Of a stretch of 64,000 nucleotides of DNA, positions 1 to 64,000 are shown piece after piece; within the stretch, counting starts at the first letter, position 1, and each line of letters starts with the position of its first letter. The notes below the pieces were generated by a model that searched no databases, was not told the origin of the DNA, and saw nothing but the letters and a program-made list of their open reading frames with translations. The translations under genes were made by a program, and so were the position numbers. The DNA is from Obelidium mucronatum. Lineage: Eukaryota > Chytridiomycota > Chytridiomycetes > Chytridiales > Chytriomycetaceae. The DNA lies in contig JAIVFH010000111.1 of assembly GCA_025765595.1 (NCBI GenBank), positions 1 to 64,000 of the forward strand. Direction: 5' to 3'.

Positions 1-1
1 G

Positions 2-214
2 CAATCGGCTGTTGAATTGGGAAATTTGGAAGTGGCAAAGTTGCTTGTGCAGGATAAACGTGTGGATTCCTCGCAGTCAGTGTATGCACAACTGTCTCTC
101 GTGAATTGGTTTCATTGGGATAAGTTTATTGATGATTCACTGCTTGATGGGAGATTTAACTGGCATTATGAAGGTGAAGAAGATGACGACGGATGGACTT
201 CAGATGATGAATGA
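2..214 (+). CDS. Ankyrin-repeat protein, C-terminal end (5' truncated by window)
   Basis: The reading frame is open from the first bases to a TGA at 212-214. The first residues read as the end of an ankyrin repeat: an ELGNLEVAKLLVQD helix pair followed by KRVDSS, the same repeat-boundary pattern (LLxDxRVDPS) seen in the ankyrin genes at 3.3, 20.4 and 38 kb. The tail is acidic (EGEEDDDGWTSDDE). The start lies upstream of the window, so size and N-terminal domain are unknown. By analogy with its neighbours it may belong to the F-box-like ankyrin family; this is inference. Confidence 0.6.
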   Translation, partial: QSAVELGNLEVAKLLVQDKRVDSSQSVYAQLSLVNWFHWDKFIDDSLLDGRFNWHYEGEEDDDGWTSDDE

Positions 215-454
215 TATGCGAAACTTATGGAGTTCAGGGTGAACGTGACATTAAAAATGTCACGAACGAGTTTGAAGAACTTGTACAGTTGACTTCAAAA
301 AAATAAAAATAGATAATTAAAATTCCAATGGCTTGCCCAGCTTATGGATATTGGCTAATCCAACTACTCTTAAAGCAAGTTGACAAGTATTTTATTGGAA
401 AGCAGGTGGAGAATCATAGATAACAAAAAAACGCAGTACCAAGACTTTTCAAAA

Positions 455-2255
455 TCACTTCAACTTGATGTTGAACGTTGACTCAACACACTTGACATAC
501 TGCGCATACGAAGACCCATCCATCAACGCGTTAAAGTTGGTTTGGTAATTCACAAGCTGACACTCCCCTTGTCTCAAATAACTACCCGTCCAGTACATTT
601 TATACGAGCCAGAAGACGAGGAATCAAACGCAGGCATTCCCGCGCAAACAAAGTTCTCATTGCTCACATTCAGACCCATGTCGGCAGCAAACGACTTGTA
701 GAAGCTGATGCGGTTTGCCGCAGCGTTACTAGTGGAAGAGCCCGCGCATTCTCCATTGATGATTTGGATTGTGCTGATGAAATCGTTCGTGCGACCGGCA
801 GCCTTGTCAGCAGCATTGGCGACCCAGGTTCCATCCATGACTCCCAACATGGACGGTTTGGGTGGTTGCGGGTAGATGAAAAAGAAGATTGCGGAGGCCA
901 AGTTCAACCACGTGTCTGCAACTTGTTCAGGGTTGTTCAAGAGGACTGTTGGGTCCCCGTTGAACATGACTTGCGAAAATGGACCGTAGTTGAAAGAGTA
1001 GGAAAGCTGGTGTGCGCCGCGTCCAAAGTAGGCCTTGTATCCATTGTTTGGTCCAGCACCACACGGGAATATTTTGTTGAAGGCTGGGTTCACACAGTCG
1101 TTGTTGTAGTAGCAGCCGCTGATGGTGTTTGTCTCGGTACAAGTCAATTCCCGTACGTAGACCAAGGATTGCTGCCATTCTCCAATGGAAAGCTTCTTGT
1201 CGTGAGCTCCGGTCTCTTGCGCAAAGTGCGCAAACATTGTTGCAAGCAATCGCTTGCAAATAGCATCAGAATCCTTTCCAGGGTAATCATCACAGAAACC
1301 GGCAAAGAATCCAACCGCTTTCAAAAAGTTGGTGTATGTGTATACTGGGTCCGCCATTGAGAAGTAAGTTGTGCTCCATTTGGATGGAGTAACAATTCTT
1401 TCGACGCGTTTTACGTTGGATGGGTTTGATGGGTTTCCTGGTGTAATTCCATTCACATTTGGGTTGGTTCGGGCTTGGCTCTTGAGCAACAAGAGACCTG
1501 GATCCTGAGACAAGGACGCAGCGTAAGCTTGAGCTTGTGCCAGAGTTGTGGCAACTGGTGGGTTACCGCCACCACCGCCGCCTCCAGTTCCAGTTGGGAC
1601 TGGCTTAGTTGGATCACAAGCTCCTTCCTTTGTCCAACCGCCATCCGCGTTTGTGGCAGGGCTGGCGCCAGCATTTTCGTACCACTTGTTGACGTAGTTA
1701 ACATTGTTCAAGCTCACTTTGGAGTTGCTGTTGTAAGCTTGGTTTGAGGCCCATGGAGCGTAACATCCCGGAAGGCCCGTGCCACCGCCTCCGGTTGTTG
1801 TGGTGGCAACGTTGGAGGTTGTAGTAGTAGTAGTTGTTGTTGTTGTAGGAGGAACTTTCGTAGTTGTGGTTGTGGTTGTAGTCGTAGAAGGAGGCTTTGT
1901 GGAGGCTGAAGTCTTGATTCCAGTAGTTGTAGTGGTGGTAGTGGTGGTTTTTGTTGTTGATGCTGCCTTGGTCGATGTGGGTACAGTGCCAGGAACACAT
2001 CCGTACGAAGCCAATGAGCAAACTGTACCAGCTGTGCAGGTTGTGATTGGAACCCATGTGAGAGTGTTGCCATTTCCATATGCGCATTGTTGCAAAACCT
2101 TCAAGAATCAATGTAAACTTGTTTTACTAAAGTGAAGCATTGGATGAAAAATAAGAAATGAGTACCTGGCCATTGCACTGGTACGATCCATGAGCACAAG
2201 TTTGCGCCTGTGCAGCCAGCGCAAGAGTAACAAGGGAGGCAATCGTTGTAAGCAT
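455..2255 (-). CDS. Secreted GH19-type chitinase with chitin-binding modules
   Basis: Two exons, 2255-2166 and 2098-455, with a 67-nt GT-AG intron (2165-2099, phase 0); 577 aa. Exon 1 encodes a signal peptide (MLTTIASLVTLALAAQAQ) and the start of a Cys-rich module that continues after the intron (SYQCNGQ then VLQQC, ending AGTVC), similar to the CBM19 pattern. A long Thr-rich linker follows, then a CBM5/12-like module (APW...KWYENA...WTKEGAC), a Gly-rich linker and a GH19-like catalytic domain. The FAHFAQETGAHD stretch carries the likely catalytic Glu and YFGRGAHQLSYSFNYG matches the substrate-cleft region. Expected role: extracellular hydrolysis of chitin, from its own wall or a substrate. 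The start was chosen because it gives a clean signal peptide and lies 57 bp from a TATA box. GH19 is uncommon in fungi. Confidence 0.88.
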
Positions 2256-2311
2256 TGAATCCAGGACGGCCAAAAGAGAGATGCTAACGAGAATAGTGGC
2301 CACTTCTCTTC

Positions 2312-2319
2312 TATTTATA
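2312..2319 (-). promoter_or_regulatory. TATA box of the chitinase gene
   Basis: The minus strand reads TATAAATA here, 57 bp upstream of the chitinase ATG, a usual spacing for a fungal TATA promoter with a short leader. Confidence 0.55.
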
Positions 2320-2847
2320 CGATTTTTCAGGATATCAGATGCCAGGTGACTAATCACGCGACAGGCGAGACGGAAGTGCCATTGTTTAACTTTTTGAATC
2401 CATTGGTCCCTTACTTCAAGCAACACAGTATCGCCTTTTCATCTGCGCAACTTCGCCGCTTCTCATCCGCAGCGACGCTTGTCGCCAAACACGTCGAAGT
2501 CAGTCTGGCAGTTCCCCGAGCAGCTCAGCAGACCGCCGGACGAAGCGAATGGCGCCTGCTTGCCGCTGGTGCGCAGCTTGAGTTGGACGACGCCTGGGCC
2601 GCCGCTGACTCATCCGCGGCCAGTGCTGACTCAGCAGCGGAGGCGTTCTTGGCGAGCTCCATGACGTGCGATCCTCCAAGGCGAAACTTTGCTGTCAAGG
2701 TTTCTTCTTCGCATTTCTCGATTGTTGACTCCATCCCGCGCGAGGGAGCAAGCTGCCTATAACTCCTGGTTGTGATTGGCAGTAGAAAAGGGGATTTATC
2801 GGTATTTGACTTTTGGTTGAAGAATCTTTCCTCCAATCACCTTGATG
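2320..2847. other. GC-rich stretch without a confident gene
   Basis: Overlapping Ala/Ser-rich frames exist on both strands, for example a 69-codon minus frame from 2734 to 2525 beginning MESTIEKCEEET. None shows a recognisable domain or a splice-compatible extension. It probably contains the chitinase upstream region and possibly older gene remains. Confidence 0.3.
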
Positions 2848-3140
2848 CTGCGAGATACTCGTGTAGATCCATCGATGAATGGCAACTCTTCTATTCAGTC
2901 AGCGGCAGTTGAGGGAAGGGGTTTGATAAAGCCGTTGAAAAGTTGAAGATGGTTGATCTGCAAACGAAAACAGTGCGATAGATTTCTCTGCGCTGCGCGA
3001 CCAACTCAAAGTTGTTGAATTGCTCCTCAAAGACCCAACGATTGAAGCTGAGAGTGATGATTTTTTTTACAAATAACAATCTGGCAAAGTCCTTGCCGAT
3101 CCTCTTGTCGATATTGGGAAATGGTGAATTCGGATTCATA
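2848..3140 (+). pseudogene. Ankyrin-repeat relic
   Basis: Reading across frames gives pieces of at least two ankyrin repeats: LRDTRVDPSMNGN followed by SSIQSAAVEG (about 2848-2905), then after a frame change SALRDQLKVVELLLKDP (about 2984-3040), then a stop and a further frame change. The RVDPS and KVVELLLKDP signatures match the intact ankyrin gene starting at 3352. No single frame covers the segment, so it is a decayed copy or a detached 5' piece of a neighbouring duplicate. Confidence 0.65.
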
Positions 3141-3351
3141 AGCAAAATTCAATAAAGACGATAATTACCCGTTTCGGGTCACGCCACTGTGGAGATAATT
3201 TCATTTGTTTCACTTGGTGTTTACATTTCTGGGGCTGAAACGAATGGCTGACATGAACTGTAATATTATTTTGTTTCTAAGTGCCTCCGAAATTCCGACT
3301 ATACGAAATTCAACCTCGGAACTGCCCCAAGTTGCAAATAAGATCATAGAA

Positions 3352-5061
3352 ATGGCGCTCACTACTCGAAGTACCGGCGTTGCTTCTTTTCCACCAGAGC
3401 TCGTCGAGCAGACCATTCTGCATCTTCCGATCGACTCCACCTTGATTCCCCTCGGACTCGCTGCCAAACAATCCCTCGGATTTCCTATCTTTGCCAGCTT
3501 TTCTTTTGCGCGAAGACATGTCGTGTTTCAAGTGAAGCTGTCGCGCAGCCGCTCCACCATTGAGTTCATGAACCAAGCAATGTTCAAAGTGGCTGTGCTT
3601 CCCACCTTTTATCAAGCGGCAATCTACAGTCAGATTCTAAGCGAAAACATATCAAACAAAACAGAAGAAACCGATGAAGAAGAGTTGGAGTTTGCCTGGC
3701 GTTTTAGGGCCCTTGGCCTAACCAACAACTCAAGAGTCATGGACATTCTCCTTGAATCGGAATTCGATCCATCCGTTCAAAACAATCGTGCTCTTCGGTG
3801 GGCGGTGGCAAGTCAATGCTATAGTGTGACAAAGACCCTGCTTTCCTCAATTCGGCATTCGTTAATCATCGACCCCTCCGCCAACAATAATGAAGCAATA
3901 CGAACTGCGGCATTAAACGGAAATGCTGAAATTACGCAACTTTTACTCCAAGACTCTCGCGTGGATCCCACTTGCCAAGGCAACTATCCCCTTGTTGTTG
4001 CAGCCACCCACGGGCACCTACGCGTCCTTGAACTTCTTCTCCAAGACGAACGCGTGAACCCCACAATGAATGACAACAATGCTCTTGTCTGCGCTGCAAT
4101 GAATGACCGCATTGATTGCGTTCGCGCTCTCATCCAGTCGGACAAGGTGGACCCATCCACCAACAACAACTCCTTCTTCATCTCAACAATCGAGCACGGA
4201 CTCACGGAATCCCTTCAAATTCTCTTGGAAAGCGGGAAATTAGATCCTTCCTGGGACTCTAACGTAGGGATCCTTCTTGCCTGCACTCTCGGACGAGAGG
4301 AGATTGTAAACCTTTTATTGAAGGATCCTCGCGTTGACCCATCTTCGCCGGCGTCTTTGTGTAAGCACGATAACTCTTGTTTATATATGGCTTCATCGAA
4401 TGGGCATTTCGGGGTTGTGAAGAGATTGTTGGCTGATTTACGGGTGGACCCTGTTTCTGATGAATGCCGCGCGCTTCGCGCCGCGTACTTAAACGGCCAT
4501 ATGGAAGTATCAAAACTAATCATGATGGATCGGCGTCTTGTCGCAGCGGGAAAGGATTCTACTATTGTAAGAATGGCTGTGATTGATGGGGATCTCCAAG
4601 TGATTCAATTCATGGGCTCCCAAAACCGAATCGATCCTACTGAAATCGCCCTCGTCAAGCTTGCGATTTTGAGGGGGCGGTTGGATATTGTGGAGTGCTT
4701 TTTGGCGGATTCTAGACGTGTTTTGAGCAAGTCGGAAAAGTCGGATATGGTTCGATGGGCAGAGGAAGGTGGTAAACAGGATATTTCGGCTGCTTTGAGG
4801 AAAAAGTGGAGAGGCGCGGACTCGGTTCCAAAGATGGTTCGCTTGCAGATGAACTGGAAAGCGGCGTGGACAAGGATTATTAAAAGGGGAGATCCAATTT
4901 CGCCAGCAAACGGAGAACTGGCGGTATCAACAAAAGGAAAGCTTTCAAGATCTTCACGCCCGAATATTTTGGCCAGTGCAAAGGAACTGGACGATTCGCC
5001 ACGTCCGGTAAAGAAGAAGTCTTTATTGGACTTGAAATCTCAGTTTTTGGCAAAGGCTTGA
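3352..5061 (+). CDS. F-box-like / ankyrin-repeat protein (intact copy)
   Basis: Single exon, 569 aa from the chosen ATG. An in-frame ATG at 3205 would add 49 residues, but paralogs begin near the FPPELVEQTILHLPID segment, so 3352 is preferred. The N-terminus resembles a short F-box-like helix set (PPELVEQTILHLPI), followed by a hydrophobic segment ending in SFARRHVVFQ. From about residue 120 onward there are roughly ten ankyrin repeats with the recurrent boundary LLLQDxRVDPSxNNN. The C-terminal 100 residues are basic and lack repeats. F-box/ankyrin proteins usually recruit substrates to SCF ubiquitin ligases, but the F-box match is weak, so the role is inferred. At least four related copies lie in this window and most are broken. 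Confidence 0.8.
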   Translation: MALTTRSTGVASFPPELVEQTILHLPIDSTLIPLGLAAKQSLGFPIFASFSFARRHVVFQVKLSRSRSTIEFMNQAMFKVAVLPTFYQAAIYSQILSENISNKTEETDEEELEFAWRFRALGLTNNSRVMDILLESEFDPSVQNNRALRWAVASQCYSVTKTLLSSIRHSLIIDPSANNNEAIRTAALNGNAEITQLLLQDSRVDPTCQGNYPLVVAATHGHLRVLELLLQDERVNPTMNDNNALVCAAMNDRIDCVRALIQSDKVDPSTNNNSFFISTIEHGLTESLQILLESGKLDPSWDSNVGILLACTLGREEIVNLLLKDPRVDPSSPASLCKHDNSCLYMASSNGHFGVVKRLLADLRVDPVSDECRALRAAYLNGHMEVSKLIMMDRRLVAAGKDSTIVRMAVIDGDLQVIQFMGSQNRIDPTEIALVKLAILRGRLDIVECFLADSRRVLSKSEKSDMVRWAEEGGKQDISAALRKKWRGADSVPKMVRLQMNWKAAWTRIIKRGDPISPANGELAVSTKGKLSRSSRPNILASAKELDDSPRPVKKKSLLDLKSQFLAKA

Positions 5062-6442
5062 ACACTTCTTGGAGTATTTGGACATTTTATATATCCGCAA
5101 AATTAATTAGGACATTTATTTTTCGCGATTTAGACATAATTAAAAAAATCAGTGTATGTGTATATGTGTGAACAACTAGAATTTATTAAAAATATTTGAT
5201 AATTAAGAGGAAAGGAAGAAAAGGAATGTGATTTTCTATTCGCGACCATATCATACAGTAGCGGCATTCTTCTTGGTGTTGTCACAGTAAAATACTTTCT
5301 GCTATTCATATTCTTCCGTTCCGTTTGTTGACCTTGACTGCCTTAACTTTTCTGAATTTTGAACAGATTTGCTTTAATTTCATTTGGATAGAATGTTATT
5401 CCTTGCAGTTGGTTCTGAGAGTGGTGGAAGTTGTTTGAATTTTCATGTGCTGCTTGGTATTCAAGACCTCAATTGATTCCTTTCTGACATAAATAGCGGC
5501 TGCTGATTGCGGTCTTTGATGTCCGAATCCTACTTAATTTCTATTGGATTCATTTGAATATAGCCCCTTTTTCGGTGTAGGATCCGTTTGATATGAAACT
5601 TTTGGTCAAGTGTGATAAATTTCGGAGTTAAAACGGCTAGATGCTGAAATACTGGTATTTTTTTCAGTATTGTTTTACTGTATGTATCAGAGCTGGGCAT
5701 TCCTGTGTGTGCATTTTTAACTTTTGGTGTTGAGAGACTAACACTTTCGAAAAGTAGTTAACAATGAGGCATCTTTGTGGGTCTTGGAAGCTGCTGATAC
5801 CAAGCTTGCGTTAAAATTCCTCGGATTTCAGTTCCATTTGAGCTGCCACCTGAACGGCTTGAGGTTGTTGTTTGGGATAAGAAGGTCCGGTGCATTTATA
5901 TCTGGTAGATTCAACCAGTCTCGTAGGCACCAAGAGAGTAGAGTGTTTTTTGTTATCGAGCACCAGCATAATTTACTGGATATCTCACTGAAGTTGTTGT
6001 TTTAGTTGGCATAAAATGACATCGGAATAGAGGTTGGAGAGTCGTATCAAGATTGAGCTTCTGTAGTTTGTTGGTTTTGATTGTAGTGTTGTAGGTATGT
6101 TCATGTCTTCTTATTCGCATGTGTGATAGTACTTTGGGTCCAAGGGGGTTGTTTTCAGAAGAGCCAGTTGTTGATGAAGAGGCTGTTGTGTGGATTGTTG
6201 TGGCGAGGTAGTAGGGGAAGTAAATTTAATAGTAGCATTGTAGGTCAGGAGTGTGTGTAGGAGCAAGTTGGTCAGTCATGTGTATCTTGGAGCGCTGCTG
6301 TCATATGTTGAAGGGAAAAAAAGAAGGTTCTTATATAGAACCCCGAACGATGAAGAAATGGAGGATGGCTGAAAAAGGGAGGTTATCTACAGGATAACAC
6401 TCCAACAATACTACAAAAAAATGGGGGTTGGCGTGCAGGAAT
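5062..6442. other. Intergenic, no gene recognised
   Basis: AT-rich, T-biased sequence between convergent genes. The longest plus frame (5775-6005) has no domain, no start context and no splice partners. A short A-rich 3'-UTR-like stretch follows the ankyrin stop. No tRNA or clear repeat was seen. Confidence 0.5.
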
Positions 6443-7975
6443 CTAGTGACCGAAGACTTTCTTCCAGGCGCGAGAACACTTTTGTTGGAAAGTGAGAGGC
6501 TTTGGCTTCACCAGGATGATATCGTCGCAATTCCCATAACAAATAGCCACCGCTTCCATTCCCTGCGGAACCTTCAAGTTGCGCTCCAAAATTTGCTTTA
6601 CAGGCTCTGGAATGGAAGTGACTTCGGATGGCACTGGAACCATCCTGTCTTCACGTGTAGCAGGTCTTCCCAACTGCTCCATATTACTTCCCCAACTAAA
6701 CACGACACCAGAGTCAGTCACGGCAAACATGCCGTCTTCACTAGCGCTGATTGAAACCACCCGATCAAGCCCGGCAAGCAACTGTGGCTCAGACTCGAAA
6801 GTGCCCCAGCCATACACCCTGATAGTGCAAATAGATAGATACCATTAGATGAGTTCTTATGAGTTTTGGAACTCACTGTCCATCTTCCGTCAGCGCCGCT
6901 ACGCTGGAATTGCAACAGGCGATTTTGACAATCACTGCAGGCAATGTATACTAGCCCAGGCCTGCAAGGGTCAGAGCCGCTGCTATCGCGACCAAAAGCC
7001 CCCGAAACACGGGAGAGGCCCCAGGAGTACACCTTACCATACTTTGTTAAAGCCAGGTTGGTGTGAAGATTTCCGGCGATCTCCGTGACACTAAAAGGGG
7101 TGAGTTCACGCTCTTCGACGAGGACGTGGCGTGAAAAACTGAAGTGATTCAGCGTGTCTCGAATGTAGACCTGCCCCGGTACAGAAGTTGCAGGAAGCAG
7201 CTTCTTAAAGGGAGCTCCGACTTTTCCTGGGCTGCGTGTCTAATATGAACGGTAAATCAATGTGAAAAGTAAGAGAGTAAACACCTACGAAAAACGGCTT
7301 GGTCAAACTCGTAGGGATTGACTCAGCTACCGTGATTGAAGGAATTGTACCAAATTCTTCTGTGACAGCATAAAGTGGAGTTGGTTCAGCGGCCACTGGA
7401 ATAGCATCAATAAAACATTGGACCTAAAAAACGAGCGGAAAATATAAGGCGCTGAATATCCAATCCTTCAAAACACGTACATCCAGCGCACCAGAAAGTA
7501 CTGGACAACCTTCAACTGGCTTGGCGAGGTCAGGTTCGTAGACAATCTATAAATCAATAAAAATAAGGCAAGAAGTAAGAAGCGTTTCAAAATACTCACG
7601 ATTAATGCAGCAGACGGCGATGGGAGACCATCGGCCAACTTTCTGGGCATCTATATAAGAAAATTCAGCTAGAATCTCAACCAGAAGATAAACTCCCAAA
7701 ACAAAGAAATCAAAACCTCTTCCGAGATTTCGAGGGTGGTTTGTAATGAGCCGCTGCACCAGGCGGAAAGAAATTGGGTGCATGAAAGTCTTACGCATAT
7801 TTGCGTGAAAACCATTTTTAATTACACTCATGGCCATGTCCCAACTTTGAAACTGCAAAAAGCAACTCAGAAAATTGGCTCTATTAGGTTGTGGTCATGC
7901 TTAGACGAGACAGAATTATATTCTTTAAGAGAAAGTTACCTCAATAGAAGCATTTGATAACACAAAGGTAGTCAT
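6443..7975 (-). CDS. RCC1-repeat protein (apparent one-base shift in exon 6)
   Basis: Seven exons on the minus strand: 7975-7940, 7852-7694, 7650-7600, 7546-7481, 7423-7289, 7239-6877, 6818-6443; about 395 aa. Junction phases agree except inside exon 6. RCC1-type repeats are clear in the last two exons: GKVYSWGLSRVSGAFGRD, then VKIACCNSSVAALTEDGQ, VYGWGTFESEP and GVVFSWGSNMEQLGRP. RCC1-like beta-propellers act as Ran exchange factors or as scaffolds; the first 100 residues are not typical RCC1, so Ran activity is not claimed. Exon 6 is 363 nt where the flanking phases require a length of 3n+2. The coding sense moves from ...DPCRPGL to YTLPAVIVK if one G near 6959 is skipped. This is either a consensus error or a real +1 shift. 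Confidence 0.72.
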
Positions 7976-9485
7976 TTCGAATCTGTTTAATAATGATGTG
8001 AGGGGATATCAAACTGAGTGATTATGGAAGAGGGGCGTGAAGAAAGGTCTGGCGGTGAGACACATGTGACAATTGCCTGCAGCAACTCCAGCTGGGGGAT
8101 CCCCGAACGTGATCCGGGTGATCCGTTTACTCATTCAAAATAATGGTAGTGGTGCTGTTTGGCTAAAACGCAATCAGGACCCTGAGAATGAAATGGCACA
8201 TAATCAGATATCATGTTCCAAGTGATCGAATGGAATCCATCTCGAAACAAACCTCACACTTCCAGATTAAAGTAAAGCACTCCATTAGAGTCTCCAAGGC
8301 TGCTGCACACTTTCCCCTAGAGGCGACTATACCTTATTGAAGGGGCTAGAGGGTGTAATTTTGAACTGGAAAAAAGGACGAAAAGGGACAAACACGAAAC
8401 AACTGACAAACTAAGAGAGATTTCCACGTCCAAGCATTCAATTCTTGTTTATTTTTGATTCTTGTAGAGAGAAGAGACGCGTTTGGGTAGTGTCTAATAA
8501 CATGGCTGTGGAGACGTCAATAAAAACTCGCAGTTGAATAACAAGAATAACTCACCGTAAAGTTCATAACAGCACTATTTTCCATCCACTTGCTTCCTTG
8601 CTTACACCCATACTCACTCATCCATTTGATCAGTTGGCTTCGGTCCTTTTAGATACTGACGACTCTGAATCCAAACACCCACCACCCAAACACTCACAGA
8701 GAGCAGCCCTTCAGCTAAGAGACTCTAATCAACCACAAAGGATTCATTCAAATGCCAATTCGTTGATAATATGGTCATAACGAGGAATACAAGTATTATC
8801 CACCCAGTTAGTTGCTCAGATATACAGCCTTACGCACGCTGACCAATTCATTGATGCTGGTTTCTAATTCCTTAGCGTATTATAATCAGAGTGCCAACAC
8901 TGATGCTAGATAAAATGAATGACGAATAATTCACTGTGGAATGAGTATGCATTGAGGCTTTGAGATATGGTTCACACTGGAGGAAACAACAGTCGGGAGA
9001 ATGATCCAGGCTGTCTCAAATCATGTTCGTCAAATCCGCATACATCTGATTCAATCTTTTACGTCGTATTTTTGAATTGCATTAGCGTTTGCTGGTTCGT
9101 GGCTGATGGAAATCATGGACGTTTGAGATGCAGAGGGTGTCCCCAGCGGCCATTTCAGCGGAATGTTTCACAGAGAGTCTCGCGAAATATTCTCGGAAAT
9201 TATCTCTTTGGTTGAGTCGTATGGGCGAATTGATAGGAAATGTTAGACGACTGAATTCGTCATCGGATTAGCCAGGCCTGTTACAGGCCAGCACAGCGTC
9301 ACTCCGGCTCCAAGCCATGAATATTATTCGGGAATTCATAATATCGTGCGTTTGACAAGGGGCATCATATTCGTGTATTTCATGTGGGCACATATTTTTC
9401 TATGCCAATTATATTATGACTTGACTTATACGAAAGGAAGCATCAGCGCGGTTCGTTTTTTATTGAAAGCGTTCATACTCGCGGA
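7976..9485. other. Intergenic, no gene recognised
   Basis: About 1.5 kb between the start of the RCC1-like gene and the 3' end of the NACHT/WD40 gene. Short plus frames at 8598 and 8967 lack domains and splice partners. A perfect odd palindrome GGCCTGT-T-ACAGGCC lies at 9275-9289 and could be a protein-binding site or small hairpin. Otherwise nothing is recognisable. Confidence 0.45.
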
Positions 9486-12400
9486 TTAGCTGCAATGATA
9501 TCTCAAAATAACAATACTTCCATCGACTTTGCAGAGAACAATTCTGACCGCGTTTGTCTTGTAAACATTGGGGACGATCGTCATTGAACACACAGGGGTG
9601 CCGGCGTGATACACTGCACAGATTTCTTTTGACTGGGCGTCCTATTTGTGTGCAATCATGTAAGACAGGAAGCATGAGTTAAATCTCTAAGACGAACTAA
9701 CCTGGACCACTACTGTTCCACCTCTCCTGGCACTCACTACAACCCCATTCACTTTTGTCTGCTTTTGTAAAATGTTGGAGCTTGATCGACTATCAACATT
9801 TGGCACGTATGCGCAACCAACCACATCCCCACCATCAGCTCCAAAGACTTGATGACCCAAAAACCAACGCAACTCCTCCCCTCCCCTCTCCGTGTCTACG
9901 CTCCGCAAACCAATGACTCCATTTCCAAAAGCAACACACGTATGTTCAAACTTTTTGTTTTGGAGAGAATGAAGAGCAGTTGCAGCAGAAACATTTAAAT
10001 TGAAAGCATTTTCGTCGGTTTCTTTTATCAAATTGACGGATTGGACTCCCTCGTTTACAGTAGGTGGTGCGTGTGTCTTTTTAGCAAACCAATTGTTCGA
10101 TAGTGAATTATATACATGGTTCCCCTTGATTTCCACTTGGCATTCTTTAAGACTTCGATATCATCACTGGCGAGTAGAGATTTTCCATCATAGACCATGA
10201 TAGAAAGAATGTATTTTTTCGCGTCATGTATGTTCTTGTTTGATAGGGTCCGAAGTACGCAAGAATGATCATGAAGAGTCAAAAAATAGCGGGAACTGGA
10301 ATGAGTTGGTGACGACCTAGGCAGTTTCCTTGGGTATCCCAGAAAGTCACCTTGATGACTTCTCTTAGAGCCCGATCAGCAGACTTTTCCTGTTCCTCTT
10401 TCCCAATAAATCTCTTTCGGGGTACGAGCTGTCCCTTAGTTCCGGAGGACTAGGTCAGGGATGTATTCGTCTTTGGGATTGGCGAGAGGTAACTGCCGGG
10501 ATACAACCTGCCTCCCGTTCATGACCACCAACTGCAACAGCAAGAGTTCTTCCATTAGGATGAAGCGCATACTGAGAGAACGGATAATCCCGTGACGGAA
10601 AACGGCCACTCCATATGATATCCCAGTGTTGACGCACTCAGAGCATTCTCAGCATCGGCCCAGAACTCGAGTAGCATTTCGTTCGATTTCCAGCGATACA
10701 CCCGAACGAGGCCAGTTCTACACCCGACAATAATCTTGTCATCGCCAGGGGGATAAAAGCTGCATAGTTCACTTCAACAGTGAGCTCAAACTTTGCCCGA
10801 CATGTACCCCCAGCCAGTTCCCAGACTCGAACGAGTGCGGGTGGTTTCGATGTAGGCGTGATAAGAGCACCACCCAGTGTGACAAACATGTCGGCATTTT
10901 GATTAAATGTACATTGAGTTATGGGTATCATTCCTGGTAAGGGACTCTCGTGGTCAATTGTCCACAGTAAGAACTTATTATCAAGACCCAATGAGATGAA
11001 TTGAATTGGGGAAGTAACATTCCCGGAGATGGAGCCAAGACTTCGAGAGACGCTCATATTGAATTGTCCGCTATACTGTGTAAAACAGTGTGTCTTCGTC
11101 GTCTTTTCTCTTTTTGGCAATAGGTGGCAAGTTGATGAGTTGGACTAGACCAGTGGAATGTCCTTCTCGAATAAATTCTTGGGTTCCCTTTGTCGTACAA
11201 TATCCTGTTATGCCGCCTTTCAATCCAGCTGCGAGAAGAAAGAGGCCGTTGTATGTGACAGAGAGAGACGTAATGTAGTCCTCCACAAAAAATACCAGTT
11301 TCAAGTGGCCAGTTTCCACGTTCCAAACACGAATCACTGATTGCTTTGCTCTTTTTATATCTAGTTCGGTTTTGACAGATGTGCTATTTAAGCATGTGGC
11401 TGATGTAGCTGCTGCAATTATGGAACTAGATCTTCTCCCGAATAGACTCTTGACTGTGAGTTTCGGAGCGCTGGCTGCTGTTTCTGCGGCTTCCTCGGTT
11501 TGAGCGAGTTTTTCAACCAGCTGGGCTCGCTCCACAGCGAGCATTTGGACATCGTCTGGAGCAACTCCTGAAGCAACATAGACGACGGAAGTGTCTCCTG
11601 AAAAAGCAATCGCTGTAATACGATGCCATTTAAGCGTTCTTTCTTTATCAATGGCGGTGTTGATATCTCGAACAAGCACTTCCTTCCAATGAGAATCAGT
11701 AACAGTCAAAACCGTTGAGCCATAAGCGAAAAGACCGCTTTGACTGACAGCCGCTGCAACAGGCGAATAACCAGATGGATTTAATCTCCGTCTATTCAAG
11801 TGCAGTGATCCATAGGATCCCTTTGGCATAAACCCAGTTGTCGAATTGATGTTAAAGTCAAACTCTTGCTGAGTCACTGTAAACAGGCGAATAATCTTAC
11901 ACCGAGCAACCTCCCATAGAACAACATTATAGTCGGTACCCACAGACATGAGTCGTCGATTCTCCGGAGGTAGGTATTCACAACGAACGATAGCCGCTCC
12001 TACGGAGTGACCGCCCACCATCAGTTTGGGAGGTCCATTGAGAGCTTTCAAATTCCATAATCTGATACTTGGTTCTTGCTGTAAATCATGCGCGCATGAT
12101 ATGACGTGGAGGGGTTGACGTTCTCCCGAAAAGCAAACAAATGTAATTCCCATTCGAGATGGCTTGAGTTTGAAGGAACCTTCTGTCCCGAATGTGAGCG
12201 TCGTTGAATCATTTGTGATGATGTGGCTGAAGCAAAAGATTTCTTCTCCAGTTGACGTGTTCCACACTTTGACAGATCCATCAGAGGCTCCACTGACAAT
12301 GAACTTTCCGTCTATTGAAACTGAGCAGCATTGTACGTTTGTGTGATAAAACGGAATGTTGTCATATATTTCATCGTCTGGTTTCCACATTGCGTCGTAC

Positions 12401-15400
12401 TCGATTCTCCCACCACGTGACGATACGACAGAGTCTGCGTTATCATCCAGAAATAGTTTGATGGGGTCTGCGAAAGTAGCGCTTGTGTTTTGTGGAAAGT
12501 TGTTGAACTCTTGAAGCCAAAGACCAGGAGGTTTAATACCTCGTGTGGATTCAAACTGTGATATCCACGGGCACCGTTGGCGCAAAAATAGAATTAGATG
12601 CTTTAGAATGATAAAGCAGTCACTTGGCATTTGAGGTGCCTGTTTGCGGCCCTCTTAATAAGAAACTGCAAGTTCTTTGATAAGCCCTGGCACTCCCTGA
12701 AAAACTTAAAAATCAATTCGTGAAAGACATTGAGTTATGTTGGGGACGAAGACATACGGAAGTATCGAGCAGGGCCTCCACAAACATAAAATCTTCAAAC
12801 AACTTTCTCAGTTCTCTGTAACGCTGGGCGCTGACCAACGCACGTGGCAATACTCGCAATCTCCTCAAGTTATATGCAACCCCGTCATCCAAATTCCATA
12901 GATTAACATGTCGAGGAAGAAGTTTGTAGGGTTTTAAATTTCCTTTCCAATTCTCCCCATTTGAACCAATCGATTTGATGTAAACATGTAGAGCAGCTTG
13001 CGAGTCTTTTCCTTTCCGATCCGGATCCGTCCAATCGTTATTAAAATAAGCCGCAATATCTTCCATTGTAGATTGAATGGTTTTGGAATCCGAGACGTAT
13101 CTTGCTTTAGCAACGTCTCTGGCCACATCATGGTTCCATTTCAGCAAGTTGGGACCCCGTTCATATCCCCGACCACGAATCACCAGCTCAAACTCTTTGA
13201 CCATGGTATTTAATAAGTGAATAATTGCAATGGACGGTATACGTGGGATAGGGATCAATGGGGTTAAAGGAGAAATACTGCTGCACTCAATTTGACTTGC
13301 TATTGAATCCGCCAGAATTTCAGGATCAAGACTAAGCAAGTCTTCCAAAGCAGTTTCAGACAGCCCATCCCTCACGAGTATGAGTAATCGCGATAAACGA
13401 GCCACCATATTTTTCCCATGAAGCTTCTCGGCAACATCAAAAAACCGATCCACAACCTTTTCTTCCGCTTCCTTTGGATCGGTAATGACGGGAGGGTTGA
13501 AAGGCTCCCAGGATTTGAGTCTTCTCGCGTGTAGATACAACTGCCGAAGGATCCAAGGGTTAGTGGTGAATCCAGAGGACGAGACGGCGGTAGCAGCTAG
13601 CAGCAAGTTTCTCCTTTGAGGTTGTGTTAAACTGATACAGTCTACTCGCATCCATCGATTCAATTCTACTTGACAGTTTGGAATGTCAGTAGAGTCTAGA
13701 GAATACTGAAGCTCGTCAAAGACTTCAAGTTTTGCTTGGGATAAGAGCATATGAGCCCTTTCTGTGCGCATTTTTATGTTTTCATAAATTTGGCTCTCGC
13801 AAGAAAAAGATAGACCAATGTGAGCAAATGGGACGTTGTTTTCGATAGGCAACCAGGAAAGAGTGGATCCAATATCATCAGATGTGAGTTTATCCACACC
13901 CAAAAGAATCAAGAGTATTGGTCTATCCCATGTGGCAGTTCGTAAACATTCTACGAAGCTCTGGCACAGCCTTGAGTAGTCTGAGGGCAAGTAATCTGAA
14001 TCAAGTACAACATCTTGAGTACTGTCTGGCCCATTCAATTGGTGAATAATGTTGCTGTTTGCCCGCTTAATTTGACGGCAGATCGACTTTATCAGTGTGA
14101 GGGTGTTGGATGATTCTGGAGATGCTCCAATAAATCGGACAATGGTCAAAGGCGTCGAAGTAAATGCGCTCCCACTTATGTTTATCGGGATGGCTTCATT
14201 GAGATATTTTTGAACTCCTTTGCAAAGCAGACTGGCTGCTCCTGCGCCCATGGTTCCCTGAATCACAAGAGGCGGGATTCCAAATCTGTACCGTGTTTTA
14301 AAGAAGGAAACCACCTTGTTCGCCAATCTGATCTTCCCATTGAATGACTGAATGCTTTCATTGAAAAGCCTCGTGTGACACAGAACTTCTTCACGAACTG
14401 GATCCAGGTGAAGCCTTTCAGTGGCTTTCAGCAATGAGCTTTCGAGGAGATCTGTAATCGATTCCGTGATATTAAGGATATATCGCTTGACATCTTGGTC
14501 CTGAAGGCGCAATCCCACCCCCTCCAAAAACTCAACCTGTAAAGACAAAGGCGGTTGAGCCCACATCAGGAAGAAAATTAATTCACCCACCTCATCTGTG
14601 ATAATATTTGAATCCTTTATCCAATCTTGCAATCTCGTCTTCAGCTCTTTTAGTTTGTTGGCTGCTTCAAAGTCCGGCTCATTTCCGCGCCAGTCCATAT
14701 AACCACCAATGCTGTCTTTCGTTTTTTCTCCTTTCCAATCAAGATCTCTTAAGACCAAAATAGCATCTTCTGTAGGACCTTGTATGGCTCGCAGCGACTC
14801 AACTTCAACTTTGCTCTTTCGAAGCATATTCAGGGCATCCAAGTCCTCCTCCGCCCAGTCTTTGACATTAAAAAGCGCATCAGCCGAGCGGTTCATGCAT
14901 TGAAGTAATACCTCCCTCGTATATCTGTTATGTTTCGGTTTGGGTAAGCTCACCATAACGACTTAAAAAAATAGAGACTTACTGCCATTCAATTTTGGCT
15001 GCCCGAAAACCCTTTGTATTGATATCCATTGCAAAATCAGGGATATTGCTTGAAACGTTGAGAAGAGAATACGCCGCAGGTACAACATTTTCATTCAACC
15101 TGTACCATCTCTTCAACACTTCTTCGAGATCAGGTCCATCTGTTTCGGCAACATTTTGGGAAATCGCTTCAAAGAGTTCGATCGAAATTTTCCTGGGCAA
15201 GATACCAAGTTGACCCAATTTATGACTCAGAAATGTGATGATGTGGATTCCAACCGATTCCTAAGATGCTTCATGTCAACTAAAAATGAAAAAGATAAGA
15301 AAAACCTGACCGTCAAGTAGTTTTCCAGCTGCATTGAAGTCAAGTCTGAGTGCATTTGCAAATCAGTGAGGGACTTTGGAACACCCCACTTCAAATCCCT

Positions 15401-17232
15401 GAGAAATATTTCAACACCAAGCTGGTTGGCGCGGCTTTTAATTTTGGGGAGAACGCGGTTGAGAATCTCCCATCTTTCAATCGTACAATCTTCTTCATCG
15501 GAGGTCCAGAGCACACCGATGGAAACAGGATAGCCGTCGGGCAGTTTGAAACCCGAACGCAAGCATACGCCGTGGAAAACTTGATTCCAGGTGGCGGCTT
15601 TCATATCATCCATATCCTTTTGAGCTTGAGTAATCATTGGTTCATAGTCCGACTCATCCACATTGATGGCAGCGAATTGGTATTCTCGGTCTCGTTCGGT
15701 GACTTCCTTCAACTTTTCTAATCTCGCGGCATCCTGGCCAACATCAATTCGAGCTTCAATATTTGATAGATGGATGGGAACTTTGATTTGTTCCTGTTCT
15801 CGCATTCTGGCCTCTTGTTCTTCCAGTCTTAGTTTCTGGGCTCGGTTCAGTCTAACTGCGATTTTATGAGTCGAGTGCGGTTTTTTCCTCGCTTCATCGT
15901 CTGAACTACTTGTCATATCCAAGTGGTTGATATCCAGCGCATCTTGAGTGTATACAGGGTGCTTCGACCGCCAGTTCCGTTCACCACCTTCTTGAAAGGC
16001 TTTGATATACTCCCGTCTTAATTTTTCTCCTTTGGTCAAGTAAACTTCTCTCTGCTGAGGTTCCTCTCCTTCCCTTTCGTCCTCCGACGACTCTTCGCTC
16101 GCTTGAACTAGACTTTGCAGGACTCCCAGCCCGTTTTGGGTTCCCAAATTCGTCTAAATTCCACTTGGATTCAATCGCCCATTTTTGGCGAAGCATTTCA
16201 CTGCGGTTAATCCTAACTCTGAGAGGGACTTTTAAGGGTGGCGGAACTCGCTCGCGTTCCAAAACGTGTTGATATCCTTCAGGAAAACGAGATATACGCT
16301 GAAGGTAAGAAAGATTGGTTCGGCGCTCCTCATCCCAAACTTCGTTTTGATAGTGCGGAAGCCGTGCCTCCACACGTTGCATTAGAATCTGTCATAAGTG
16401 GTTCAGAGGTTTAGAAGTAGGACAAATTTGAAAAATGGGGGTTACCTGATTCGATTCTTCAATTTGTTCAAGGAGTTCCTTCTTTTTTCGTGCAGATGGA
16501 GTTGGCATTGAAGCGGTGACTTTCACTTTGTAATCCGCGTCTAGACCCGAAAACCCTTGAACCACAGACATTTGACGAACCATTCGGGCCAATAGAATAT
16601 GATTCTCTCTCTCAATTCTTCCCATTTTCTCTGTTGATCTTTTAGTTAACCAGTTTAATAACCTTGCAGTCAATCAACTCACGATCTTCATCATGTAACT
16701 TCTTTGCCCTCATTTTTAAATGTCCTTGTACTTGAGGTGGTTTGTTGTCAATGTAAGTTTTCATTGTCGCCAGTTTCTCTTGATGTCTCTTCCTGGCGGC
16801 ATCGTCCCATCTCTTTGCTAGAAGTCTGTTTGCACACGGATAGACCGAGCTATATCGCTTGTGCGCATTACCCGGTGCTGGTGGAGGCAATTTAGAAGTT
16901 GGTGTAGGTCCAGTTTTGACTGGTTTTCTTTCCACATGAACAATTGGACGAGAAAGTCGCTCGAGATCTTCCTGGCTGAGTTTTGGAGCAGCTGCTGATT
17001 TTGGTCTTCGAGTTAAAGATTCATCAGATTTAAGGTGATTTTTGGCGGCTGAGCCAGCTGTTGTTGAAGGGGCGGCTGTATGGGGGCGTTGTTTGGAGGA
17101 GAGTTTGGGGAAAGATTCCCTTCGTGTTTGGACGAAAGAATCTTCGGATTGATCGGAATTGTTTTCATTGATTTCTGGATCAAAGTCACGGTCAATGCGT
17201 GTCTGTCGGTCAGTATCGCTTGAGCGCAACAT
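9486..17232 (-). CDS. CFAP97-domain + NACHT-like + WD40 protein (long, frame-disturbed 3' half)
   Basis: Traced exons: 17232-16683, 16630-16446, 16388-16218, 16153-15311, 15260-14983, 14924-14591, 14536-12758, 12696 to about 9702, 9641-9486; junction phases agree through 12758. Exons 1-2 carry a CFAP97/hemingway-type motif (NRLLAKRWDDAARKRHQEKL ... IERENHILLARMVRQM), known from cilia-associated proteins. Exon 4 ends in an NWD1-like N-terminal segment (GVEIFLRDLKWGV). The next exons are STAND/NACHT-like: GTMGAGAASLL stands in the P-loop position without the usual Lys, and LLILLGVDKL stands for Walker B. The 3' part has WD40 units (GSVKVWNTSTGEE, DNKFLLWTIDHES, GLVRVYRWKSN). An in-frame TAA occurs at 12657-12655, and several one-base shifts lie between 11.1 and 10.1 kb (e.g. 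a C5 run near 10758). Separate CFAP97 and NACHT-WD40 genes remain possible, but only 57 nt, ending in GT and AG, separate the exons concerned. Confidence 0.7.
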
Positions 17233-17241
17233 TGTTTTGAC

Positions 17242-17807
17242 TTGGTCCAAAAAATGACAATTCCCAGCAAGTCAAGTTGTTCTTTCAAAGTCCTTCGTGA
17301 AATATTGGTCCATCTGCCAATTCGCACCGATCTTACCACTGTTGATTATGCCATTCGCAAATCGAGCGAAAATGGTCATCAAGATATTGCGGAACTTCTT
17401 ATGCAATCATCAAGGTTTGCGGTGGACCCTTCAGACTGTAACAATCAAGCAATCTTGTGTGCGTCAGCCATGCAGGGATCGTGAAATTGTTACTGGATGA
17501 TCCTCGTGTCGATGCCGGTATTGCAGTGGGTAGCACCATTATTGGTGCGTCGCGAGATGGCCACACCGATGTTGTTCGTTTGTTGTTGGCAAGTGAAAGA
17601 GTGGATACGAGGAAACTTGGCTTTAACGTCAGCAGTCGAACGCGGTCGATTGGGCGCTGTGAAACTGCTTGTAGCTGTTATGCGCGTGAGATGTTGGGAG
17701 AAATGCGAGCGGCCATTTCTGGAGGCAACTGGGGCGTATTGTTTGACACGGCAGCGCGTTACAGACATACGGAAATTGCTGACTACTTATTGGAAGTACG
17801 AAAGTAG
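17242..17807 (+). pseudogene. F-box-like / ankyrin relic between two flagellar genes
   Basis: Three frames must be combined. The first reads VLREILVHLPI (F-box-like remnant) directly into AIRKSSENGHQDIAELLMQS. The second gives GIVKLLLDDPRVDAG and SRDGHTDVVRLLLASERVD. The third gives LALTSAVERGRLGAVKLLV. It ends with HTEIADYLLEVRK. The spacer between F-box remnant and repeats is missing relative to the copy at 3352. It fills most of the 680-bp gap between two divergent flagellar-type genes and probably landed in a shared promoter region. Confidence 0.7.
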
Positions 17808-17913
17808 ATATAATATACCTACATTATACAATTCTTTTTTTTATAAACGCAGATCTTTTGCCACTTTGTCACGTCGCGTGTTTTACTTTTATTTCGACAC
17901 TGAAACCAGAACA

Positions 17914-20236
17914 ATGAGTCGCCTAATGGCCTCCCACAAGGCCCAAAGCCTCAGCAGCGATCAAGAAATCAACGACGGACTAGGTAAGATCTACCCGTTG
18001 GCCTTGGGTCCCATTGTATCTCATCAACTGATCGGCAGCTGAGATCGAGCTTCAGAAGTTGCAACGCCAGTATCGCATCATGGAGGGCGATCGGAAAGCA
18101 TATTCAGAAGAATCTAGAATCGTGATTACGAAACAAAGGTAATATCTATGGATCTCTTTCCTGCAAAGGCGGAAAAAAAGCCTGACTGGCGTGGAATCAC
18201 AGGGCCACAATTGAAAAACTCAAACGCGACAATGAGCACCTTCACGATGAGCTTCGTCTCCTAGAAACAAGAAACGAAGATCGAAGAAGAAACGGAGCGC
18301 AAAGTAAGAAAGCAGAGGTGATGGCGGATCAGGCTGGTGAGGATATTTTTGCCAACTACTACAATAAGTGCCAACAGTTCAACCATAGAAACCTTTCAAA
18401 AGAAAATCAAACTGATTCTGGGAGAAATTTCTGCACTTGATAACCATATTGCAACAATGGATCGCGATATTGACCAAGAACGCGCTCAACTCGGTGGCGT
18501 CAATGCAGCTTCTCAAAACAGTGAGGCAATCGAAAAGCAAATCCGAGTTCTCGAAAATCGACTGGATAAAGCACTTGTTAAGTTCAACAAATCACTTGCA
18601 GTCAACAAGAGACTCAGGGCAACCATTGATAACCTGCGACGCGAGAGACTGGTTTTTGACAACATATATCGCAAATTTGAGAAGGAACTGTTGGAGCAAA
18701 AGAAACAGATGGCCGAAATCATTGAAATGAGTAATTCAGCATATGAAGCAAGGTAAGATATTGAAGGGTCTAGAAAGATGGAAGCATAATTCACGTAATA
18801 ATTTTATTTCAAAAGGGATGAAGCGCAAGCAAAAATCATCGCGCTTCGTGAGAAAGCCGATAAAGAGTATCAGGCCTACATTCAGGAAATTAAGGAGCTT
18901 GACCGCGCGCTGGAACAAGACCGCAAGCTCAAAGAGTTCATGGCTACTAAAGTTGCAGACAGAGGAGAAGGACTCCTGGACGGGTCTTCGACTCGAAAGA
19001 GAAACGGTATTGTGGTTTCGCTGCACCTCAACTGAGCAACTGATATACTTTAATAGAAAAGGACTCATTCGCCAAAAACATGCAGTCCCAAGACGATGTC
19101 AGCGAATCTCTCGACACATACGAAAAAGCATTTGCTGAAATCCGAAAAGTTACTGGAACTCAAGACATTGGCGAACTTGTACAGCGTTTCAAAGCTGTGG
19201 AAGATCAAAACTTTTCTCTCTTCAACTACGTTAATGAAATTAACAATGAGATTGAGAAAATGGCAGAAGAGATTGTTTGTGTTCAACGCCAGATTGATGG
19301 TTTAAAGGTGGAGATTGTCGCTGCGGAAGAGGAGACCAAGAGAGTTATGCGAGGACTGGAGGTGAACCAAATTACTCACTTAATATTCTATTCAAAGCCA
19401 TTATACACAAACTTCAGAACACTCTCGAACAATCCAAAGAAAAGTGCGTCCACTATGAAAAGGACTACTTGGAAACAACCCAACTTTTGGATGACCTCAG
19501 AAGAGGAACAGAGCGCCTCATCAAACTGTTTCGAACGACGCATCTTGCATGCCCGATTCCGAAACCAATTCCAAATCCGGAACAAGGCGACGCCGCGTCC
19601 ATGAGCATCAATAAAACAGACGAAGAGTTGGAAGAAGAGGCTGGCGAAAAAGAAAGTGCACCTGAAGTAAGATCCGCAAGCGCCAGAATGAGAGCCGAAT
19701 TCGCACAAGCTACCGATGCCCTTTTGGGATCTCATGGGGTGACAGACACAAATTTGTTGCAGTGTCTTGGACTTGTTGAACACAAGACGAACGAACTCTT
19801 GACTCTTCATTACATCTTTAATAACCAAAAGAAGAGCAGCGCTGGAGAAGATAAAGGTGACGCTAAAGAGAGTGGGATTGTGGTTCCCATCAATGGAGTT
19901 GGTGGATTATTGGGACAAGGGCCAATGGCTGCCATTGGGAACATGTCTATTCAAGCTCCAAGCACTGGGTATGTCTGTGGGGGGGTTTTTCATGGCTAGC
20001 GCTTTAATATTCCCAACAGCGATGACCATGATGATGGCGACGATATCTCTGATGACGAGGACAGACCAATGACTCGAGAAGAACTGACTCAAAAGACACT
20101 TCGCGGAGTAAGTAGAATCTTTTCATCTCATGGGGGGTTTTCTGACTCTGGACATTTTCTTTCACAGCTTTCAAAGCGAGAGAAGATGGCAGGCGCACCA
20201 AAAATGGCGGCAAAGAAGAAGAAGAAGCAGGCATAG
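17914..20236 (+). CDS. Outer dynein arm docking complex coiled-coil protein (ODAD1/CCDC63 family)
   Basis: Nine exons with consistent phases: 17914-17983, 18039-18138, 18203-18336, 18389-18752, 18816-19006, 19057-19361, 19418-19968, 20020-20107, 20168-20236; 623 aa. The N-terminus AEIELQKLQRQYRIMEGDRK and KQRATIEKLKRDNEHL is typical of the CCDC63/CCDC114 (ODAD1, algal DC2) family. Most of the protein is predicted coiled coil rich in E, K, Q and R, including FDNIYRKFEKELLEQKK and the EIRKVTGTQDIGELVQRF segment conserved in this family. The C-terminus is acidic (DDHDDGDDISDDED) then basic (KKKKKQA). Known role: anchoring outer dynein arms to axonemal doublets. It implies a motile zoospore flagellum. 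The exon 3/4 junction was chosen by phase (ADQA then ETFQKKI). The flagella-type CFAP97 gene lies head-to-head upstream. Confidence 0.9.
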
Positions 20237-20376
20237 GCATGCTTGCTTACAAACTCGGTTATTTGTTTTACATGCTTCTATTACGAAATAAATACCTTTG
20301 TTATTCTGTTGCATCCCATACTGCTTGCAGTTGATATCTTTTCTCTCTTTTTCCTCCTTCAATCTAATCGCCAACT

Positions 20377-21640
20377 ATGGGCCTGAGTATCTTGTCACTT
20401 CCGCCTGAAGTTATCGAGATGGCCCTTACTCATTTGCCAATTAACCGAAAGCTTCTTGCTGTTGGGTTATCATCGACAGCTCTCTATCGTTCATCTTCAC
20501 CAGTCTCTCTTTTGCCCGCAAGCACCATCTCCATCAACTCCAAACAACGAAATCGTCTTCTATATGGATTTACATGCACTCGGCAGGTTTATTTGATCAA
20601 GAATGGGCGGGTCTGCCCCTCAATTACCAAACCACTCTACGGTGAACTCCTAAGGCATATGCCCGAAGACCCCAAATGGGTATCAGAAGACAATGAATCG
20701 GAATCAGACGAGCTTTTCAAACCACAGCGATGGAATCTGAATCCAACAAGGGCATTGGAAATCATGCAATCGCTTCTTGAACAAAACGGGAACCACAACT
20801 CATCCTTTTCTCCATGGTGCCAGTCAAATCGCCCTATCCATTGGGCAGTAATCAATTGCCACATAGAAGTCGTTAAACTGCTTTTAATGGATAGCGAGAT
20901 GGATTTCTCCGAGGATGACGATAACATGTTGGCCGATTCAGTCTGTTGAAATTGTAAAAGTTTTGCTCAACGACCCCCGGATTGATCCTGCAAGCAATTT
21001 TAATGCTGCTCTCCTAGAGGCGTGCTATAAAGGAAACCTTGAAATTGTCAAACTATTGCTTGCTGCCTCCCCGTCAGTGGACCCATCGATGAATGACAAT
21101 TTGCCCATTCTGATTGCGTCCAATCAGGGATACTCAGAGCTTGTCAAACTCCTTCTCTCGGATCCTCGTGTCGATCCTACCGTCAATGACCATCAGGCTC
21201 TTTTTGGAGCTATTACTGGAGGCCACGACGAAGTTGTTCGGCTGCTGTTACAAGACCCTAGAGTTGATCCCACTGCTGATGGTCACAGGGCGTTTATACA
21301 CGCCATATCAAAAGGAGAATTGCCTGTTTTGGAGGTTTTCCTTGAAGATTCACGTGTGGATCCAAGTGTTGGGCGTAATGTCGCCATCATATCCGCTGCC
21401 ACTGAAGCATGGCCGAGTATTGTAGAAATGCTTCTTTCCGACCCTCGCGTGGATCCATCTGCTAAAGAGAATGAAGCGTTGCGTGGAGCGATGGAGGGAA
21501 TCAAAGAGAGCAAAGATGAATGTGGTTTGTATTGGGAAGTGATTGCGCTTCTATTGAATGACGCTCGAACTAATTTCGAAAATGATTGGGATCTGCAATC
21601 GGAGTTGGCGGAAGTTAACTTTGAAAGAGGATTGCCTTGA
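20377..21640 (+). pseudogene. F-box-like / ankyrin gene with frameshifts and an internal stop
   Basis: It starts MGLSILSLPPEVIEMALTHL, a good match to the F-box-like start of the 38-kb paralog. Compared with that paralog one base is missing near 20495 and two near 20635, so about 45 residues are read in the wrong frame before the sense returns at LYGELL. A deletion near 20940 then creates a stop (TGA 20947-20949). Downstream, ankyrin repeats continue open to 21640 (VEIVKVLLNDPRIDP, ELVKLLLSDPRVDP, IVEMLLSDPRVDPS). A stretch around 21385-21490 is almost identical to 39360-39470. A disrupted gene is likely; some of the indels could be sequence errors, but the deletion at 20940 is larger than one base. 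Confidence 0.72.
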
Positions 21641-21796
21641 ATTGATTGAATTGCTGGCAAAAAAGATACAATCGTGGGACTTATCTCAGTTTTTACCATG
21701 AAGAAGGCATGCTTTCTAATTTGGAATGGCATTCTGAAACGTAAAGCTGACAATAGAAAACTTTTAGTTGATTTGTCATTCTGTTTCAAAAAAAAA

Positions 21797-22966
21797 ATGG
21801 ATTTCGTCTTCTGCGACCCCCCTCCCGGCACTTCTGCTGCCACCTGCCACATGGCCCTCCAAAAGCTGGCAATCTTCTATAATGTAACCGACATTGACGC
21901 TGCTTTGCATGAAATCGGATCCGTGCCAGGACCCCGCTCAATGTCTGCCTGGAACAACAAAAACAAGCTTGGGTTCCTTAAAGGCATACTTACTCTGCCA
22001 CCCGACAAGACCACAAAAATTGAATATGCATCAAAGTTCTTTTGGACTTTCGGGACCTTACGTCTTCCAGCTCCAGACACTGCTGAAGAAGCAAGTTGTC
22101 TGGAACTTCTTTACTACCAGTTCATCCACCCTTTCAAGCAACTCAAAAGCAGAAACATAAATTCCACTGAATCAGTTCGTTATGAATCGCCTCCGCCAAC
22201 TCCAGGTGGATCGGAATCAACTGGTTTGGCTTGGAACGCCCTTGATCCAGGACCACGCAACTTTACAACAGCACTTCTTGAAAGAGACAAGGACTGCCTT
22301 TTTTGCTGGACATGTGTATCGCCTTACATATATCATGAGACGGCTCATCTTATTGGTCAAAGACAAGGAGACCCACTCACCCAAACCGGCTTGGACAGTA
22401 TCTACAGAGTCCAAAACGGAGTTCTGATATGTGATCGGTGTCGCTATCATTTTCGGTTACTCAGATTGTATATTGATGTTGTAGACAATCATGATGGTTC
22501 GAGTCGCTACATTGTTAAAGTCGTGAATCCGACAAATGATCCAGAGTATAAAGAGTTCCGCCAGCGTTTTGGATTGATGAAAGCGACTCGATTTGGATCA
22601 CTTGAATTTTTACCTCCTGGCAGAACTGTTTTTGATGAAAACAATGAATTGACAGTCTACTTTGCTGACTCGGATTCCACCAATTACCCCAACCGCGCAG
22701 CGCTGGCCTTACATAAATCCGCGTGCTTGATTTGGAAAATGGCTGGAGCTGGTAATGATGTTGAAGACTACTTAATTGACGATATAAACGATATAGATGG
22801 TTGTTTAGCAAACGTTTGTACCAGATTGCGGAAATTTGGACGTAACTTGAAAAAAAGGAGCAGCAAAAAAAATAAGGAGTCTACTACTTTATACGAGGGT
22901 TTACAGATGATCAATAAAAACATTGCAATGTTATTTGCAAAGAGTTTTCAGAAACGAAGAATATAA
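21797..22966 (+). CDS. HNH-nuclease-like protein (paralog A)
   Basis: Single exon, 389 aa. The start at 21797 begins MDFVFCDPPP; upstream in-frame codons lack homology to the paralog at 32-33 kb. Residues 165-220 hold a zinc/HNH-like core: CLFCW (C167, C170), TAHLIGQ (H184), QNGVLICDRC (N207, C212, C215) and H218, the H-N-H order of the fungal HNH_2 group. It shares FGFLKGIL-type, PFKQ, YIDV, VKVVNxTNDP and YPNRxALxxHKxACLIWKMAG segments with paralog B, so both domain and flanks are conserved. HNH_2 proteins are common in fungi but mostly uncharacterised; nuclease activity is inferred. The C-terminus is Lys-rich. It begins 157 bp after the broken ankyrin gene. Confidence 0.72.
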   Translation: MDFVFCDPPPGTSAATCHMALQKLAIFYNVTDIDAALHEIGSVPGPRSMSAWNNKNKLGFLKGILTLPPDKTTKIEYASKFFWTFGTLRLPAPDTAEEASCLELLYYQFIHPFKQLKSRNINSTESVRYESPPPTPGGSESTGLAWNALDPGPRNFTTALLERDKDCLFCWTCVSPYIYHETAHLIGQRQGDPLTQTGLDSIYRVQNGVLICDRCRYHFRLLRLYIDVVDNHDGSSRYIVKVVNPTNDPEYKEFRQRFGLMKATRFGSLEFLPPGRTVFDENNELTVYFADSDSTNYPNRAALALHKSACLIWKMAGAGNDVEDYLIDDINDIDGCLANVCTRLRKFGRNLKKRSSKKNKESTTLYEGLQMINKNIAMLFAKSFQKRRI

Positions 22967-23245
22967 TTATGCAGCAACACTTTTAATTCATCCCATGAAA
23001 AAACTTGAAAATAAATACGACATCTTAAAGAAAGAAATAAAAGTCTTCATCTGACTACAGCAGCGCCCATTTCTGAACCCGCACTTCCTCGCCGCCCACC
23101 AGCACCACCACCAACAAACAACAATCCAATAAACCCACGCGTTGCCGCATCCCCACTTACGATTTCCAGTCGCCGTGTTTTCCAATGGGCGCAGCCCAGA
23201 ATTCGGCAAAGGTCGCGTCATTACTGGGTGTACATCCTCCGCCTC

Positions 23246-26023
23246 CTACAGCCCATTTCCATCGCCATCGTGACCACCTGCGCCACCACGACGTCGTCTC
23301 AATATACCATGTAACGCGCCAGCCAACGGTTTTATTTTCCTTAGTGTATTTAGTCCTGACTTTTGCTGTCTCTGCTGCTCCTGCTGCTGCTGCTGCTGCT
23401 GCTGTCTCTGCTGCTGCTCCTGCTCCACTAGAGTATCAATCTGCGGCTGCGGAAGAGCCACCGTGATCTCATCGCCTTCGAAAGCACCCACTTGACGTCC
23501 TTCAGTTTGATATTCCGCACAAGAAACTGTATCCAAAGGAGGTGGAGGAATCAGATTCTCAGACGCCGGCGGTCGCAGCGGCGGCGGCGGCGGCGACACA
23601 GCATCCGTCAACGGTACACTCCCGACCCCAAAAAATTGAGAAACACGTCTTCTCAGTGTCGGCTGTCGTGTCGCTGGCGCTGCTGTCGCCACTGCTGCGA
23701 CTCTTTCCTCGTGTCCAGCACAAACATCATTCGCCGACACAGACCGCCCCAACGTCCTCTGCAGAATCGACCCCGCTCTTCTCGAAGAGAAGCTAGCACG
23801 ACGAATCACAGCAGACCTTCGAGGTGCCGTTGCGTCTGGGACCCCAAACTCACCACTACTACATGTGCTTTCTTGGAAACTAGGTGGGTTGTTATCCACA
23901 AACGGCGAGAGCGCTATCACATCTTCCCCGGAAGGACGATATGACCGCGTTATTGTAGAACGCACACTGCTTGATGAAGATGATGCAAGCGCCATATGTA
24001 AACTAACTCCCGAAGAAGCCGCTGTAGATTGTGACCCCATCGTCGCAGTCGCAGTCGCAAACGGGTCACCACCACCACCTAAACCCCCCCACCTTCCAAA
24101 CACTTGATCGATATCAATCTCGTCATTCAAATACGGCTCCGCTTCTACTGCCTCCTCTTCCCTGAAACTGTCCGAGTCCGCTGCACTACTGGAACGCGCT
24201 CTGACATGGCCCATTCGAGAATACAACGATTCTGTCGATTCATCGAACCCATACACATTATATTCAGGCGGTGGACTCGCGATTTCAATCGACTGGGTAT
24301 CCACGGTATCAACAGCTGTCTCCTCGGTGTTTCGTGTGGTGGCCCAAACACTGCACCACCACCATCCCACACTGCCACCACCAACCTCAATCACACCACG
24401 CCTCTGAACTTCAACACCCCCACCACCTACACACTCCAAAACAATCACCCCATCTTCCCCTTCATCTCCACGTTCATAAACCGGTAAAGTCTCAACACTC
24501 AATCTCCGCACCCTGCCCTCTCTCCTCCGCTCTCGTTCCTCTTCATCCCGCTCCACTTCCTCTACAAGCGCTGCAAGCGTTTCGCTTTGGTATAGTAGAC
24601 TGGATTCTCTTCGGGATGGGATCAATACTATCGGGATATCAATGACTATCGGCCGTCGTCGTTGGAGGAGGGGGAGGTCGGTGTTTCCAATGGGTCGGAT
24701 TTTGAATGTTATGTGGTGTGTTACTTTAAGTGGTTGTGTCTGAAAAGACGCGTTTAACCCGATTCTGGATTCTGGGGCGGCAGAAGTAGCAGTGATTGAT
24801 GATGATGCAGTGGATCTACTCAATGATGCTGCTCTCTGCCGACGAGTATTTGCGGTTGCTGTTGCTGCCGGTGGTGGGTGTGGGGTCTCCGGTTCCAGCC
24901 GTGGGAGTCCCAGCCGGAATGACCGTGACTCGTTATACGGCGACGCAGGAATGTATTCCTTGAATGGGAATGGAACGCGGGTTGTTGTGATGGGGCCCCA
25001 TGTGGATCTGTCCATGTATATGACTGTGACGCGTTCTTCAATGGCAATCTCTGTGATCCAAACTCCACATCCGCCGGTGGTGGAAGATGTATTGAGGATG
25101 TCGATTGTGAATGGTATCTGCTCATCTAGAAAATGTGAAAAAAGCATGGTCCCAAAGAAGTGAATATATGTTATATGGCAGCTGAAAACGGCCACAAAAG
25201 GGGGACCTCACCAAATGTAAACCCCGCACGAGGCATTTTCACAGCCAAATCAATTTCCGGTAAAACCACTCCATCCCTTCGATGATTTCCAGCCTGTTCT
25301 CCCGGCGTTACAATCCTATTCCCACTCCCCACCAATTGAATATTCTTGAACACGGGAGTCTCCAAAGCTCTCCTCCCTTGCCTCGTTTCCACACTGCGTA
25401 CCGGGATTTCCCGTCTCGCGACAAACCGTTTCTTTTTTGTATCCAAGCTGATTAAACCGGCCGCCGAATTATGCCGTTCCAGGGAAACAACCGCTTCATA
25501 CCGTACGCTCCCCATTTTCCCACGATACGTTGGAGGCAGAATACTGACTGGCGGGACACGGAAAGAGAACGGCCATGTATGACGACCTGCGGGGAGTTTC
25601 TGGCCCGGTGCTAATGGCTGCGATGCAGATGGGAATAAGGTGATGGTGTCGAGGAATAGGTGGCGGTGACAACTCAAGGGAAGCGGTTGAGGGAGTGTGG
25701 CGGACTTTTGGGCGCCAATGAGGGTGTAGGAGAGGCCTCCGGATACGAGTCCTTGGACTTGGACTTGGACGCTTGCGATTGCTGTTGGCTTGAGTAAGAC
25801 GAGAATAGCGCGGCCTGTTTATGTTATATGTATATACAGTTTGTGAGAATGAGGCGGATAGACTGTGAATGGGAGGTTTTTTTTTAAAATCACCTTGGAT
25901 TCCTTGACTTGGTTCAAAGAAGCTTGTTCCGTTGTTGTCGTCAAGCTCGATTGAGAATGAAGCAATGTCCGATGAGGAGGCCAGATTATCGATGCTTCCT
26001 CGTTTGCTTGCGGTCCGAAACAT
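23246..26023 (-). CDS. Alpha-arrestin (ART/ARRDC-type) with PPxY motif
   Basis: Three exons, 26023-25894, 25814-25212 and 25125-23246, with consistent phases; 870 aa. The arrestin N-like fold is indicated by GRAILVLLKPTAIASVQVQV, then LAPGQKLPAGRHTWPFSFRV and YRGKMGSVRYEAVVSLERH. A C-like domain follows from DEQIPFTIDILNTS with several beta strands up to about residue 560. The tail is low-complexity with PPPEYNVYG, a PPxY motif expected to bind a Rsp5/NEDD4 ubiquitin ligase, and a Q-rich run near the C-terminus. Alpha-arrestins target plasma-membrane transporters for ubiquitination and endocytosis. The long acidic/Ser-rich tail is the variable part of the family. Nothing is unusual in frame or splice sites. 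Confidence 0.85.
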
Positions 26024-26157
26024 GTCGAATTGATGTCGAGTCTCTTGACTCGTTGCTGCTGTTGTTGTTTGGCCCAGTGGTTCAAGTGTAGTGGTGTGAT
26101 TTGGCGGGCTAAAAAAATGCTTGGACCGGGGGTCGTTGAATATTCAAAACTAAACTA

Positions 26158-26732
26158 GACTATTAAAACTGGTTTTATTAAGTGAAAGTGGGATGAGAAA
26201 GATCGATAGTAGAATTGAAAAGAATTGCAATAGAAAAGAACCACGTTGAAAGTGCGATAGAAAAAGAATTGCAATAGAAAATAAACACGCCTTTGGCGTA
26301 TCGAGAGTAGAATTGAAAAGAATATCACGCCTTCGGCGTACTGAAAATGAAATCGAAAAAGAATCACGCCTACGGCGTATTGAAAGTGTGATAGAAAAAG
26401 AATCACGCCTTTGGCGTGTTCAAAGTGGTATAGAAAAAGAATCACGCCTACGGCGTATTCACGCCTACGGCGTGTTGATAGAAAAAGAATCACGCCTACG
26501 GCGTGTTGATAGAAAAAGAATCACGCCTTCGGCGTATTCACGCCTTCGGCGTGTTGATAGAAAAAGAATCACGCCTACGGCGTGTTCACGCCTTCGGCGT
26601 ATTGAAAGTGTGAAAGAGATGGAATCACGCCTTCGGCGTGTAAGATCACGCCTTCGGCGTGTAAGCATTGCATTGAAAAAGAATCACGAATATTTTGGAA
26701 AAAAAAAAAAAGACTTGACTATTAAAACTGGT
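26158..26732. repeat. 16-bp direct repeats flanking the hairpin array
   Basis: GACTATTAAAACTGGT occurs at 26158-26173 and again at 26717-26732, in the same orientation, on either side of the hairpin array. The first copy is followed by TTTATT and the second by ATTATA. It may be a duplicated 3'-UTR end of the minus-strand zinc-finger gene (stop at 26820), or the boundary of an inserted segment. Confidence 0.6.
26286..26661. repeat. Array of 13 short hairpins (CACGCC-NNN-GGCGTR)
   Basis: Thirteen copies of a 15-nt imperfect-to-perfect inverted repeat CACGCC-NNN-GGCGTG/A. The three-base centre is TTC six times, TAC five times and TTT twice. Spacers are mostly A-rich (e.g. TTGATAGAAAAAGAAT) or very short (ATT). 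Stem bases are invariant apart from the last position (G or A). Both strands give open frames through it, but these are simple products of the repeat. It lies 260 bp upstream of the arrestin ATG and 160 bp past a zinc-finger gene stop. A role as structured RNA, regulator binding array or tandem satellite cannot be decided here. Confidence 0.9.
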
Positions 26733-26819
26733 ATTATATTGCGGAATACATTTAAAAAAAAAAAAAGAATACATGGTGAATCATACAACAAACGAAAAAA
26801 AAAAAAAAAAGCAAGTCCA

Positions 26820-27865
26820 TCAAAGAGTAACCATGGACCCTCGTCGATCTACCGCCCCTCGCTTCACCATAGCAATAATCTCTGCTTCACCAAGCCCAAA
26901 CGAACATCCATCAGCAAATGATTTACTTTTCGCGCTATCCAAATGTTTCCGTAACGCATCAGCACGCGCATATCTCTTTCCACAAGGTTTCCCAGGAGTT
27001 CCAGGACACACCCATCCTTTATCTTGCTCACTGCCATGTACACTGAGAACATGGCGTTCCATTTCTTGGCGCCGGCGGAATCTCGCAAAGCAGATGGATT
27101 CATCTAGGTCATCTGTGGTTGTTGTGGCGGTGGGTGACGGTGGTGTTGCTATGTTGGTTCCGGAGGAGGGTGAGGGTCTTGATTTTTTAGATTTCCGTTG
27201 ACCATAGAAGGGACAAGCGTATTTCTTGTCAGCAGAGATTAAGTGGCTGGGTGGAATATTGCTTCCAGACGACCTTGCTGTTTCTGCAGCAATAGCAGCG
27301 GTAGATGTTGAGGGTGAAGAAGGAATGGAAGATTGTTGGTGTTGGTGGTGGTGGTGACTCTGAGCAGCCTCCGGCCGAGTCACGCCCGCATCATGTTCAT
27401 GCTCGATGCTCCTCCGTTTCCGTGCCAGCCCGTTAGTTCGGTATCGGTATTCCGTTCTTTGTCAAGGGTTTCCTGGACAATCTTTCCGAAAGTCAATCGC
27501 TGCGATTCCAGCGTTGGCCCCAGCGCCATTTCGGCGAGCGTCGACAGCGACCCGCTGCGCGACGCCGCCGCCGCCGATGTTTGCGGCTTGGCCGCGTGGG
27601 CGCCGCACGCGCAGTTCCTCGCGGCGCACGGCACGAGCACCAGGTGGAAGCCCGGCGGCGGCGGCGGCGTTGGAAGCGTCGACTGCAGCGACGGCGAATT
27701 GAGGAAAAGGCTGTTGAAGCCGGCGAGGCCGAACGGGCTGAACGGCGTGGCGGGCTGCGGCCGGATGCTGCTGGCGCCAGTGAGCGGCGGCGAGTTGTCC
27801 AGGCTGCTCGAAGCGTCGTTGTCGATGTCGTGGTCGTTGTTGTCGAGGAGATCGTGGATGTTCAT
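26820..27865 (-). CDS. C2H2-type zinc-finger regulator, copy 1 (one-base shift mid-gene)
   Basis: The N-terminal half (ATG at 27865) is Ser/Pro/Ala-rich and includes GFHLVLVPCAARNCACG, similar to YRILLVPCTTCNCSS in copy 3. The C-terminal half holds the fingers: KKYACPFYG ... FARFRRRQEMERHVLSVHG and WVCPGTPGKPCGKRYARADALRKHLDSAK, followed by GCSFGLGEAEI. The two halves lie in different frames. Inserting one base within the GGGC around 27430 joins ...TELTG to LARKRRSIEHEHDAG, which would leave one intact ORF as in copy 3. A transcription factor role is inferred from the fingers. The frame break is either a consensus error or a disabling mutation. Confidence 0.65.
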
Positions 27866-28445
27866 ACGGTGCTGTTTCAAGTGTTTTTGGATGAAAGGGG
27901 ATTGTCACTGAAAAGCGTGCCTCCTTCCTTGTTGCCCAATTTGAGGCACGCGCCGCTCTATTTTTAGCTGGTGTCTCGTGCGGGATGCCTGCGAACACTG
28001 AAATGCTACTAGCAGTTTCTACATCATATCAGTGGATCCTCATGCTATTCGTCGGGGAGGGTGGGGGCGGGTGCCTTGGTGGTGCGTGCAGCCGCTCGCC
28101 CAAAATATGTTTCATCACGCTCCATCTCCAAAATGTGAAAAAAAAATTCATTCGGGGGGCACGCACGGATCCCTCAATTGAGATTATGTTTCAACACTGC
28201 GATGATCAGGCTTGACAGCATTATAAAGCACACTTGAGATATTGGTAGCCGTGGTGGTTTTTTTTTTTTGAAAGAATATCGACAAGCAGTCTGAAGTCGT
28301 ATCCATTTTGGTTGTGAACTGTGGCACTACATGTTTCATCAAGCCTGAAACAAGACATTATAAAACTCTGCGTGCAGATTTGGTAAGAAACTGATTAAAA
28401 ATTGGGGAGACACAATCAATGTGTTATCAAGCAAAAAAATACTTC
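27866..28445. other. Intergenic region upstream of zinc-finger copy 1
   Basis: Noncoding in appearance, with G-rich (28050-28080) and T-run (28260) stretches. No gene, tRNA or strong repeat is visible. Confidence 0.45.
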
Positions 28446-28522
28446 CTACTTCTTATCCACTTTCGTTGCCTTAATCAACACTTCTCCACCTCTCTCATCC
28501 ACAAATTTGCAATCCCCTTCCA
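28446..28522 (-). pseudogene. Relic of the zinc-finger gene 3' end
   Basis: The minus strand reads DCKFVDERGGEVLIKATKVDKK followed by TAG, a degraded version of the GCSFGLSEGEVAALIKAAKV ending of copy 3. It is a short decayed tandem duplicate. Confidence 0.7.
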
Positions 28523-28628
28523 CATTCTTCCACATTCTTCCATTTCGCACAATCGAAACAGTACAAACTATTATTCTATAATTCAAACACCAAAAAAAAA
28601 ACTACAAAACATTCCCCAGTTTCAAATA

Positions 28629-28982
28629 CTACACCTTCCTATCCACTTTCGCAGCCTTAATCAACGCCGCCACCTCCCCCTCACTCAACCCAAAACTACA
28701 CCCACCCTCCACAGTCTTGCATTTGGCACTATCCAAATGCTTCCTCAACGCATCCGCTCTCGCATACCGTTTCCCACATGGTTGTTGCACGGTCCCAGGA
28801 CACATCCACCCCTTCTCTTCATCTGTTCCATGCACACTTAGTACGTGTCGTTCCATTTCTTGTTTCCGGCGGAACCGCGCTGTGCATACTGATTCTTCTT
28901 CTGGAGGTTGGTAGTCTAATGGGGATGGGTAGAAGGACCGGTGTCGTTTCTGTTTCGCGTGGCCGTAGAAGGGGCATAATAT
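28629..28982 (-). pseudogene. Truncated zinc-finger gene copy 2
   Basis: It encodes only the finger region: CPFYGHAKQKRHRSFYPSP through VCTARFRRKQEMERHVLSVH, GKRYARADALRKHLDSAK and the end KAAKVDRKV. It is nearly identical to copy 3 at protein and DNA level, including the 3' flank. The whole N-terminal half is absent: immediately 5' (about 28983-29040) comes another fragment reading LRKYLDSAKCK, i.e. the end of yet another copy. A recent partial tandem duplication of the copy 3 3' end explains it. Confidence 0.8.
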
Positions 28983-29040
28983 ACACCCTTGCATTTCGCA
29001 CTATCCAAATACTTCCTCAATTTTTCTGTTGTCGCGCGTT
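28983..29040 (-). pseudogene. Small fragment of another zinc-finger copy
   Basis: The minus strand reads LRKYLDSAKCK, matching the second-finger helix LRKHLDSAKCK of copies 2 and 3. It joins directly to the truncated copy 2, marking a duplication breakpoint. Confidence 0.6.
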
Positions 29041-29119
29041 CAAGTTTCAATCAAAATACTACACAAACCATTATTCTATTCAAAGACAAAAAAAACTACA
29101 AACTAAACCCCAATTTAAA

Positions 29120-30301
29120 CTACATCACCTTCTTATCCACTTTCGCAGCCTTAATCAACGCCGCCACCTCCCCCTCACTCAACCCAAAACTACACCCGCC
29201 CTCCACCGTCTTGCACTTGGCACTATCCAAATGCTTCCTCAACGCATCCGCTCTCGCATACCGTTTCCCACACGGTTGTTGCACGGTCCCAGGACACATC
29301 CACCCCTTCTCTTCATCTGTTCCATGCACACTTAGTACATGTCGTTCCATTTCTTGTTTCCGGCGGAACCGCGCTGTGCATACTGATTCTTCTTCGAGTG
29401 GGGGTTGGTAGTCTAAAGGGGATGGGTAGAAGGACCGGTGTCGTTTCTGTTTCACGTGGCCGTAGAAGGGGCATATGTATTTCCTGTCGGAATCTGGGGT
29501 ACCGCTCTCGGATGAAGCAGCAGCAGCAGCAGTGATCCCAGACATTTTCGGTGAATACGTGGCGGACGGTGGGAGAAGCGTGTGGTATGGACTCGCGCTT
29601 CTACGCCGAGCTTCGCGGTCATGGATCACTGAGATTCTAGTACCACCACCGGCGGCAGCGGTGCTTGGATGATAATTACTCTGAGTACACGGATCAGTAT
29701 TCGCGAATGACGACGACAACCGCGTTGACGACGAGATTGTAGCCGCATTCCCATGTTGATTGAATCGGATTGATTTCGATAACGGTATCTCGTGTCCATT
29801 GATTTCGATCGTCCCGCGTTCCCAATTCGGTTTAATACGGGCTTGATGGATCGATGAACTGGTTATATCGTGTATGCAAGGTGTGCTTGAGAATTCGCGC
29901 TCGTGGAAAGCATCATTTAGTTCATGTTGGGCCGAGGATTCATTACTAGAAGGGAAAACTGAGTCTAGTGGCTGCAGGCCAGGGGATTGGCTTCCTCCTC
30001 CTCCTCCTCCTCCCTGGCCTCCTCCTAGGATCTGGAACGGCGTCAATGGCTGAAGGGCTGGAGGCGGTAAATCCGTTGAAGAGCAGTTGCATGTTGTGCA
30101 GGGAACGAGTAGGATTCTGTACCCTGGGCATGATTGTACTAGGGATGTTGGAGACGGTGGCTCACTGGTGATTGTAGTGGTGGTGGCCTCAAAGACGGTT
30201 GTTGCTGAGGAACCACTGCTGGATACACTGAACTGAGAGTCTCGTCGCTCCGCTGCGGCCATCACGGCCGCTACTTCTGCGAGATGGTTCATTGTGCTCA
30301 T
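29120..30301 (-). CDS. C2H2-type zinc-finger regulator, copy 3 (intact)
   Basis: Single exon, 393 aa. The first 260 residues are low-complexity (Ser/Thr/Gly-rich) and contain YRILLVPCTTCNCSS. The fingers start at DRKYICPFYG: a first unit with widely spaced cysteines (CPFYG ... ESVCTARFRRKQEMERHVLSVHG) and a second, WMCPGTVQQPCGKRYARADALRKHLDSAKC, with C-x7-C and a terminal H/C pair. A conserved tail GGCSFGLSEGEVAALIKAAK follows. This spacing differs from the standard C-x2-4-C-x12-H form, so zinc binding is likely but unproven. It is probably a nuclear DNA-binding protein. It is the parent of the partial copies at 28.4-29.0 kb and a paralog of the gene at 26.8-27.9 kb. Confidence 0.78.
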   Translation of the reverse strand: MSTMNHLAEVAAVMAAAERRDSQFSVSSSGSSATTVFEATTTTITSEPPSPTSLVQSCPGYRILLVPCTTCNCSSTDLPPPALQPLTPFQILGGGQGGGGGGGSQSPGLQPLDSVFPSSNESSAQHELNDAFHEREFSSTPCIHDITSSSIHQARIKPNWERGTIEINGHEIPLSKSIRFNQHGNAATISSSTRLSSSFANTDPCTQSNYHPSTAAAGGGTRISVIHDREARRRSASPYHTLLPPSATYSPKMSGITAAAAASSESGTPDSDRKYICPFYGHVKQKRHRSFYPSPLDYQPPLEEESVCTARFRRKQEMERHVLSVHGTDEEKGWMCPGTVQQPCGKRYARADALRKHLDSAKCKTVEGGCSFGLSEGEVAALIKAAKVDKKVM

Positions 30302-30437
30302 GTCCTTTTTTTTTTTCGTTGACCGTGAATCATTGGAACGGGGCTAAATGGATGGCACGTTTTTTGTTTTGCCTCACACGCGCCCAATGAAAAATTTTAC
30401 GGAAAACACGTGTTTTTTTATGAATACCATAACCATG

Positions 30438-30704
30438 TCAACATGTTTTCTCTTCGGCTATATACGAGCCAGGAGAACGCTTGTCGGGGTTCTGTCGATG
30501 CCGAAAGGCTGAGACGGGAAATTTGCAATTCAGTTTGCGAAAGACAATAAAGAGCTCCCTACAGTAGCGTCGGAGCGGGGCTCTGGGAAGAACTGACGGC
30601 AGCGGGCATTTGTAAGTTGACTGAACTGCTGATTGCTTTGTCAACGCCGCGTAACATGCCGCCAATCTTTCGTCTTCAGACACAGGAGTTTCGACGCGCT
30701 GTAG

Positions 30705-30737
<33 letters not shown>

Positions 30738-31121
30738 GAGTTTTGGAAGGCGGAAGGGGCTGCGGCCAACGACATTTGCGGGCAGCAGTGGAGACAGAAT
30801 TGGTTTTACCCTAAGTCGCTGAGCGATGTTCGAGGGCGCCTCGACGCGGTTCGGGATTTGGGGTCTCTGGCCGCGGTTGGGAATTTCTGTCCATGCAGAA
30901 TGACGACGCTGGGAGGTTTGTTTGTGGTTGGACAAGTTGGGTTTTTTGGGCTGCCTCGTTTGGGAAGGCGCGTAGCTACTACCGCTGCTGCTACTACTGG
31001 ACAGATAAATAGTCGGTGGCGGCTGAGTTGCAGGTCTATTTTGGACAGGAGTTAATGCGAGAAGTGCACGAACATCATCGTCATCATCGTCTTCGAATGC
31101 GGTAGCGGTTCTCTTGGACAT
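30438..31121 (-). CDS. Unknown disordered, Pro/Ser-rich protein
   Basis: Starts MSKRTATAFEDDDDDDVRAL, 227 aa; this ATG was preferred over upstream in-frame codons because it begins a plausible acidic N-terminus. The protein is Ser/Pro/Arg-rich with no recognised domain (IYLSSSSSSGSSYAPSQT, EIPNRGQRPQIPNRVEAP). A run of 31 C on the coding strand (30736-30706) encodes about ten Pro. Sequence after the run (RVETPVSEDERLAACYAALTKQ) looks codable, but the frame depends on the exact run length, so the C-terminus is uncertain. I do not recognise a family. Confidence 0.5.
30706..30736. repeat. 31-base G homopolymer
   Basis: Uninterrupted G run on the plus strand within the disordered-protein gene. 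Lengths not divisible by three would change the downstream reading frame, and the tract could form G-quadruplex structures. Confidence 0.95.
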
Positions 31122-32102
31122 CGGTTTTTTTTCGTTGAGTGAGCAGTACGGAGGGTGACGGTGCGCTACGCGTGGAGGTGTGGAGTGAACGCGTGACACG
31201 AAGTTTCGCTCCACCACGATGGCCTCGTAAATCATATATGATTGACTATAAAATTAAAAAGGATTTATTTAAGAGGCAGAATAACAAAATAAATAGAAAC
31301 GTTAAAAAGACGCATGAAAAGGGAGTGAGATTGGCGTTGGAAACTATTATTAGCTCCTAAAATGACATTGAACAGAACAGAAATTGCTTGAAGGTAATTT
31401 CGACATCACTTTGAAACCAAGCCTCCAATCTGGGAATCATAGCACAAATCTCTCTGAAACTAAGAGATACATTAAGGATTGAGGATATGCTTCATTAAAC
31501 TTGTAAAATCGTTGTTAGTAATAAAAAGAACTTTGATATTGTTCGCACTTTAGGTTTCAAAAAGAATACCATATCTTTTTGAAATATGAAAGCTGTTACT
31601 CAGAAACGTGAAAAGGTCGGTCTTGCTTTGCAGTGGAAACAGTTCGTACAAGCGTGCAAGTTGTTCAGCAAGAATCATCCTCAAACGGTTCCTGTCAATG
31701 CTCTAAGTTTTGAGCTTCGAAACTTTTGATTTAACACGAAGACATTTTTGCTTTCACGCAAGATATTGGGTGATGAGGCTTGATTTTGTGAATCGTTTTG
31801 AAGTAACGCAGTGCCATGAAACAGCAGCAACGCTTTTACTTTGGAATATTTGTTCTGGCAGAAGAAAGAACAGACTTCATCTGCGATGGAGATATTTGCA
31901 AAATTTCTGACTTGAGCTCGCTATTGCTCTTCTTGCGCAACTGTTTACCCCAGTGGAGGAACCGTTCTTCAATTTTTGGCATTGTTCTTTTTGTTCTTTC
32001 CAACTTATTTCGCAACAGTTATATGATGTTACAATCAAGTTTATAGACAAAGTATAAGATCATTTTGGTTTCATATAAAATGACAATGTTTTCAAATGAA
32101 TT
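31122..32102. other. Intergenic, no gene recognised
   Basis: AT-rich sequence between the divergent start of the unknown gene and the 3' end of HNH paralog B. Small plus frames at 31710 and 31816 have no domain features. Confidence 0.5.
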
Positions 32103-33119
32103 TTATTTGTCGTTGCTCAATGTGCCAACAGACTCTCTCCACGCTTGAATAATCATTACCTTTTCACCCGCAACCACACCAATATCATCATCCACTTCCA
32201 TTTCATCATCCAATTCCGCATCAGCTCCTCCAGCCATCTTCCAAATTAAGCAAGCTGTTTTGTGGAAATGAAGTGCTATTCGGTTTGGATAAATAGCGGG
32301 GTCATTTTGAACAAAGTAGATTTGTATTTCACCATTTCCATTGACCACATTTCTCCCATGAAATCGTTTTGACTTTGTTCCTCTCATAGCTTTTACAGTA
32401 TCCAGGGCATCAACATAATCCTCATTATTTGGGTCATTAGTGAGATTGACGACTTTCGCAACCAGGGAGTCATTTTCGTCGACATCGATGTAGCGCCTCA
32501 ACGCATCAAATTCTCCATGACAAACTTTGCATAACAGGACACCATTTTGTACTTCGTAAACAGAATTGAGACTAGATCTTGCAAGCAGTTCGGCGATTAT
32601 GAGTGCAATGGAGCTTTTTTGAGCAATGAGATGGGCAGCATCAAGTTGAAGATTCCCCCAACAAAACAGACAGACTTTGTCTCTGGAGTGAAGTGCAGCC
32701 TTAAAGTCGGCATGTTCCAGTTTCTGTAAATCTGCTGCTGAAGAGCTACTTACAGAAGCAGGCGCTGATGAGCGAGGAGTGGAGGTTCTACTACTTCCGT
32801 TCCGTCGATGCTGTTTAAAAGGCCTGATATAGCGGTCATACAGAAGATTGAGATAGTCTGTTTCTTCAATCGAACCAGGTTGCGGAAACGAAGCGGACCA
32901 AAGTAGTGAGTAGACCTCATCGATGTATTCGTTGTGGTGGGTGAGGATGCCTTTCAAGAAACCGAACTTGTTTAGGTTCTTCCATCCTGACATTGCAGCT
33001 TTTACTGGCTGTTCATTAACATCATCGATGTTGTAAAAGTCTTTTAAGCATCCGATTGCCATATCAAGTGTTGTGGTTGGGGCAGAAGTGGAGACGGTTG
33101 TGTTTTTGCTGTAATCCAT
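32103..33119 (-). CDS. HNH-nuclease-like protein (paralog B)
   Basis: Single exon, 338 aa, starting MDYSKNTTVSTSAP. The core shows VCLFCWGN, DAAHLIAQK, YEVQNGVLLCKVCHGEFD, i.e. paired cysteines plus the H-N-H order, followed by LRRYIDVDEND. Segments shared with paralog A include FGFLKGIL, RPFKQ, AKVVNLTNDP and YPNRIALHFHKTACLIWKM. The C-terminus is acidic. The likely function is a DNA-cutting or DNA-binding HNH_2 protein; the physiological role is unknown. Identity with paralog A is moderate and dispersed, suggesting an older duplication and retained function in both. Confidence 0.72.
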   Translation of the reverse strand: MDYSKNTTVSTSAPTTTLDMAIGCLKDFYNIDDVNEQPVKAAMSGWKNLNKFGFLKGILTHHNEYIDEVYSLLWSASFPQPGSIEETDYLNLLYDRYIRPFKQHRRNGSSRTSTPRSSAPASVSSSSAADLQKLEHADFKAALHSRDKVCLFCWGNLQLDAAHLIAQKSSIALIIAELLARSSLNSVYEVQNGVLLCKVCHGEFDALRRYIDVDENDSLVAKVVNLTNDPNNEDYVDALDTVKAMRGTKSKRFHGRNVVNGNGEIQIYFVQNDPAIYPNRIALHFHKTACLIWKMAGGADAELDDEMEVDDDIGVVAGEKVMIIQAWRESVGTLSNDK

Positions 33120-33315
33120 TCAACAATTCTACCTCACTAGAAAATAATAGTAAATTCGTAAGTGTGAAATCTAGTTGGCAATTAGATTCCAACTTTCGCA
33201 TTAACATTCTAATTGCAAATGCAATTGCCAAGATGAAAATATTTAATGAATTGCTATTCTCGGCCTATTCTCCCATTTACATCAATTTTAGTCAATGGCG
33301 TTGCATTGTTTTTAT

Positions 33316-34973
33316 TCAGGCAATAATTTCATCCACCATAAAAATTCCTTCCTTCTCCAAAGCTTCCAAGATAGGGTTGTTGATTTCCTTGTCCATTGGA
33401 GCAATAACTCCGCGTCTAGATATCTTTCCGTCGAGAATCAATTGAGTGGCGATACCACAAGGAACGCCAACTGGATGAAAATAGAAAGATTAGTTTCCGA
33501 TAAAAAAGAATAAAAACAACAGACCAGTTGTGGCCATGGCAGAGTCACCGTCTAACGATAAATACAAGGAGAGAAACATCAGCTTACAAATGAACGAATA
33601 TTTCAACTTAAGAAACCAAATACATACTTGGAACTCCAAACCAAAGTCCAGTGGATGTGCGGATTTCCTTCAAGAACAAGAGCCGGAATGTTAAAATAAC
33701 CCAAAACCAAAGAAACACCACAAACCTTCTTTCCATTGGGGAATTCAACACCGAAACGGTGCTGCAGCATGACCATGTCGCGTTCACCTGGGGCGTACAT
33801 CATCTTGTCTTCCAAAGTGGCACACAGAGTGTCCAACATTGTTCCACGCAAGTGGACGTTCGTCTCAGAGAACATGCCGAGCCACTTCATTCCAAAGATG
33901 ATACGTTCACCATCTTCACCAGACAAGTTGGCAGCCTTTCTAACGGCAGCCTCCAAGTTGTCAACAGAAGTGAACTGAACACCTGCAGCTTGAGCCAACA
34001 AATCACGCCATTGAACAGGTGTTGCAGAAGCAGCCAACTGAGCAACTTCCTTGTCCTCAAGGAAGCCAAGCTTCACCAAAGCATTGATAAACTTGGGGAA
34101 ACCAGCGTATCTCAAAGTACCGCGAATAACAGTCTTGGAGTCTGGAATGTGGTAACGCTCATTGTAAGGAGTCGAGTCACGGTTTGGGTAACCCTCGAAA
34201 GCAAAAGCAGGGTAGATTGGAATGTTCTTGGCACTGTTCATCAACTCTGGTCCAGGAATATCAACAATCTTTCCATCGACAACACACTTGGCATTGTTTC
34301 TCAAGGCGAGCAGGACTCCGCGGGAAGACCACGAAAACTTGTATCCCAATGGGTTGTTGGAGCATTCTGGGGCTGGGAGTCCTCCACAGTAGGAAGTGAA
34401 GGAGGTGATTTTTCCGCCCAAAGCGTGAACTTCGTCAATGGTCTTGATGGCGTACAAGTGGTCAATTCCGGGGTCAACTCCAATTTCGTTCATGACTGTA
34501 ATTCCAGCGTCTTTTGCAGATTGGTCCAATTCCAACATTGCTGGGGAAATGTAGGAGGTGGTCACGACATGCTTCTTGTGCTTGACAGCAGCCTTGATGA
34601 CACGAGCATGGTGGGTGTATGGAATCAAACTAATGCATTGATAGATAACAAGTAGCACAGTGTTATTACGCCATCTCGAAGCCCAACCAGTTTCTCACCT
34701 GATGACAATGTCGTGTTTCGCAACAGCGGCTTCCAACGCAGCATCATCGTTGACGTCAAGAGCAATGGCTGATGCATTCGGTCTTCCGGCAATCAAGTTG
34801 GTGACGTTGGCAACACGTCTGGCGGCTACAAAGATAAACTGATAAGAACTCTTTCCAGCCCAAGCAAAAGCAGCTCGCTTACCAACGGTAATCTTGTTCT
34901 CGGGACGCTTGAGGAGGTAGCTGAGACACGGGTCGGCAACGAATCCGCTTCCAAGAAGGAGAATAGATGGCAT
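33316..34973 (-). CDS. LYS9: Saccharopine dehydrogenase (NADP+, L-glutamate-forming)
   Basis: Six exons with consistent phases: 34973-34883, 34825-34699, 34629-33726, 33667-33628, 33551-33525, 33470-33316; 447 aa, the usual size. The N-terminal Rossmann motif is LLLGSGFVADPCLSYL. Family segments follow: VVTTSYISPAMLELDQ, GITVMNEIGVDPGIDHLYA, SYCGGLPAPECSNNPLGYKF, WSSRGVLLALRN, RGTLRYAGFPKFI and the C-terminal VGVPCGIATQLILDGKIS. It catalyses formation of saccharopine from aminoadipate semialdehyde and glutamate in lysine synthesis, in the cytosol. Very small exons of 40 and 27 nt are notable; they complete the KEIRTSTGLWFGVP to NGDSAMATT segment. A 334-codon antisense frame is only a shadow. 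Confidence 0.94.
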
Positions 34974-35368
34974 TATTATCTTTGTTAAAAGAGAAAATCG
35001 GATTTCAAAAATCGGAACTTTGCGGAACCCAATCAAAACAGCATTAATATCTTTAATATGATATCAATGTTATAAGCCATCATTTTTAAGCTTGATGGCG
35101 GTCTTTTCAGGATAATTTCAATATCCGGTACACGCGATCAGTTATCGGATTGCTATTCAAGGCGAAAAAGGCAGAAATTCTAGTGCGAAGCTGAATTCTC
35201 ATAAAGGTAACTTGCAGATGCCGGTGGAAGATGATTTTTCAGGTTTCAACTACAACGTATTTAAAGCATTTGCTGAATGCTGATGAAGCACCCGTGGTTG
35301 TTAGACACTTTGTAAAAAATGAACACTCAAACGCCTTTTCTCATCAAAGAAGGGGGGAATTCGTTATT
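34974..35368. other. Intergenic, upstream of LYS9
   Basis: AT-rich, contains the LYS9 upstream region and the 3' flank of the glycosyltransferase gene. No gene or clear regulatory motif was recognised. Confidence 0.45.
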
Positions 35369-36361
35369 TTATTCCTCCACTAGAGGGGCCCCACGCGACA
35401 GGTTCTTTGCTTCCAGCTCCGGCCAACTAGGCAACCAAGTCCGTTCCTGATGCCACAAGAAATCATAATTCTTTACCATTGAGATATTCCGATCCAAATC
35501 ATCAGGTCGAAACATTGCTTGCCCATACAAGACAACATCGCCAACTTGAACCACAGCCTCCCATGACAAATTGGTACCAACATGGTTCATGTCAACATCT
35601 CCGCGAGTTTTCAAATAAGAATAAGTGTAGGTTTCAAACCATTCATGGTGCAGTGTTTTGTAGGTTAACGACGCACGCATTTGTTTTTTTGATTTGGATG
35701 AAAAAAATGGTTGGATCACTGTTGTCCAGTATGATTGAAGGAATGAATGGCGTGGTGCAGCCATGATTGTGTGTTTGGCGATTCTTGGAGGATTCACTGT
35801 TTGATCCTGTTTTTGGGTCCATTCAAAAAATTAATACCAAGGAGTTTGCAAAAACTCAGAAAAAAAGAGAGACGCAACTTGCATGCCAAGAACAAGCCCG
35901 ATATTCTCTTTCCCAAGTCGCCAATCATTTATCGGCCTTAAACACTCTGTATCCAAATCAACAAACACTCCACCGACTTTCAGCAGCCACAGCAACTTGA
36001 ACACTTCAATCCGTTGATATAGTAGCCCCGCTTTGAAATACAGCTTCTTTTCCACATCACTGCATTTGGACTTCACAAACGCGTCCATTTTCACGTCATC
36101 GTATAAAGTGTACGTGTATCCAGGGTTTTTTAGTCTCCAGCTCGATTGAATCTGCTGATAGAATGGACTCAGTTGCGAAATGTTGGTTGTATAGTGGACT
36201 TGGGCAATCTGTTTCGGGATTTCGATTCGATTGTTGACTCTGATTTCGCTCAATGCGTTCGATGAAATGCCGTGGTCTGAAGGCGGCAACAGTTTTCTGG
36301 TATAACCGTGCATCGCGGAGAGGAGCCAAATGATTGGGTATATAGAGTACTGAAGTATCAT
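35369..36361 (-). CDS. OCH1-like (GT32) glycosyltransferase, copy 2
   Basis: Two exons, 36361-35879 and 35806-35369 (72-nt intron, phase 0); 306 aa. The N-terminus MILQYSIYPIIWLLSAM is a likely signal anchor for a Golgi type II membrane protein. The catalytic region has IPKQIAQVHYTTNISQ, WRLKNPGYTYTLYDD and the DxD motif in GGVFVDLDTECLRP, typical of the sugar-binding region of GT32 alpha-mannosyltransferases. Exon 2 continues with RIAKHTIMAAPRHSFLQSYW as in OCH1-like proteins. Inferred role: mannosylation of glycoproteins or cell-wall glycans in the Golgi. It lies immediately downstream of a related gene on the same strand, so the pair arose by tandem duplication. Confidence 0.82.
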
Positions 36362-37721
36362 TCACTGTTTTCCAGCCACCAGCAAGTTTGCCAGTACCAT
36401 AGTGGATTGAGAAGGCTTTTGGGTTTTGTGCGTTTAATGGGCTTAGAGAGGTTTTTCCAAACAGCATTACGTCATCTGGTGGGTTTTAAAAGGTTATAAC
36501 AACATCAGAGTCTGAATGGACAATGGGAAAAAAGTATGTATATACCAAACATACGGAATCCATCCCACAAGAAGGAAACATCCTCAACAGTAGCCCCCTT
36601 TTCTGCCAAATACTCGTGAACAGTCGGTTTCCAGATACCCGGACCCGTAATGTACAACAATTTCTGTGGATCTTTCAAATCATCATCTGAAGCCTTGTGG
36701 ATTGTTGACACGACCCTGTGGATTACTTTTGCGATTAATGGATGGTGTTGGGCTGATCCGATGGTCCATTGGTTGATGTTGTCTCTGTTTCCACGAGCAT
36801 TCTATGTTGAAGCAAGAAGAAAAACACATTAAAAGTTGTATGTAATAGATAATCGTTGCTGATAGTGTTACTGTTATCTAGACGAATCAAGGCAGGAAAT
36901 TGTGGCACCGTGTGTACCAAAGGAATCACATAGCTCTCGTCTTCGACAATTGAATACAAGGCCCTCACCTCAACACCAGCAAAAAACCCAACCTCCTTGA
37001 CTCCAAAAGTCCATTCATGAATTGGCCTCAAACAGCTCGTATCCAAATCCGAATAAACACCACCAAATTTGTAGAGCATCAAATACCGAACTAAGTCACT
37101 TCTCATAACGACACGGGGCAGCCGAAAGTAAGCTTCAGTTACCCAATCTGAGAAGAAGCCTTGAACAAAACGATCTGAATCCTTGTCATTGAAAATGAGT
37201 TGCAGATGTGTTGGATTGAGAGTGTCCCACGATTTGAACCATGTTGGGATGTCAGTGGTTGTTGTTGAGGTGGCTGTGGTATCGGTGCGGGTGGTTGTCG
37301 TGGAATCATTCAACTTGTTGATGATTTCAATGCGATTGTTTGTTTTCCAGGTTCTGAGAATAAAGTTCGGGATATTCGATGTGTAATAATGAGGAATCAG
37401 GGACGAGTTTTTTTCAATGGATTCATAGCATGTAATGTAAAGTGAATCTGAAATGGGTCTCAGCGACGTGTTTGGGGCTGCTGATTTCGAAGTATTCGAA
37501 TTCATCGATGCAGCAGTCGTATGCGCTGTTTTGAATACAGTGATCGTTTTCGTAACAGTTATTGTGATTTGATTGACTAGTGGCACTTCATCAGTTCCCT
37601 GTTGAGCATCTTCAATTTGACGTTGTGGCAGCGGATTGTGTGGCCAGTATGTGCTCAAACCGAGAGTTGTTAGGATTACAAGAAGCAATACGCGGAGTTT
37701 GGGTATTTTAACGCGTCTCAT
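36362..37721 (-). CDS. OCH1-like (GT32) glycosyltransferase, copy 1 (3' end uncertain)
   Basis: Exons 37721-36872, 36801-36546 and 36475 to about 36362. The N-terminal anchor is VLLLVILTTLGLSTYW after a basic MRRVKIPKLR. A long Thr/Ser-rich stem follows, then WKTNNRIEIINK, RSDLVRYLMLYKFGGVYSDLD with the DxD motif, and in exon 2 NRDNINQWTIGSAQHHPLIA, then DPQKLLYITGPGIWKPTV. Exon 3 reads DDVMLFGKTSLSPLNAQ and HYGTGKLAGGWK, the usual end of the family. The exon 1/2 junction is one base out of phase. The frame of exon 3 runs on to 36096 through copy 2, unlike either alternative frame, which stops at once before the copy 2 ATG. An indel is suspected. Role as for copy 2. Confidence 0.72.
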
Positions 37722-38037
37722 TATTTGATCCTATTTCTGACTATTTATTTGTTCCATATGCTCACCTAGCCATCAGGGGCCCGATACCGACAACGACGCG
37801 CCGCCTTTCCCGAGTTTAGGTGATGAGGAAGCCACTGTAGATGCGCAGTCTGGCCATTACGATTCATTTCTCCAAAGCGAGGTGTTCAATCTGACCAACA
37901 CCTCGACGATGCCATCAAGAGGAACAAGCGTCTGTTCGTTGTATGACCCTGCCATAGCTCACTGATGGAATGCAATCTACCGCCAAGCTTTGATGGTGAT
38001 TGGTCTCTCAGAAATGGTGACTTGAAACGCAGCGAAA
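37722..38037. other. Intergenic between divergent genes
   Basis: Holds the 5' flanks of the glycosyltransferase copy 1 (-) and the ankyrin copy (+). No recognisable motif. Confidence 0.4.
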
Positions 38038-39650
38038 ATGGATGTCGACTCCATCACTTCCAAATTTGGAAGACAGGCCTTGCCAAACATGGACTTCTCC
38101 GCTCTCCCTGCCGAAGTTATAGAAATTGTCCTTGCTCATTTGCCAATCAATCGACAGTTAACAGCTGTTGGGGTATCATCTAGAAGCATTTACAGTTTCA
38201 TCTTCCTCAGTCACTCGTTTGCCCGCAAGCACTATTTACATCAACTCCAAACAACGAAATCGTCTTCGATATGGATTTATATGCAATCGGCAGGCTTATT
38301 TGATCAAGAATGGGCGGGTCTGCCCCTCAATTACCAAACCACTCTCTACAGCGAACTCCTTCGTGCAGATATGCCCCAAGACCACGAATCAGGCGACCTT
38401 ATAAATCCAGAGCGATGGAATCTGAATCCAACAAGAGCATTGGAAATCATGCAATCGCTTCTTCATCTAACAGAGAACTACAACTCGTCCTTTTCTCCAT
38501 GCTGCCAGTTAAATCGCCCCATCCATTGGGCAGTAATCAACGGCCACACAGAAGTCGTTGAATTGCTTTTGATGGATAGCGCGATGGATTTTTCTCGGGA
38601 TGAGGACAACCTGTTGTTGGAGGCTGTCAGTTTTGGTCGTGTTGGAATTGTGGAAGTTTTGCTCAAGGACTCCCGGATCGATCCTACAAGCAATGATAAC
38701 GTTGCTTTTCAAGCTGCGTGCGAGGAAGGAAGTCTTGAAAGTGTCAAACTATTGCTTGCCGCCTCCCCTTCTGTGGACCCATCAATGGGTAACAATTTGC
38801 CGATTCGGATTGCGTCTCGTGATGGAAACTCCGAACTTATTAAATTTCTTCTCTCGGATCCACGTGTCGATCCTACCGCCAATAACCACGAGGCTCTTTT
38901 GGAAGCTTGCACTGAAGCACACACGGAGGCTGTTCGGCTGCTGTTACTAGACCCGAGAGTTGATCCCGCTGCTGATGTCACAAGGCATTTTTGCGCGCCA
39001 TGCAACAGGGATTCTGGGATATAATGCAGGTGTTCCTTGAAGACTCGCGGGCTGATCCAAGTGTTGGTGAAAACTTGGCGTTACGTGCCGCTTGTAGAGT
39101 AGGGCACATTGAAACAGTCAAAATTCTTTTGAATAACGAGCGAGTCGATGCTGGTGCACGGTATAACGAACCAATACGAGTTGCCGCTGGCGAGGGTCAT
39201 TTTGAAGTGGTTGAGCTTCTATTGGCAAGCAAAGGAGTAGACCCTGCGGCCGAAAAATAATGATGCGATTAGAGCAGCTTCGAAGTGGGACCGTGAGGAA
39301 GCAGTTGCACTTCTTTTGGATGACCCTCGTGTTGATCCATCTGACTGGAGACAATTACGCCATCATATCCGCTGCAACTGAAGCATGGCCGAGTATTGTA
39401 GAAATGCTTCTTTCCGACCCTCGCGTGGATCCATCGGCTAATGGGAATGAAGCGCTGCGCGGAGCGATGGACAGAATCAAAGTGGACTGAATATGAATGT
39501 AGTGCGAATTGGGAAGTGATTGCGTTGCTATTGAATGACGCTCGAACTACTTTCGAAAATGATTCGCTTCTGAAATCGGAGTTGGTAGATTTAGCTGCGA
39601 AAGAGGGTTGCCTTGAAGTGATGGAATTGCTGGCAAATAAGATACAATAG
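38038..39650 (+). pseudogene. F-box-like / ankyrin gene with several frameshifts
   Basis: Opens MDVDSITSKFGRQALPNMDF then SALPAEVIEIVLAHLPINR, the family F-box-like segment, and SHSFARKHYLHQL. Ankyrin repeats follow: ELLLMDSAMDFSRDEDN, IVEVLLKDSRIDPTSNDN, LIKFLLSDPRVDP. One base is missing near 38980 (GATGTCACAAGG where the 20-kb copy has GATGGTCACAGG), shifting the frame before QVFLEDSRADPSVGEN. An extra A in the A-run near 39255 and another shift near 39350 break it again, although each piece still reads as good repeats to 39650. It is either a decaying gene or an intact gene with consensus indels; the repeats themselves are well preserved. Confidence 0.65.
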
Positions 39651-40185
39651 CGTGATTTATTTCAGCTTTCACAATATCCATGAATGCAGGTTCAAAATTG
39701 TGTTGAATGCCACTTGCTTGTTTTCGTCTTGACATCTGCACTCACTGCTCCACCAAACATAGGAAGTAACTTAAAAGTGGGGCAATCTAATTGACCACCC
39801 GCAATCCGCGCTCTTATCATTCTTTCCCTCTTGGATCCTCTCCTATTGCGCCACGACGCTGATTCACGTGATGAGCAGAAACTGGCATGGGTCAAATCCA
39901 CATCCTCAAAAATATGCAACACAATTCAAAGACGTCTATGTTGCGCTCAATGTATTGAACGATTGGATTCTAAATTTTGTATATTAACTCATTACTTTCG
40001 GGCCAATTGGCAAATGAGTATATTTCTGACAGCAAAACCCAATATTATGGATAATTTCAAAAATGTATATAGCGCGTTTATAATATAAATATATCAGAAC
40101 GAAGTTAATCAAAAAAAAGGCAAAGATCAATGCATGCGTGTGTATGTTAAGTTGTGTACAAAAGAGAACCGACAAAAAGGAGCTT
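39651..40185. other. Intergenic, no gene recognised
   Basis: AT-rich 3' flanks of the convergent ankyrin (+) and giant regulator (-) genes. Nothing further recognised. Confidence 0.45.
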
Positions 40186-43100
40186 TCACTCCGAGTCATT
40201 CAAGTCCTCGCTCATTATATCTGAGAGTTCTGACAATTCACCATCGTCATCCCATACAGCCAAAGATGCGCTTATGACTGGTGCTATGCTCCCAACGACT
40301 GGAGCAACACTCTGGCCAGGGATGCTGGCCTCCAAACCCGCTTCCTTCGGCTTCGCTTGTGTTTCACTGGTTTTCCGGTTTTGTTTCGGTGGTTGTGGCG
40401 GTTTGGGCGGCTTTGGAGGAGGTGGCGGTCGTACCGTTCCTTTCGGGACGCCACATCGTTGCATGTGATACCTCAATCCATTGATGCTGGAGTACTTTTT
40501 TCCGCAACGTGGCGTCAAGCATTCAAATACTTCTTTTGGACCGGAGCCTTCTTCGTCACTGTCACCACCGCCATCATCTTCCACAGGAACGCCGTCAGGG
40601 CCCATAATAGGAGGACCAAAGTCTCCAACATCCCCAAATCGGTACCCATCCGGAAACCCTTTGCTGTTGGAATGCATAAACTTCAAATGATACCGGAGTC
40701 CATTCGCTGTGTTGTATGCTTTACAACAAGTAGTAACAGGACAAAAGTAATCCTTTTCGCAGGTTGTCGGGTTCCAGACCCAACATTTCCCGCTTCGAAG
40801 AACTCTGCGACCACCGTACGCTGCGACATCAACCTTGGGAAGCATTTTGATCATAATCTGGTAGAGCGTCAGTCCCTTTTCAAGAAGTTGCGAGACCTGA
40901 AGTGCTTTTTGAGCATGTCGAACAGACTGGAACTTGGCGACAAATGAGGCAGCGAGCGGCTCTGCGGGTATAGGCGGGATGGGTATCCGTTCTACTTCTT
41001 CAGCTGTGAGAGTGGGAACAGTAGCTGATCCATAATTTGTTGTGTACACACTGGCTGCTGGCGCGAGTCCCGCTGATGATGACGAAGATCCTCCCGCCGC
41101 TGTTCCTAGCGCCGCCGGCGCAGGTTCTGCTGGAGGCCTCGGACGAATGGCTGGAAGCGGGTGTTTTTTGTAAGTCTTTCGAGGTTTAAATGCTGCAGCT
41201 TGTGGTTGAAACGGGCGAGAATATATCGGGCGATACCCCGGTGGTAAATATTGCATTGGCGGTCTTGGTCCTGTTATTGGTCCACCAGGCCGTGGCATTG
41301 GCGGATATGGCATCATTGGTGGTCTCATTGACAGAGGTGGTCGGACATAGTAAGGCATTGGCATATGTGGAGGATATTGCTGTGGATGTGGTGGGTAGCG
41401 TTGCTGCTGATGTTGATGTGGTGGGTATAGATATTGAGGTGGCTGGTGTGGATAATAAGGGTGCGGAGGATAGTGAGAATAAGTTGGATGTGGAGGAGGA
41501 GGAAAGTAATTTGGCCGCTCGTCGGGAACAGATGATGTTTTTCGCTTCTTCACTGCTGGTCCAGATTCTGGTTCAGTTTCAGTCTCTGTATCATTAAACT
41601 CGGCCTCATCAGTTTTGCCCTTGTGCCCATTAATATTCTGAGCGGTGGAATCATAGAAAGTCCGCTCGCGTTGAAATGGGATAGGATTATAATCGTCAAC
41701 ATCATCGTCCAGATTCCTCCGATACTGAGAGGAGGGCGGCGAAGGAGATAGTTGAAGAGGTAGAGGAGGCGTTAATCTTTCTGGGGACGGGGAAGTTTCC
41801 AGATGCCGCGAAAGAGGAGTCCTTTGCTCTGAATCGGATTCCTCTCGTGACCGTTTCAGGGAACTTCCTCCGGCTGTTGCGCTCAAGTTATCAAGCCTCT
41901 GAAGTGACTGAGCGATTTTGCTGGTAGTTTCTGGACTAAGATGCAGGGACGCTACATCTAAAGACTTCAACGTTGCTTTCAAGACTTCCTGCGCAGCTGC
42001 AGGACTAGGGGTCGAACCATCAGGCAACTTTGCCGAAGCTGCAGCAACGGATGGAGCAAGTCTTGAAATAACAGATCCAAGCCGATGAAGGAGTGCGGTC
42101 GCTTGTTGTGCTGTAGGAGGGTTATTACTTGAGGGAATGGGCGGAATTGATGATCTAGGTGGCGTTGGTGTGGCTGATGTTTGTCGTCCCACTTGCTGAA
42201 CCAGTTCTTCCAGCGGGGGCCGAAATGCTTCATTTTCTTTCAATTGTTGGTGATGTTGGTAAACGTCGTCTGTGTCATCTGGTTCGTTTTGTCGAGAATC
42301 ACTAAATGACTCAAATAAAATATATCCACCTTCCATACAGTTAGGAAGATCGGGAAACGCTTCTGGTGATGAAAAATTCATGGCATTGTAGTCGTGCCCT
42401 TGTGCTAAGTGTTCCACAGGTGACAGTGGCCTGTAGTTCTCGTTCCCTAAACCCACCGATGAAAATTCAGTTCCCATTTCAAGAGCGTAAAAAAAAATTA
42501 CCGTTTTCTGGAACAGCACTTTGTTGAAAAACAATTGGTCCGGTTGATGATGTCTCCTGAGCTGCCTCTGTCGCGGCTAAATCCATGGCATCTTTCAACG
42601 TCAAGACTATTGGCTCTGCAACAGGGGTCTGCATATGGTTGGCTAAAAATGATTGCTTTAATAATGATGTCAATAGATGTATGATTTGACGCACACTGAA
42701 TCGTTCGCGTAGGGGGAAACAGGACGTCCTCAGCTTCAGAATCCATTTCAAAGTCATCCCCAAGCTCCGTTAATGGCGACAGAGAATCGAACCACAGCAC
42801 TGAAGGTGGAGTTGGAAAATGCTTCTGGACTTCAGTGGCAATGACCGTTTCATCTTCGACATTAAGAGAAGGGTTAGAATCTGACACTGTTGAAAACGCT
42901 GCTTCGTTTTCCTCTTCTGGTTGAAGTAAAGATGGATTCACAGCTGTCTCGTCAAAATCGTTCGCAAGAGCCTCCACTGAATCACCTTCGATTCTAGATT
43001 CTAAACTAACTTCCCTAACAGCTCGAGATTCGTCTGAAGGCGACCCAACTTCCAACCCTGCTGGCGACAAATAACTGTCATCTTTCCCCATGAATTCAGA

Positions 43101-46100
43101 AACAACGGGCTCAACTGCTTCCTTCGAGTTCCTTGCTTCTACCATAACTTCACGGACGTGTAAATGAGCGGGCTGAACTTCGTCAATAACGCCATAAAGT
43201 GCATCATGTTTTCCATTCAATACAGCTGAAATCGGAACAAAATGGCACGAAGGAGACTTTGATCTTCGAGGAGGTTGCAGTATTGGCGAATGTTGAGGTA
43301 TCACATCGTCATCGTCATTTTCATCATTCAGATCTGAGGATTAGAATTTAAATACAACATACTTCGAACAAAACCTATCTCTTTCAACTCACCATTCTCT
43401 CCCAGATCCGGGGAATCTTCGCTTAAACCAGGACTCGTGGAGGTCGCAGACAATACATCCTCAGACACTTCGCCGGCACCAAACTCCTTTGAATCATCGA
43501 TATCCATCAAATCTTGATCCACCTCATTCTCCTGGTCTTCATTTTCTTCTTCCTCTATTGCCGGCGGGGTTTCGGGAACAACTTCCAACTCGCCATCTTC
43601 ACTTAAATCTTTTCCAGAATCACCTCTACGCACAAATTTCTCATCCAACAATAAATTGGGGGTGTTATCACTGCCATCCTGTTGCTCGACTTCCAACAAG
43701 GCCTCAACAAGCGACTCGTCGTCCTTTTGGACTTCAGGAAACTGTGTTGGCTCGATATCCAGATCATTTGACTTATTCTCCAAAGAATCAGCATCATCGC
43801 TTTGATAGAGTAGTTCCAGTTGGTGTGACGGTGGTTCAAGAGTGGCTGCGATAACATCACTTTCCCCAGGTTCCGCCAATTCAATATCTGAAATTTCCGA
43901 TATATCACCATCATCAAGCGGTTTACTTCGGTGCATAGCAGATGATTTTTGCAGAATTGGCGACATTGGCAGCGAATCAACGTCAAACTCCACTTCTTCC
44001 CGCTCCAGCTCATCAGCAGAATTTTCCATAAAGTCCACTGACGGATCATCAATGCATTGAAAATAAGTAATCTCGTTGATCGCGGTTCGTGAGCTCAAAA
44101 GAATACGTTCCTCCACAGCGGAACAAGAGTGCAAATCCTTGTGAGTCGGCATCTCCGATGAAACACTACTTTCCGGCATCGCTTCTTCTTCTTCATCAAA
44201 GACAAGTGGATTTGCGTGTAATTGCTCGGTAATGCCGTCTTCTGGATCTACAGATGCTGTTCCAGAATCATATTCTTTGGAGACACTAACTGGACTCTCC
44301 CAGACAAAGTTTTCACTCGCTTTTTCTTGATGAACCACATCTGTCGGGATATCGAACTCATCGTCGACCATATTTTCCTAAGATCATTAATTACTACAAA
44401 ACAGAAAGGAAACAGCAACTTAAGTAAACAAACAAAACCTGCAACTCTGTGGATGTTCGAATGCGTGCTTCATCTTCCGCAACAGAATCGCCGGCAGTGA
44501 GAGTAGTTTCCAACTGAGGCGTTATCATCGCCTCTTTTGCATTACACAAGCCCTCTGTTTCGCCGTTGAAGGAAATATTCGGTTGATTGATGTCATTGGG
44601 TTCCAGCGTATCCTGCGATGATACTTCAATTTGCGTTCCACTCATCTCAATATGATGCTGCCAATAAAAACGTCAACATTCCGGAAACAATCGACGCGGT
44701 AGAACAGTATAAACAAAAAACACATTCTTACCTCCACTTGCCCCTCGATAACCACAAACGAGGCTTCTTCTTCCCCCCCAAACGTCTTCTGGAGAAGGTC
44801 CATTTCGGATTGTTCAGAACAAAGGTCCATATCAACCACATCATCATCGTCTTCCTCCTGGTATTCATTGTTGTCAGAAGGGTACATTGAGGACCCAGCA
44901 AGATCTTCGGATTCGTCCAGAATAACTTCAAGCTCACTGCCACAATCTTTGTCATCGACTTTTTCATCAACTACAATTGCAGCAACAGAAGCGGTATGCG
45001 CATCTGGTAGAACTAAAGATCCTTGTACATCGTTTCCACTTGTCAAAGAGGAGGCTTCTGAATCACGCGTAATGTCCAGCACTTGCACATTATTTGTGCC
45101 AATAGCAGCAGCAGCAGACAGCATCTCCTCTCCAGCAGTCTCCTCAGAATCTTTCATCAAAGCACCAAACTGAATTGTCGTCTCCGATAATGAATTATCC
45201 AAACCAACTTCATCTTCCTGTTCGTTTGATGGATGTTCAGGTTCCAATACTTCTTGTGAATGCAAAGATTCCTCCACTTGTACAGACGCTTTTAAATCAC
45301 TATCCTCAGCCTCTTTGGTTTCAACTGATTCGATTCTTTTGATTTCCAAAGGCCGTCGTAAGCCCTCCTCTGGTTCAGGAGAAGGAGTAGGACTACTATA
45401 TCTAGAAACACCAAAAGAACAGATTGGGTGAGAAATTGAAAAACCCACGAAATCTCCAGCAAACAACATACCCTTGAATACCCAACAACTCCACAGAATA
45501 ATGATGCGTGAATTGAGTCCCCCGTTCCACAGCACACTGCCGCCGAGCCAATTCAACTGCCATTTCAACTGAATTATCTGCTTCCTCTCCGGATGGGAGA
45601 TCATCAACAATTACAACGCTGATATCGTCAACTCCATCTTCTTGCGGCTGCGGTATCGTCGTTGGTTCTTCGCTGTTACCGGATATTACGACTGCTACTT
45701 CTGGTTCCATGGCGGATTCATTCTCGGTTGTTGAAGTAAGTCCATCATTGATTTCCATGTGGCATGAATTAGAATCGCCGCTGCTGTCACGGGTCTCTCC
45801 AGCAGGTTGAATATCCCCATTGAAATCATGTTGCATAATAAAATCATCTAATTGAGGCGGCGGAGATGGGAACGACACGGGCGTGGAAATATGACTGCAC
45901 CAACAACAACAAAAAGGTTCACTTGTCAGTTCAAATGCACAAATTAGAATTAGAAAAATCAACATCAAACCTGCTGCTTTCTCCTTCAGACAGTTCCGCG
46001 TCATGTGCATAAATCATAGAAGATGACAATTCCTCCTCAGACTCAACTTGCAGCATCAAGTCTTGAACCACCTTTTCCAATGCTTGATCAACGTCATTTT

Positions 46101-47893
46101 CAGTGACTGCCTCTGGATCGAAATGAGGCGCATCGGATTTCTCCTCCATAACAGGTACTTCTTCAGCAGAAACTTGTTCAAACTGATTGGTTTCTTGAAC
46201 TGCAGAGGATGCTTCCAAAACTTTCTCATCCTCAACGCTTCCACTGCCGAAATCAGCCGTCTGCAAGGAATCATCCTCCACATTGTCAATCACAAGCGGA
46301 ACAGGAGAAGAGGGCAGCTCTACTATTCGAGGTTCTGGATCCATCATTTCCGAATCCATATCCAAAGACAACTGCTCCGCTGCCACTACCGCTTCTGAAG
46401 TCGGGGCTTTGATTTCAATTCCACTTGACTCCACTGGAACCAAGGCATGCTCCAAAGGCAGTGTCCTTGCGACAACAGCTTCGTCATCGCTATCACCGCT
46501 GTCAATCTCCATATCAACTACTCCATCGTCATCATCTTCATCTTCATTATTGTTATCAGTAACAACGTCGACGATTTCAAGGTCAGTTTGCAACACGTCA
46601 ACCGACTCCTCAAAATTTGCCTTGATTTCGGGCTTTTCAGCAATTGAATTGATTTCAGAGATAGGGGAGTGTACAGACACCACCATCGCATTATCATTAT
46701 TATCTGCTATGAAGGAGGGGAAAGACATCAACAAAACCGAAATTGCCAAAAAAAAAAAAAAATTACCACTCTTACCAGCTATACTTTCAGTCAAACTTGA
46801 AAGATTCAATGGCAAAGGACTTGCTGGAGAAAGTAATGGACTAGATACCACTGCCACGGCAGTTGCAGTCACTGAAGTGGCTGGTACATCCAAAAATGGC
46901 GTCGGCCGACCGTCATCCACAGACTCGATTTCCAAAACACCTTGCGATTCAGCAATCACAGGGATAGGCGATAAAACCTCCTGTGCCGAGAATGATGGTG
47001 ATGGCAAAGGCGGTGAAGGAGGCGGTGACAGTTCCACGACCACACCACAATCATCAAAATCAATTTCAACGGCGGCGGAAACTTCCTCTTTCTCCTCGTA
47101 GGTTTCCTCCTGGGGCCGTGATTCCTCAAGCACTTGTGCTGAAATGTCCGGAGACCCCGCCGCAGGCTCATGTGACCCCTCGACTGGAGCAATTATCTCC
47201 AAATGAGAAACAGTTTCTATCGGGACATCTAAACTTGATTCTTCCGCACCCCCAATGGCGGCATCGTCATTCCCAGGTTCAGGTGACATCGGTGAAGACA
47301 CCGCGTCGTCTATCCTCCTCTCTGTAACAACAGGAGAGTCTACTAGGGTCTCGATTTCAGGAGTACTTGAAACCACCCCAGTCGCTGAAGCAAGCACAGA
47401 CGGTTCATCCATTTCTGTATCCGGTTGGGACATTTCGTGGGTAGGAACAACACCAAGTGGAGCTACTACGATTGAACTTTCTTGAATATCATTGGTTTCG
47501 GTTTCGGGCGATAAAGCTGGATTTTCAATTGTCGTTGTTGCAGTCGGCGTTGCTGCTATTATTGGGTCCAGCGGCAGCTGCAGCTGAGTATTTACGGGTT
47601 CTTCCACCAAAGAAGACAGTGGGTCAGGTACCACCTCCAAATCACCTTCCTGCTGTTCAGGCCGTTCGGATTCATCCATAGAAGTAAGAGGTAGCGTTAC
47701 AGAAAGAGAAGAAACAGGAGCTTCCATTAATGGAATCCCGCCCATCTCAACGTCTTCCTCTTCAAACACTGACAACGACGACGCGCGAGTTTCTCCGTCA
47801 TCTTCTTTAACCGCTTCAATATCTAACCCTTTCTCCTCTTCCACCACCGCCACTGCCACTTTTACTTCATCCTCTTGCTGCATCTGCACAAGC

Positions 47894-47940
<47 letters not shown>

Positions 47941-50146
47941 CTGCCGCCGCCTCTCCTCCTCCTCCAACTCATGCCTCTCAAATTCAACATCCAGATCCAA
48001 ATCACAATCCAAAAACAATCCATCCAAATCCAAGTCTTCCAAATTATCGCAGGAGGAGGAGGTAGAGGAGGAGGAGGAGGGGTCCCTTTTTTCTTGCACT
48101 GAGGACCGGCGGCGGCGGGAGAGCATGGATTCCATGAATGCGTTCACGGTTTCTTGGACGGAGGGGCTTATTGTTGATGTGGCGCTGGTGGTGGTCGTGG
48201 TGGTTATTGGAAGAAGAGGCGTGGTTATCGTTGCTGTTGATGCGGATGCGGGTTCTAAAGGTGGGAATTCTTTGGACGGGAGTCGCGGCTGGGGAGACGG
48301 TGATGCGTTCGGTATTGTTGGTGTATTTACAAGTGGTGTTGATGATAATAGATCTGTAGCATCGGTTGATGGCGGCGGCGTCGGTGGTGGTGGCGGTGAT
48401 ACGGGTATTTGCGAATCTACTTTGGATACCAGTGGCTCCTCTTCCATCCTATCCACCTCCTCGTCCGGCAATGATTGAGTTTCACAAGTCTCTTCTATCG
48501 CTGGTATAGTTGGCGTCGTTATTGTTGCTGTCGGTGCGAGAACTGGTGGTGGTGGTGAAGACTTGCCCAAAGACTCAGAAACCGAATCGACAGAATCAAT
48601 CTCCGCTATAGGATCCACATGATTTCGGATTTCGGCAGATTCATGCTGCTGTTGCTGTTGCTGTTGATGACTGGGAGCTTCGATCAAAGGCGACGACGAT
48701 GACGATGACGACTCAACATGTTCTGAAACTTGTGGTTCTACAGATTCAATTGGTTCGTGTTCCGAATCCATGACAAAATCTTCTTTGTTTGTGATTTCTA
48801 CTCGTGGCGGCGGCGACGATGCCGCCGAAGATGGTGTGGATTCCAGTGATGTTGGCGGTTCAGCAACGAGCGCTAGACCCGATTCCTCGACTTCTATTGT
48901 ATCAATTAATATCTCCGCACAAGAATCCATTACACCGCATTCGATTGAATTCGATGGAGATGCTCGAGATGGTGAATGCGCTGCTGGAATATGAGGAGGC
49001 ATGTCAACATCCATCACCGTTTCCACGTCCGCCGTAGCGCCTTCATGCAGATCTTGATGTTGCTGCTGCTCGTGAACCATCTCACGATGCTCCTCCTTGC
49101 TCTCATCTATACATTCAATTTCCACAAGTTGTAGCTCCGTCTCAACAACAAGACGCGATTCTTCCAGAACACCAACATCAACATCATTCCCCACCACCAC
49201 CGTCGTCGTCGTCGGTTCAACAACCCGCACCGCCGCCTCTCCTTCTTCCTCCACACCAACAACAGCAACAACAGACTGCGGTTTCCGCGACGGAGACGCA
49301 GCCGGGAAATCCCAACCAGCAACACTATCCGGATTATGATACAAACAAGCCTCCCTCGTCTGATCACACCACGTCAAACCCTCTATACTACATGCATCGC
49401 AACACGGCGTTTCGACCCATGTACTCGGATCCACTATATCGTCGTCGTCGTCGGTGTTATCGAAATGGTTGGTGGTGGTACGGGGTTCTAGGGGTTTGAA
49501 TTCTGTTGAGTCTTTGTTGGTGGTGGAGAGACTGCTGCTGTTGCTGCTGCTGCAGAGAGTTGATGTGGAATATGACTGTAGGAGTGACTGTTTCGATGCG
49601 AATGGATCTGTCGGTTCCAAAGGATCTAATAAAGAAGACGTGGAGGAAGATGCTTTTGATGAACTTGACGAAGATAGAGACTTTGTGGCGGCATTATTAT
49701 TATTATTATTACTGGGATGGTAGAAATCGTATTCCTCTTGCTGCTGCTGTAGTTGCTGTTCATGGTATATTGAGGACGATAAAAAGTGCTCTTCCTGTTG
49801 GAAATAGTATGGATGGGGAGGTGGTGGACAGGCGGCTGCTGCGCTGTATAGGTCAAACGGCTGATTATTGTTGGGATTTTGAAGGTGGTGGAGATTGTGT
49901 GCGGATGTTTTACAGGATACGTTTCGATGGCGGCATTCTGAGCACCGTGGTTTAAAAGAATCACAGGGCAAGTTCCAGAGTATACACTCGTCGCAGGGTA
50001 TTAGCGGGGTCTGCTGCTGCTGCTGATGGCTGGTGGTGGTGGGAGGAGGAGGAGGATGACGAGGTATAGCCCGAGCTGAGTGGCTGGATAGGCAGTCGAG
50101 GACTTAATAGATTACTGGAAAAAGAGTATCGATGTTTGCGGCTCAT
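40186..50146 (-). CDS. Giant Zn2Cys6 + C2H2 regulator (about 3,140 aa)
   Basis: Nine exons: 50146-46776, 46706-45971, 45894-45472, 45401-44732, 44645-44439, 44377-43393, 43333-42697, 42642-42502, 42446-40186. All junction phases agree except 42697/42642. Near the N-terminus is a perfect Zn2Cys6 cluster (CDECILWNLPCD ... RCSECRHRNVSC, spacing 2-6-6-2-6). About 2,300 acidic, Ser/Pro/Gln-rich residues follow. At the C-terminus are two C2H2-like fingers, YFCPVTTCCKAYNTANGLRY and FECLTPRCGKKYSSINGLRY, separated by GFPDGYRFGD. Two one-base adjustments are needed: one C fewer in the C4 run at 50009-50006 to join MSRKHRYSF...SAAAAD to PLIPCDEC, and one C fewer in the C5 run near 42715. The same domain order in two other genes here supports one gene. 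A nuclear transcription regulator role is inferred. Confidence 0.68.
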
Positions 50147-50312
50147 TTTGAGTGACTGTCAAAGGGGGGGAAAAGTCTCTAATCCCTTTCTCCTTTTTTT
50201 TTGTTGCAAGTGAGTGAAAAATTTCAAATTTCTTCGCTTTCATGATTTGACAATTGGGACGGGTTTCATAAAACACGCTCTTTTTTACTTTTTATTATTT
50301 TAAATAAAACGG

Positions 50313-51752
50313 TTATCCCTCCGTCATGGTATCCATAGGTATGCATTTTCCACTTTCTTCTGCTTCCTTGATTGGCTCATCCTCATTGATGATGGGCATT
50401 GCTGAAGCCGCAGCAGGAGCAGCCTCAGCATCAACACCTGCCTTCATAGCATTCCTCCTCCTTACAGCCTGTAATTCCAAATTCGAAACGTCCACACCAT
50501 GCGCAGCCTTCAAATGGTACTTGAGTCCTCCCGCTGACGAATACGTTTTAAGGCACTTTTGTTGCTGACACGCAAATGGCAACTCTTGATAGGTCTCTCC
50601 ACTGGTACTATTCTCTTCTATCGTTTTTCCAGTCCAGTAATATCCTGATGGAAAGTCTTTTGGATTCGTGTGTTGACTCAAGTGGTACTGTTGTGGTATT
50701 GTTGGTTGTGTGAGTGGGTGAAATGTGAAAAGGTGACGTTTTTGAGTAGGAAAGATGCCTTACTTTTCACCTTCGGTGAAAATGAAATCGCATTTGGGCG
50801 TAAAGAAGGCAATCGGCAACAAACCTTTAAACCATTCGCAGTCCCATACTCCTTCTTACACGCAGGGCAAAAGTAAAACTTTTCACTCGTCACTGGATCT
50901 TCAATCCAAAGTTTACCACAAGAAAGTTTAACAAGAGGAGATCCGGGAGGTTTAGGAGGAAAACGAGCAACAACGACATTAGCAAGAGCAAGATTGGAAG
51001 AGTGAGAGAGTGGAAGGGGATAATGCTGTGATGAATAATCTGACAATGGCGCTGCAAATGCTGAAGATGTTGAAGATACTGAAGATGCTGAAGATGTTGA
51101 AGAAGCAGAAGATTCCGAAGAGGGAGAAACCAAAGCCGGAGGAGTGGGATCACTGTCAATCCGCCGCAGCCAGTTCCCCAATCAGAGAATCCAGCCTCGC
51201 GCGCACCAGCAGCCGTTTGTGTGCCTCCTCTCTGAGCATTTCCTCCTCGTGGCAGTCGTCGCCGACGGGAATCACGCGCATGTCCAGTTTGAGTGGCACT
51301 TCTCGTGTAACCCCCGCCGATGCGTACTCGCACACGCGGGCTTTTGCGGCGCACGTTTTGCACTGCGGGCGCCGCATGTCGCAGCGCGTCTTTTTGCGGT
51401 GGCACCACAGACACGCCTTGGCCGGCTTTTTCGCTTTTGGTTTTTTTGTTTTTTCCGCTTTCGCTTTCGTTTTGTTTTGTTGTTTTCGTTTTTGCTGTTT
51501 TCGTTTGTTGTTGCGGCCGGCGGCGACTGCGCCGACAACAACAACGCCGGCGCCGACGAGTAGCGGCACGCGCCGCCACGCGCGACGCAGCGCGAGCACG
51601 CCGGCTTCAGCGTGTCGCAGCGCTTGCGGGCCACGCGGCAAGCGTCGCAGATCAGCGGTCGCTTTTTTAACGCTGACGAAGCAGAAGCAGTACGTGTGTG
51701 TAGAGGAATATGCAGAACTGTGGGAAGAGGCCGATGACGCCATGCTGATCAT
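50313..51752 (-). CDS. Double Zn2Cys6 + C2H2 regulator, frame-disturbed
   Basis: Two exons, 51752-50825 and 50687-50313. Exon 1 holds two Zn2Cys6 clusters: CDACRVARKRCDTLKPACSR plus CVARGGAC, and CLWCHRKKTRCDMRRPQCKT plus CAAKARVC, each with spacing 2-6-6-2-6. A Lys/Asn-rich linker lies between. A C2H2-like finger FYFCPACKKEYGTANGLK is split by the 137-nt intron and continues YHLSQH; then DFPSGYYWTG and a second finger FACQQQKCLKTYSSAGGLKY. Three one-base adjustments in homopolymers are needed: A6 near 51665, the A-rich linker near 51440, and G4 near 51178. Each restores continuity (SVKKRPLICDAC; LDSLIGNWLRRIDSDP). Without them the gene would be dead. It sits 166 bp upstream of the giant paralog, same strand. 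Confidence 0.66.
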
Positions 51753-51976
51753 TGCTAACGCCGCTGACGCTTCGGCGCTGCTGGCGACCGTCGAGAACGG
51801 CTATCATGACTGTGTGTGGCTTTTCTTCCAAAGAAAAAAAGACAAGAAAAAAGCGAAAATCGCGGAATATCCACGCGGGGAATACCGAAACATGTCAACT
51901 ATTACTTAAATTCAATTATTATGTTGAGGGCGTGAATCATATTCCTTAATCTATTTCTTACACATTGTAATGCCGC

Positions 51977-52018
<42 letters not shown>

Positions 52019-52230
52019 GTTGGTTGTCGCTGCAGGTGGTTACACAACACTAAAACTCACTTTCTTTTCGCGAATATATACCGCCAAGTGGCTGTTAACC
52101 ATATTGTTAACTCTCTAGAGCCAAATCTTTCATGAAAACGGACAAATGTTTCTTGACAACGAGGTCTTATGACAATAAGAGAACAACAAATCAAAACTAA
52201 ACTTAAAAACACCAAAAAACAAAAATACAA
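51753..52230. other. Intergenic with long T tract
   Basis: No gene recognised. It carries a 37-base T homopolymer at 51981-52017 and AT-rich flanks between the regulator gene start and the AOX 3' end. Confidence 0.5.
51981..52017. repeat. 37-base T homopolymer
   Basis: Uninterrupted T run; the length is likely unreliable in the consensus. It could be a nucleosome-free tract or the A-tail of an old retro-insertion read from the minus strand, but no element body is recognisable. Confidence 0.9.
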
Positions 52231-53425
52231 TCAATCTTCCTTGGCTTTTGGATTTGGTTCATCCGCCCTCAACGCAGCCAACATGTGATTTGTATCACGG
52301 TGATCCGCTTCATCCGCTCTCACTGCCGCAACCACATCCTTGATTGTAGCATCCTCTTCCAACCTCCAATAAAACCTTGCAATCTCTGGCGCCTGCTGCG
52401 TCCCCCAATGCTTGATCCTTCCATGCTCAATATCCTTCAAACAAAGCATATACGTGTGAACAGCGCTTTCTTCCAAATACCCCACGAACCGATGGCACGT
52501 TTTCGGGGAAAGGAGGTAACACAGGAAATAGGCGTTGAAAAAGATTCCTTGCGTGATGAGCACGGCGCCACGGAAAAATGGGCCAGGTGCTTTCAGCTTC
52601 ATGAATGTCAAGAGATGCATTCGTTCGTTTTCTGCTTCTTCGAGGAGTGTGTGGATCCATCCGTGGTCTCTGGTGAGGTTTCGGAGTGAGTGTAAATGGC
52701 GGATCATTCCAGCAACCTTTTTTTTTTTTTTACATTTGTTAAAAAAGAGAATGGAAAGAGCTGTAGCAAAGTCTTAAGTTGAGGTACACCCGCCATTAGG
52801 AATACAAGGACGTCTTTTCGCCGCCATAAACATATTCTATGGCGGTCCGGGTATATAAAATCGCCTTCGGCGAAAAAAATGCGATTACTCACCATTCCAG
52901 GAACACCAGCCACAGTCTCCAAGAAACAGATCCGGTTCAACCACTGCTTTTCAGTCATGATGCCCACTTTATCCGTATACCCCGTAGCCGAATCGAATCC
53001 TAAATCATGAAAAAAAAGAGACAGTCAGACAAGAAAAGAAAAAGTGAACATTGTGTCTTGATCAATCAAAATGAAAAAATAACCCCCTAACCAAATCGCA
53101 TCAGACGAACAAGAGAATACGCAATCGTGTCTCTGATCCCAGTTACATTGCGATGCGTGTATGTCGTAGCAGTCAGTTCTTCTGGCGTGTACACAGGGTG
53201 ATGGAGGACATAGTCCTTGCTGTCAAGAGGTCCAGTGGTGGTGGCGGCGTTCAGGGCTGCCTTGACACGTTTCGGATGAGGTGCTTGAGAGATTGATGTT
53301 GTAGTGTTGTTTGCTCGTTGTAGTAGCAGGTGGTGGGTGATTGTTGGTGTTGCAGATCGGGCCAGCCCCAGTTTGTGGTTTTGGAATACTGCTGCTGTTG
53401 CGGGAAGGAAACGTCTTTGAAGCAT
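52231..53425 (-). CDS. AOX1: Mitochondrial alternative oxidase
   Basis: Three exons, 53425-53092, 52999-52893 and 52716-52231, phases consistent; 308 aa. The start [15 protein letters not shown] gives a basic mitochondrial targeting sequence; an upstream in-frame start was rejected for that reason. Family motifs include [58 protein letters not shown] and [14 protein letters not shown], which contain the Glu and His ligands of the di-iron centre. It oxidises ubiquinol with oxygen, bypassing complexes III and IV without pumping protons, on the matrix face of the inner membrane. Intron 2 carries two hairpins and ends in an A-run before its AG. Confidence 0.95.
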
Positions 53426-53826
53426 TCGTGTCTTGTTTGTCGTTATATGAATACGACTTGTTTTTTTTTGGGTTGTGTTTCTATTTATGGTGAAATACAG
53501 TGCTTTTTCATCACGTTCAGCCTCCAAATTTGTCGTGAATCACAGGAAATTTGTCAGCAACAGAGCACACGTTTTTTGTTGGAAGCGTATCATCATTGTT
53601 GACTGAATAGCTTTATGTCTCGAGACCTCGGTGTGGTCAATTGTCATTGGTTAGGGCGATTAAAGTTTTCCATACTGATTTATGGCGATAAGATTGGATT
53701 TGAACGGTCCAATTTTGTTGGACAATAGCGGGATCGTGAATGATAAAATGATTTCTGAATCTATTGCTTTATCCTTAGTAATAAGTTTTTTTTTAACGAA
53801 TGATTTGAAATAAGAAGAGAAATTAA
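53426..53826. other. Divergent upstream region of AOX and the PAS/GATA gene
   Basis: About 400 bp between head-to-head start codons. No clear TATA or shared motif is recognised; likely contains both promoters. Confidence 0.45.
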
Positions 53827-55934
53827 ATGCCTCACCATCATCACCACCACTCCAGCACTGCCTCGTCCTTTGCGCCAGTCCCCCCAGCGTACACTTCAGC
53901 ATCGTCTATTCCAGCCTCAGTCGCAACGGGAAGCAGTGCCCCGAAAGATAAAGACAAGGATCAGGAAAACAGCCGACATGTCGCAGCGGTTCTATCTCAG
54001 GTTTTATCGAGACTCTCCCCTATTTTTCTGGGTCCCTTTTTCTTAAATCATCAATACAAAAAAAAAGTTCACTGGATCGTCTGAAGCGTATGGCCGCCTT
54101 GTCCAAGAGAAAGTTGATTTGTTGGTTGTGGCAGAAACAGCACTCAACAATGCTAGTGTCGCTGAACTCCAGATTGCATACATTGCACCATCCTGTATGC
54201 GGATTATTCGGTAAAATCAGAGAAATATATGTATCATCAGGGGTGTATGTTGAAAAAAAATCCAACGTATTAGTTGCACACCTGCTTCCCTCCACCACAA
54301 GAAAATATCAACGATCCTGCATCCAGATGACACCTCTTTAGTCCTCGCTGTAATCTCTGCTGCGAAAACCGAAAACTACAAGAAATCAGTGTATTGCAGA
54401 GCTACCAGAATGGATCGGGTTGGGGAATACGTTTTAATGGATTTGTCTGTCGAATGGATTTCTCCTTCTGTTCCAGCTTCAACAAATTCAGCGGGTGCAA
54501 CTGAATCTACGCATGCCCTTTTGATTGGAAGAGTTTACATGTATGAATAGTACTTGCTTTAATTTGCCCCTTGCTTTAAAATAGTATTTTAACCTCTTGA
54601 TGACAAAACAGCCCTACACCAATCGACACCATCCACACCCTCCGTATCCAAAACCTACAATTAAAACACGCTCTCACAGAAGCAGTCAAAACCCGCGTCT
54701 CCAACGCAGTCTCCCACGCACCTACCGCCGAAATGGGTCGCTCCCTTGCCGAAAAGTCTGCTGCTGCTGTCGCGCTTCTCCGGGAACTGGATAACAACCC
54801 TTGGGAATCATCAGAGTTTGCTAGCATGGCGGATCTGATTGATAACGGCAACAACAACAACAATAACAATAGTAGTGAAGATAAGCGGAAAGGAAAGCGA
54901 CGCCTCATGGACGCGTCCATGCAAGGAGACGATTTGGACCAAGAACTCAACAGCATTTTGGGGTTGAATCAAATGGAACGGAGTAACCTTGGCGCTTCAA
55001 GTAGCAGCAGTACTGGAACACTTGGACTTGCCGCTGTCGTTGCGCAAAATAACGGCGTTGGACCTATGGCCACGGATTCGTCTATTTCTTTTGGGCTGTC
55101 TCCGTTTGGAGGAAGCGGCGGCGGCGGCGGCGGCGCGTTTGGGAATGCCTCCTCGTCTTCTACTGCGAATCTTCAGGGTTCATCTTCTTCGCCAACGGGG
55201 GGTGGGAGTGCAAATCAATTCCAAACAACGGCGCAACCAATGTCCACGTTTGATGGCGGTGTGTCTTTGACAGCTGCAGTGGGGGCCGGGTCTTCGCAAG
55301 CTGCTGTGAAAACGGCTGCAAAGAAGGGAGCCAAGGTATGTCCCCTTTCTTATTTATGCTTCCCACTCAAGTAATTTTCCAACGCATTGTATATTTTATT
55401 TCTTTTCACAGAGAGTTAAAATTCCTCAAGATGAACTGTACTGTCGTCAATGTGGGTCGACCACGTCCCCTGAATGGAGAAAAGGGCCATTGGGTCCCAA
55501 AACGTACGTTTATCCCACATGATTATTTATCCACCAAAAATATTCCAAAAAAAAATACAAAAACTCATGGATATATCTTTTTTTTTTGTTACAGATTATG
55601 TAATGCATGTGGTCTTGCCTACTCCAAGATGCAATCAAAACAACGAAAGCTCGCAGCCAAAGAAAAGGAAGCGCAAGCAGCGGGTGGATCTGGTCTTGCA
55701 GCAGCTGCAGTTTCAACCAACAGTAGTAGTAGCGGCCTTCCACCTCCCGCCGCCGGACAGCACCAGCACCACCAGCAACATCAACCCCAACTATTATCAA
55801 AGGGGAAATCAGGAACAGCAGGCCAGAATGCAAGTGTGTCTGCTGACTCAAATGACAGTGGAAGCCCATTTCCATCGGATGGGTTTCTGGCGGGGTTGGA
55901 AGCTTTTGAACATCAGTTTGGGAACTCTGGGTAG
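53827..55934 (+). CDS. PAS-domain GATA zinc-finger regulator (white-collar-2-like layout)
   Basis: Six exons: 53827-54000, 54068-54210, 54302-54540, 54612-55335, 55412-55503, 55595-55934; about 570 aa. After a His/Ser-rich N-terminus, exons 2-3 resemble a PAS fold (QEKVDLLVVAETALN, IAYIAPSCMRIIR, KISTILHPDDTSLVL). One base is missing at the 54210/54302 junction (A4 where A5 would fit). A low-complexity middle (poly-Asn, poly-Ser, poly-Gly) leads to a GATA finger: LYCRQCGSTTSPEWRKGPLG and, across an intron, LCNACGLAYSKM. PAS + GATA is the order in fungal WC-2, partner of the blue-light receptor WC-1, but the PAS match is moderate, so a general GATA factor is possible. It acts in the nucleus. 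Confidence 0.78.
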
Positions 55935-56154
55935 ATTTGAATAAATAACAAAAGTATCGGAATCGCGGGCCAAGATAATGCTCGTCTCTCACTTGGTGGT
56001 TGTGCAGATTATCAACAAGGAAGTCTTTTTCTTGTGGGGGTTTGATGGTCAGAAGCATACTCAGGGTAGCGGCGACCCTTGCGTTCAGCGCCGCACGATT
56101 TTATTACGTAAGCCTTTTTGTTAAAAAAATTTTATTTAGTCAACGATGTCGTCG

Positions 56155-56226
56155 GCACTGGTAGCTCAGTGGTAGAGCGTAGGACTGCAAATCCCGAGGT
56201 CATGGGATCAACCCCCATCCGGTGCT
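56155..56226 (+). tRNA. tRNA-Cys (GCA)
   Basis: Cloverleaf: acceptor GCACTGG/CCGGTGC (one G-U), D arm GCTC-AGTGGTA-GAGC, anticodon loop CTGCAAA, T arm ATGGG-ATCAACC-CCCAT, discriminator T at 56226. No intron. Oddities: the anticodon stem has an A-C mismatch, and the T loop starts ATC rather than the usual TTC. Confidence 0.85.
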
Positions 56227-56438
56227 AGAGTTTTTCTTGCTGTGGTGTGGTGCGGCAGGGTGCTACAGCGGCACATGTAGTGAGAAAGGAAGGTTCTCAG
56301 ACCTATAACCATAATCGCCGGCCAATTGTCTAGCAAAAATGTACAATAATTTGGCAATGCATTTTATTTATTATTACTTTCTGCTATATAAAAAAATGGC
56401 TCACGTATGTCGCCAAGACAATCAAACATATAACAAAA

Positions 56439-56699
56439 TCATATAAATTTGTTTCCAAAAGAAACATTGGTGTAAAACACAGGCGCCTTGTTTACAGTTG
56501 CCTTGCTCGCACCCGAGAGAATCTGCATTGTTTCTGCATCTTGTGATGGCATCGTTGATTCATGGCTCGGCGTCGTGCATACACGTCGTTTTTCAAGGAG
56601 TGGTGCATCATCATGGGAACTGTCGTGGTTCTTTGAGTCGTGCGTTTGAGCTTTAAAGAATTGGAAGGTCATTTGTTTGCAGTCAGTTTTTTTTGGCAT
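56439..56699 (-). CDS. Small unknown protein A, divergent pair member
   Basis: Single exon, 86 aa, MPKKTDCKQMTF to VFYTNVSFGNKFI. It shares with the protein starting at 56959 the order MP.K....K, AExMxxxLxGxxKxTxxKAP and a short hydrophobic end (KAPVFYTNVSF versus KAPIFFVPSSP), so the two are probably paralogs. A TATA box (56721-56728, minus) lies about 25 bp upstream of the ATG. No signal peptide, membrane segment or known domain was seen. A role in stress or wall adaptation would be a guess; none is claimed. Confidence 0.6.
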   Translation of the reverse strand: MPKKTDCKQMTFQFFKAQTHDSKNHDSSHDDAPLLEKRRVCTTPSHESTMPSQDAETMQILSGASKATVNKAPVFYTNVSFGNKFI

Positions 56700-56720
56700 T
56701 GCGTGGAAGTAAATATTGCA

Positions 56721-56728
56721 TTTTTATA
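56721..56728 (-). promoter_or_regulatory. TATA box for small protein A
   Basis: The minus strand reads TATAAAAA, about 25 bp before the ATG at 56699; the leader would be very short or the start lies slightly downstream. Confidence 0.45.
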
Positions 56729-56895
56729 TGTCATTTACGGGTGGATAAGTTTTTGCTTGGCCCTCGGATGCCGGATAAGTAAGCCAGAGAACCATGGCTG
56801 TGCCACATTTTTGGACCCCACGGTATCAAAAAAAAAGTGATAGCAGCTGTCACCCACGATTCGAAATGAATTTCGGATGAGCACAAAAAAAAAAG

Positions 56896-56903
56896 TATAA
56901 ATA
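56896..56903 (+). promoter_or_regulatory. TATA box for small protein B
   Basis: TATAAATA, 56 bp upstream of the ATG at 56959, the same spacing as at the chitinase gene. Confidence 0.6.
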
Positions 56904-56958
56904 CGGGCAAGGAATCGGCCCTTTTTTTTATTCATCTGCAACTTCTTCGACCAAAATC

Positions 56959-57153
56959 ATGCCAGCTTTCCTCAACTTTCCCAAGAACAACGACAAGAAA
57001 TCTTACACTCTCTTGGAAAAGACAACAAAGCCTACTTCCAGCAAGGCCGAATCTCTTGCTGAAGACCTCTTGAGGGGATCCACCAAGCCAACCGCAGAAA
57101 AGGCACCAATCTTTTTCGTCCCTTCCAGCCCAGGAATGTCCATTCATATCTGA
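56959..57153 (+). CDS. Small unknown protein B, divergent pair member
   Basis: Single exon, 64 aa, MPAFLNFPKNNDKKSYTLLE ... ending SSPGMSIHI. Lys/Ser/Thr-rich with the segment AESLAEDLLRGSTKPTAEKAP that resembles AETMQILSGASKATVNKAP in protein A. It has a well-placed TATA box, a purine-rich context before ATG and typical 3' AT-rich flank, so expression is plausible. Family unknown. Confidence 0.62.
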   Translation: MPAFLNFPKNNDKKSYTLLEKTTKPTSSKAESLAEDLLRGSTKPTAEKAPIFFVPSSPGMSIHI

Positions 57154-57372
57154 TGGACTGACCAACTACTACTTACTTGCATTGAACGCACATGAGAGAA
57201 TTCTCGTTATCTCTTGGCCTTCTGAAATATGGCAAGCGGGGGAAAAGGGGGTAACGGAACAACCCAGATTTGATTCTTGTTTTTTGCGTTTCAGAACTGA
57301 TCAATCAAATAAATAATCACTTTTAAATTTTATTCCTTTTTCATAACTTTGAAGTGACTCTCATTGCTTTTT

Positions 57373-58790
57373 CTAGAGCTTGGCCCTGTTTGCAACAGAT
57401 AAGTTTAACCGAAAACACAAGGCAAAAAAAATACAAACCAAATCATTGATTAAATCCCGTTTATCCTCTACACCCACAGACAGTCGAATCAATCCATCGT
57501 CTACACCAATGGATTTACGAACTTCTGGAGTCAAAGAGGCATGTGTCATGACTGCAGGAAGTTCGGCTAATGATTCCACACATCCCAAACTTTCCGCCAA
57601 ACAGAATAGCCTATTATCCCCCCCATATTACTAAGAATAAAATGAGCAAACAATAACAGAATTACGTACCTCAAGGACGACAAAAACTTGTTGCTCCTTG
57701 CCAAGTTTCCATCCTTGATTCGAAACGAAACCATCCCTGAAAACCCACTACACTGCTTCAACGCAAGATCATGCTGCGGATGCGATTTCAATCCAGGATA
57801 TATAACCCGCTCCACAAACGGCGACGACTCCAAATAATGTGCAACAAAGAGAGCGTTCTCTTGATGCTGCCTCATTCGCACTGCAAGCGTCTTTAACCCA
57901 CGATTCGCGAGGAAACAATCAAACGGCGAAGGGACACCTCCAATCGAGTTTTGAAGAAACGCAAGTCGTTTAAATAAGGGATCCGAGTTTGTAACTGCAA
58001 CACCCATGACGACATCTGAATGCCCGTTAATGTACTTTGTGACAGAGTGAACTACAATGTCCGCGCCGAGGTTGAGTGGGTTTTGGAAATAGGGACTCAT
58101 GAATGTGTTGTCAACTACAAGAATGCAGTTGGGATGACTATGGGCGATTTTGGCTACAGCAGCAATATCAACGAGACGTAGAGTAGGGTTGGCTTTAAAA
58201 AAAGGGGGGGTCAGCATTGAGTATTTTTGATTGTGGCAAACAAAAAAAAACGCACTTGGACTTTCGACCCAGATCAATCGCGTGTTTGTCTTCAAATGCC
58301 TCCGCACATTCTCTGGATCAAACATGTCCGCAAAATCAACTTGCACTCCGTTTGAATTCGCAACGTTGGTCAAATATCGAAAGGTTCCTCCATACACATC
58401 GTTGACGGCGATAATATGTGAGCCGGATTGCAGCAAGTTCAACACGGTGGCAGTTGTGACTGAGCCAGACGCGAAAGCAAGACAGTGTTTGGCGCCTTCT
58501 AACGACGCGACTGCTGTTTCGAATGCAGCGCGTGTTGGGTTTCCTGAGCGGGAATACTCAAAGCCCTACCCCCAGTGGATTCAGTGATCAAAAAAAACCA
58601 ACAAAGAAAGCTTTAAAAACATGCAGTTGGATACTTTATGAACGCCAGCTGCTTCTTGGACAAACGTCGTGGAGAGAGACAGTGCAGGCACAACTGCGCC
58701 TGTGATGCCATCGGGTATCTGGCCAGCATGGACAGCTCTCGTATCAAAGTGGTCGCGGGAGAATTTCGGATCAATGTACTTTGGGTCAAT
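57373..58790 (-). CDS. CYS3: Cystathionine gamma-lyase (first short exon not resolved)
   Basis: Exons 58790-58635, 58565-58256, 58192-57670 and 57610-57373 with consistent phases. Motifs: FDTRAVHAGQIPDG, EYSRSGNPTRAAFETAVASL, AVNDVYGGTFRYL, ESPTNPTLRLVDIA (spanning an intron), VDNTFMSPYFQNPL, and VHSVTKYINGHSD with the PLP-binding Lys. The end reads LFCLAESLGCVESLAE and ASLTPEVRKSIGVDDGLIRL. It converts cystathionine to cysteine, 2-oxobutyrate and ammonia (reverse transsulfuration), in the cytosol. The exon starting at 58790 lacks an ATG; a short upstream exon near 58815-58890 containing a C10 run is likely but its frame is unclear. A gamma-synthase is possible but the sequence favours the lyase. 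Confidence 0.87.
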
Positions 58791-59044
58791 CTGTGGCAGA
58801 GTTCAGTTTCGAATTGACGAGGGTTGGGGGGGGGGAGCTGGCCTTTGGTTTTGATGACATATTTTTGTTGTATGACGCAATGCAACCATGGTACACAATT
58901 TTAAGCAATTTCATGGAATATTGGTTTTAAGCTGTTTAAAAGCTTCTTTCCTCTTGTGAGCCGTGAGCGCAGGTAGCCGCATGGTCTGTCTTTTTTCAGA
59001 AACCCCATGAACTCAAGGAAAGGACAAATTTAGCAATCGGAGAA

Positions 59045-59488
59045 ATGGACGCGATTCTGAGATGGAGATACTATTATGTGATTGACGAAGTTGCCTACTG
59101 GCGTGTCGCTAGCGACAGAGGCGCTGGACAGCGAGCAATTGCACTGATTGCAAATACAAAAGAACGCAATGCGGATCTTGACCAACTCAAAGATACCCCT
59201 TACCAAGATCAAAAAAAGTGTCGGTTTCCAGCGTGGATTCAACGGCGCCAAGCAATCATCAGACGACGAATTGCGATAGTGGAACGGTTTCTGAATAAAT
59301 TGAAGTTAATGAATGGAGTAACTTGTGTGGGCGTCTCTGTGTAAGTGGGTGACAATTGGGATTTCGTACGCGTTCGATCGCGTTCCATCGCTCTCTTGTG
59401 TTTTAGCTGGCTTGATTCGGAACATTGCAGGGCCCACAAAACCCGAGCAGGTCTAAAACCAGTCTTTCGTAAAATCAATTACATGTAG
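59045..59488 (+). CDS. Unknown small basic protein, two exons
   Basis: Exons 59045-59340 and 59407-59488 (66-nt GT-AG intron, phase 2); 125 aa. It begins MDAILRWRYYYVIDEVAYWR, continues with a Lys/Arg-rich helix (AWIQRRQAIIRRRIAIVERF) and ends HCRAHKTRAGLKPVFRKINY. Splicing extends the frame exactly to a stop, which supports a real gene. No domain or targeting signal is recognised. Confidence 0.58.
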
Positions 59489-59880
59489 TTTATAAAACCT
59501 TCACATTACATGTTTAGATCGGCGTAGAGCTTTTCTCTAATGACCAACAAAAACAAAGAAAAAAATAAAAAAATAAAAAAAAAGAAACAGACTAATAATC
59601 TGTAAAGTGAATGGGGTGTTAAAAAAGCTGATTTATCTGCGTGAAACCCCACATTCCAAAGATTTTGCCTCACTACTGACCGTCAACAAAAACCATACTT
59701 GCACAGTAATACACACTAATCTTTCTTCCTCATACGGAAATTTGATGGCCGGAAACATTTAATTGACGTGAATTTGAAGCTCGGGAACGTAGTCATTTCA
59801 TTTCCAGATAGGCTTACTATCGCGTGATTGTAATTTCCAACCAAAAAAATGGGTACCAAACAACTGTTTCAGATAATATC
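59489..59880. other. Intergenic before tRNA-Arg
   Basis: A-rich; no gene recognised. Likely contains the 3' flank of the small gene and upstream tRNA context. Confidence 0.45.
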
Positions 59881-59952
59881 GGTCGGGTAGCGCAGTGGCA
59901 GCGCATCAGTCTTCGAATCTGAGGGTCATGGGTTCAATCCCCATCCTGATCG
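59881..59952 (+). tRNA. tRNA-Arg (UCG)
   Basis: Acceptor GGTCGGG/CCTGATC (two G-U pairs), D arm GCGC-AGTGGCA-GCGC, anticodon loop CTTCGAA with anticodon TCG, T arm ATGGG-TTCAATC-CCCAT, discriminator G. No intron. The last pair of the anticodon stem is T-T. Confidence 0.8.
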
Positions 59953-60358
59953 TGTATTGTGTATTGGCTTGTTGGGTGTGGTTTATTGTTTTTATGCACA
60001 AAAAAATAGAGTAGTCAACAACAAATACTGACTTTAAACTAATTGTATCATAGAACATGAATCAGAAGTGTAAATGTCCTGTCCGAATATATCCCTATAG
60101 TCAGTTTCTGAGACTCTGCTCTGACAACTCAATCCAAAGCTCCCAGACTTTCCAAACTCCCCTCCAACTGAAAATTCTTCAATGGAGATACTCTCTTTCA
60201 CTTTTTGTATACACCCGAACAAATGTCATTAGTATATCTTATTCTTGTATGAGAAAAAAAAATCTGTTCTGTATATCTTGTTTTTGTGTATACGTATATT
60301 TTTAATAAATCTATATTTTTCTAAAAGGAAAAAAAAAAAAAACTATACCCTCCATCTT
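59953..60358. other. Intergenic after tRNA-Arg
   Basis: AT-rich 3' flank of the minus-strand regulator gene; no gene recognised. Confidence 0.4.
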
Positions 60359-61618
60359 TTAATGAGAATGGTGCTTCAAATGATACTTTAACCCACTCAA
60401 TGCAGTATATCGTTTCCCACACCCAGGTGCTGTACAAGCATACCGATCGGTACTCGCTTTTCCACCGCCTCCACCATCTTCACCAACAACGACACCAGCA
60501 CTACTGCTACTACCACTACCATCACTACCACTACTTCCACCAGCACCACTGGTACCAGAACCCAAATCACCCCAATAATACCCCTCCGGAAACCCCTTCA
60601 GGGACCCCATCACCCCATTCCCAAAAGACGAATAATGCGACTCATTCATGTGATACTTTAACCCGCCTGGAGTCTTGTATTCACGGATACACGATAGACA
60701 GACGTAGTGTGAGGTTTTTGTGGGTGGGTGAAGGTAATGGCACATTTTCAGTTCGATTCTTCGGGTTGGGTGTGTGGGATGGAGGGTGGGTAGTTTGGAT
60801 GATAGGTAGGCTGCGATTGCGCCTGTAGAAGGTGTTGGATGTTGGGTATCGGTTGGAGTGTCGGATGTATACAATGGTGTAGTAGTAGTCGTAATAGCAG
60901 TTGGAATCCCATCATCGGCAGACTCCATCTTTATTTTCTTTGATGGAGGTGGTGGTGGTGATGGGGGTGGGGGTGAGTTGTTTGTCCCAGTAGCACCCAT
61001 TAAATCCGTAATCATTACGCTTAATTGCTCGCGTACTTGCATTGGAATTTCCTTTACAACGCGGTTGACTTGGTTAAGGATATTTGTTGTAAGCTGGTCA
61101 GGAGACGGTGTTGTTGATGTTGTTGCTGGATCCTCCGCCGGCGAAGAAGAAGAAGACAAAGAAGAAGAAGGGTTCAATGTGGATGGGTCTGCATTGCTTA
61201 TCTCCACTGCCAACGCATCCGAAGACGCATTTTCAGTATTTTCAAGCCCCGCCGTAAAGTACTCGCAGACCAGGTTCCGCAGGCGGCAGCAGCCGCAGCG
61301 CGGGCGCGCCTTGTCGCACTTTGTTTTGCGGGCGTGGCACGGCTTGCACGACACGGCGCGCGTCGCCGCCGCCGCCGCGTGAAGCACCCCCGCGCCGCGA
61401 AGCACCCCCGCGCCCCGCACGTAGGCGCACGTGATGCCGCGCTGCACGCAGCGGCCGCACGCAGGCTTTGCCGTGTCGCACTTGCGGCGCCACGCGCGGC
61501 AGCCGGCGCACGGCTGCGGCCGCTGCGAGACGCTGGTGTTGGCGCTGAAGTTCGACTGCCGCGACTCGGCGAGGAAAAGCATCGCATTCGCCGCTTCGAA
61601 GTCGTCTGCGGCGGCCAT
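60359..61618 (-). CDS. Double Zn2Cys6 + double C2H2 regulator (intact)
   Basis: Single exon, 419 aa. Cluster 1 (about residues 37-64): CAGCRAWRRKCDTAKPACGR then CVQRGITC. Cluster 2 (about 88-116): CKPCHARKTKCDKARPRCGC then CRLRNLVC. Both have the 2-6-6-2-6 Zn2Cys6 spacing. Middle: acidic/Ser-Thr-rich and a Pro run. C-terminus: YVCLSCIREYKTPGGLKYH with two His (C-x2-C-x12-H-x4-H), GFPEGYYWGDLG linker, then YACTAPGCGKRYTALSGLKY with two His (C-x4-C-x12-H-x3-H). The protein needs no frame correction and is the clean reference for this domain order. A DNA-binding transcription regulator is inferred; Zn2Cys6 clusters normally bind CGG half-sites. Confidence 0.85.
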   Translation of the reverse strand: MAAADDFEAANAMLFLAESRQSNFSANTSVSQRPQPCAGCRAWRRKCDTAKPACGRCVQRGITCAYVRGAGVLRGAGVLHAAAAATRAVSCKPCHARKTKCDKARPRCGCCRLRNLVCEYFTAGLENTENASSDALAVEISNADPSTLNPSSSLSSSSSPAEDPATTSTTPSPDQLTTNILNQVNRVVKEIPMQVREQLSVMITDLMGATGTNNSPPPPSPPPPPSKKIKMESADDGIPTAITTTTTPLYTSDTPTDTQHPTPSTGAIAAYLSSKLPTLHPTHPTRRIELKMCHYLHPPTKTSHYVCLSCIREYKTPGGLKYHMNESHYSSFGNGVMGSLKGFPEGYYWGDLGSGTSGAGGSSGSDGSGSSSSAGVVVGEDGGGGGKASTDRYACTAPGCGKRYTALSGLKYHLKHHSH

Positions 61619-61820
61619 TCAATGTTTTTGATGTTTTCGAGCAGCGTCCAATTCCGGCAAATTTCGTTGACCTCCGAAAATGGAAAAGTGAGAAAAAATG
61701 TGAAAAACGAGTGAAGCACCCCTCCTTGTTCTAGGCCCCCTTACTTTCATGTTGTTCTTTGTTTGTATACAAAGAACTTTATCATGTATAATAGGATATA
61801 TTCTTTTTTTTTTTTTTTTT

Positions 61821-63235
61821 TTACAAAAACTCCAATGCAACCCCAAAATCCAATGTCGCTTGTAAAACCTTTTCCAACTTCTCTCTATTTCCTTCCCCTT
61901 GCGTCATCATAACAACAGGTGTATTCCGTTCATCCAAATCCACCTTCAACACAACAACATCACTATTTCTCTCAAGAACCAACACTGATACCGTGATTGA
62001 ATCCGGTGGACTCCACTCAACAACTTGAATCACATTCACAAGTCTCGCTTTTCCAACAACATCTCCAACGTCCACTGGTATCAAGCTACCCACCAACGTG
62101 TTGAAAACAATCTGTCGTCTTAGAGACTGCAAAATTGTGTAGATTTCATCTGGATGCGTGAATGGGACCTTGTCTACCATGAAACTCGATGCAACGGCGT
62201 TTGGCATTGCGAATTTCACTTTGGAGTATGTTGTGGGACTGTGATGCAGTTTTCCTCCTGTAATCTTCCTTGGAGTCGATGATTTGTTTTGGATTGCGTG
62301 AATCGCATCCAACAAGGGTATGATGGCTGAACTTTCGCTTTTGGAGGAGACACTGCTACTACTGCCACTCAAGAGTTTGGATGTATAGTCCATTGAACAT
62401 GGTACCGGCGGATTCAATTCAAGCATAAAACAAGTCTTGTTCAATGACAATGACGATGACGTTGTCGATTTTCGGAATTTCAGTTCAAGGCCGTTTAATG
62501 ATACGACTGTGCTCTCTATTTCGGTTCTAAGGGGGGTGTTGGGGGGGTTTTTGAGGATTCCACATACGATCAAATAATAATAACAAGAAAAGAAAAACAA
62601 CTCACGAATTCGTATCAAGTGGGCCAAAATATCCATATTCTTGTGTTGAATTCAACATGTTTAATCCTTGACCACCGCCCTCCATAAACGATACATGCGC
62701 TGAATACACTTCCTCAAACGAATCCAAGAGCTTTGAATCTAAATTTAAAAACAAGCAGAGATTTTTAACAAAAGCAGTTTCCCCAAAGCGTGCCATTAAT
62801 CGCATACCAGGACTTGCAACATTATCCCACTCTTCCTTATCAACACCACCCACCACATCACCTCTCCCAACCCAATAAACCAACCCCACCCCCAATTTCC
62901 CTGGATTCACGCGATAGATTCCATGTCCATCTAATAAAACAGATACCATCGGATGCATCCCACTCGATAACGCCCATGATTCATTTCCTACGCCTTCATC
63001 TCGTGCCGCCACCGCCGCTAGAGAAGAGGCATAAGAAACCTCTCGTTGATGAATGTTCTCCATATCCCCCTTTACAACTTTATACAGCTTGAACGCGTCC
63101 AACTCGGGAGACGTGTGTTTATCGCAAAGCGCGAGGGTATCGATGCTTGCAGCAAACAAGGAGAATGAGTCTCTGTTTGTTGGAGAAAGGGGAGAGAGAG
63201 AGAGTGTGTGTGTGTGTAAGTGTTTGGATTTGAAG

Positions 63236-63267
<32 letters not shown>

Positions 63268-63562
63268 CTGCTCAACTCCAACTGTTTCTTTCCAAAGTAT
63301 AATTTCTTTTACATCGACAACGAATGCGGTTCCACAGAGTGTAAGTTCCGTTTCGGAGGGGCAGAATAAACTGAGACTGTGTTGTTTGGGGGGGGAGAGA
63401 CTTTAGAAAGAGAGGAGAGACAGACTGATGGGGGATATATAAGATGTACCCTGGATGCTTCTCGACACAGTATTTCTGGATTTGTACAGCATAGAGCCGC
63501 AGCGCTGTGGCGATCGATGGTGTTTCTTTTTGGATGACGGAGAGTGCTGAAATGGCCAACAT
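61821..63562 (-). CDS. Mediator subunit 1-like protein (tentative)
   Basis: Four exons with consistent phases: 63562-63450, 63376-63269, 63172-62606, 62526-61821; 497 aa. Segments that suggest MED1 are ETELTLCGTAFVVDVKE, the GHGIYRVNPGKLGVGLVYWV strand pair and a CFMLELNPPVPCS stretch, followed by alternating beta-strand sequence to the end (VVVLKVDLDERNTPVVMM). MED1 links activators to the Mediator middle module. Sequence conservation of MED1 is low in fungi, so this is moderate. The donor of exon 2 is followed by 27 T on the minus strand (63267-63241), an unstable tract at a splice site. Confidence 0.5.
63241..63267. repeat. 27-base A homopolymer at an intron donor
   Basis: Read on the minus strand it is the T tract directly after the GT donor of exon 2 of the MED1-like gene; length may be unreliable. 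Confidence 0.9.
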
Positions 63563-63767
63563 TTTTAATTTTTTTATTTATTTTTTAATTAATTTTTATT
63601 TTTACCTTTTTATTTTTACTACTAATCTTTTATTTTACCCACACACTTATTTTTTTTTTTTTTTTTTTTTGGTACAAATTCTACTCCTTTTTTTTTTTTT
63701 TTTTATATACACAAATCCCGAAATAATAATACGCAGTCGAGGTTTCTAGGTCATTCTTTACAATGGA

Positions 63768-64000
63768 TTATCGCGTTGGATATGGATCTTGGTACTTTCG
63801 ATGTTGTTGCTGTTGTTGTTGTTGCTCGTGGTACGGGATATGTGGGATATTATTTACAGATCCGTGGGATGGAGACGGTAGCCCCGGAGATGGTGGTAGA
63901 AGCGCCAGGTGCGATGATGATAAAGCGAAATTTGGATTCGCTTTTGATTGTTGTTGTTCTTGTTGTTGTTGTTGTTGTTCTTGTTGTGGTTCAAGTTGTG
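63768..64000 (-). CDS. C-terminal end of a Gln-rich protein (leaves window)
   Basis: The minus strand is open from the window edge to a TAA at 63770-63768. It encodes Q/E-Q runs, then SHLALLPPSPGLPSPSHGSV, IPHIPYHEQQQQQ and a basic end KYQDPYPTR. No stop occurs in 76 codons despite low complexity. Such Q/P-rich tails are common in fungal regulators; the domain content lies outside the window. Confidence 0.55.
   Translation of the reverse strand, partial: QLEPQQEQQQQQQEQQQSKANPNFALSSSHLALLPPSPGLPSPSHGSVNNIPHIPYHEQQQQQQQHRKYQDPYPTR

Follow-up and report, generated by a model that had tools for sequence, protein, structure and literature searches.

A tandem gene array in Obelidium mucronatum that probably joins Zn2Cys6 clusters to an Sfp1/JAZF1-type split-finger module

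Zn2Cys6 clusters and C2H2-like fingers occur together in neighbouring genes of Obelidium mucronatum, an aquatic fungus of the Chytridiomycota, and the locus raises the question of where the finger pair came from and whether the combination is new. The stretch of DNA analysed (the window) comprises the first 64,000 nucleotides of contig JAIVFH010000111.1 (C111). The original prediction described three genes here (A, also called the giant, B and C) with N-terminal clusters, two C-terminal fingers and a conserved linker between the fingers. When the window was scanned for motifs in all six frames, every motif was found where it had been placed, and all clusters, fingers and linkers of A, B and C lie on the minus strand; the Zn2Cys6 pattern also matched twice on the plus strand, in both cases at a run of Cys codons and not at a true cluster. 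Our reading of the gene structures, listed below, rests on genomic sequence from two haplotypes.

40186..50146, minus: gene A, about 3,190 aa as read in the window; Zn2Cys6-like cluster at the N-terminus, then an acidic/Ser-rich middle and a Pro-rich part, with the split-finger module at the C-terminus
49912..49995, minus: gene A Zn2Cys6-spaced cluster (motif scan); loop 1 without basic residues
49345..49404, minus: gene A, what may be one half of another Zn2Cys6 cluster (CCDACSIEGLTWCDQTREAC), inferred from sequence
40744..40941, minus: gene A pre-finger block, predicted to form strands and two longer helices
40672..40743, minus: gene A finger 1, C-X4-C-X12-H-X4-H (motif scan match 40687-40743)
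40639..40656, minus: gene A linker FPDGYR (motif scan); YRF a predicted strand
40453..40521, minus: gene A finger 2, C2HC, ending in Cys (motif scan match 40465-40521)
50313..51752, minus: gene B, two Zn2Cys6 clusters and finger pair
51566..51649, minus: gene B Zn2Cys6 1 (Pfam, motif scan)
51330..51413, minus: gene B Zn2Cys6 2 (Pfam, motif scan)
50825..50869, minus: gene B, part of finger 1 encoded before the intron, ending NGLK
50688..50824, minus: gene B intron, phase 0, splitting finger 1 (read by eye)
50637..50654, minus: gene B linker FPSGYY (motif scan)
50499..50570, minus: gene B finger 2 (motif scan match 50514-50570)
60359..61618, minus: gene C, two Zn2Cys6 clusters and C-terminal finger pair
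61427..61510, minus: gene C Zn2Cys6 1 (Pfam, motif scan)
61265..61348, minus: gene C Zn2Cys6 2 (Pfam, motif scan)
60995..61102, minus: gene C predicted mid-protein helix pair (pLDDT about 60-70); weak likeness to gene F
60701..60826, minus: gene C pre-finger block (alignment, predicted structure)
60635..60700, minus: gene C finger 1 (motif scan match 60650-60700)
60575..60592, minus: gene C linker FPEGYY (motif scan); YYW a predicted strand
60362..60436, minus: gene C finger 2 (motif scan match 60380-60436)
63771..64000, minus: gene D, 3' end; whole gene C111:63771-65192, two Zn2Cys6 clusters without fingers
about C111:65.4-66.8k, 69.4-71.9k and 76.4-78.5k, outside the window: genes E, F and G

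The proposed family with a common architecture is real, the same modules occurring in A, B, C and further array genes. They form part of an array, all on one strand, in which at least seven genes (A-G) carry Zn2Cys6-type clusters and which continues past the window end; the three named at the outset stand, but that set lacked D-G and an ortholog in Siphonaria sp. JEL0065 (P0007). The inter-finger linker is conserved in A, B and C, and the clusters are doubled as claimed, with two per chain in B-F. Zn_clus (PF00172) scored over its cut-off in C, F, D, E, B and G. As in Gal4-type factors, the loop between the second and third cysteines is basic (three to five basic residues) in 11 of the 12 array clusters, the giant's cluster having none. 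Unlike Gal4-type factors, B-F carry two clusters per chain, and Pfam gave no match to the fungal-specific transcription factor (middle) domain in C or F (E<=1) or in D or E (E<=0.1). An NCBIfam search gave no relevant match.

As read from the sequence, the finger module follows two canonical Zn2Cys6 clusters in the single frame of gene C, and several members of the tandem array have it. Gene C is intronless, with an uninterrupted frame of 419 aa that holds both domain types; Pfam matched two Zn_clus stretches (E 5.5e-12), and the fingers fell below the Pfam C2H2 cut-offs. Its other haplotype is deposited as BDR26DRAFT_918502, all six indels between the haplotypes are multiples of three, and dN/dS is 0.45. 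Gene F has two finger modules and a dN/dS of 0.10 in exon 2. The Siphonaria ortholog of F likewise has two finger modules (59% overall and 85% in the second module), although its gene model, unlike F, holds only the second Zn2Cys6 cluster. It was added by a region search of 236 candidates. A protein search with the family alignment, which scored the 7991 candidates sharing most words, gave five proteins, of which three are septin fusions and two come from Obelidium; candidates were chosen by exact words, and fused homologs elsewhere may be hidden.

Sfp1/JAZF1 is a conserved and widely shared growth regulator of ribosome production, and on sequence comparison the array module is homologous to the Sfp1 module of the Chytridiales, with an intron in common in one member (B). 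Searched against the organism's own genome, the second F module matched gene E (1.0e-25), the giant (9.4e-19) and, at only 4.6e-5, gene C. The same query matched an Sfp1-like gene on contig C13 (E 1.6e-17, 51% over 73 residues), whose best matches are proteins of Siphonaria, Podochytrium, Chytriomyces, Physocladia and Entophlyctis that depositors usually name 'Transcriptional regulator of ribosomal biogenesis proteins'. The likeness takes in the C-terminal split pair of GLKYH-type C2H2 fingers (diverged in C, and C2HC in the giant's finger 2), the pre-finger block, the PxGYY linker and the intron position of gene B. The linker reads NELP[SEA]GYYFG at the equivalent site in six of six Chytridiales Sfp1/JAZF1-family proteins (P0008-P0013), all of which also have the pre-finger block, and finger 1 of gene B is interrupted by a phase-0 intron between NGLK and YH, as it is in the C13 gene. 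The Chytridiales Sfp1 N-terminal finger (FCKDFxCCG...LHxLxxH), however, was absent by eye from C, B, E, F and the giant, and in its place the array genes have one or two Zn2Cys6 clusters.

Linker and finger core had been put forward as a new signature, a view that is not supported, both being typical of one Chytridiales Sfp1/JAZF1-type group; a new finger class defined by the linker was dropped, as the linker is already present in Sfp1 proteins. The PxGYY linker is absent from the Sfp1-type proteins P0082 (Obelidium), P0108 and P0111, and therefore the parent would be one Sfp1 subgroup; across the Sfp1-type set, the motif was missing in 96 of the 119 finger pairs scanned. When co-occurrence of a Zn2Cys6 cluster with the Sfp1-type finger pair was checked, as the original prediction had proposed, the pattern was found in none of the 120 matches listed, of 666. 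Scores against PF17017 lay below the gathering score of 27 bits for C (17.2), the giant (23.8), F (24.6) and E (22.6); two of three Sfp1-like proteins scanned (P0008 and P0010, not P0020) passed it, and an exon-by-exon search of the organism's own genome gave seven matches, none over the cut-off. Foldseek gave no PDB match for the predicted module at E<=0.001, a PDB sequence search with gene C returned generic fingers and Gal4-type clusters, and a solved structure of the Sfp1 split-finger module was found neither by sequence with this query nor by fold.

In a tree that left out gene C, the most diverged member, the seven fused modules formed one clade (98/95, 98% of bootstraps) nested in a 97/93 clade that also held Chytridiales Sfp1; in this tree the branches of the giant, B and E are long. 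Once gene C, whose branch is very long, and Sfp1 rows from further away were included, support for a single origin dropped to 56/83 (58% of bootstraps).

The middle of these proteins had been described as free to expand. In the giant it is indeed relaxed (dN/dS 0.42-1.05), the two ends being constrained (0.11 at 42.35-41.0 kb, and zero nonsynonymous changes in the pre-finger block, fingers and tail). However, the notion of a wholly free middle was dropped for the array, as a helical stretch is common to F and G (an equally good match in 5 of 5000 shuffles, and in 0 of 5000 when the Siphonaria sequence was used). Likeness to this stretch is weak in C (131 and 58 of 5000 shuffles), and the giant gave 2 and 1783 of 5000. 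The giant also has an additional [FL]PxGY match, LPPGYR, at 41230-41247, outside its finger pair. The cysteine spacing of its cluster is exact, a pattern that none of 20000 shuffled versions of the spliced protein showed, and Pfam gave no Zn_clus match at E<=1 in the 1390-aa N-terminal frame. Having lost its basic residues, the cluster has probably given up the usual mode of DNA binding.

Could the giant instead be two or more adjacent genes, with the cysteine cluster encoded by an N-terminal one and the Sfp1-like fingers by another at the C-terminal end? Its length and low-complexity middle are unusual, dN/dS in the middle is near neutral in places, the other haplotype has frame breaks of its own, several of them mid-gene, and an ATG is present internally at about 42.48 kb. 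However, a single-gene reading spans the whole 9.9-kb stretch: six GT-AG introns, each 46-68 nt long, leave 3196 codons with the stop counted. Among 12 controls read in all three phases, none managed with so few: five gave a path, in one phase each, that needed 23, 43, 52, 53 and 53 introns, although the end points and frame had been picked for the gene. Its two constrained ends also lie on one strand, and we judge a split unlikely, though it deserves to be kept in mind. Somewhat less probable is that A and B, as members of a family that expanded, have become pseudogenes in this strain and are decaying. The window copies of both are broken: relative to the other haplotype, the giant's start codon is 1 base out of frame with its cluster, and in B five indels within 51802-51159 change the frame. 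A is broken in the other haplotype too, and the giant's cluster lacks its basic loop. For B, the other haplotype offers an open frame of 370 codons, which covers the two clusters and the part of finger 1 that precedes the intron. Against decay, B shows no nonsynonymous change in 85 codons of the second Zn2Cys6 cluster or in 59 of the finger-1 exon. Moreover, the two haplotypes are broken at different places, and the C13 Sfp1-like gene is also frame-broken in one copy; therefore the breaks may reflect assembly noise as much as decay.

Least probable of these alternatives, in our estimation, is that the array encodes ordinary dual-specificity factors with generic fingers that merely happen to be C-terminal. 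Fusions of Zn2Cys6 and C2H2 domains are known, as had been stated, but as a recognised class rather than as single genes: according to PMC5415576, they occur in 140 of 191 fungal genomes, with up to 23 per genome, and Zn2Cys6 factors make up a small fraction of chytrid transcription factors. As in the array, these factors (Cmr1/Pig1 and the A. nidulans set) have both domain types in one protein. Doubled clusters are also found elsewhere, in other Obelidium genes (C31 and C213, with no such finger module in open frames) and in septin-fused Russulales proteins. However, the nine proteins described from A. nidulans in the same paper carry a pair of C2H2 fingers ahead of a single Zn cluster, the reverse of the array, in which one or two N-terminal clusters come first and Sfp1-type fingers follow more than 100 residues later. 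Nor are the array fingers generic, because the pre-finger block, the linker type and the intron of B are shared with the Sfp1-like gene. No description of this architecture was found in open-access literature on the fusion, the family or 'two Zn2Cys6', including passages of PMC5415576, PMC8396895 and PMC4192604.

We therefore favor, as the likely though by no means certain explanation, that the array encodes Chytriomycetaceae-specific transcription factors in which N-terminal Zn2Cys6 clusters were joined to an Sfp1/JAZF1 split-finger module and tandemly duplicated. A single fusion in the ancestor of Obelidium and Siphonaria would have preceded the duplication, after which two members would have come to be without fingers and one to have a doubled finger module. 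The C-terminal half would consist of a helical and strand block, finger 1, the P-x-G-Y-Y linker and finger 2. The two clusters of one chain may read two half-sites, much as a Gal4-type dimer does, and an acidic or proline-rich middle and tail may activate. The Sfp1-type module may add DNA contacts or a coactivator contact, as with NuA4 in yeast Sfp1; according to PMC13254600, that interaction is probably direct, and mammalian JAZF1 is a NuA4/TIP60 subunit. The giant probably works through its finger module alone, because its cluster has lost the basic loop. More tentatively, and with greater doubt than confidence, a chytrid lineage may have coupled the Sfp1 module to tandem Zn2Cys6 clusters as a built-in dimer and expanded it as an array, giving the Sfp1/NuA4 machinery new promoter addresses; finger 1 would then lie in a composite fold, with the YYW strand joining the pre-finger hairpin.

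On the favored reading, the array members would be natural recombinants in which the Sfp1 module stands apart from the rest of Sfp1 and is joined to other DNA readers. Such recombinants may serve as a test bed for what the module does alone, and the array would provide a worked case of chytrid Zn2Cys6 factors gaining partners and multiplying.

All motifs that the original prediction had located in genes A, B and C of the array were found at their loci on the minus strand in a six-frame scan of the window. The giant, gene A (40186-50146), has a possible reading of 3196 codons, stop included, that starts just before its cluster and is joined across six GT-AG introns of 46-68 nt. When 12 control stretches (the opposite strand, both strands of four other places, and three shuffles) were read in three phases each, five gave a path, in one phase each, with 23, 43, 52, 53 and 53 introns, and the others gave none. 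The giant's cluster has the exact Zn2Cys6 cysteine spacing, a pattern found in 0 of 20000 shuffles, and is unrecognised by Pfam at E<=1. Its Cys2-Cys3 loop carries no basic residues, versus three to five in the 11 other array clusters.

The window, C111:1-64000, comes from an assembly of 48.3 Mb in 694 contigs. Positions 172-222 kb of contig C30 are collinear with the window's contig, C111, from about 40 kb on, with 90-98.6% identity in the longer matches, and we infer that they represent the other haplotype. Relative to it, a one-base shift in the window puts the start codon of gene A out of frame with the cluster. Gene C (60359-61618), 419 aa in one uninterrupted frame, encodes two stretches that Pfam recognises as Zn_clus, plus two fingers; its haplotypes differ by six indels, each of a length divisible by three. 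Gene B (50313-51752) encodes two clusters and a finger pair; five indels in 51802-51159 change the frame of its window copy relative to the other haplotype, in which a 370-codon frame spans both clusters and finger 1 as far as the intron. Many 1-2-base indels disrupt frames in one or other haplotype, both between C111 and C30 and between contigs C13 and C403, and even the conserved Sfp1-like gene on C13 is hit. The cause is either noise in the assembly or decay of alleles on a wide scale. Other genes lie within or beside the array:

38026-39024, plus strand, ankyrin-repeat gene near the array (Pfam ankyrin matches)
52231-52773, minus strand, alternative oxidase gene between B and C (Pfam AOX, E 1.4e-70)
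57567-58565, minus strand, Cys/Met metabolism PLP-dependent enzyme gene inside the array (E 4.8e-110)

Two further genes near the array but outside the window (C111:72.3-74.4k and 80.0-81.2k) look by eye like ankyrin-repeat genes as well.

The array continues on the same strand across and past the window end with genes D, E, F and G. D and E each encode two clusters; D lacks fingers, and E has a finger pair, with a frame break between the two fingers in the window haplotype. F combines two clusters with two finger modules, and G (C111:76375-78546) has a single cluster and no fingers. The tail end of G, EDLNDDE, resembles EDLNDSE of gene A, and its middle helix is similar to that of F. Deposited proteins of Obelidium mucronatum, a chytrid of the Chytriomycetaceae, match genes C and F: P0003 is the other haplotype of C and P0002 that of F, and the between-cluster junction of P0002 matches the splice predicted for F. 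An ortholog of F in Siphonaria sp. JEL0065 (P0007) is 59% identical and best conserved in the finger modules; its gene model lacks the first cluster. The genome gave 89 Zn_clus matches, with 15 neighbouring pairs at most 600 bases apart; ten are B-F in two haplotypes and the rest are in contigs C213, C31, C4 (two) and C506, so the array family is not the sole holder of close cluster pairs. In three Russulales proteins (P0004-P0006), two Zn2Cys6 clusters are combined with a septin domain; these may be fused gene models.

Comparison of the haplotypes gave a dN/dS of 0.10 in F exon 2, with higher values in D (0.34) and C (0.45). The giant's ratio was 0.17 directly after the cluster, 0.42-1.05 in the mid-region and 0.11 at 42.35-41.0 kb. 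No changes fell in its cluster or pre-finger segments, and those in the fingers (one) and the tail (three) were synonymous. The second cluster and finger-1 exon of gene B had no nonsynonymous changes, and the stretch between them had four, with no synonymous ones. Finger 2 plus tail of B gave 1.26, from six changes, too few to interpret.

A search of the genome with the second module of F matched the other array modules and the C13 gene (E 1.6e-17), with a similar match on C403 that is probably the other haplotype of the C13 gene, a weaker one on C119 (6.4e-8) and three further matches at E > 0.02. The C13 gene encodes one finger near the N-terminus, FCKDFWCCGLVLEDLHELNKHIQEAH, and a pair at the C-terminus whose linker reads ELPSGYYFG; its contig has no Zn_clus match. 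At E<=0.001, 666 proteins matched. Among the 120 listed, the closest came from Chytridiales, and most of these bear the name 'Transcriptional regulator of ribosomal biogenesis proteins', a label we take as Sfp1, and one match was named transcription factor SFP1; none of these 120 carried a Zn2Cys6 pattern or a listed PF00172. The original prediction had taken a family with doubled Zn2Cys6 clusters and a conserved linker between the fingers to be undescribed. The linker already occurs in Chytridiales Sfp1-type proteins as NELP[SEA]GYYFG (P0008-P0013). P0016, P0017 and P0019 have GMPxGFLxG, and other Sfp1-type proteins, including a second one from Obelidium (P0082), have a different linker; a motif of this kind was absent from 96 of the 119 finger pairs scanned among the matches listed. 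Gene B and the C13 gene also share a phase 0 intron, which splits NGLKYH after the K.

Polychytrium served as the root of an 18-row tree in which the seven fused modules included (gene C was left out) formed one clade (98/95). This clade and the Chytridiales Sfp1 rows together made up a larger one supported at 97/93, and the alternative placing the giant with those Sfp1 rows was rejected (p 0.018). When gene C and distant Sfp1 rows were added (36 rows), a single origin was still the best tree, but support was 56/83, with a bootstrap frequency of 58%, and the branch of gene C was very long. The module is likely of Sfp1-type origin. AlphaFold2, run on the giant's module with 16 sequences (pLDDT 78.5 on average, and 79-97 for ten-residue means across residues 21-120), predicted the helix of finger 1, two longer helices and three strands, plus a strand at 120-122 formed by YRF of the linker. 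The gene C model was much weaker (mean 55.5), with a predicted strand at 347-349 formed by YYW of its linker. On these models, finger 1 and the linker would form one composite fold; the predicted module had no PDB match at E 0.001.

The basic loop is kept in the clusters of B-G, and DNA binding by them is therefore likely, judged from sequence. Gal4-type factors act as dimers, and two clusters on one chain could, by analogy, stand in for such a dimer. The split-finger module may touch DNA or coactivators. Yeast Sfp1 sites are reported as enriched in gAAAATTTTc by one method and as Ifh1-dependent by another (PMC11446548); NuA4 is described as an interaction partner of yeast Sfp1, and mammalian JAZF1 as a subunit of NuA4/TIP60 (PMC13254600). 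Proteins with a Zn cluster and C2H2 fingers are reported from 140 of 191 fungal genomes, and in the nine of A. nidulans two C2H2 fingers precede a single cluster, an N-terminal arrangement in eight (PMC5415576). Since this class is known and the open-access literature searched gave no account of Zn2Cys6 clusters fused to a module of Sfp1 type, the array family is a variant within a known class.
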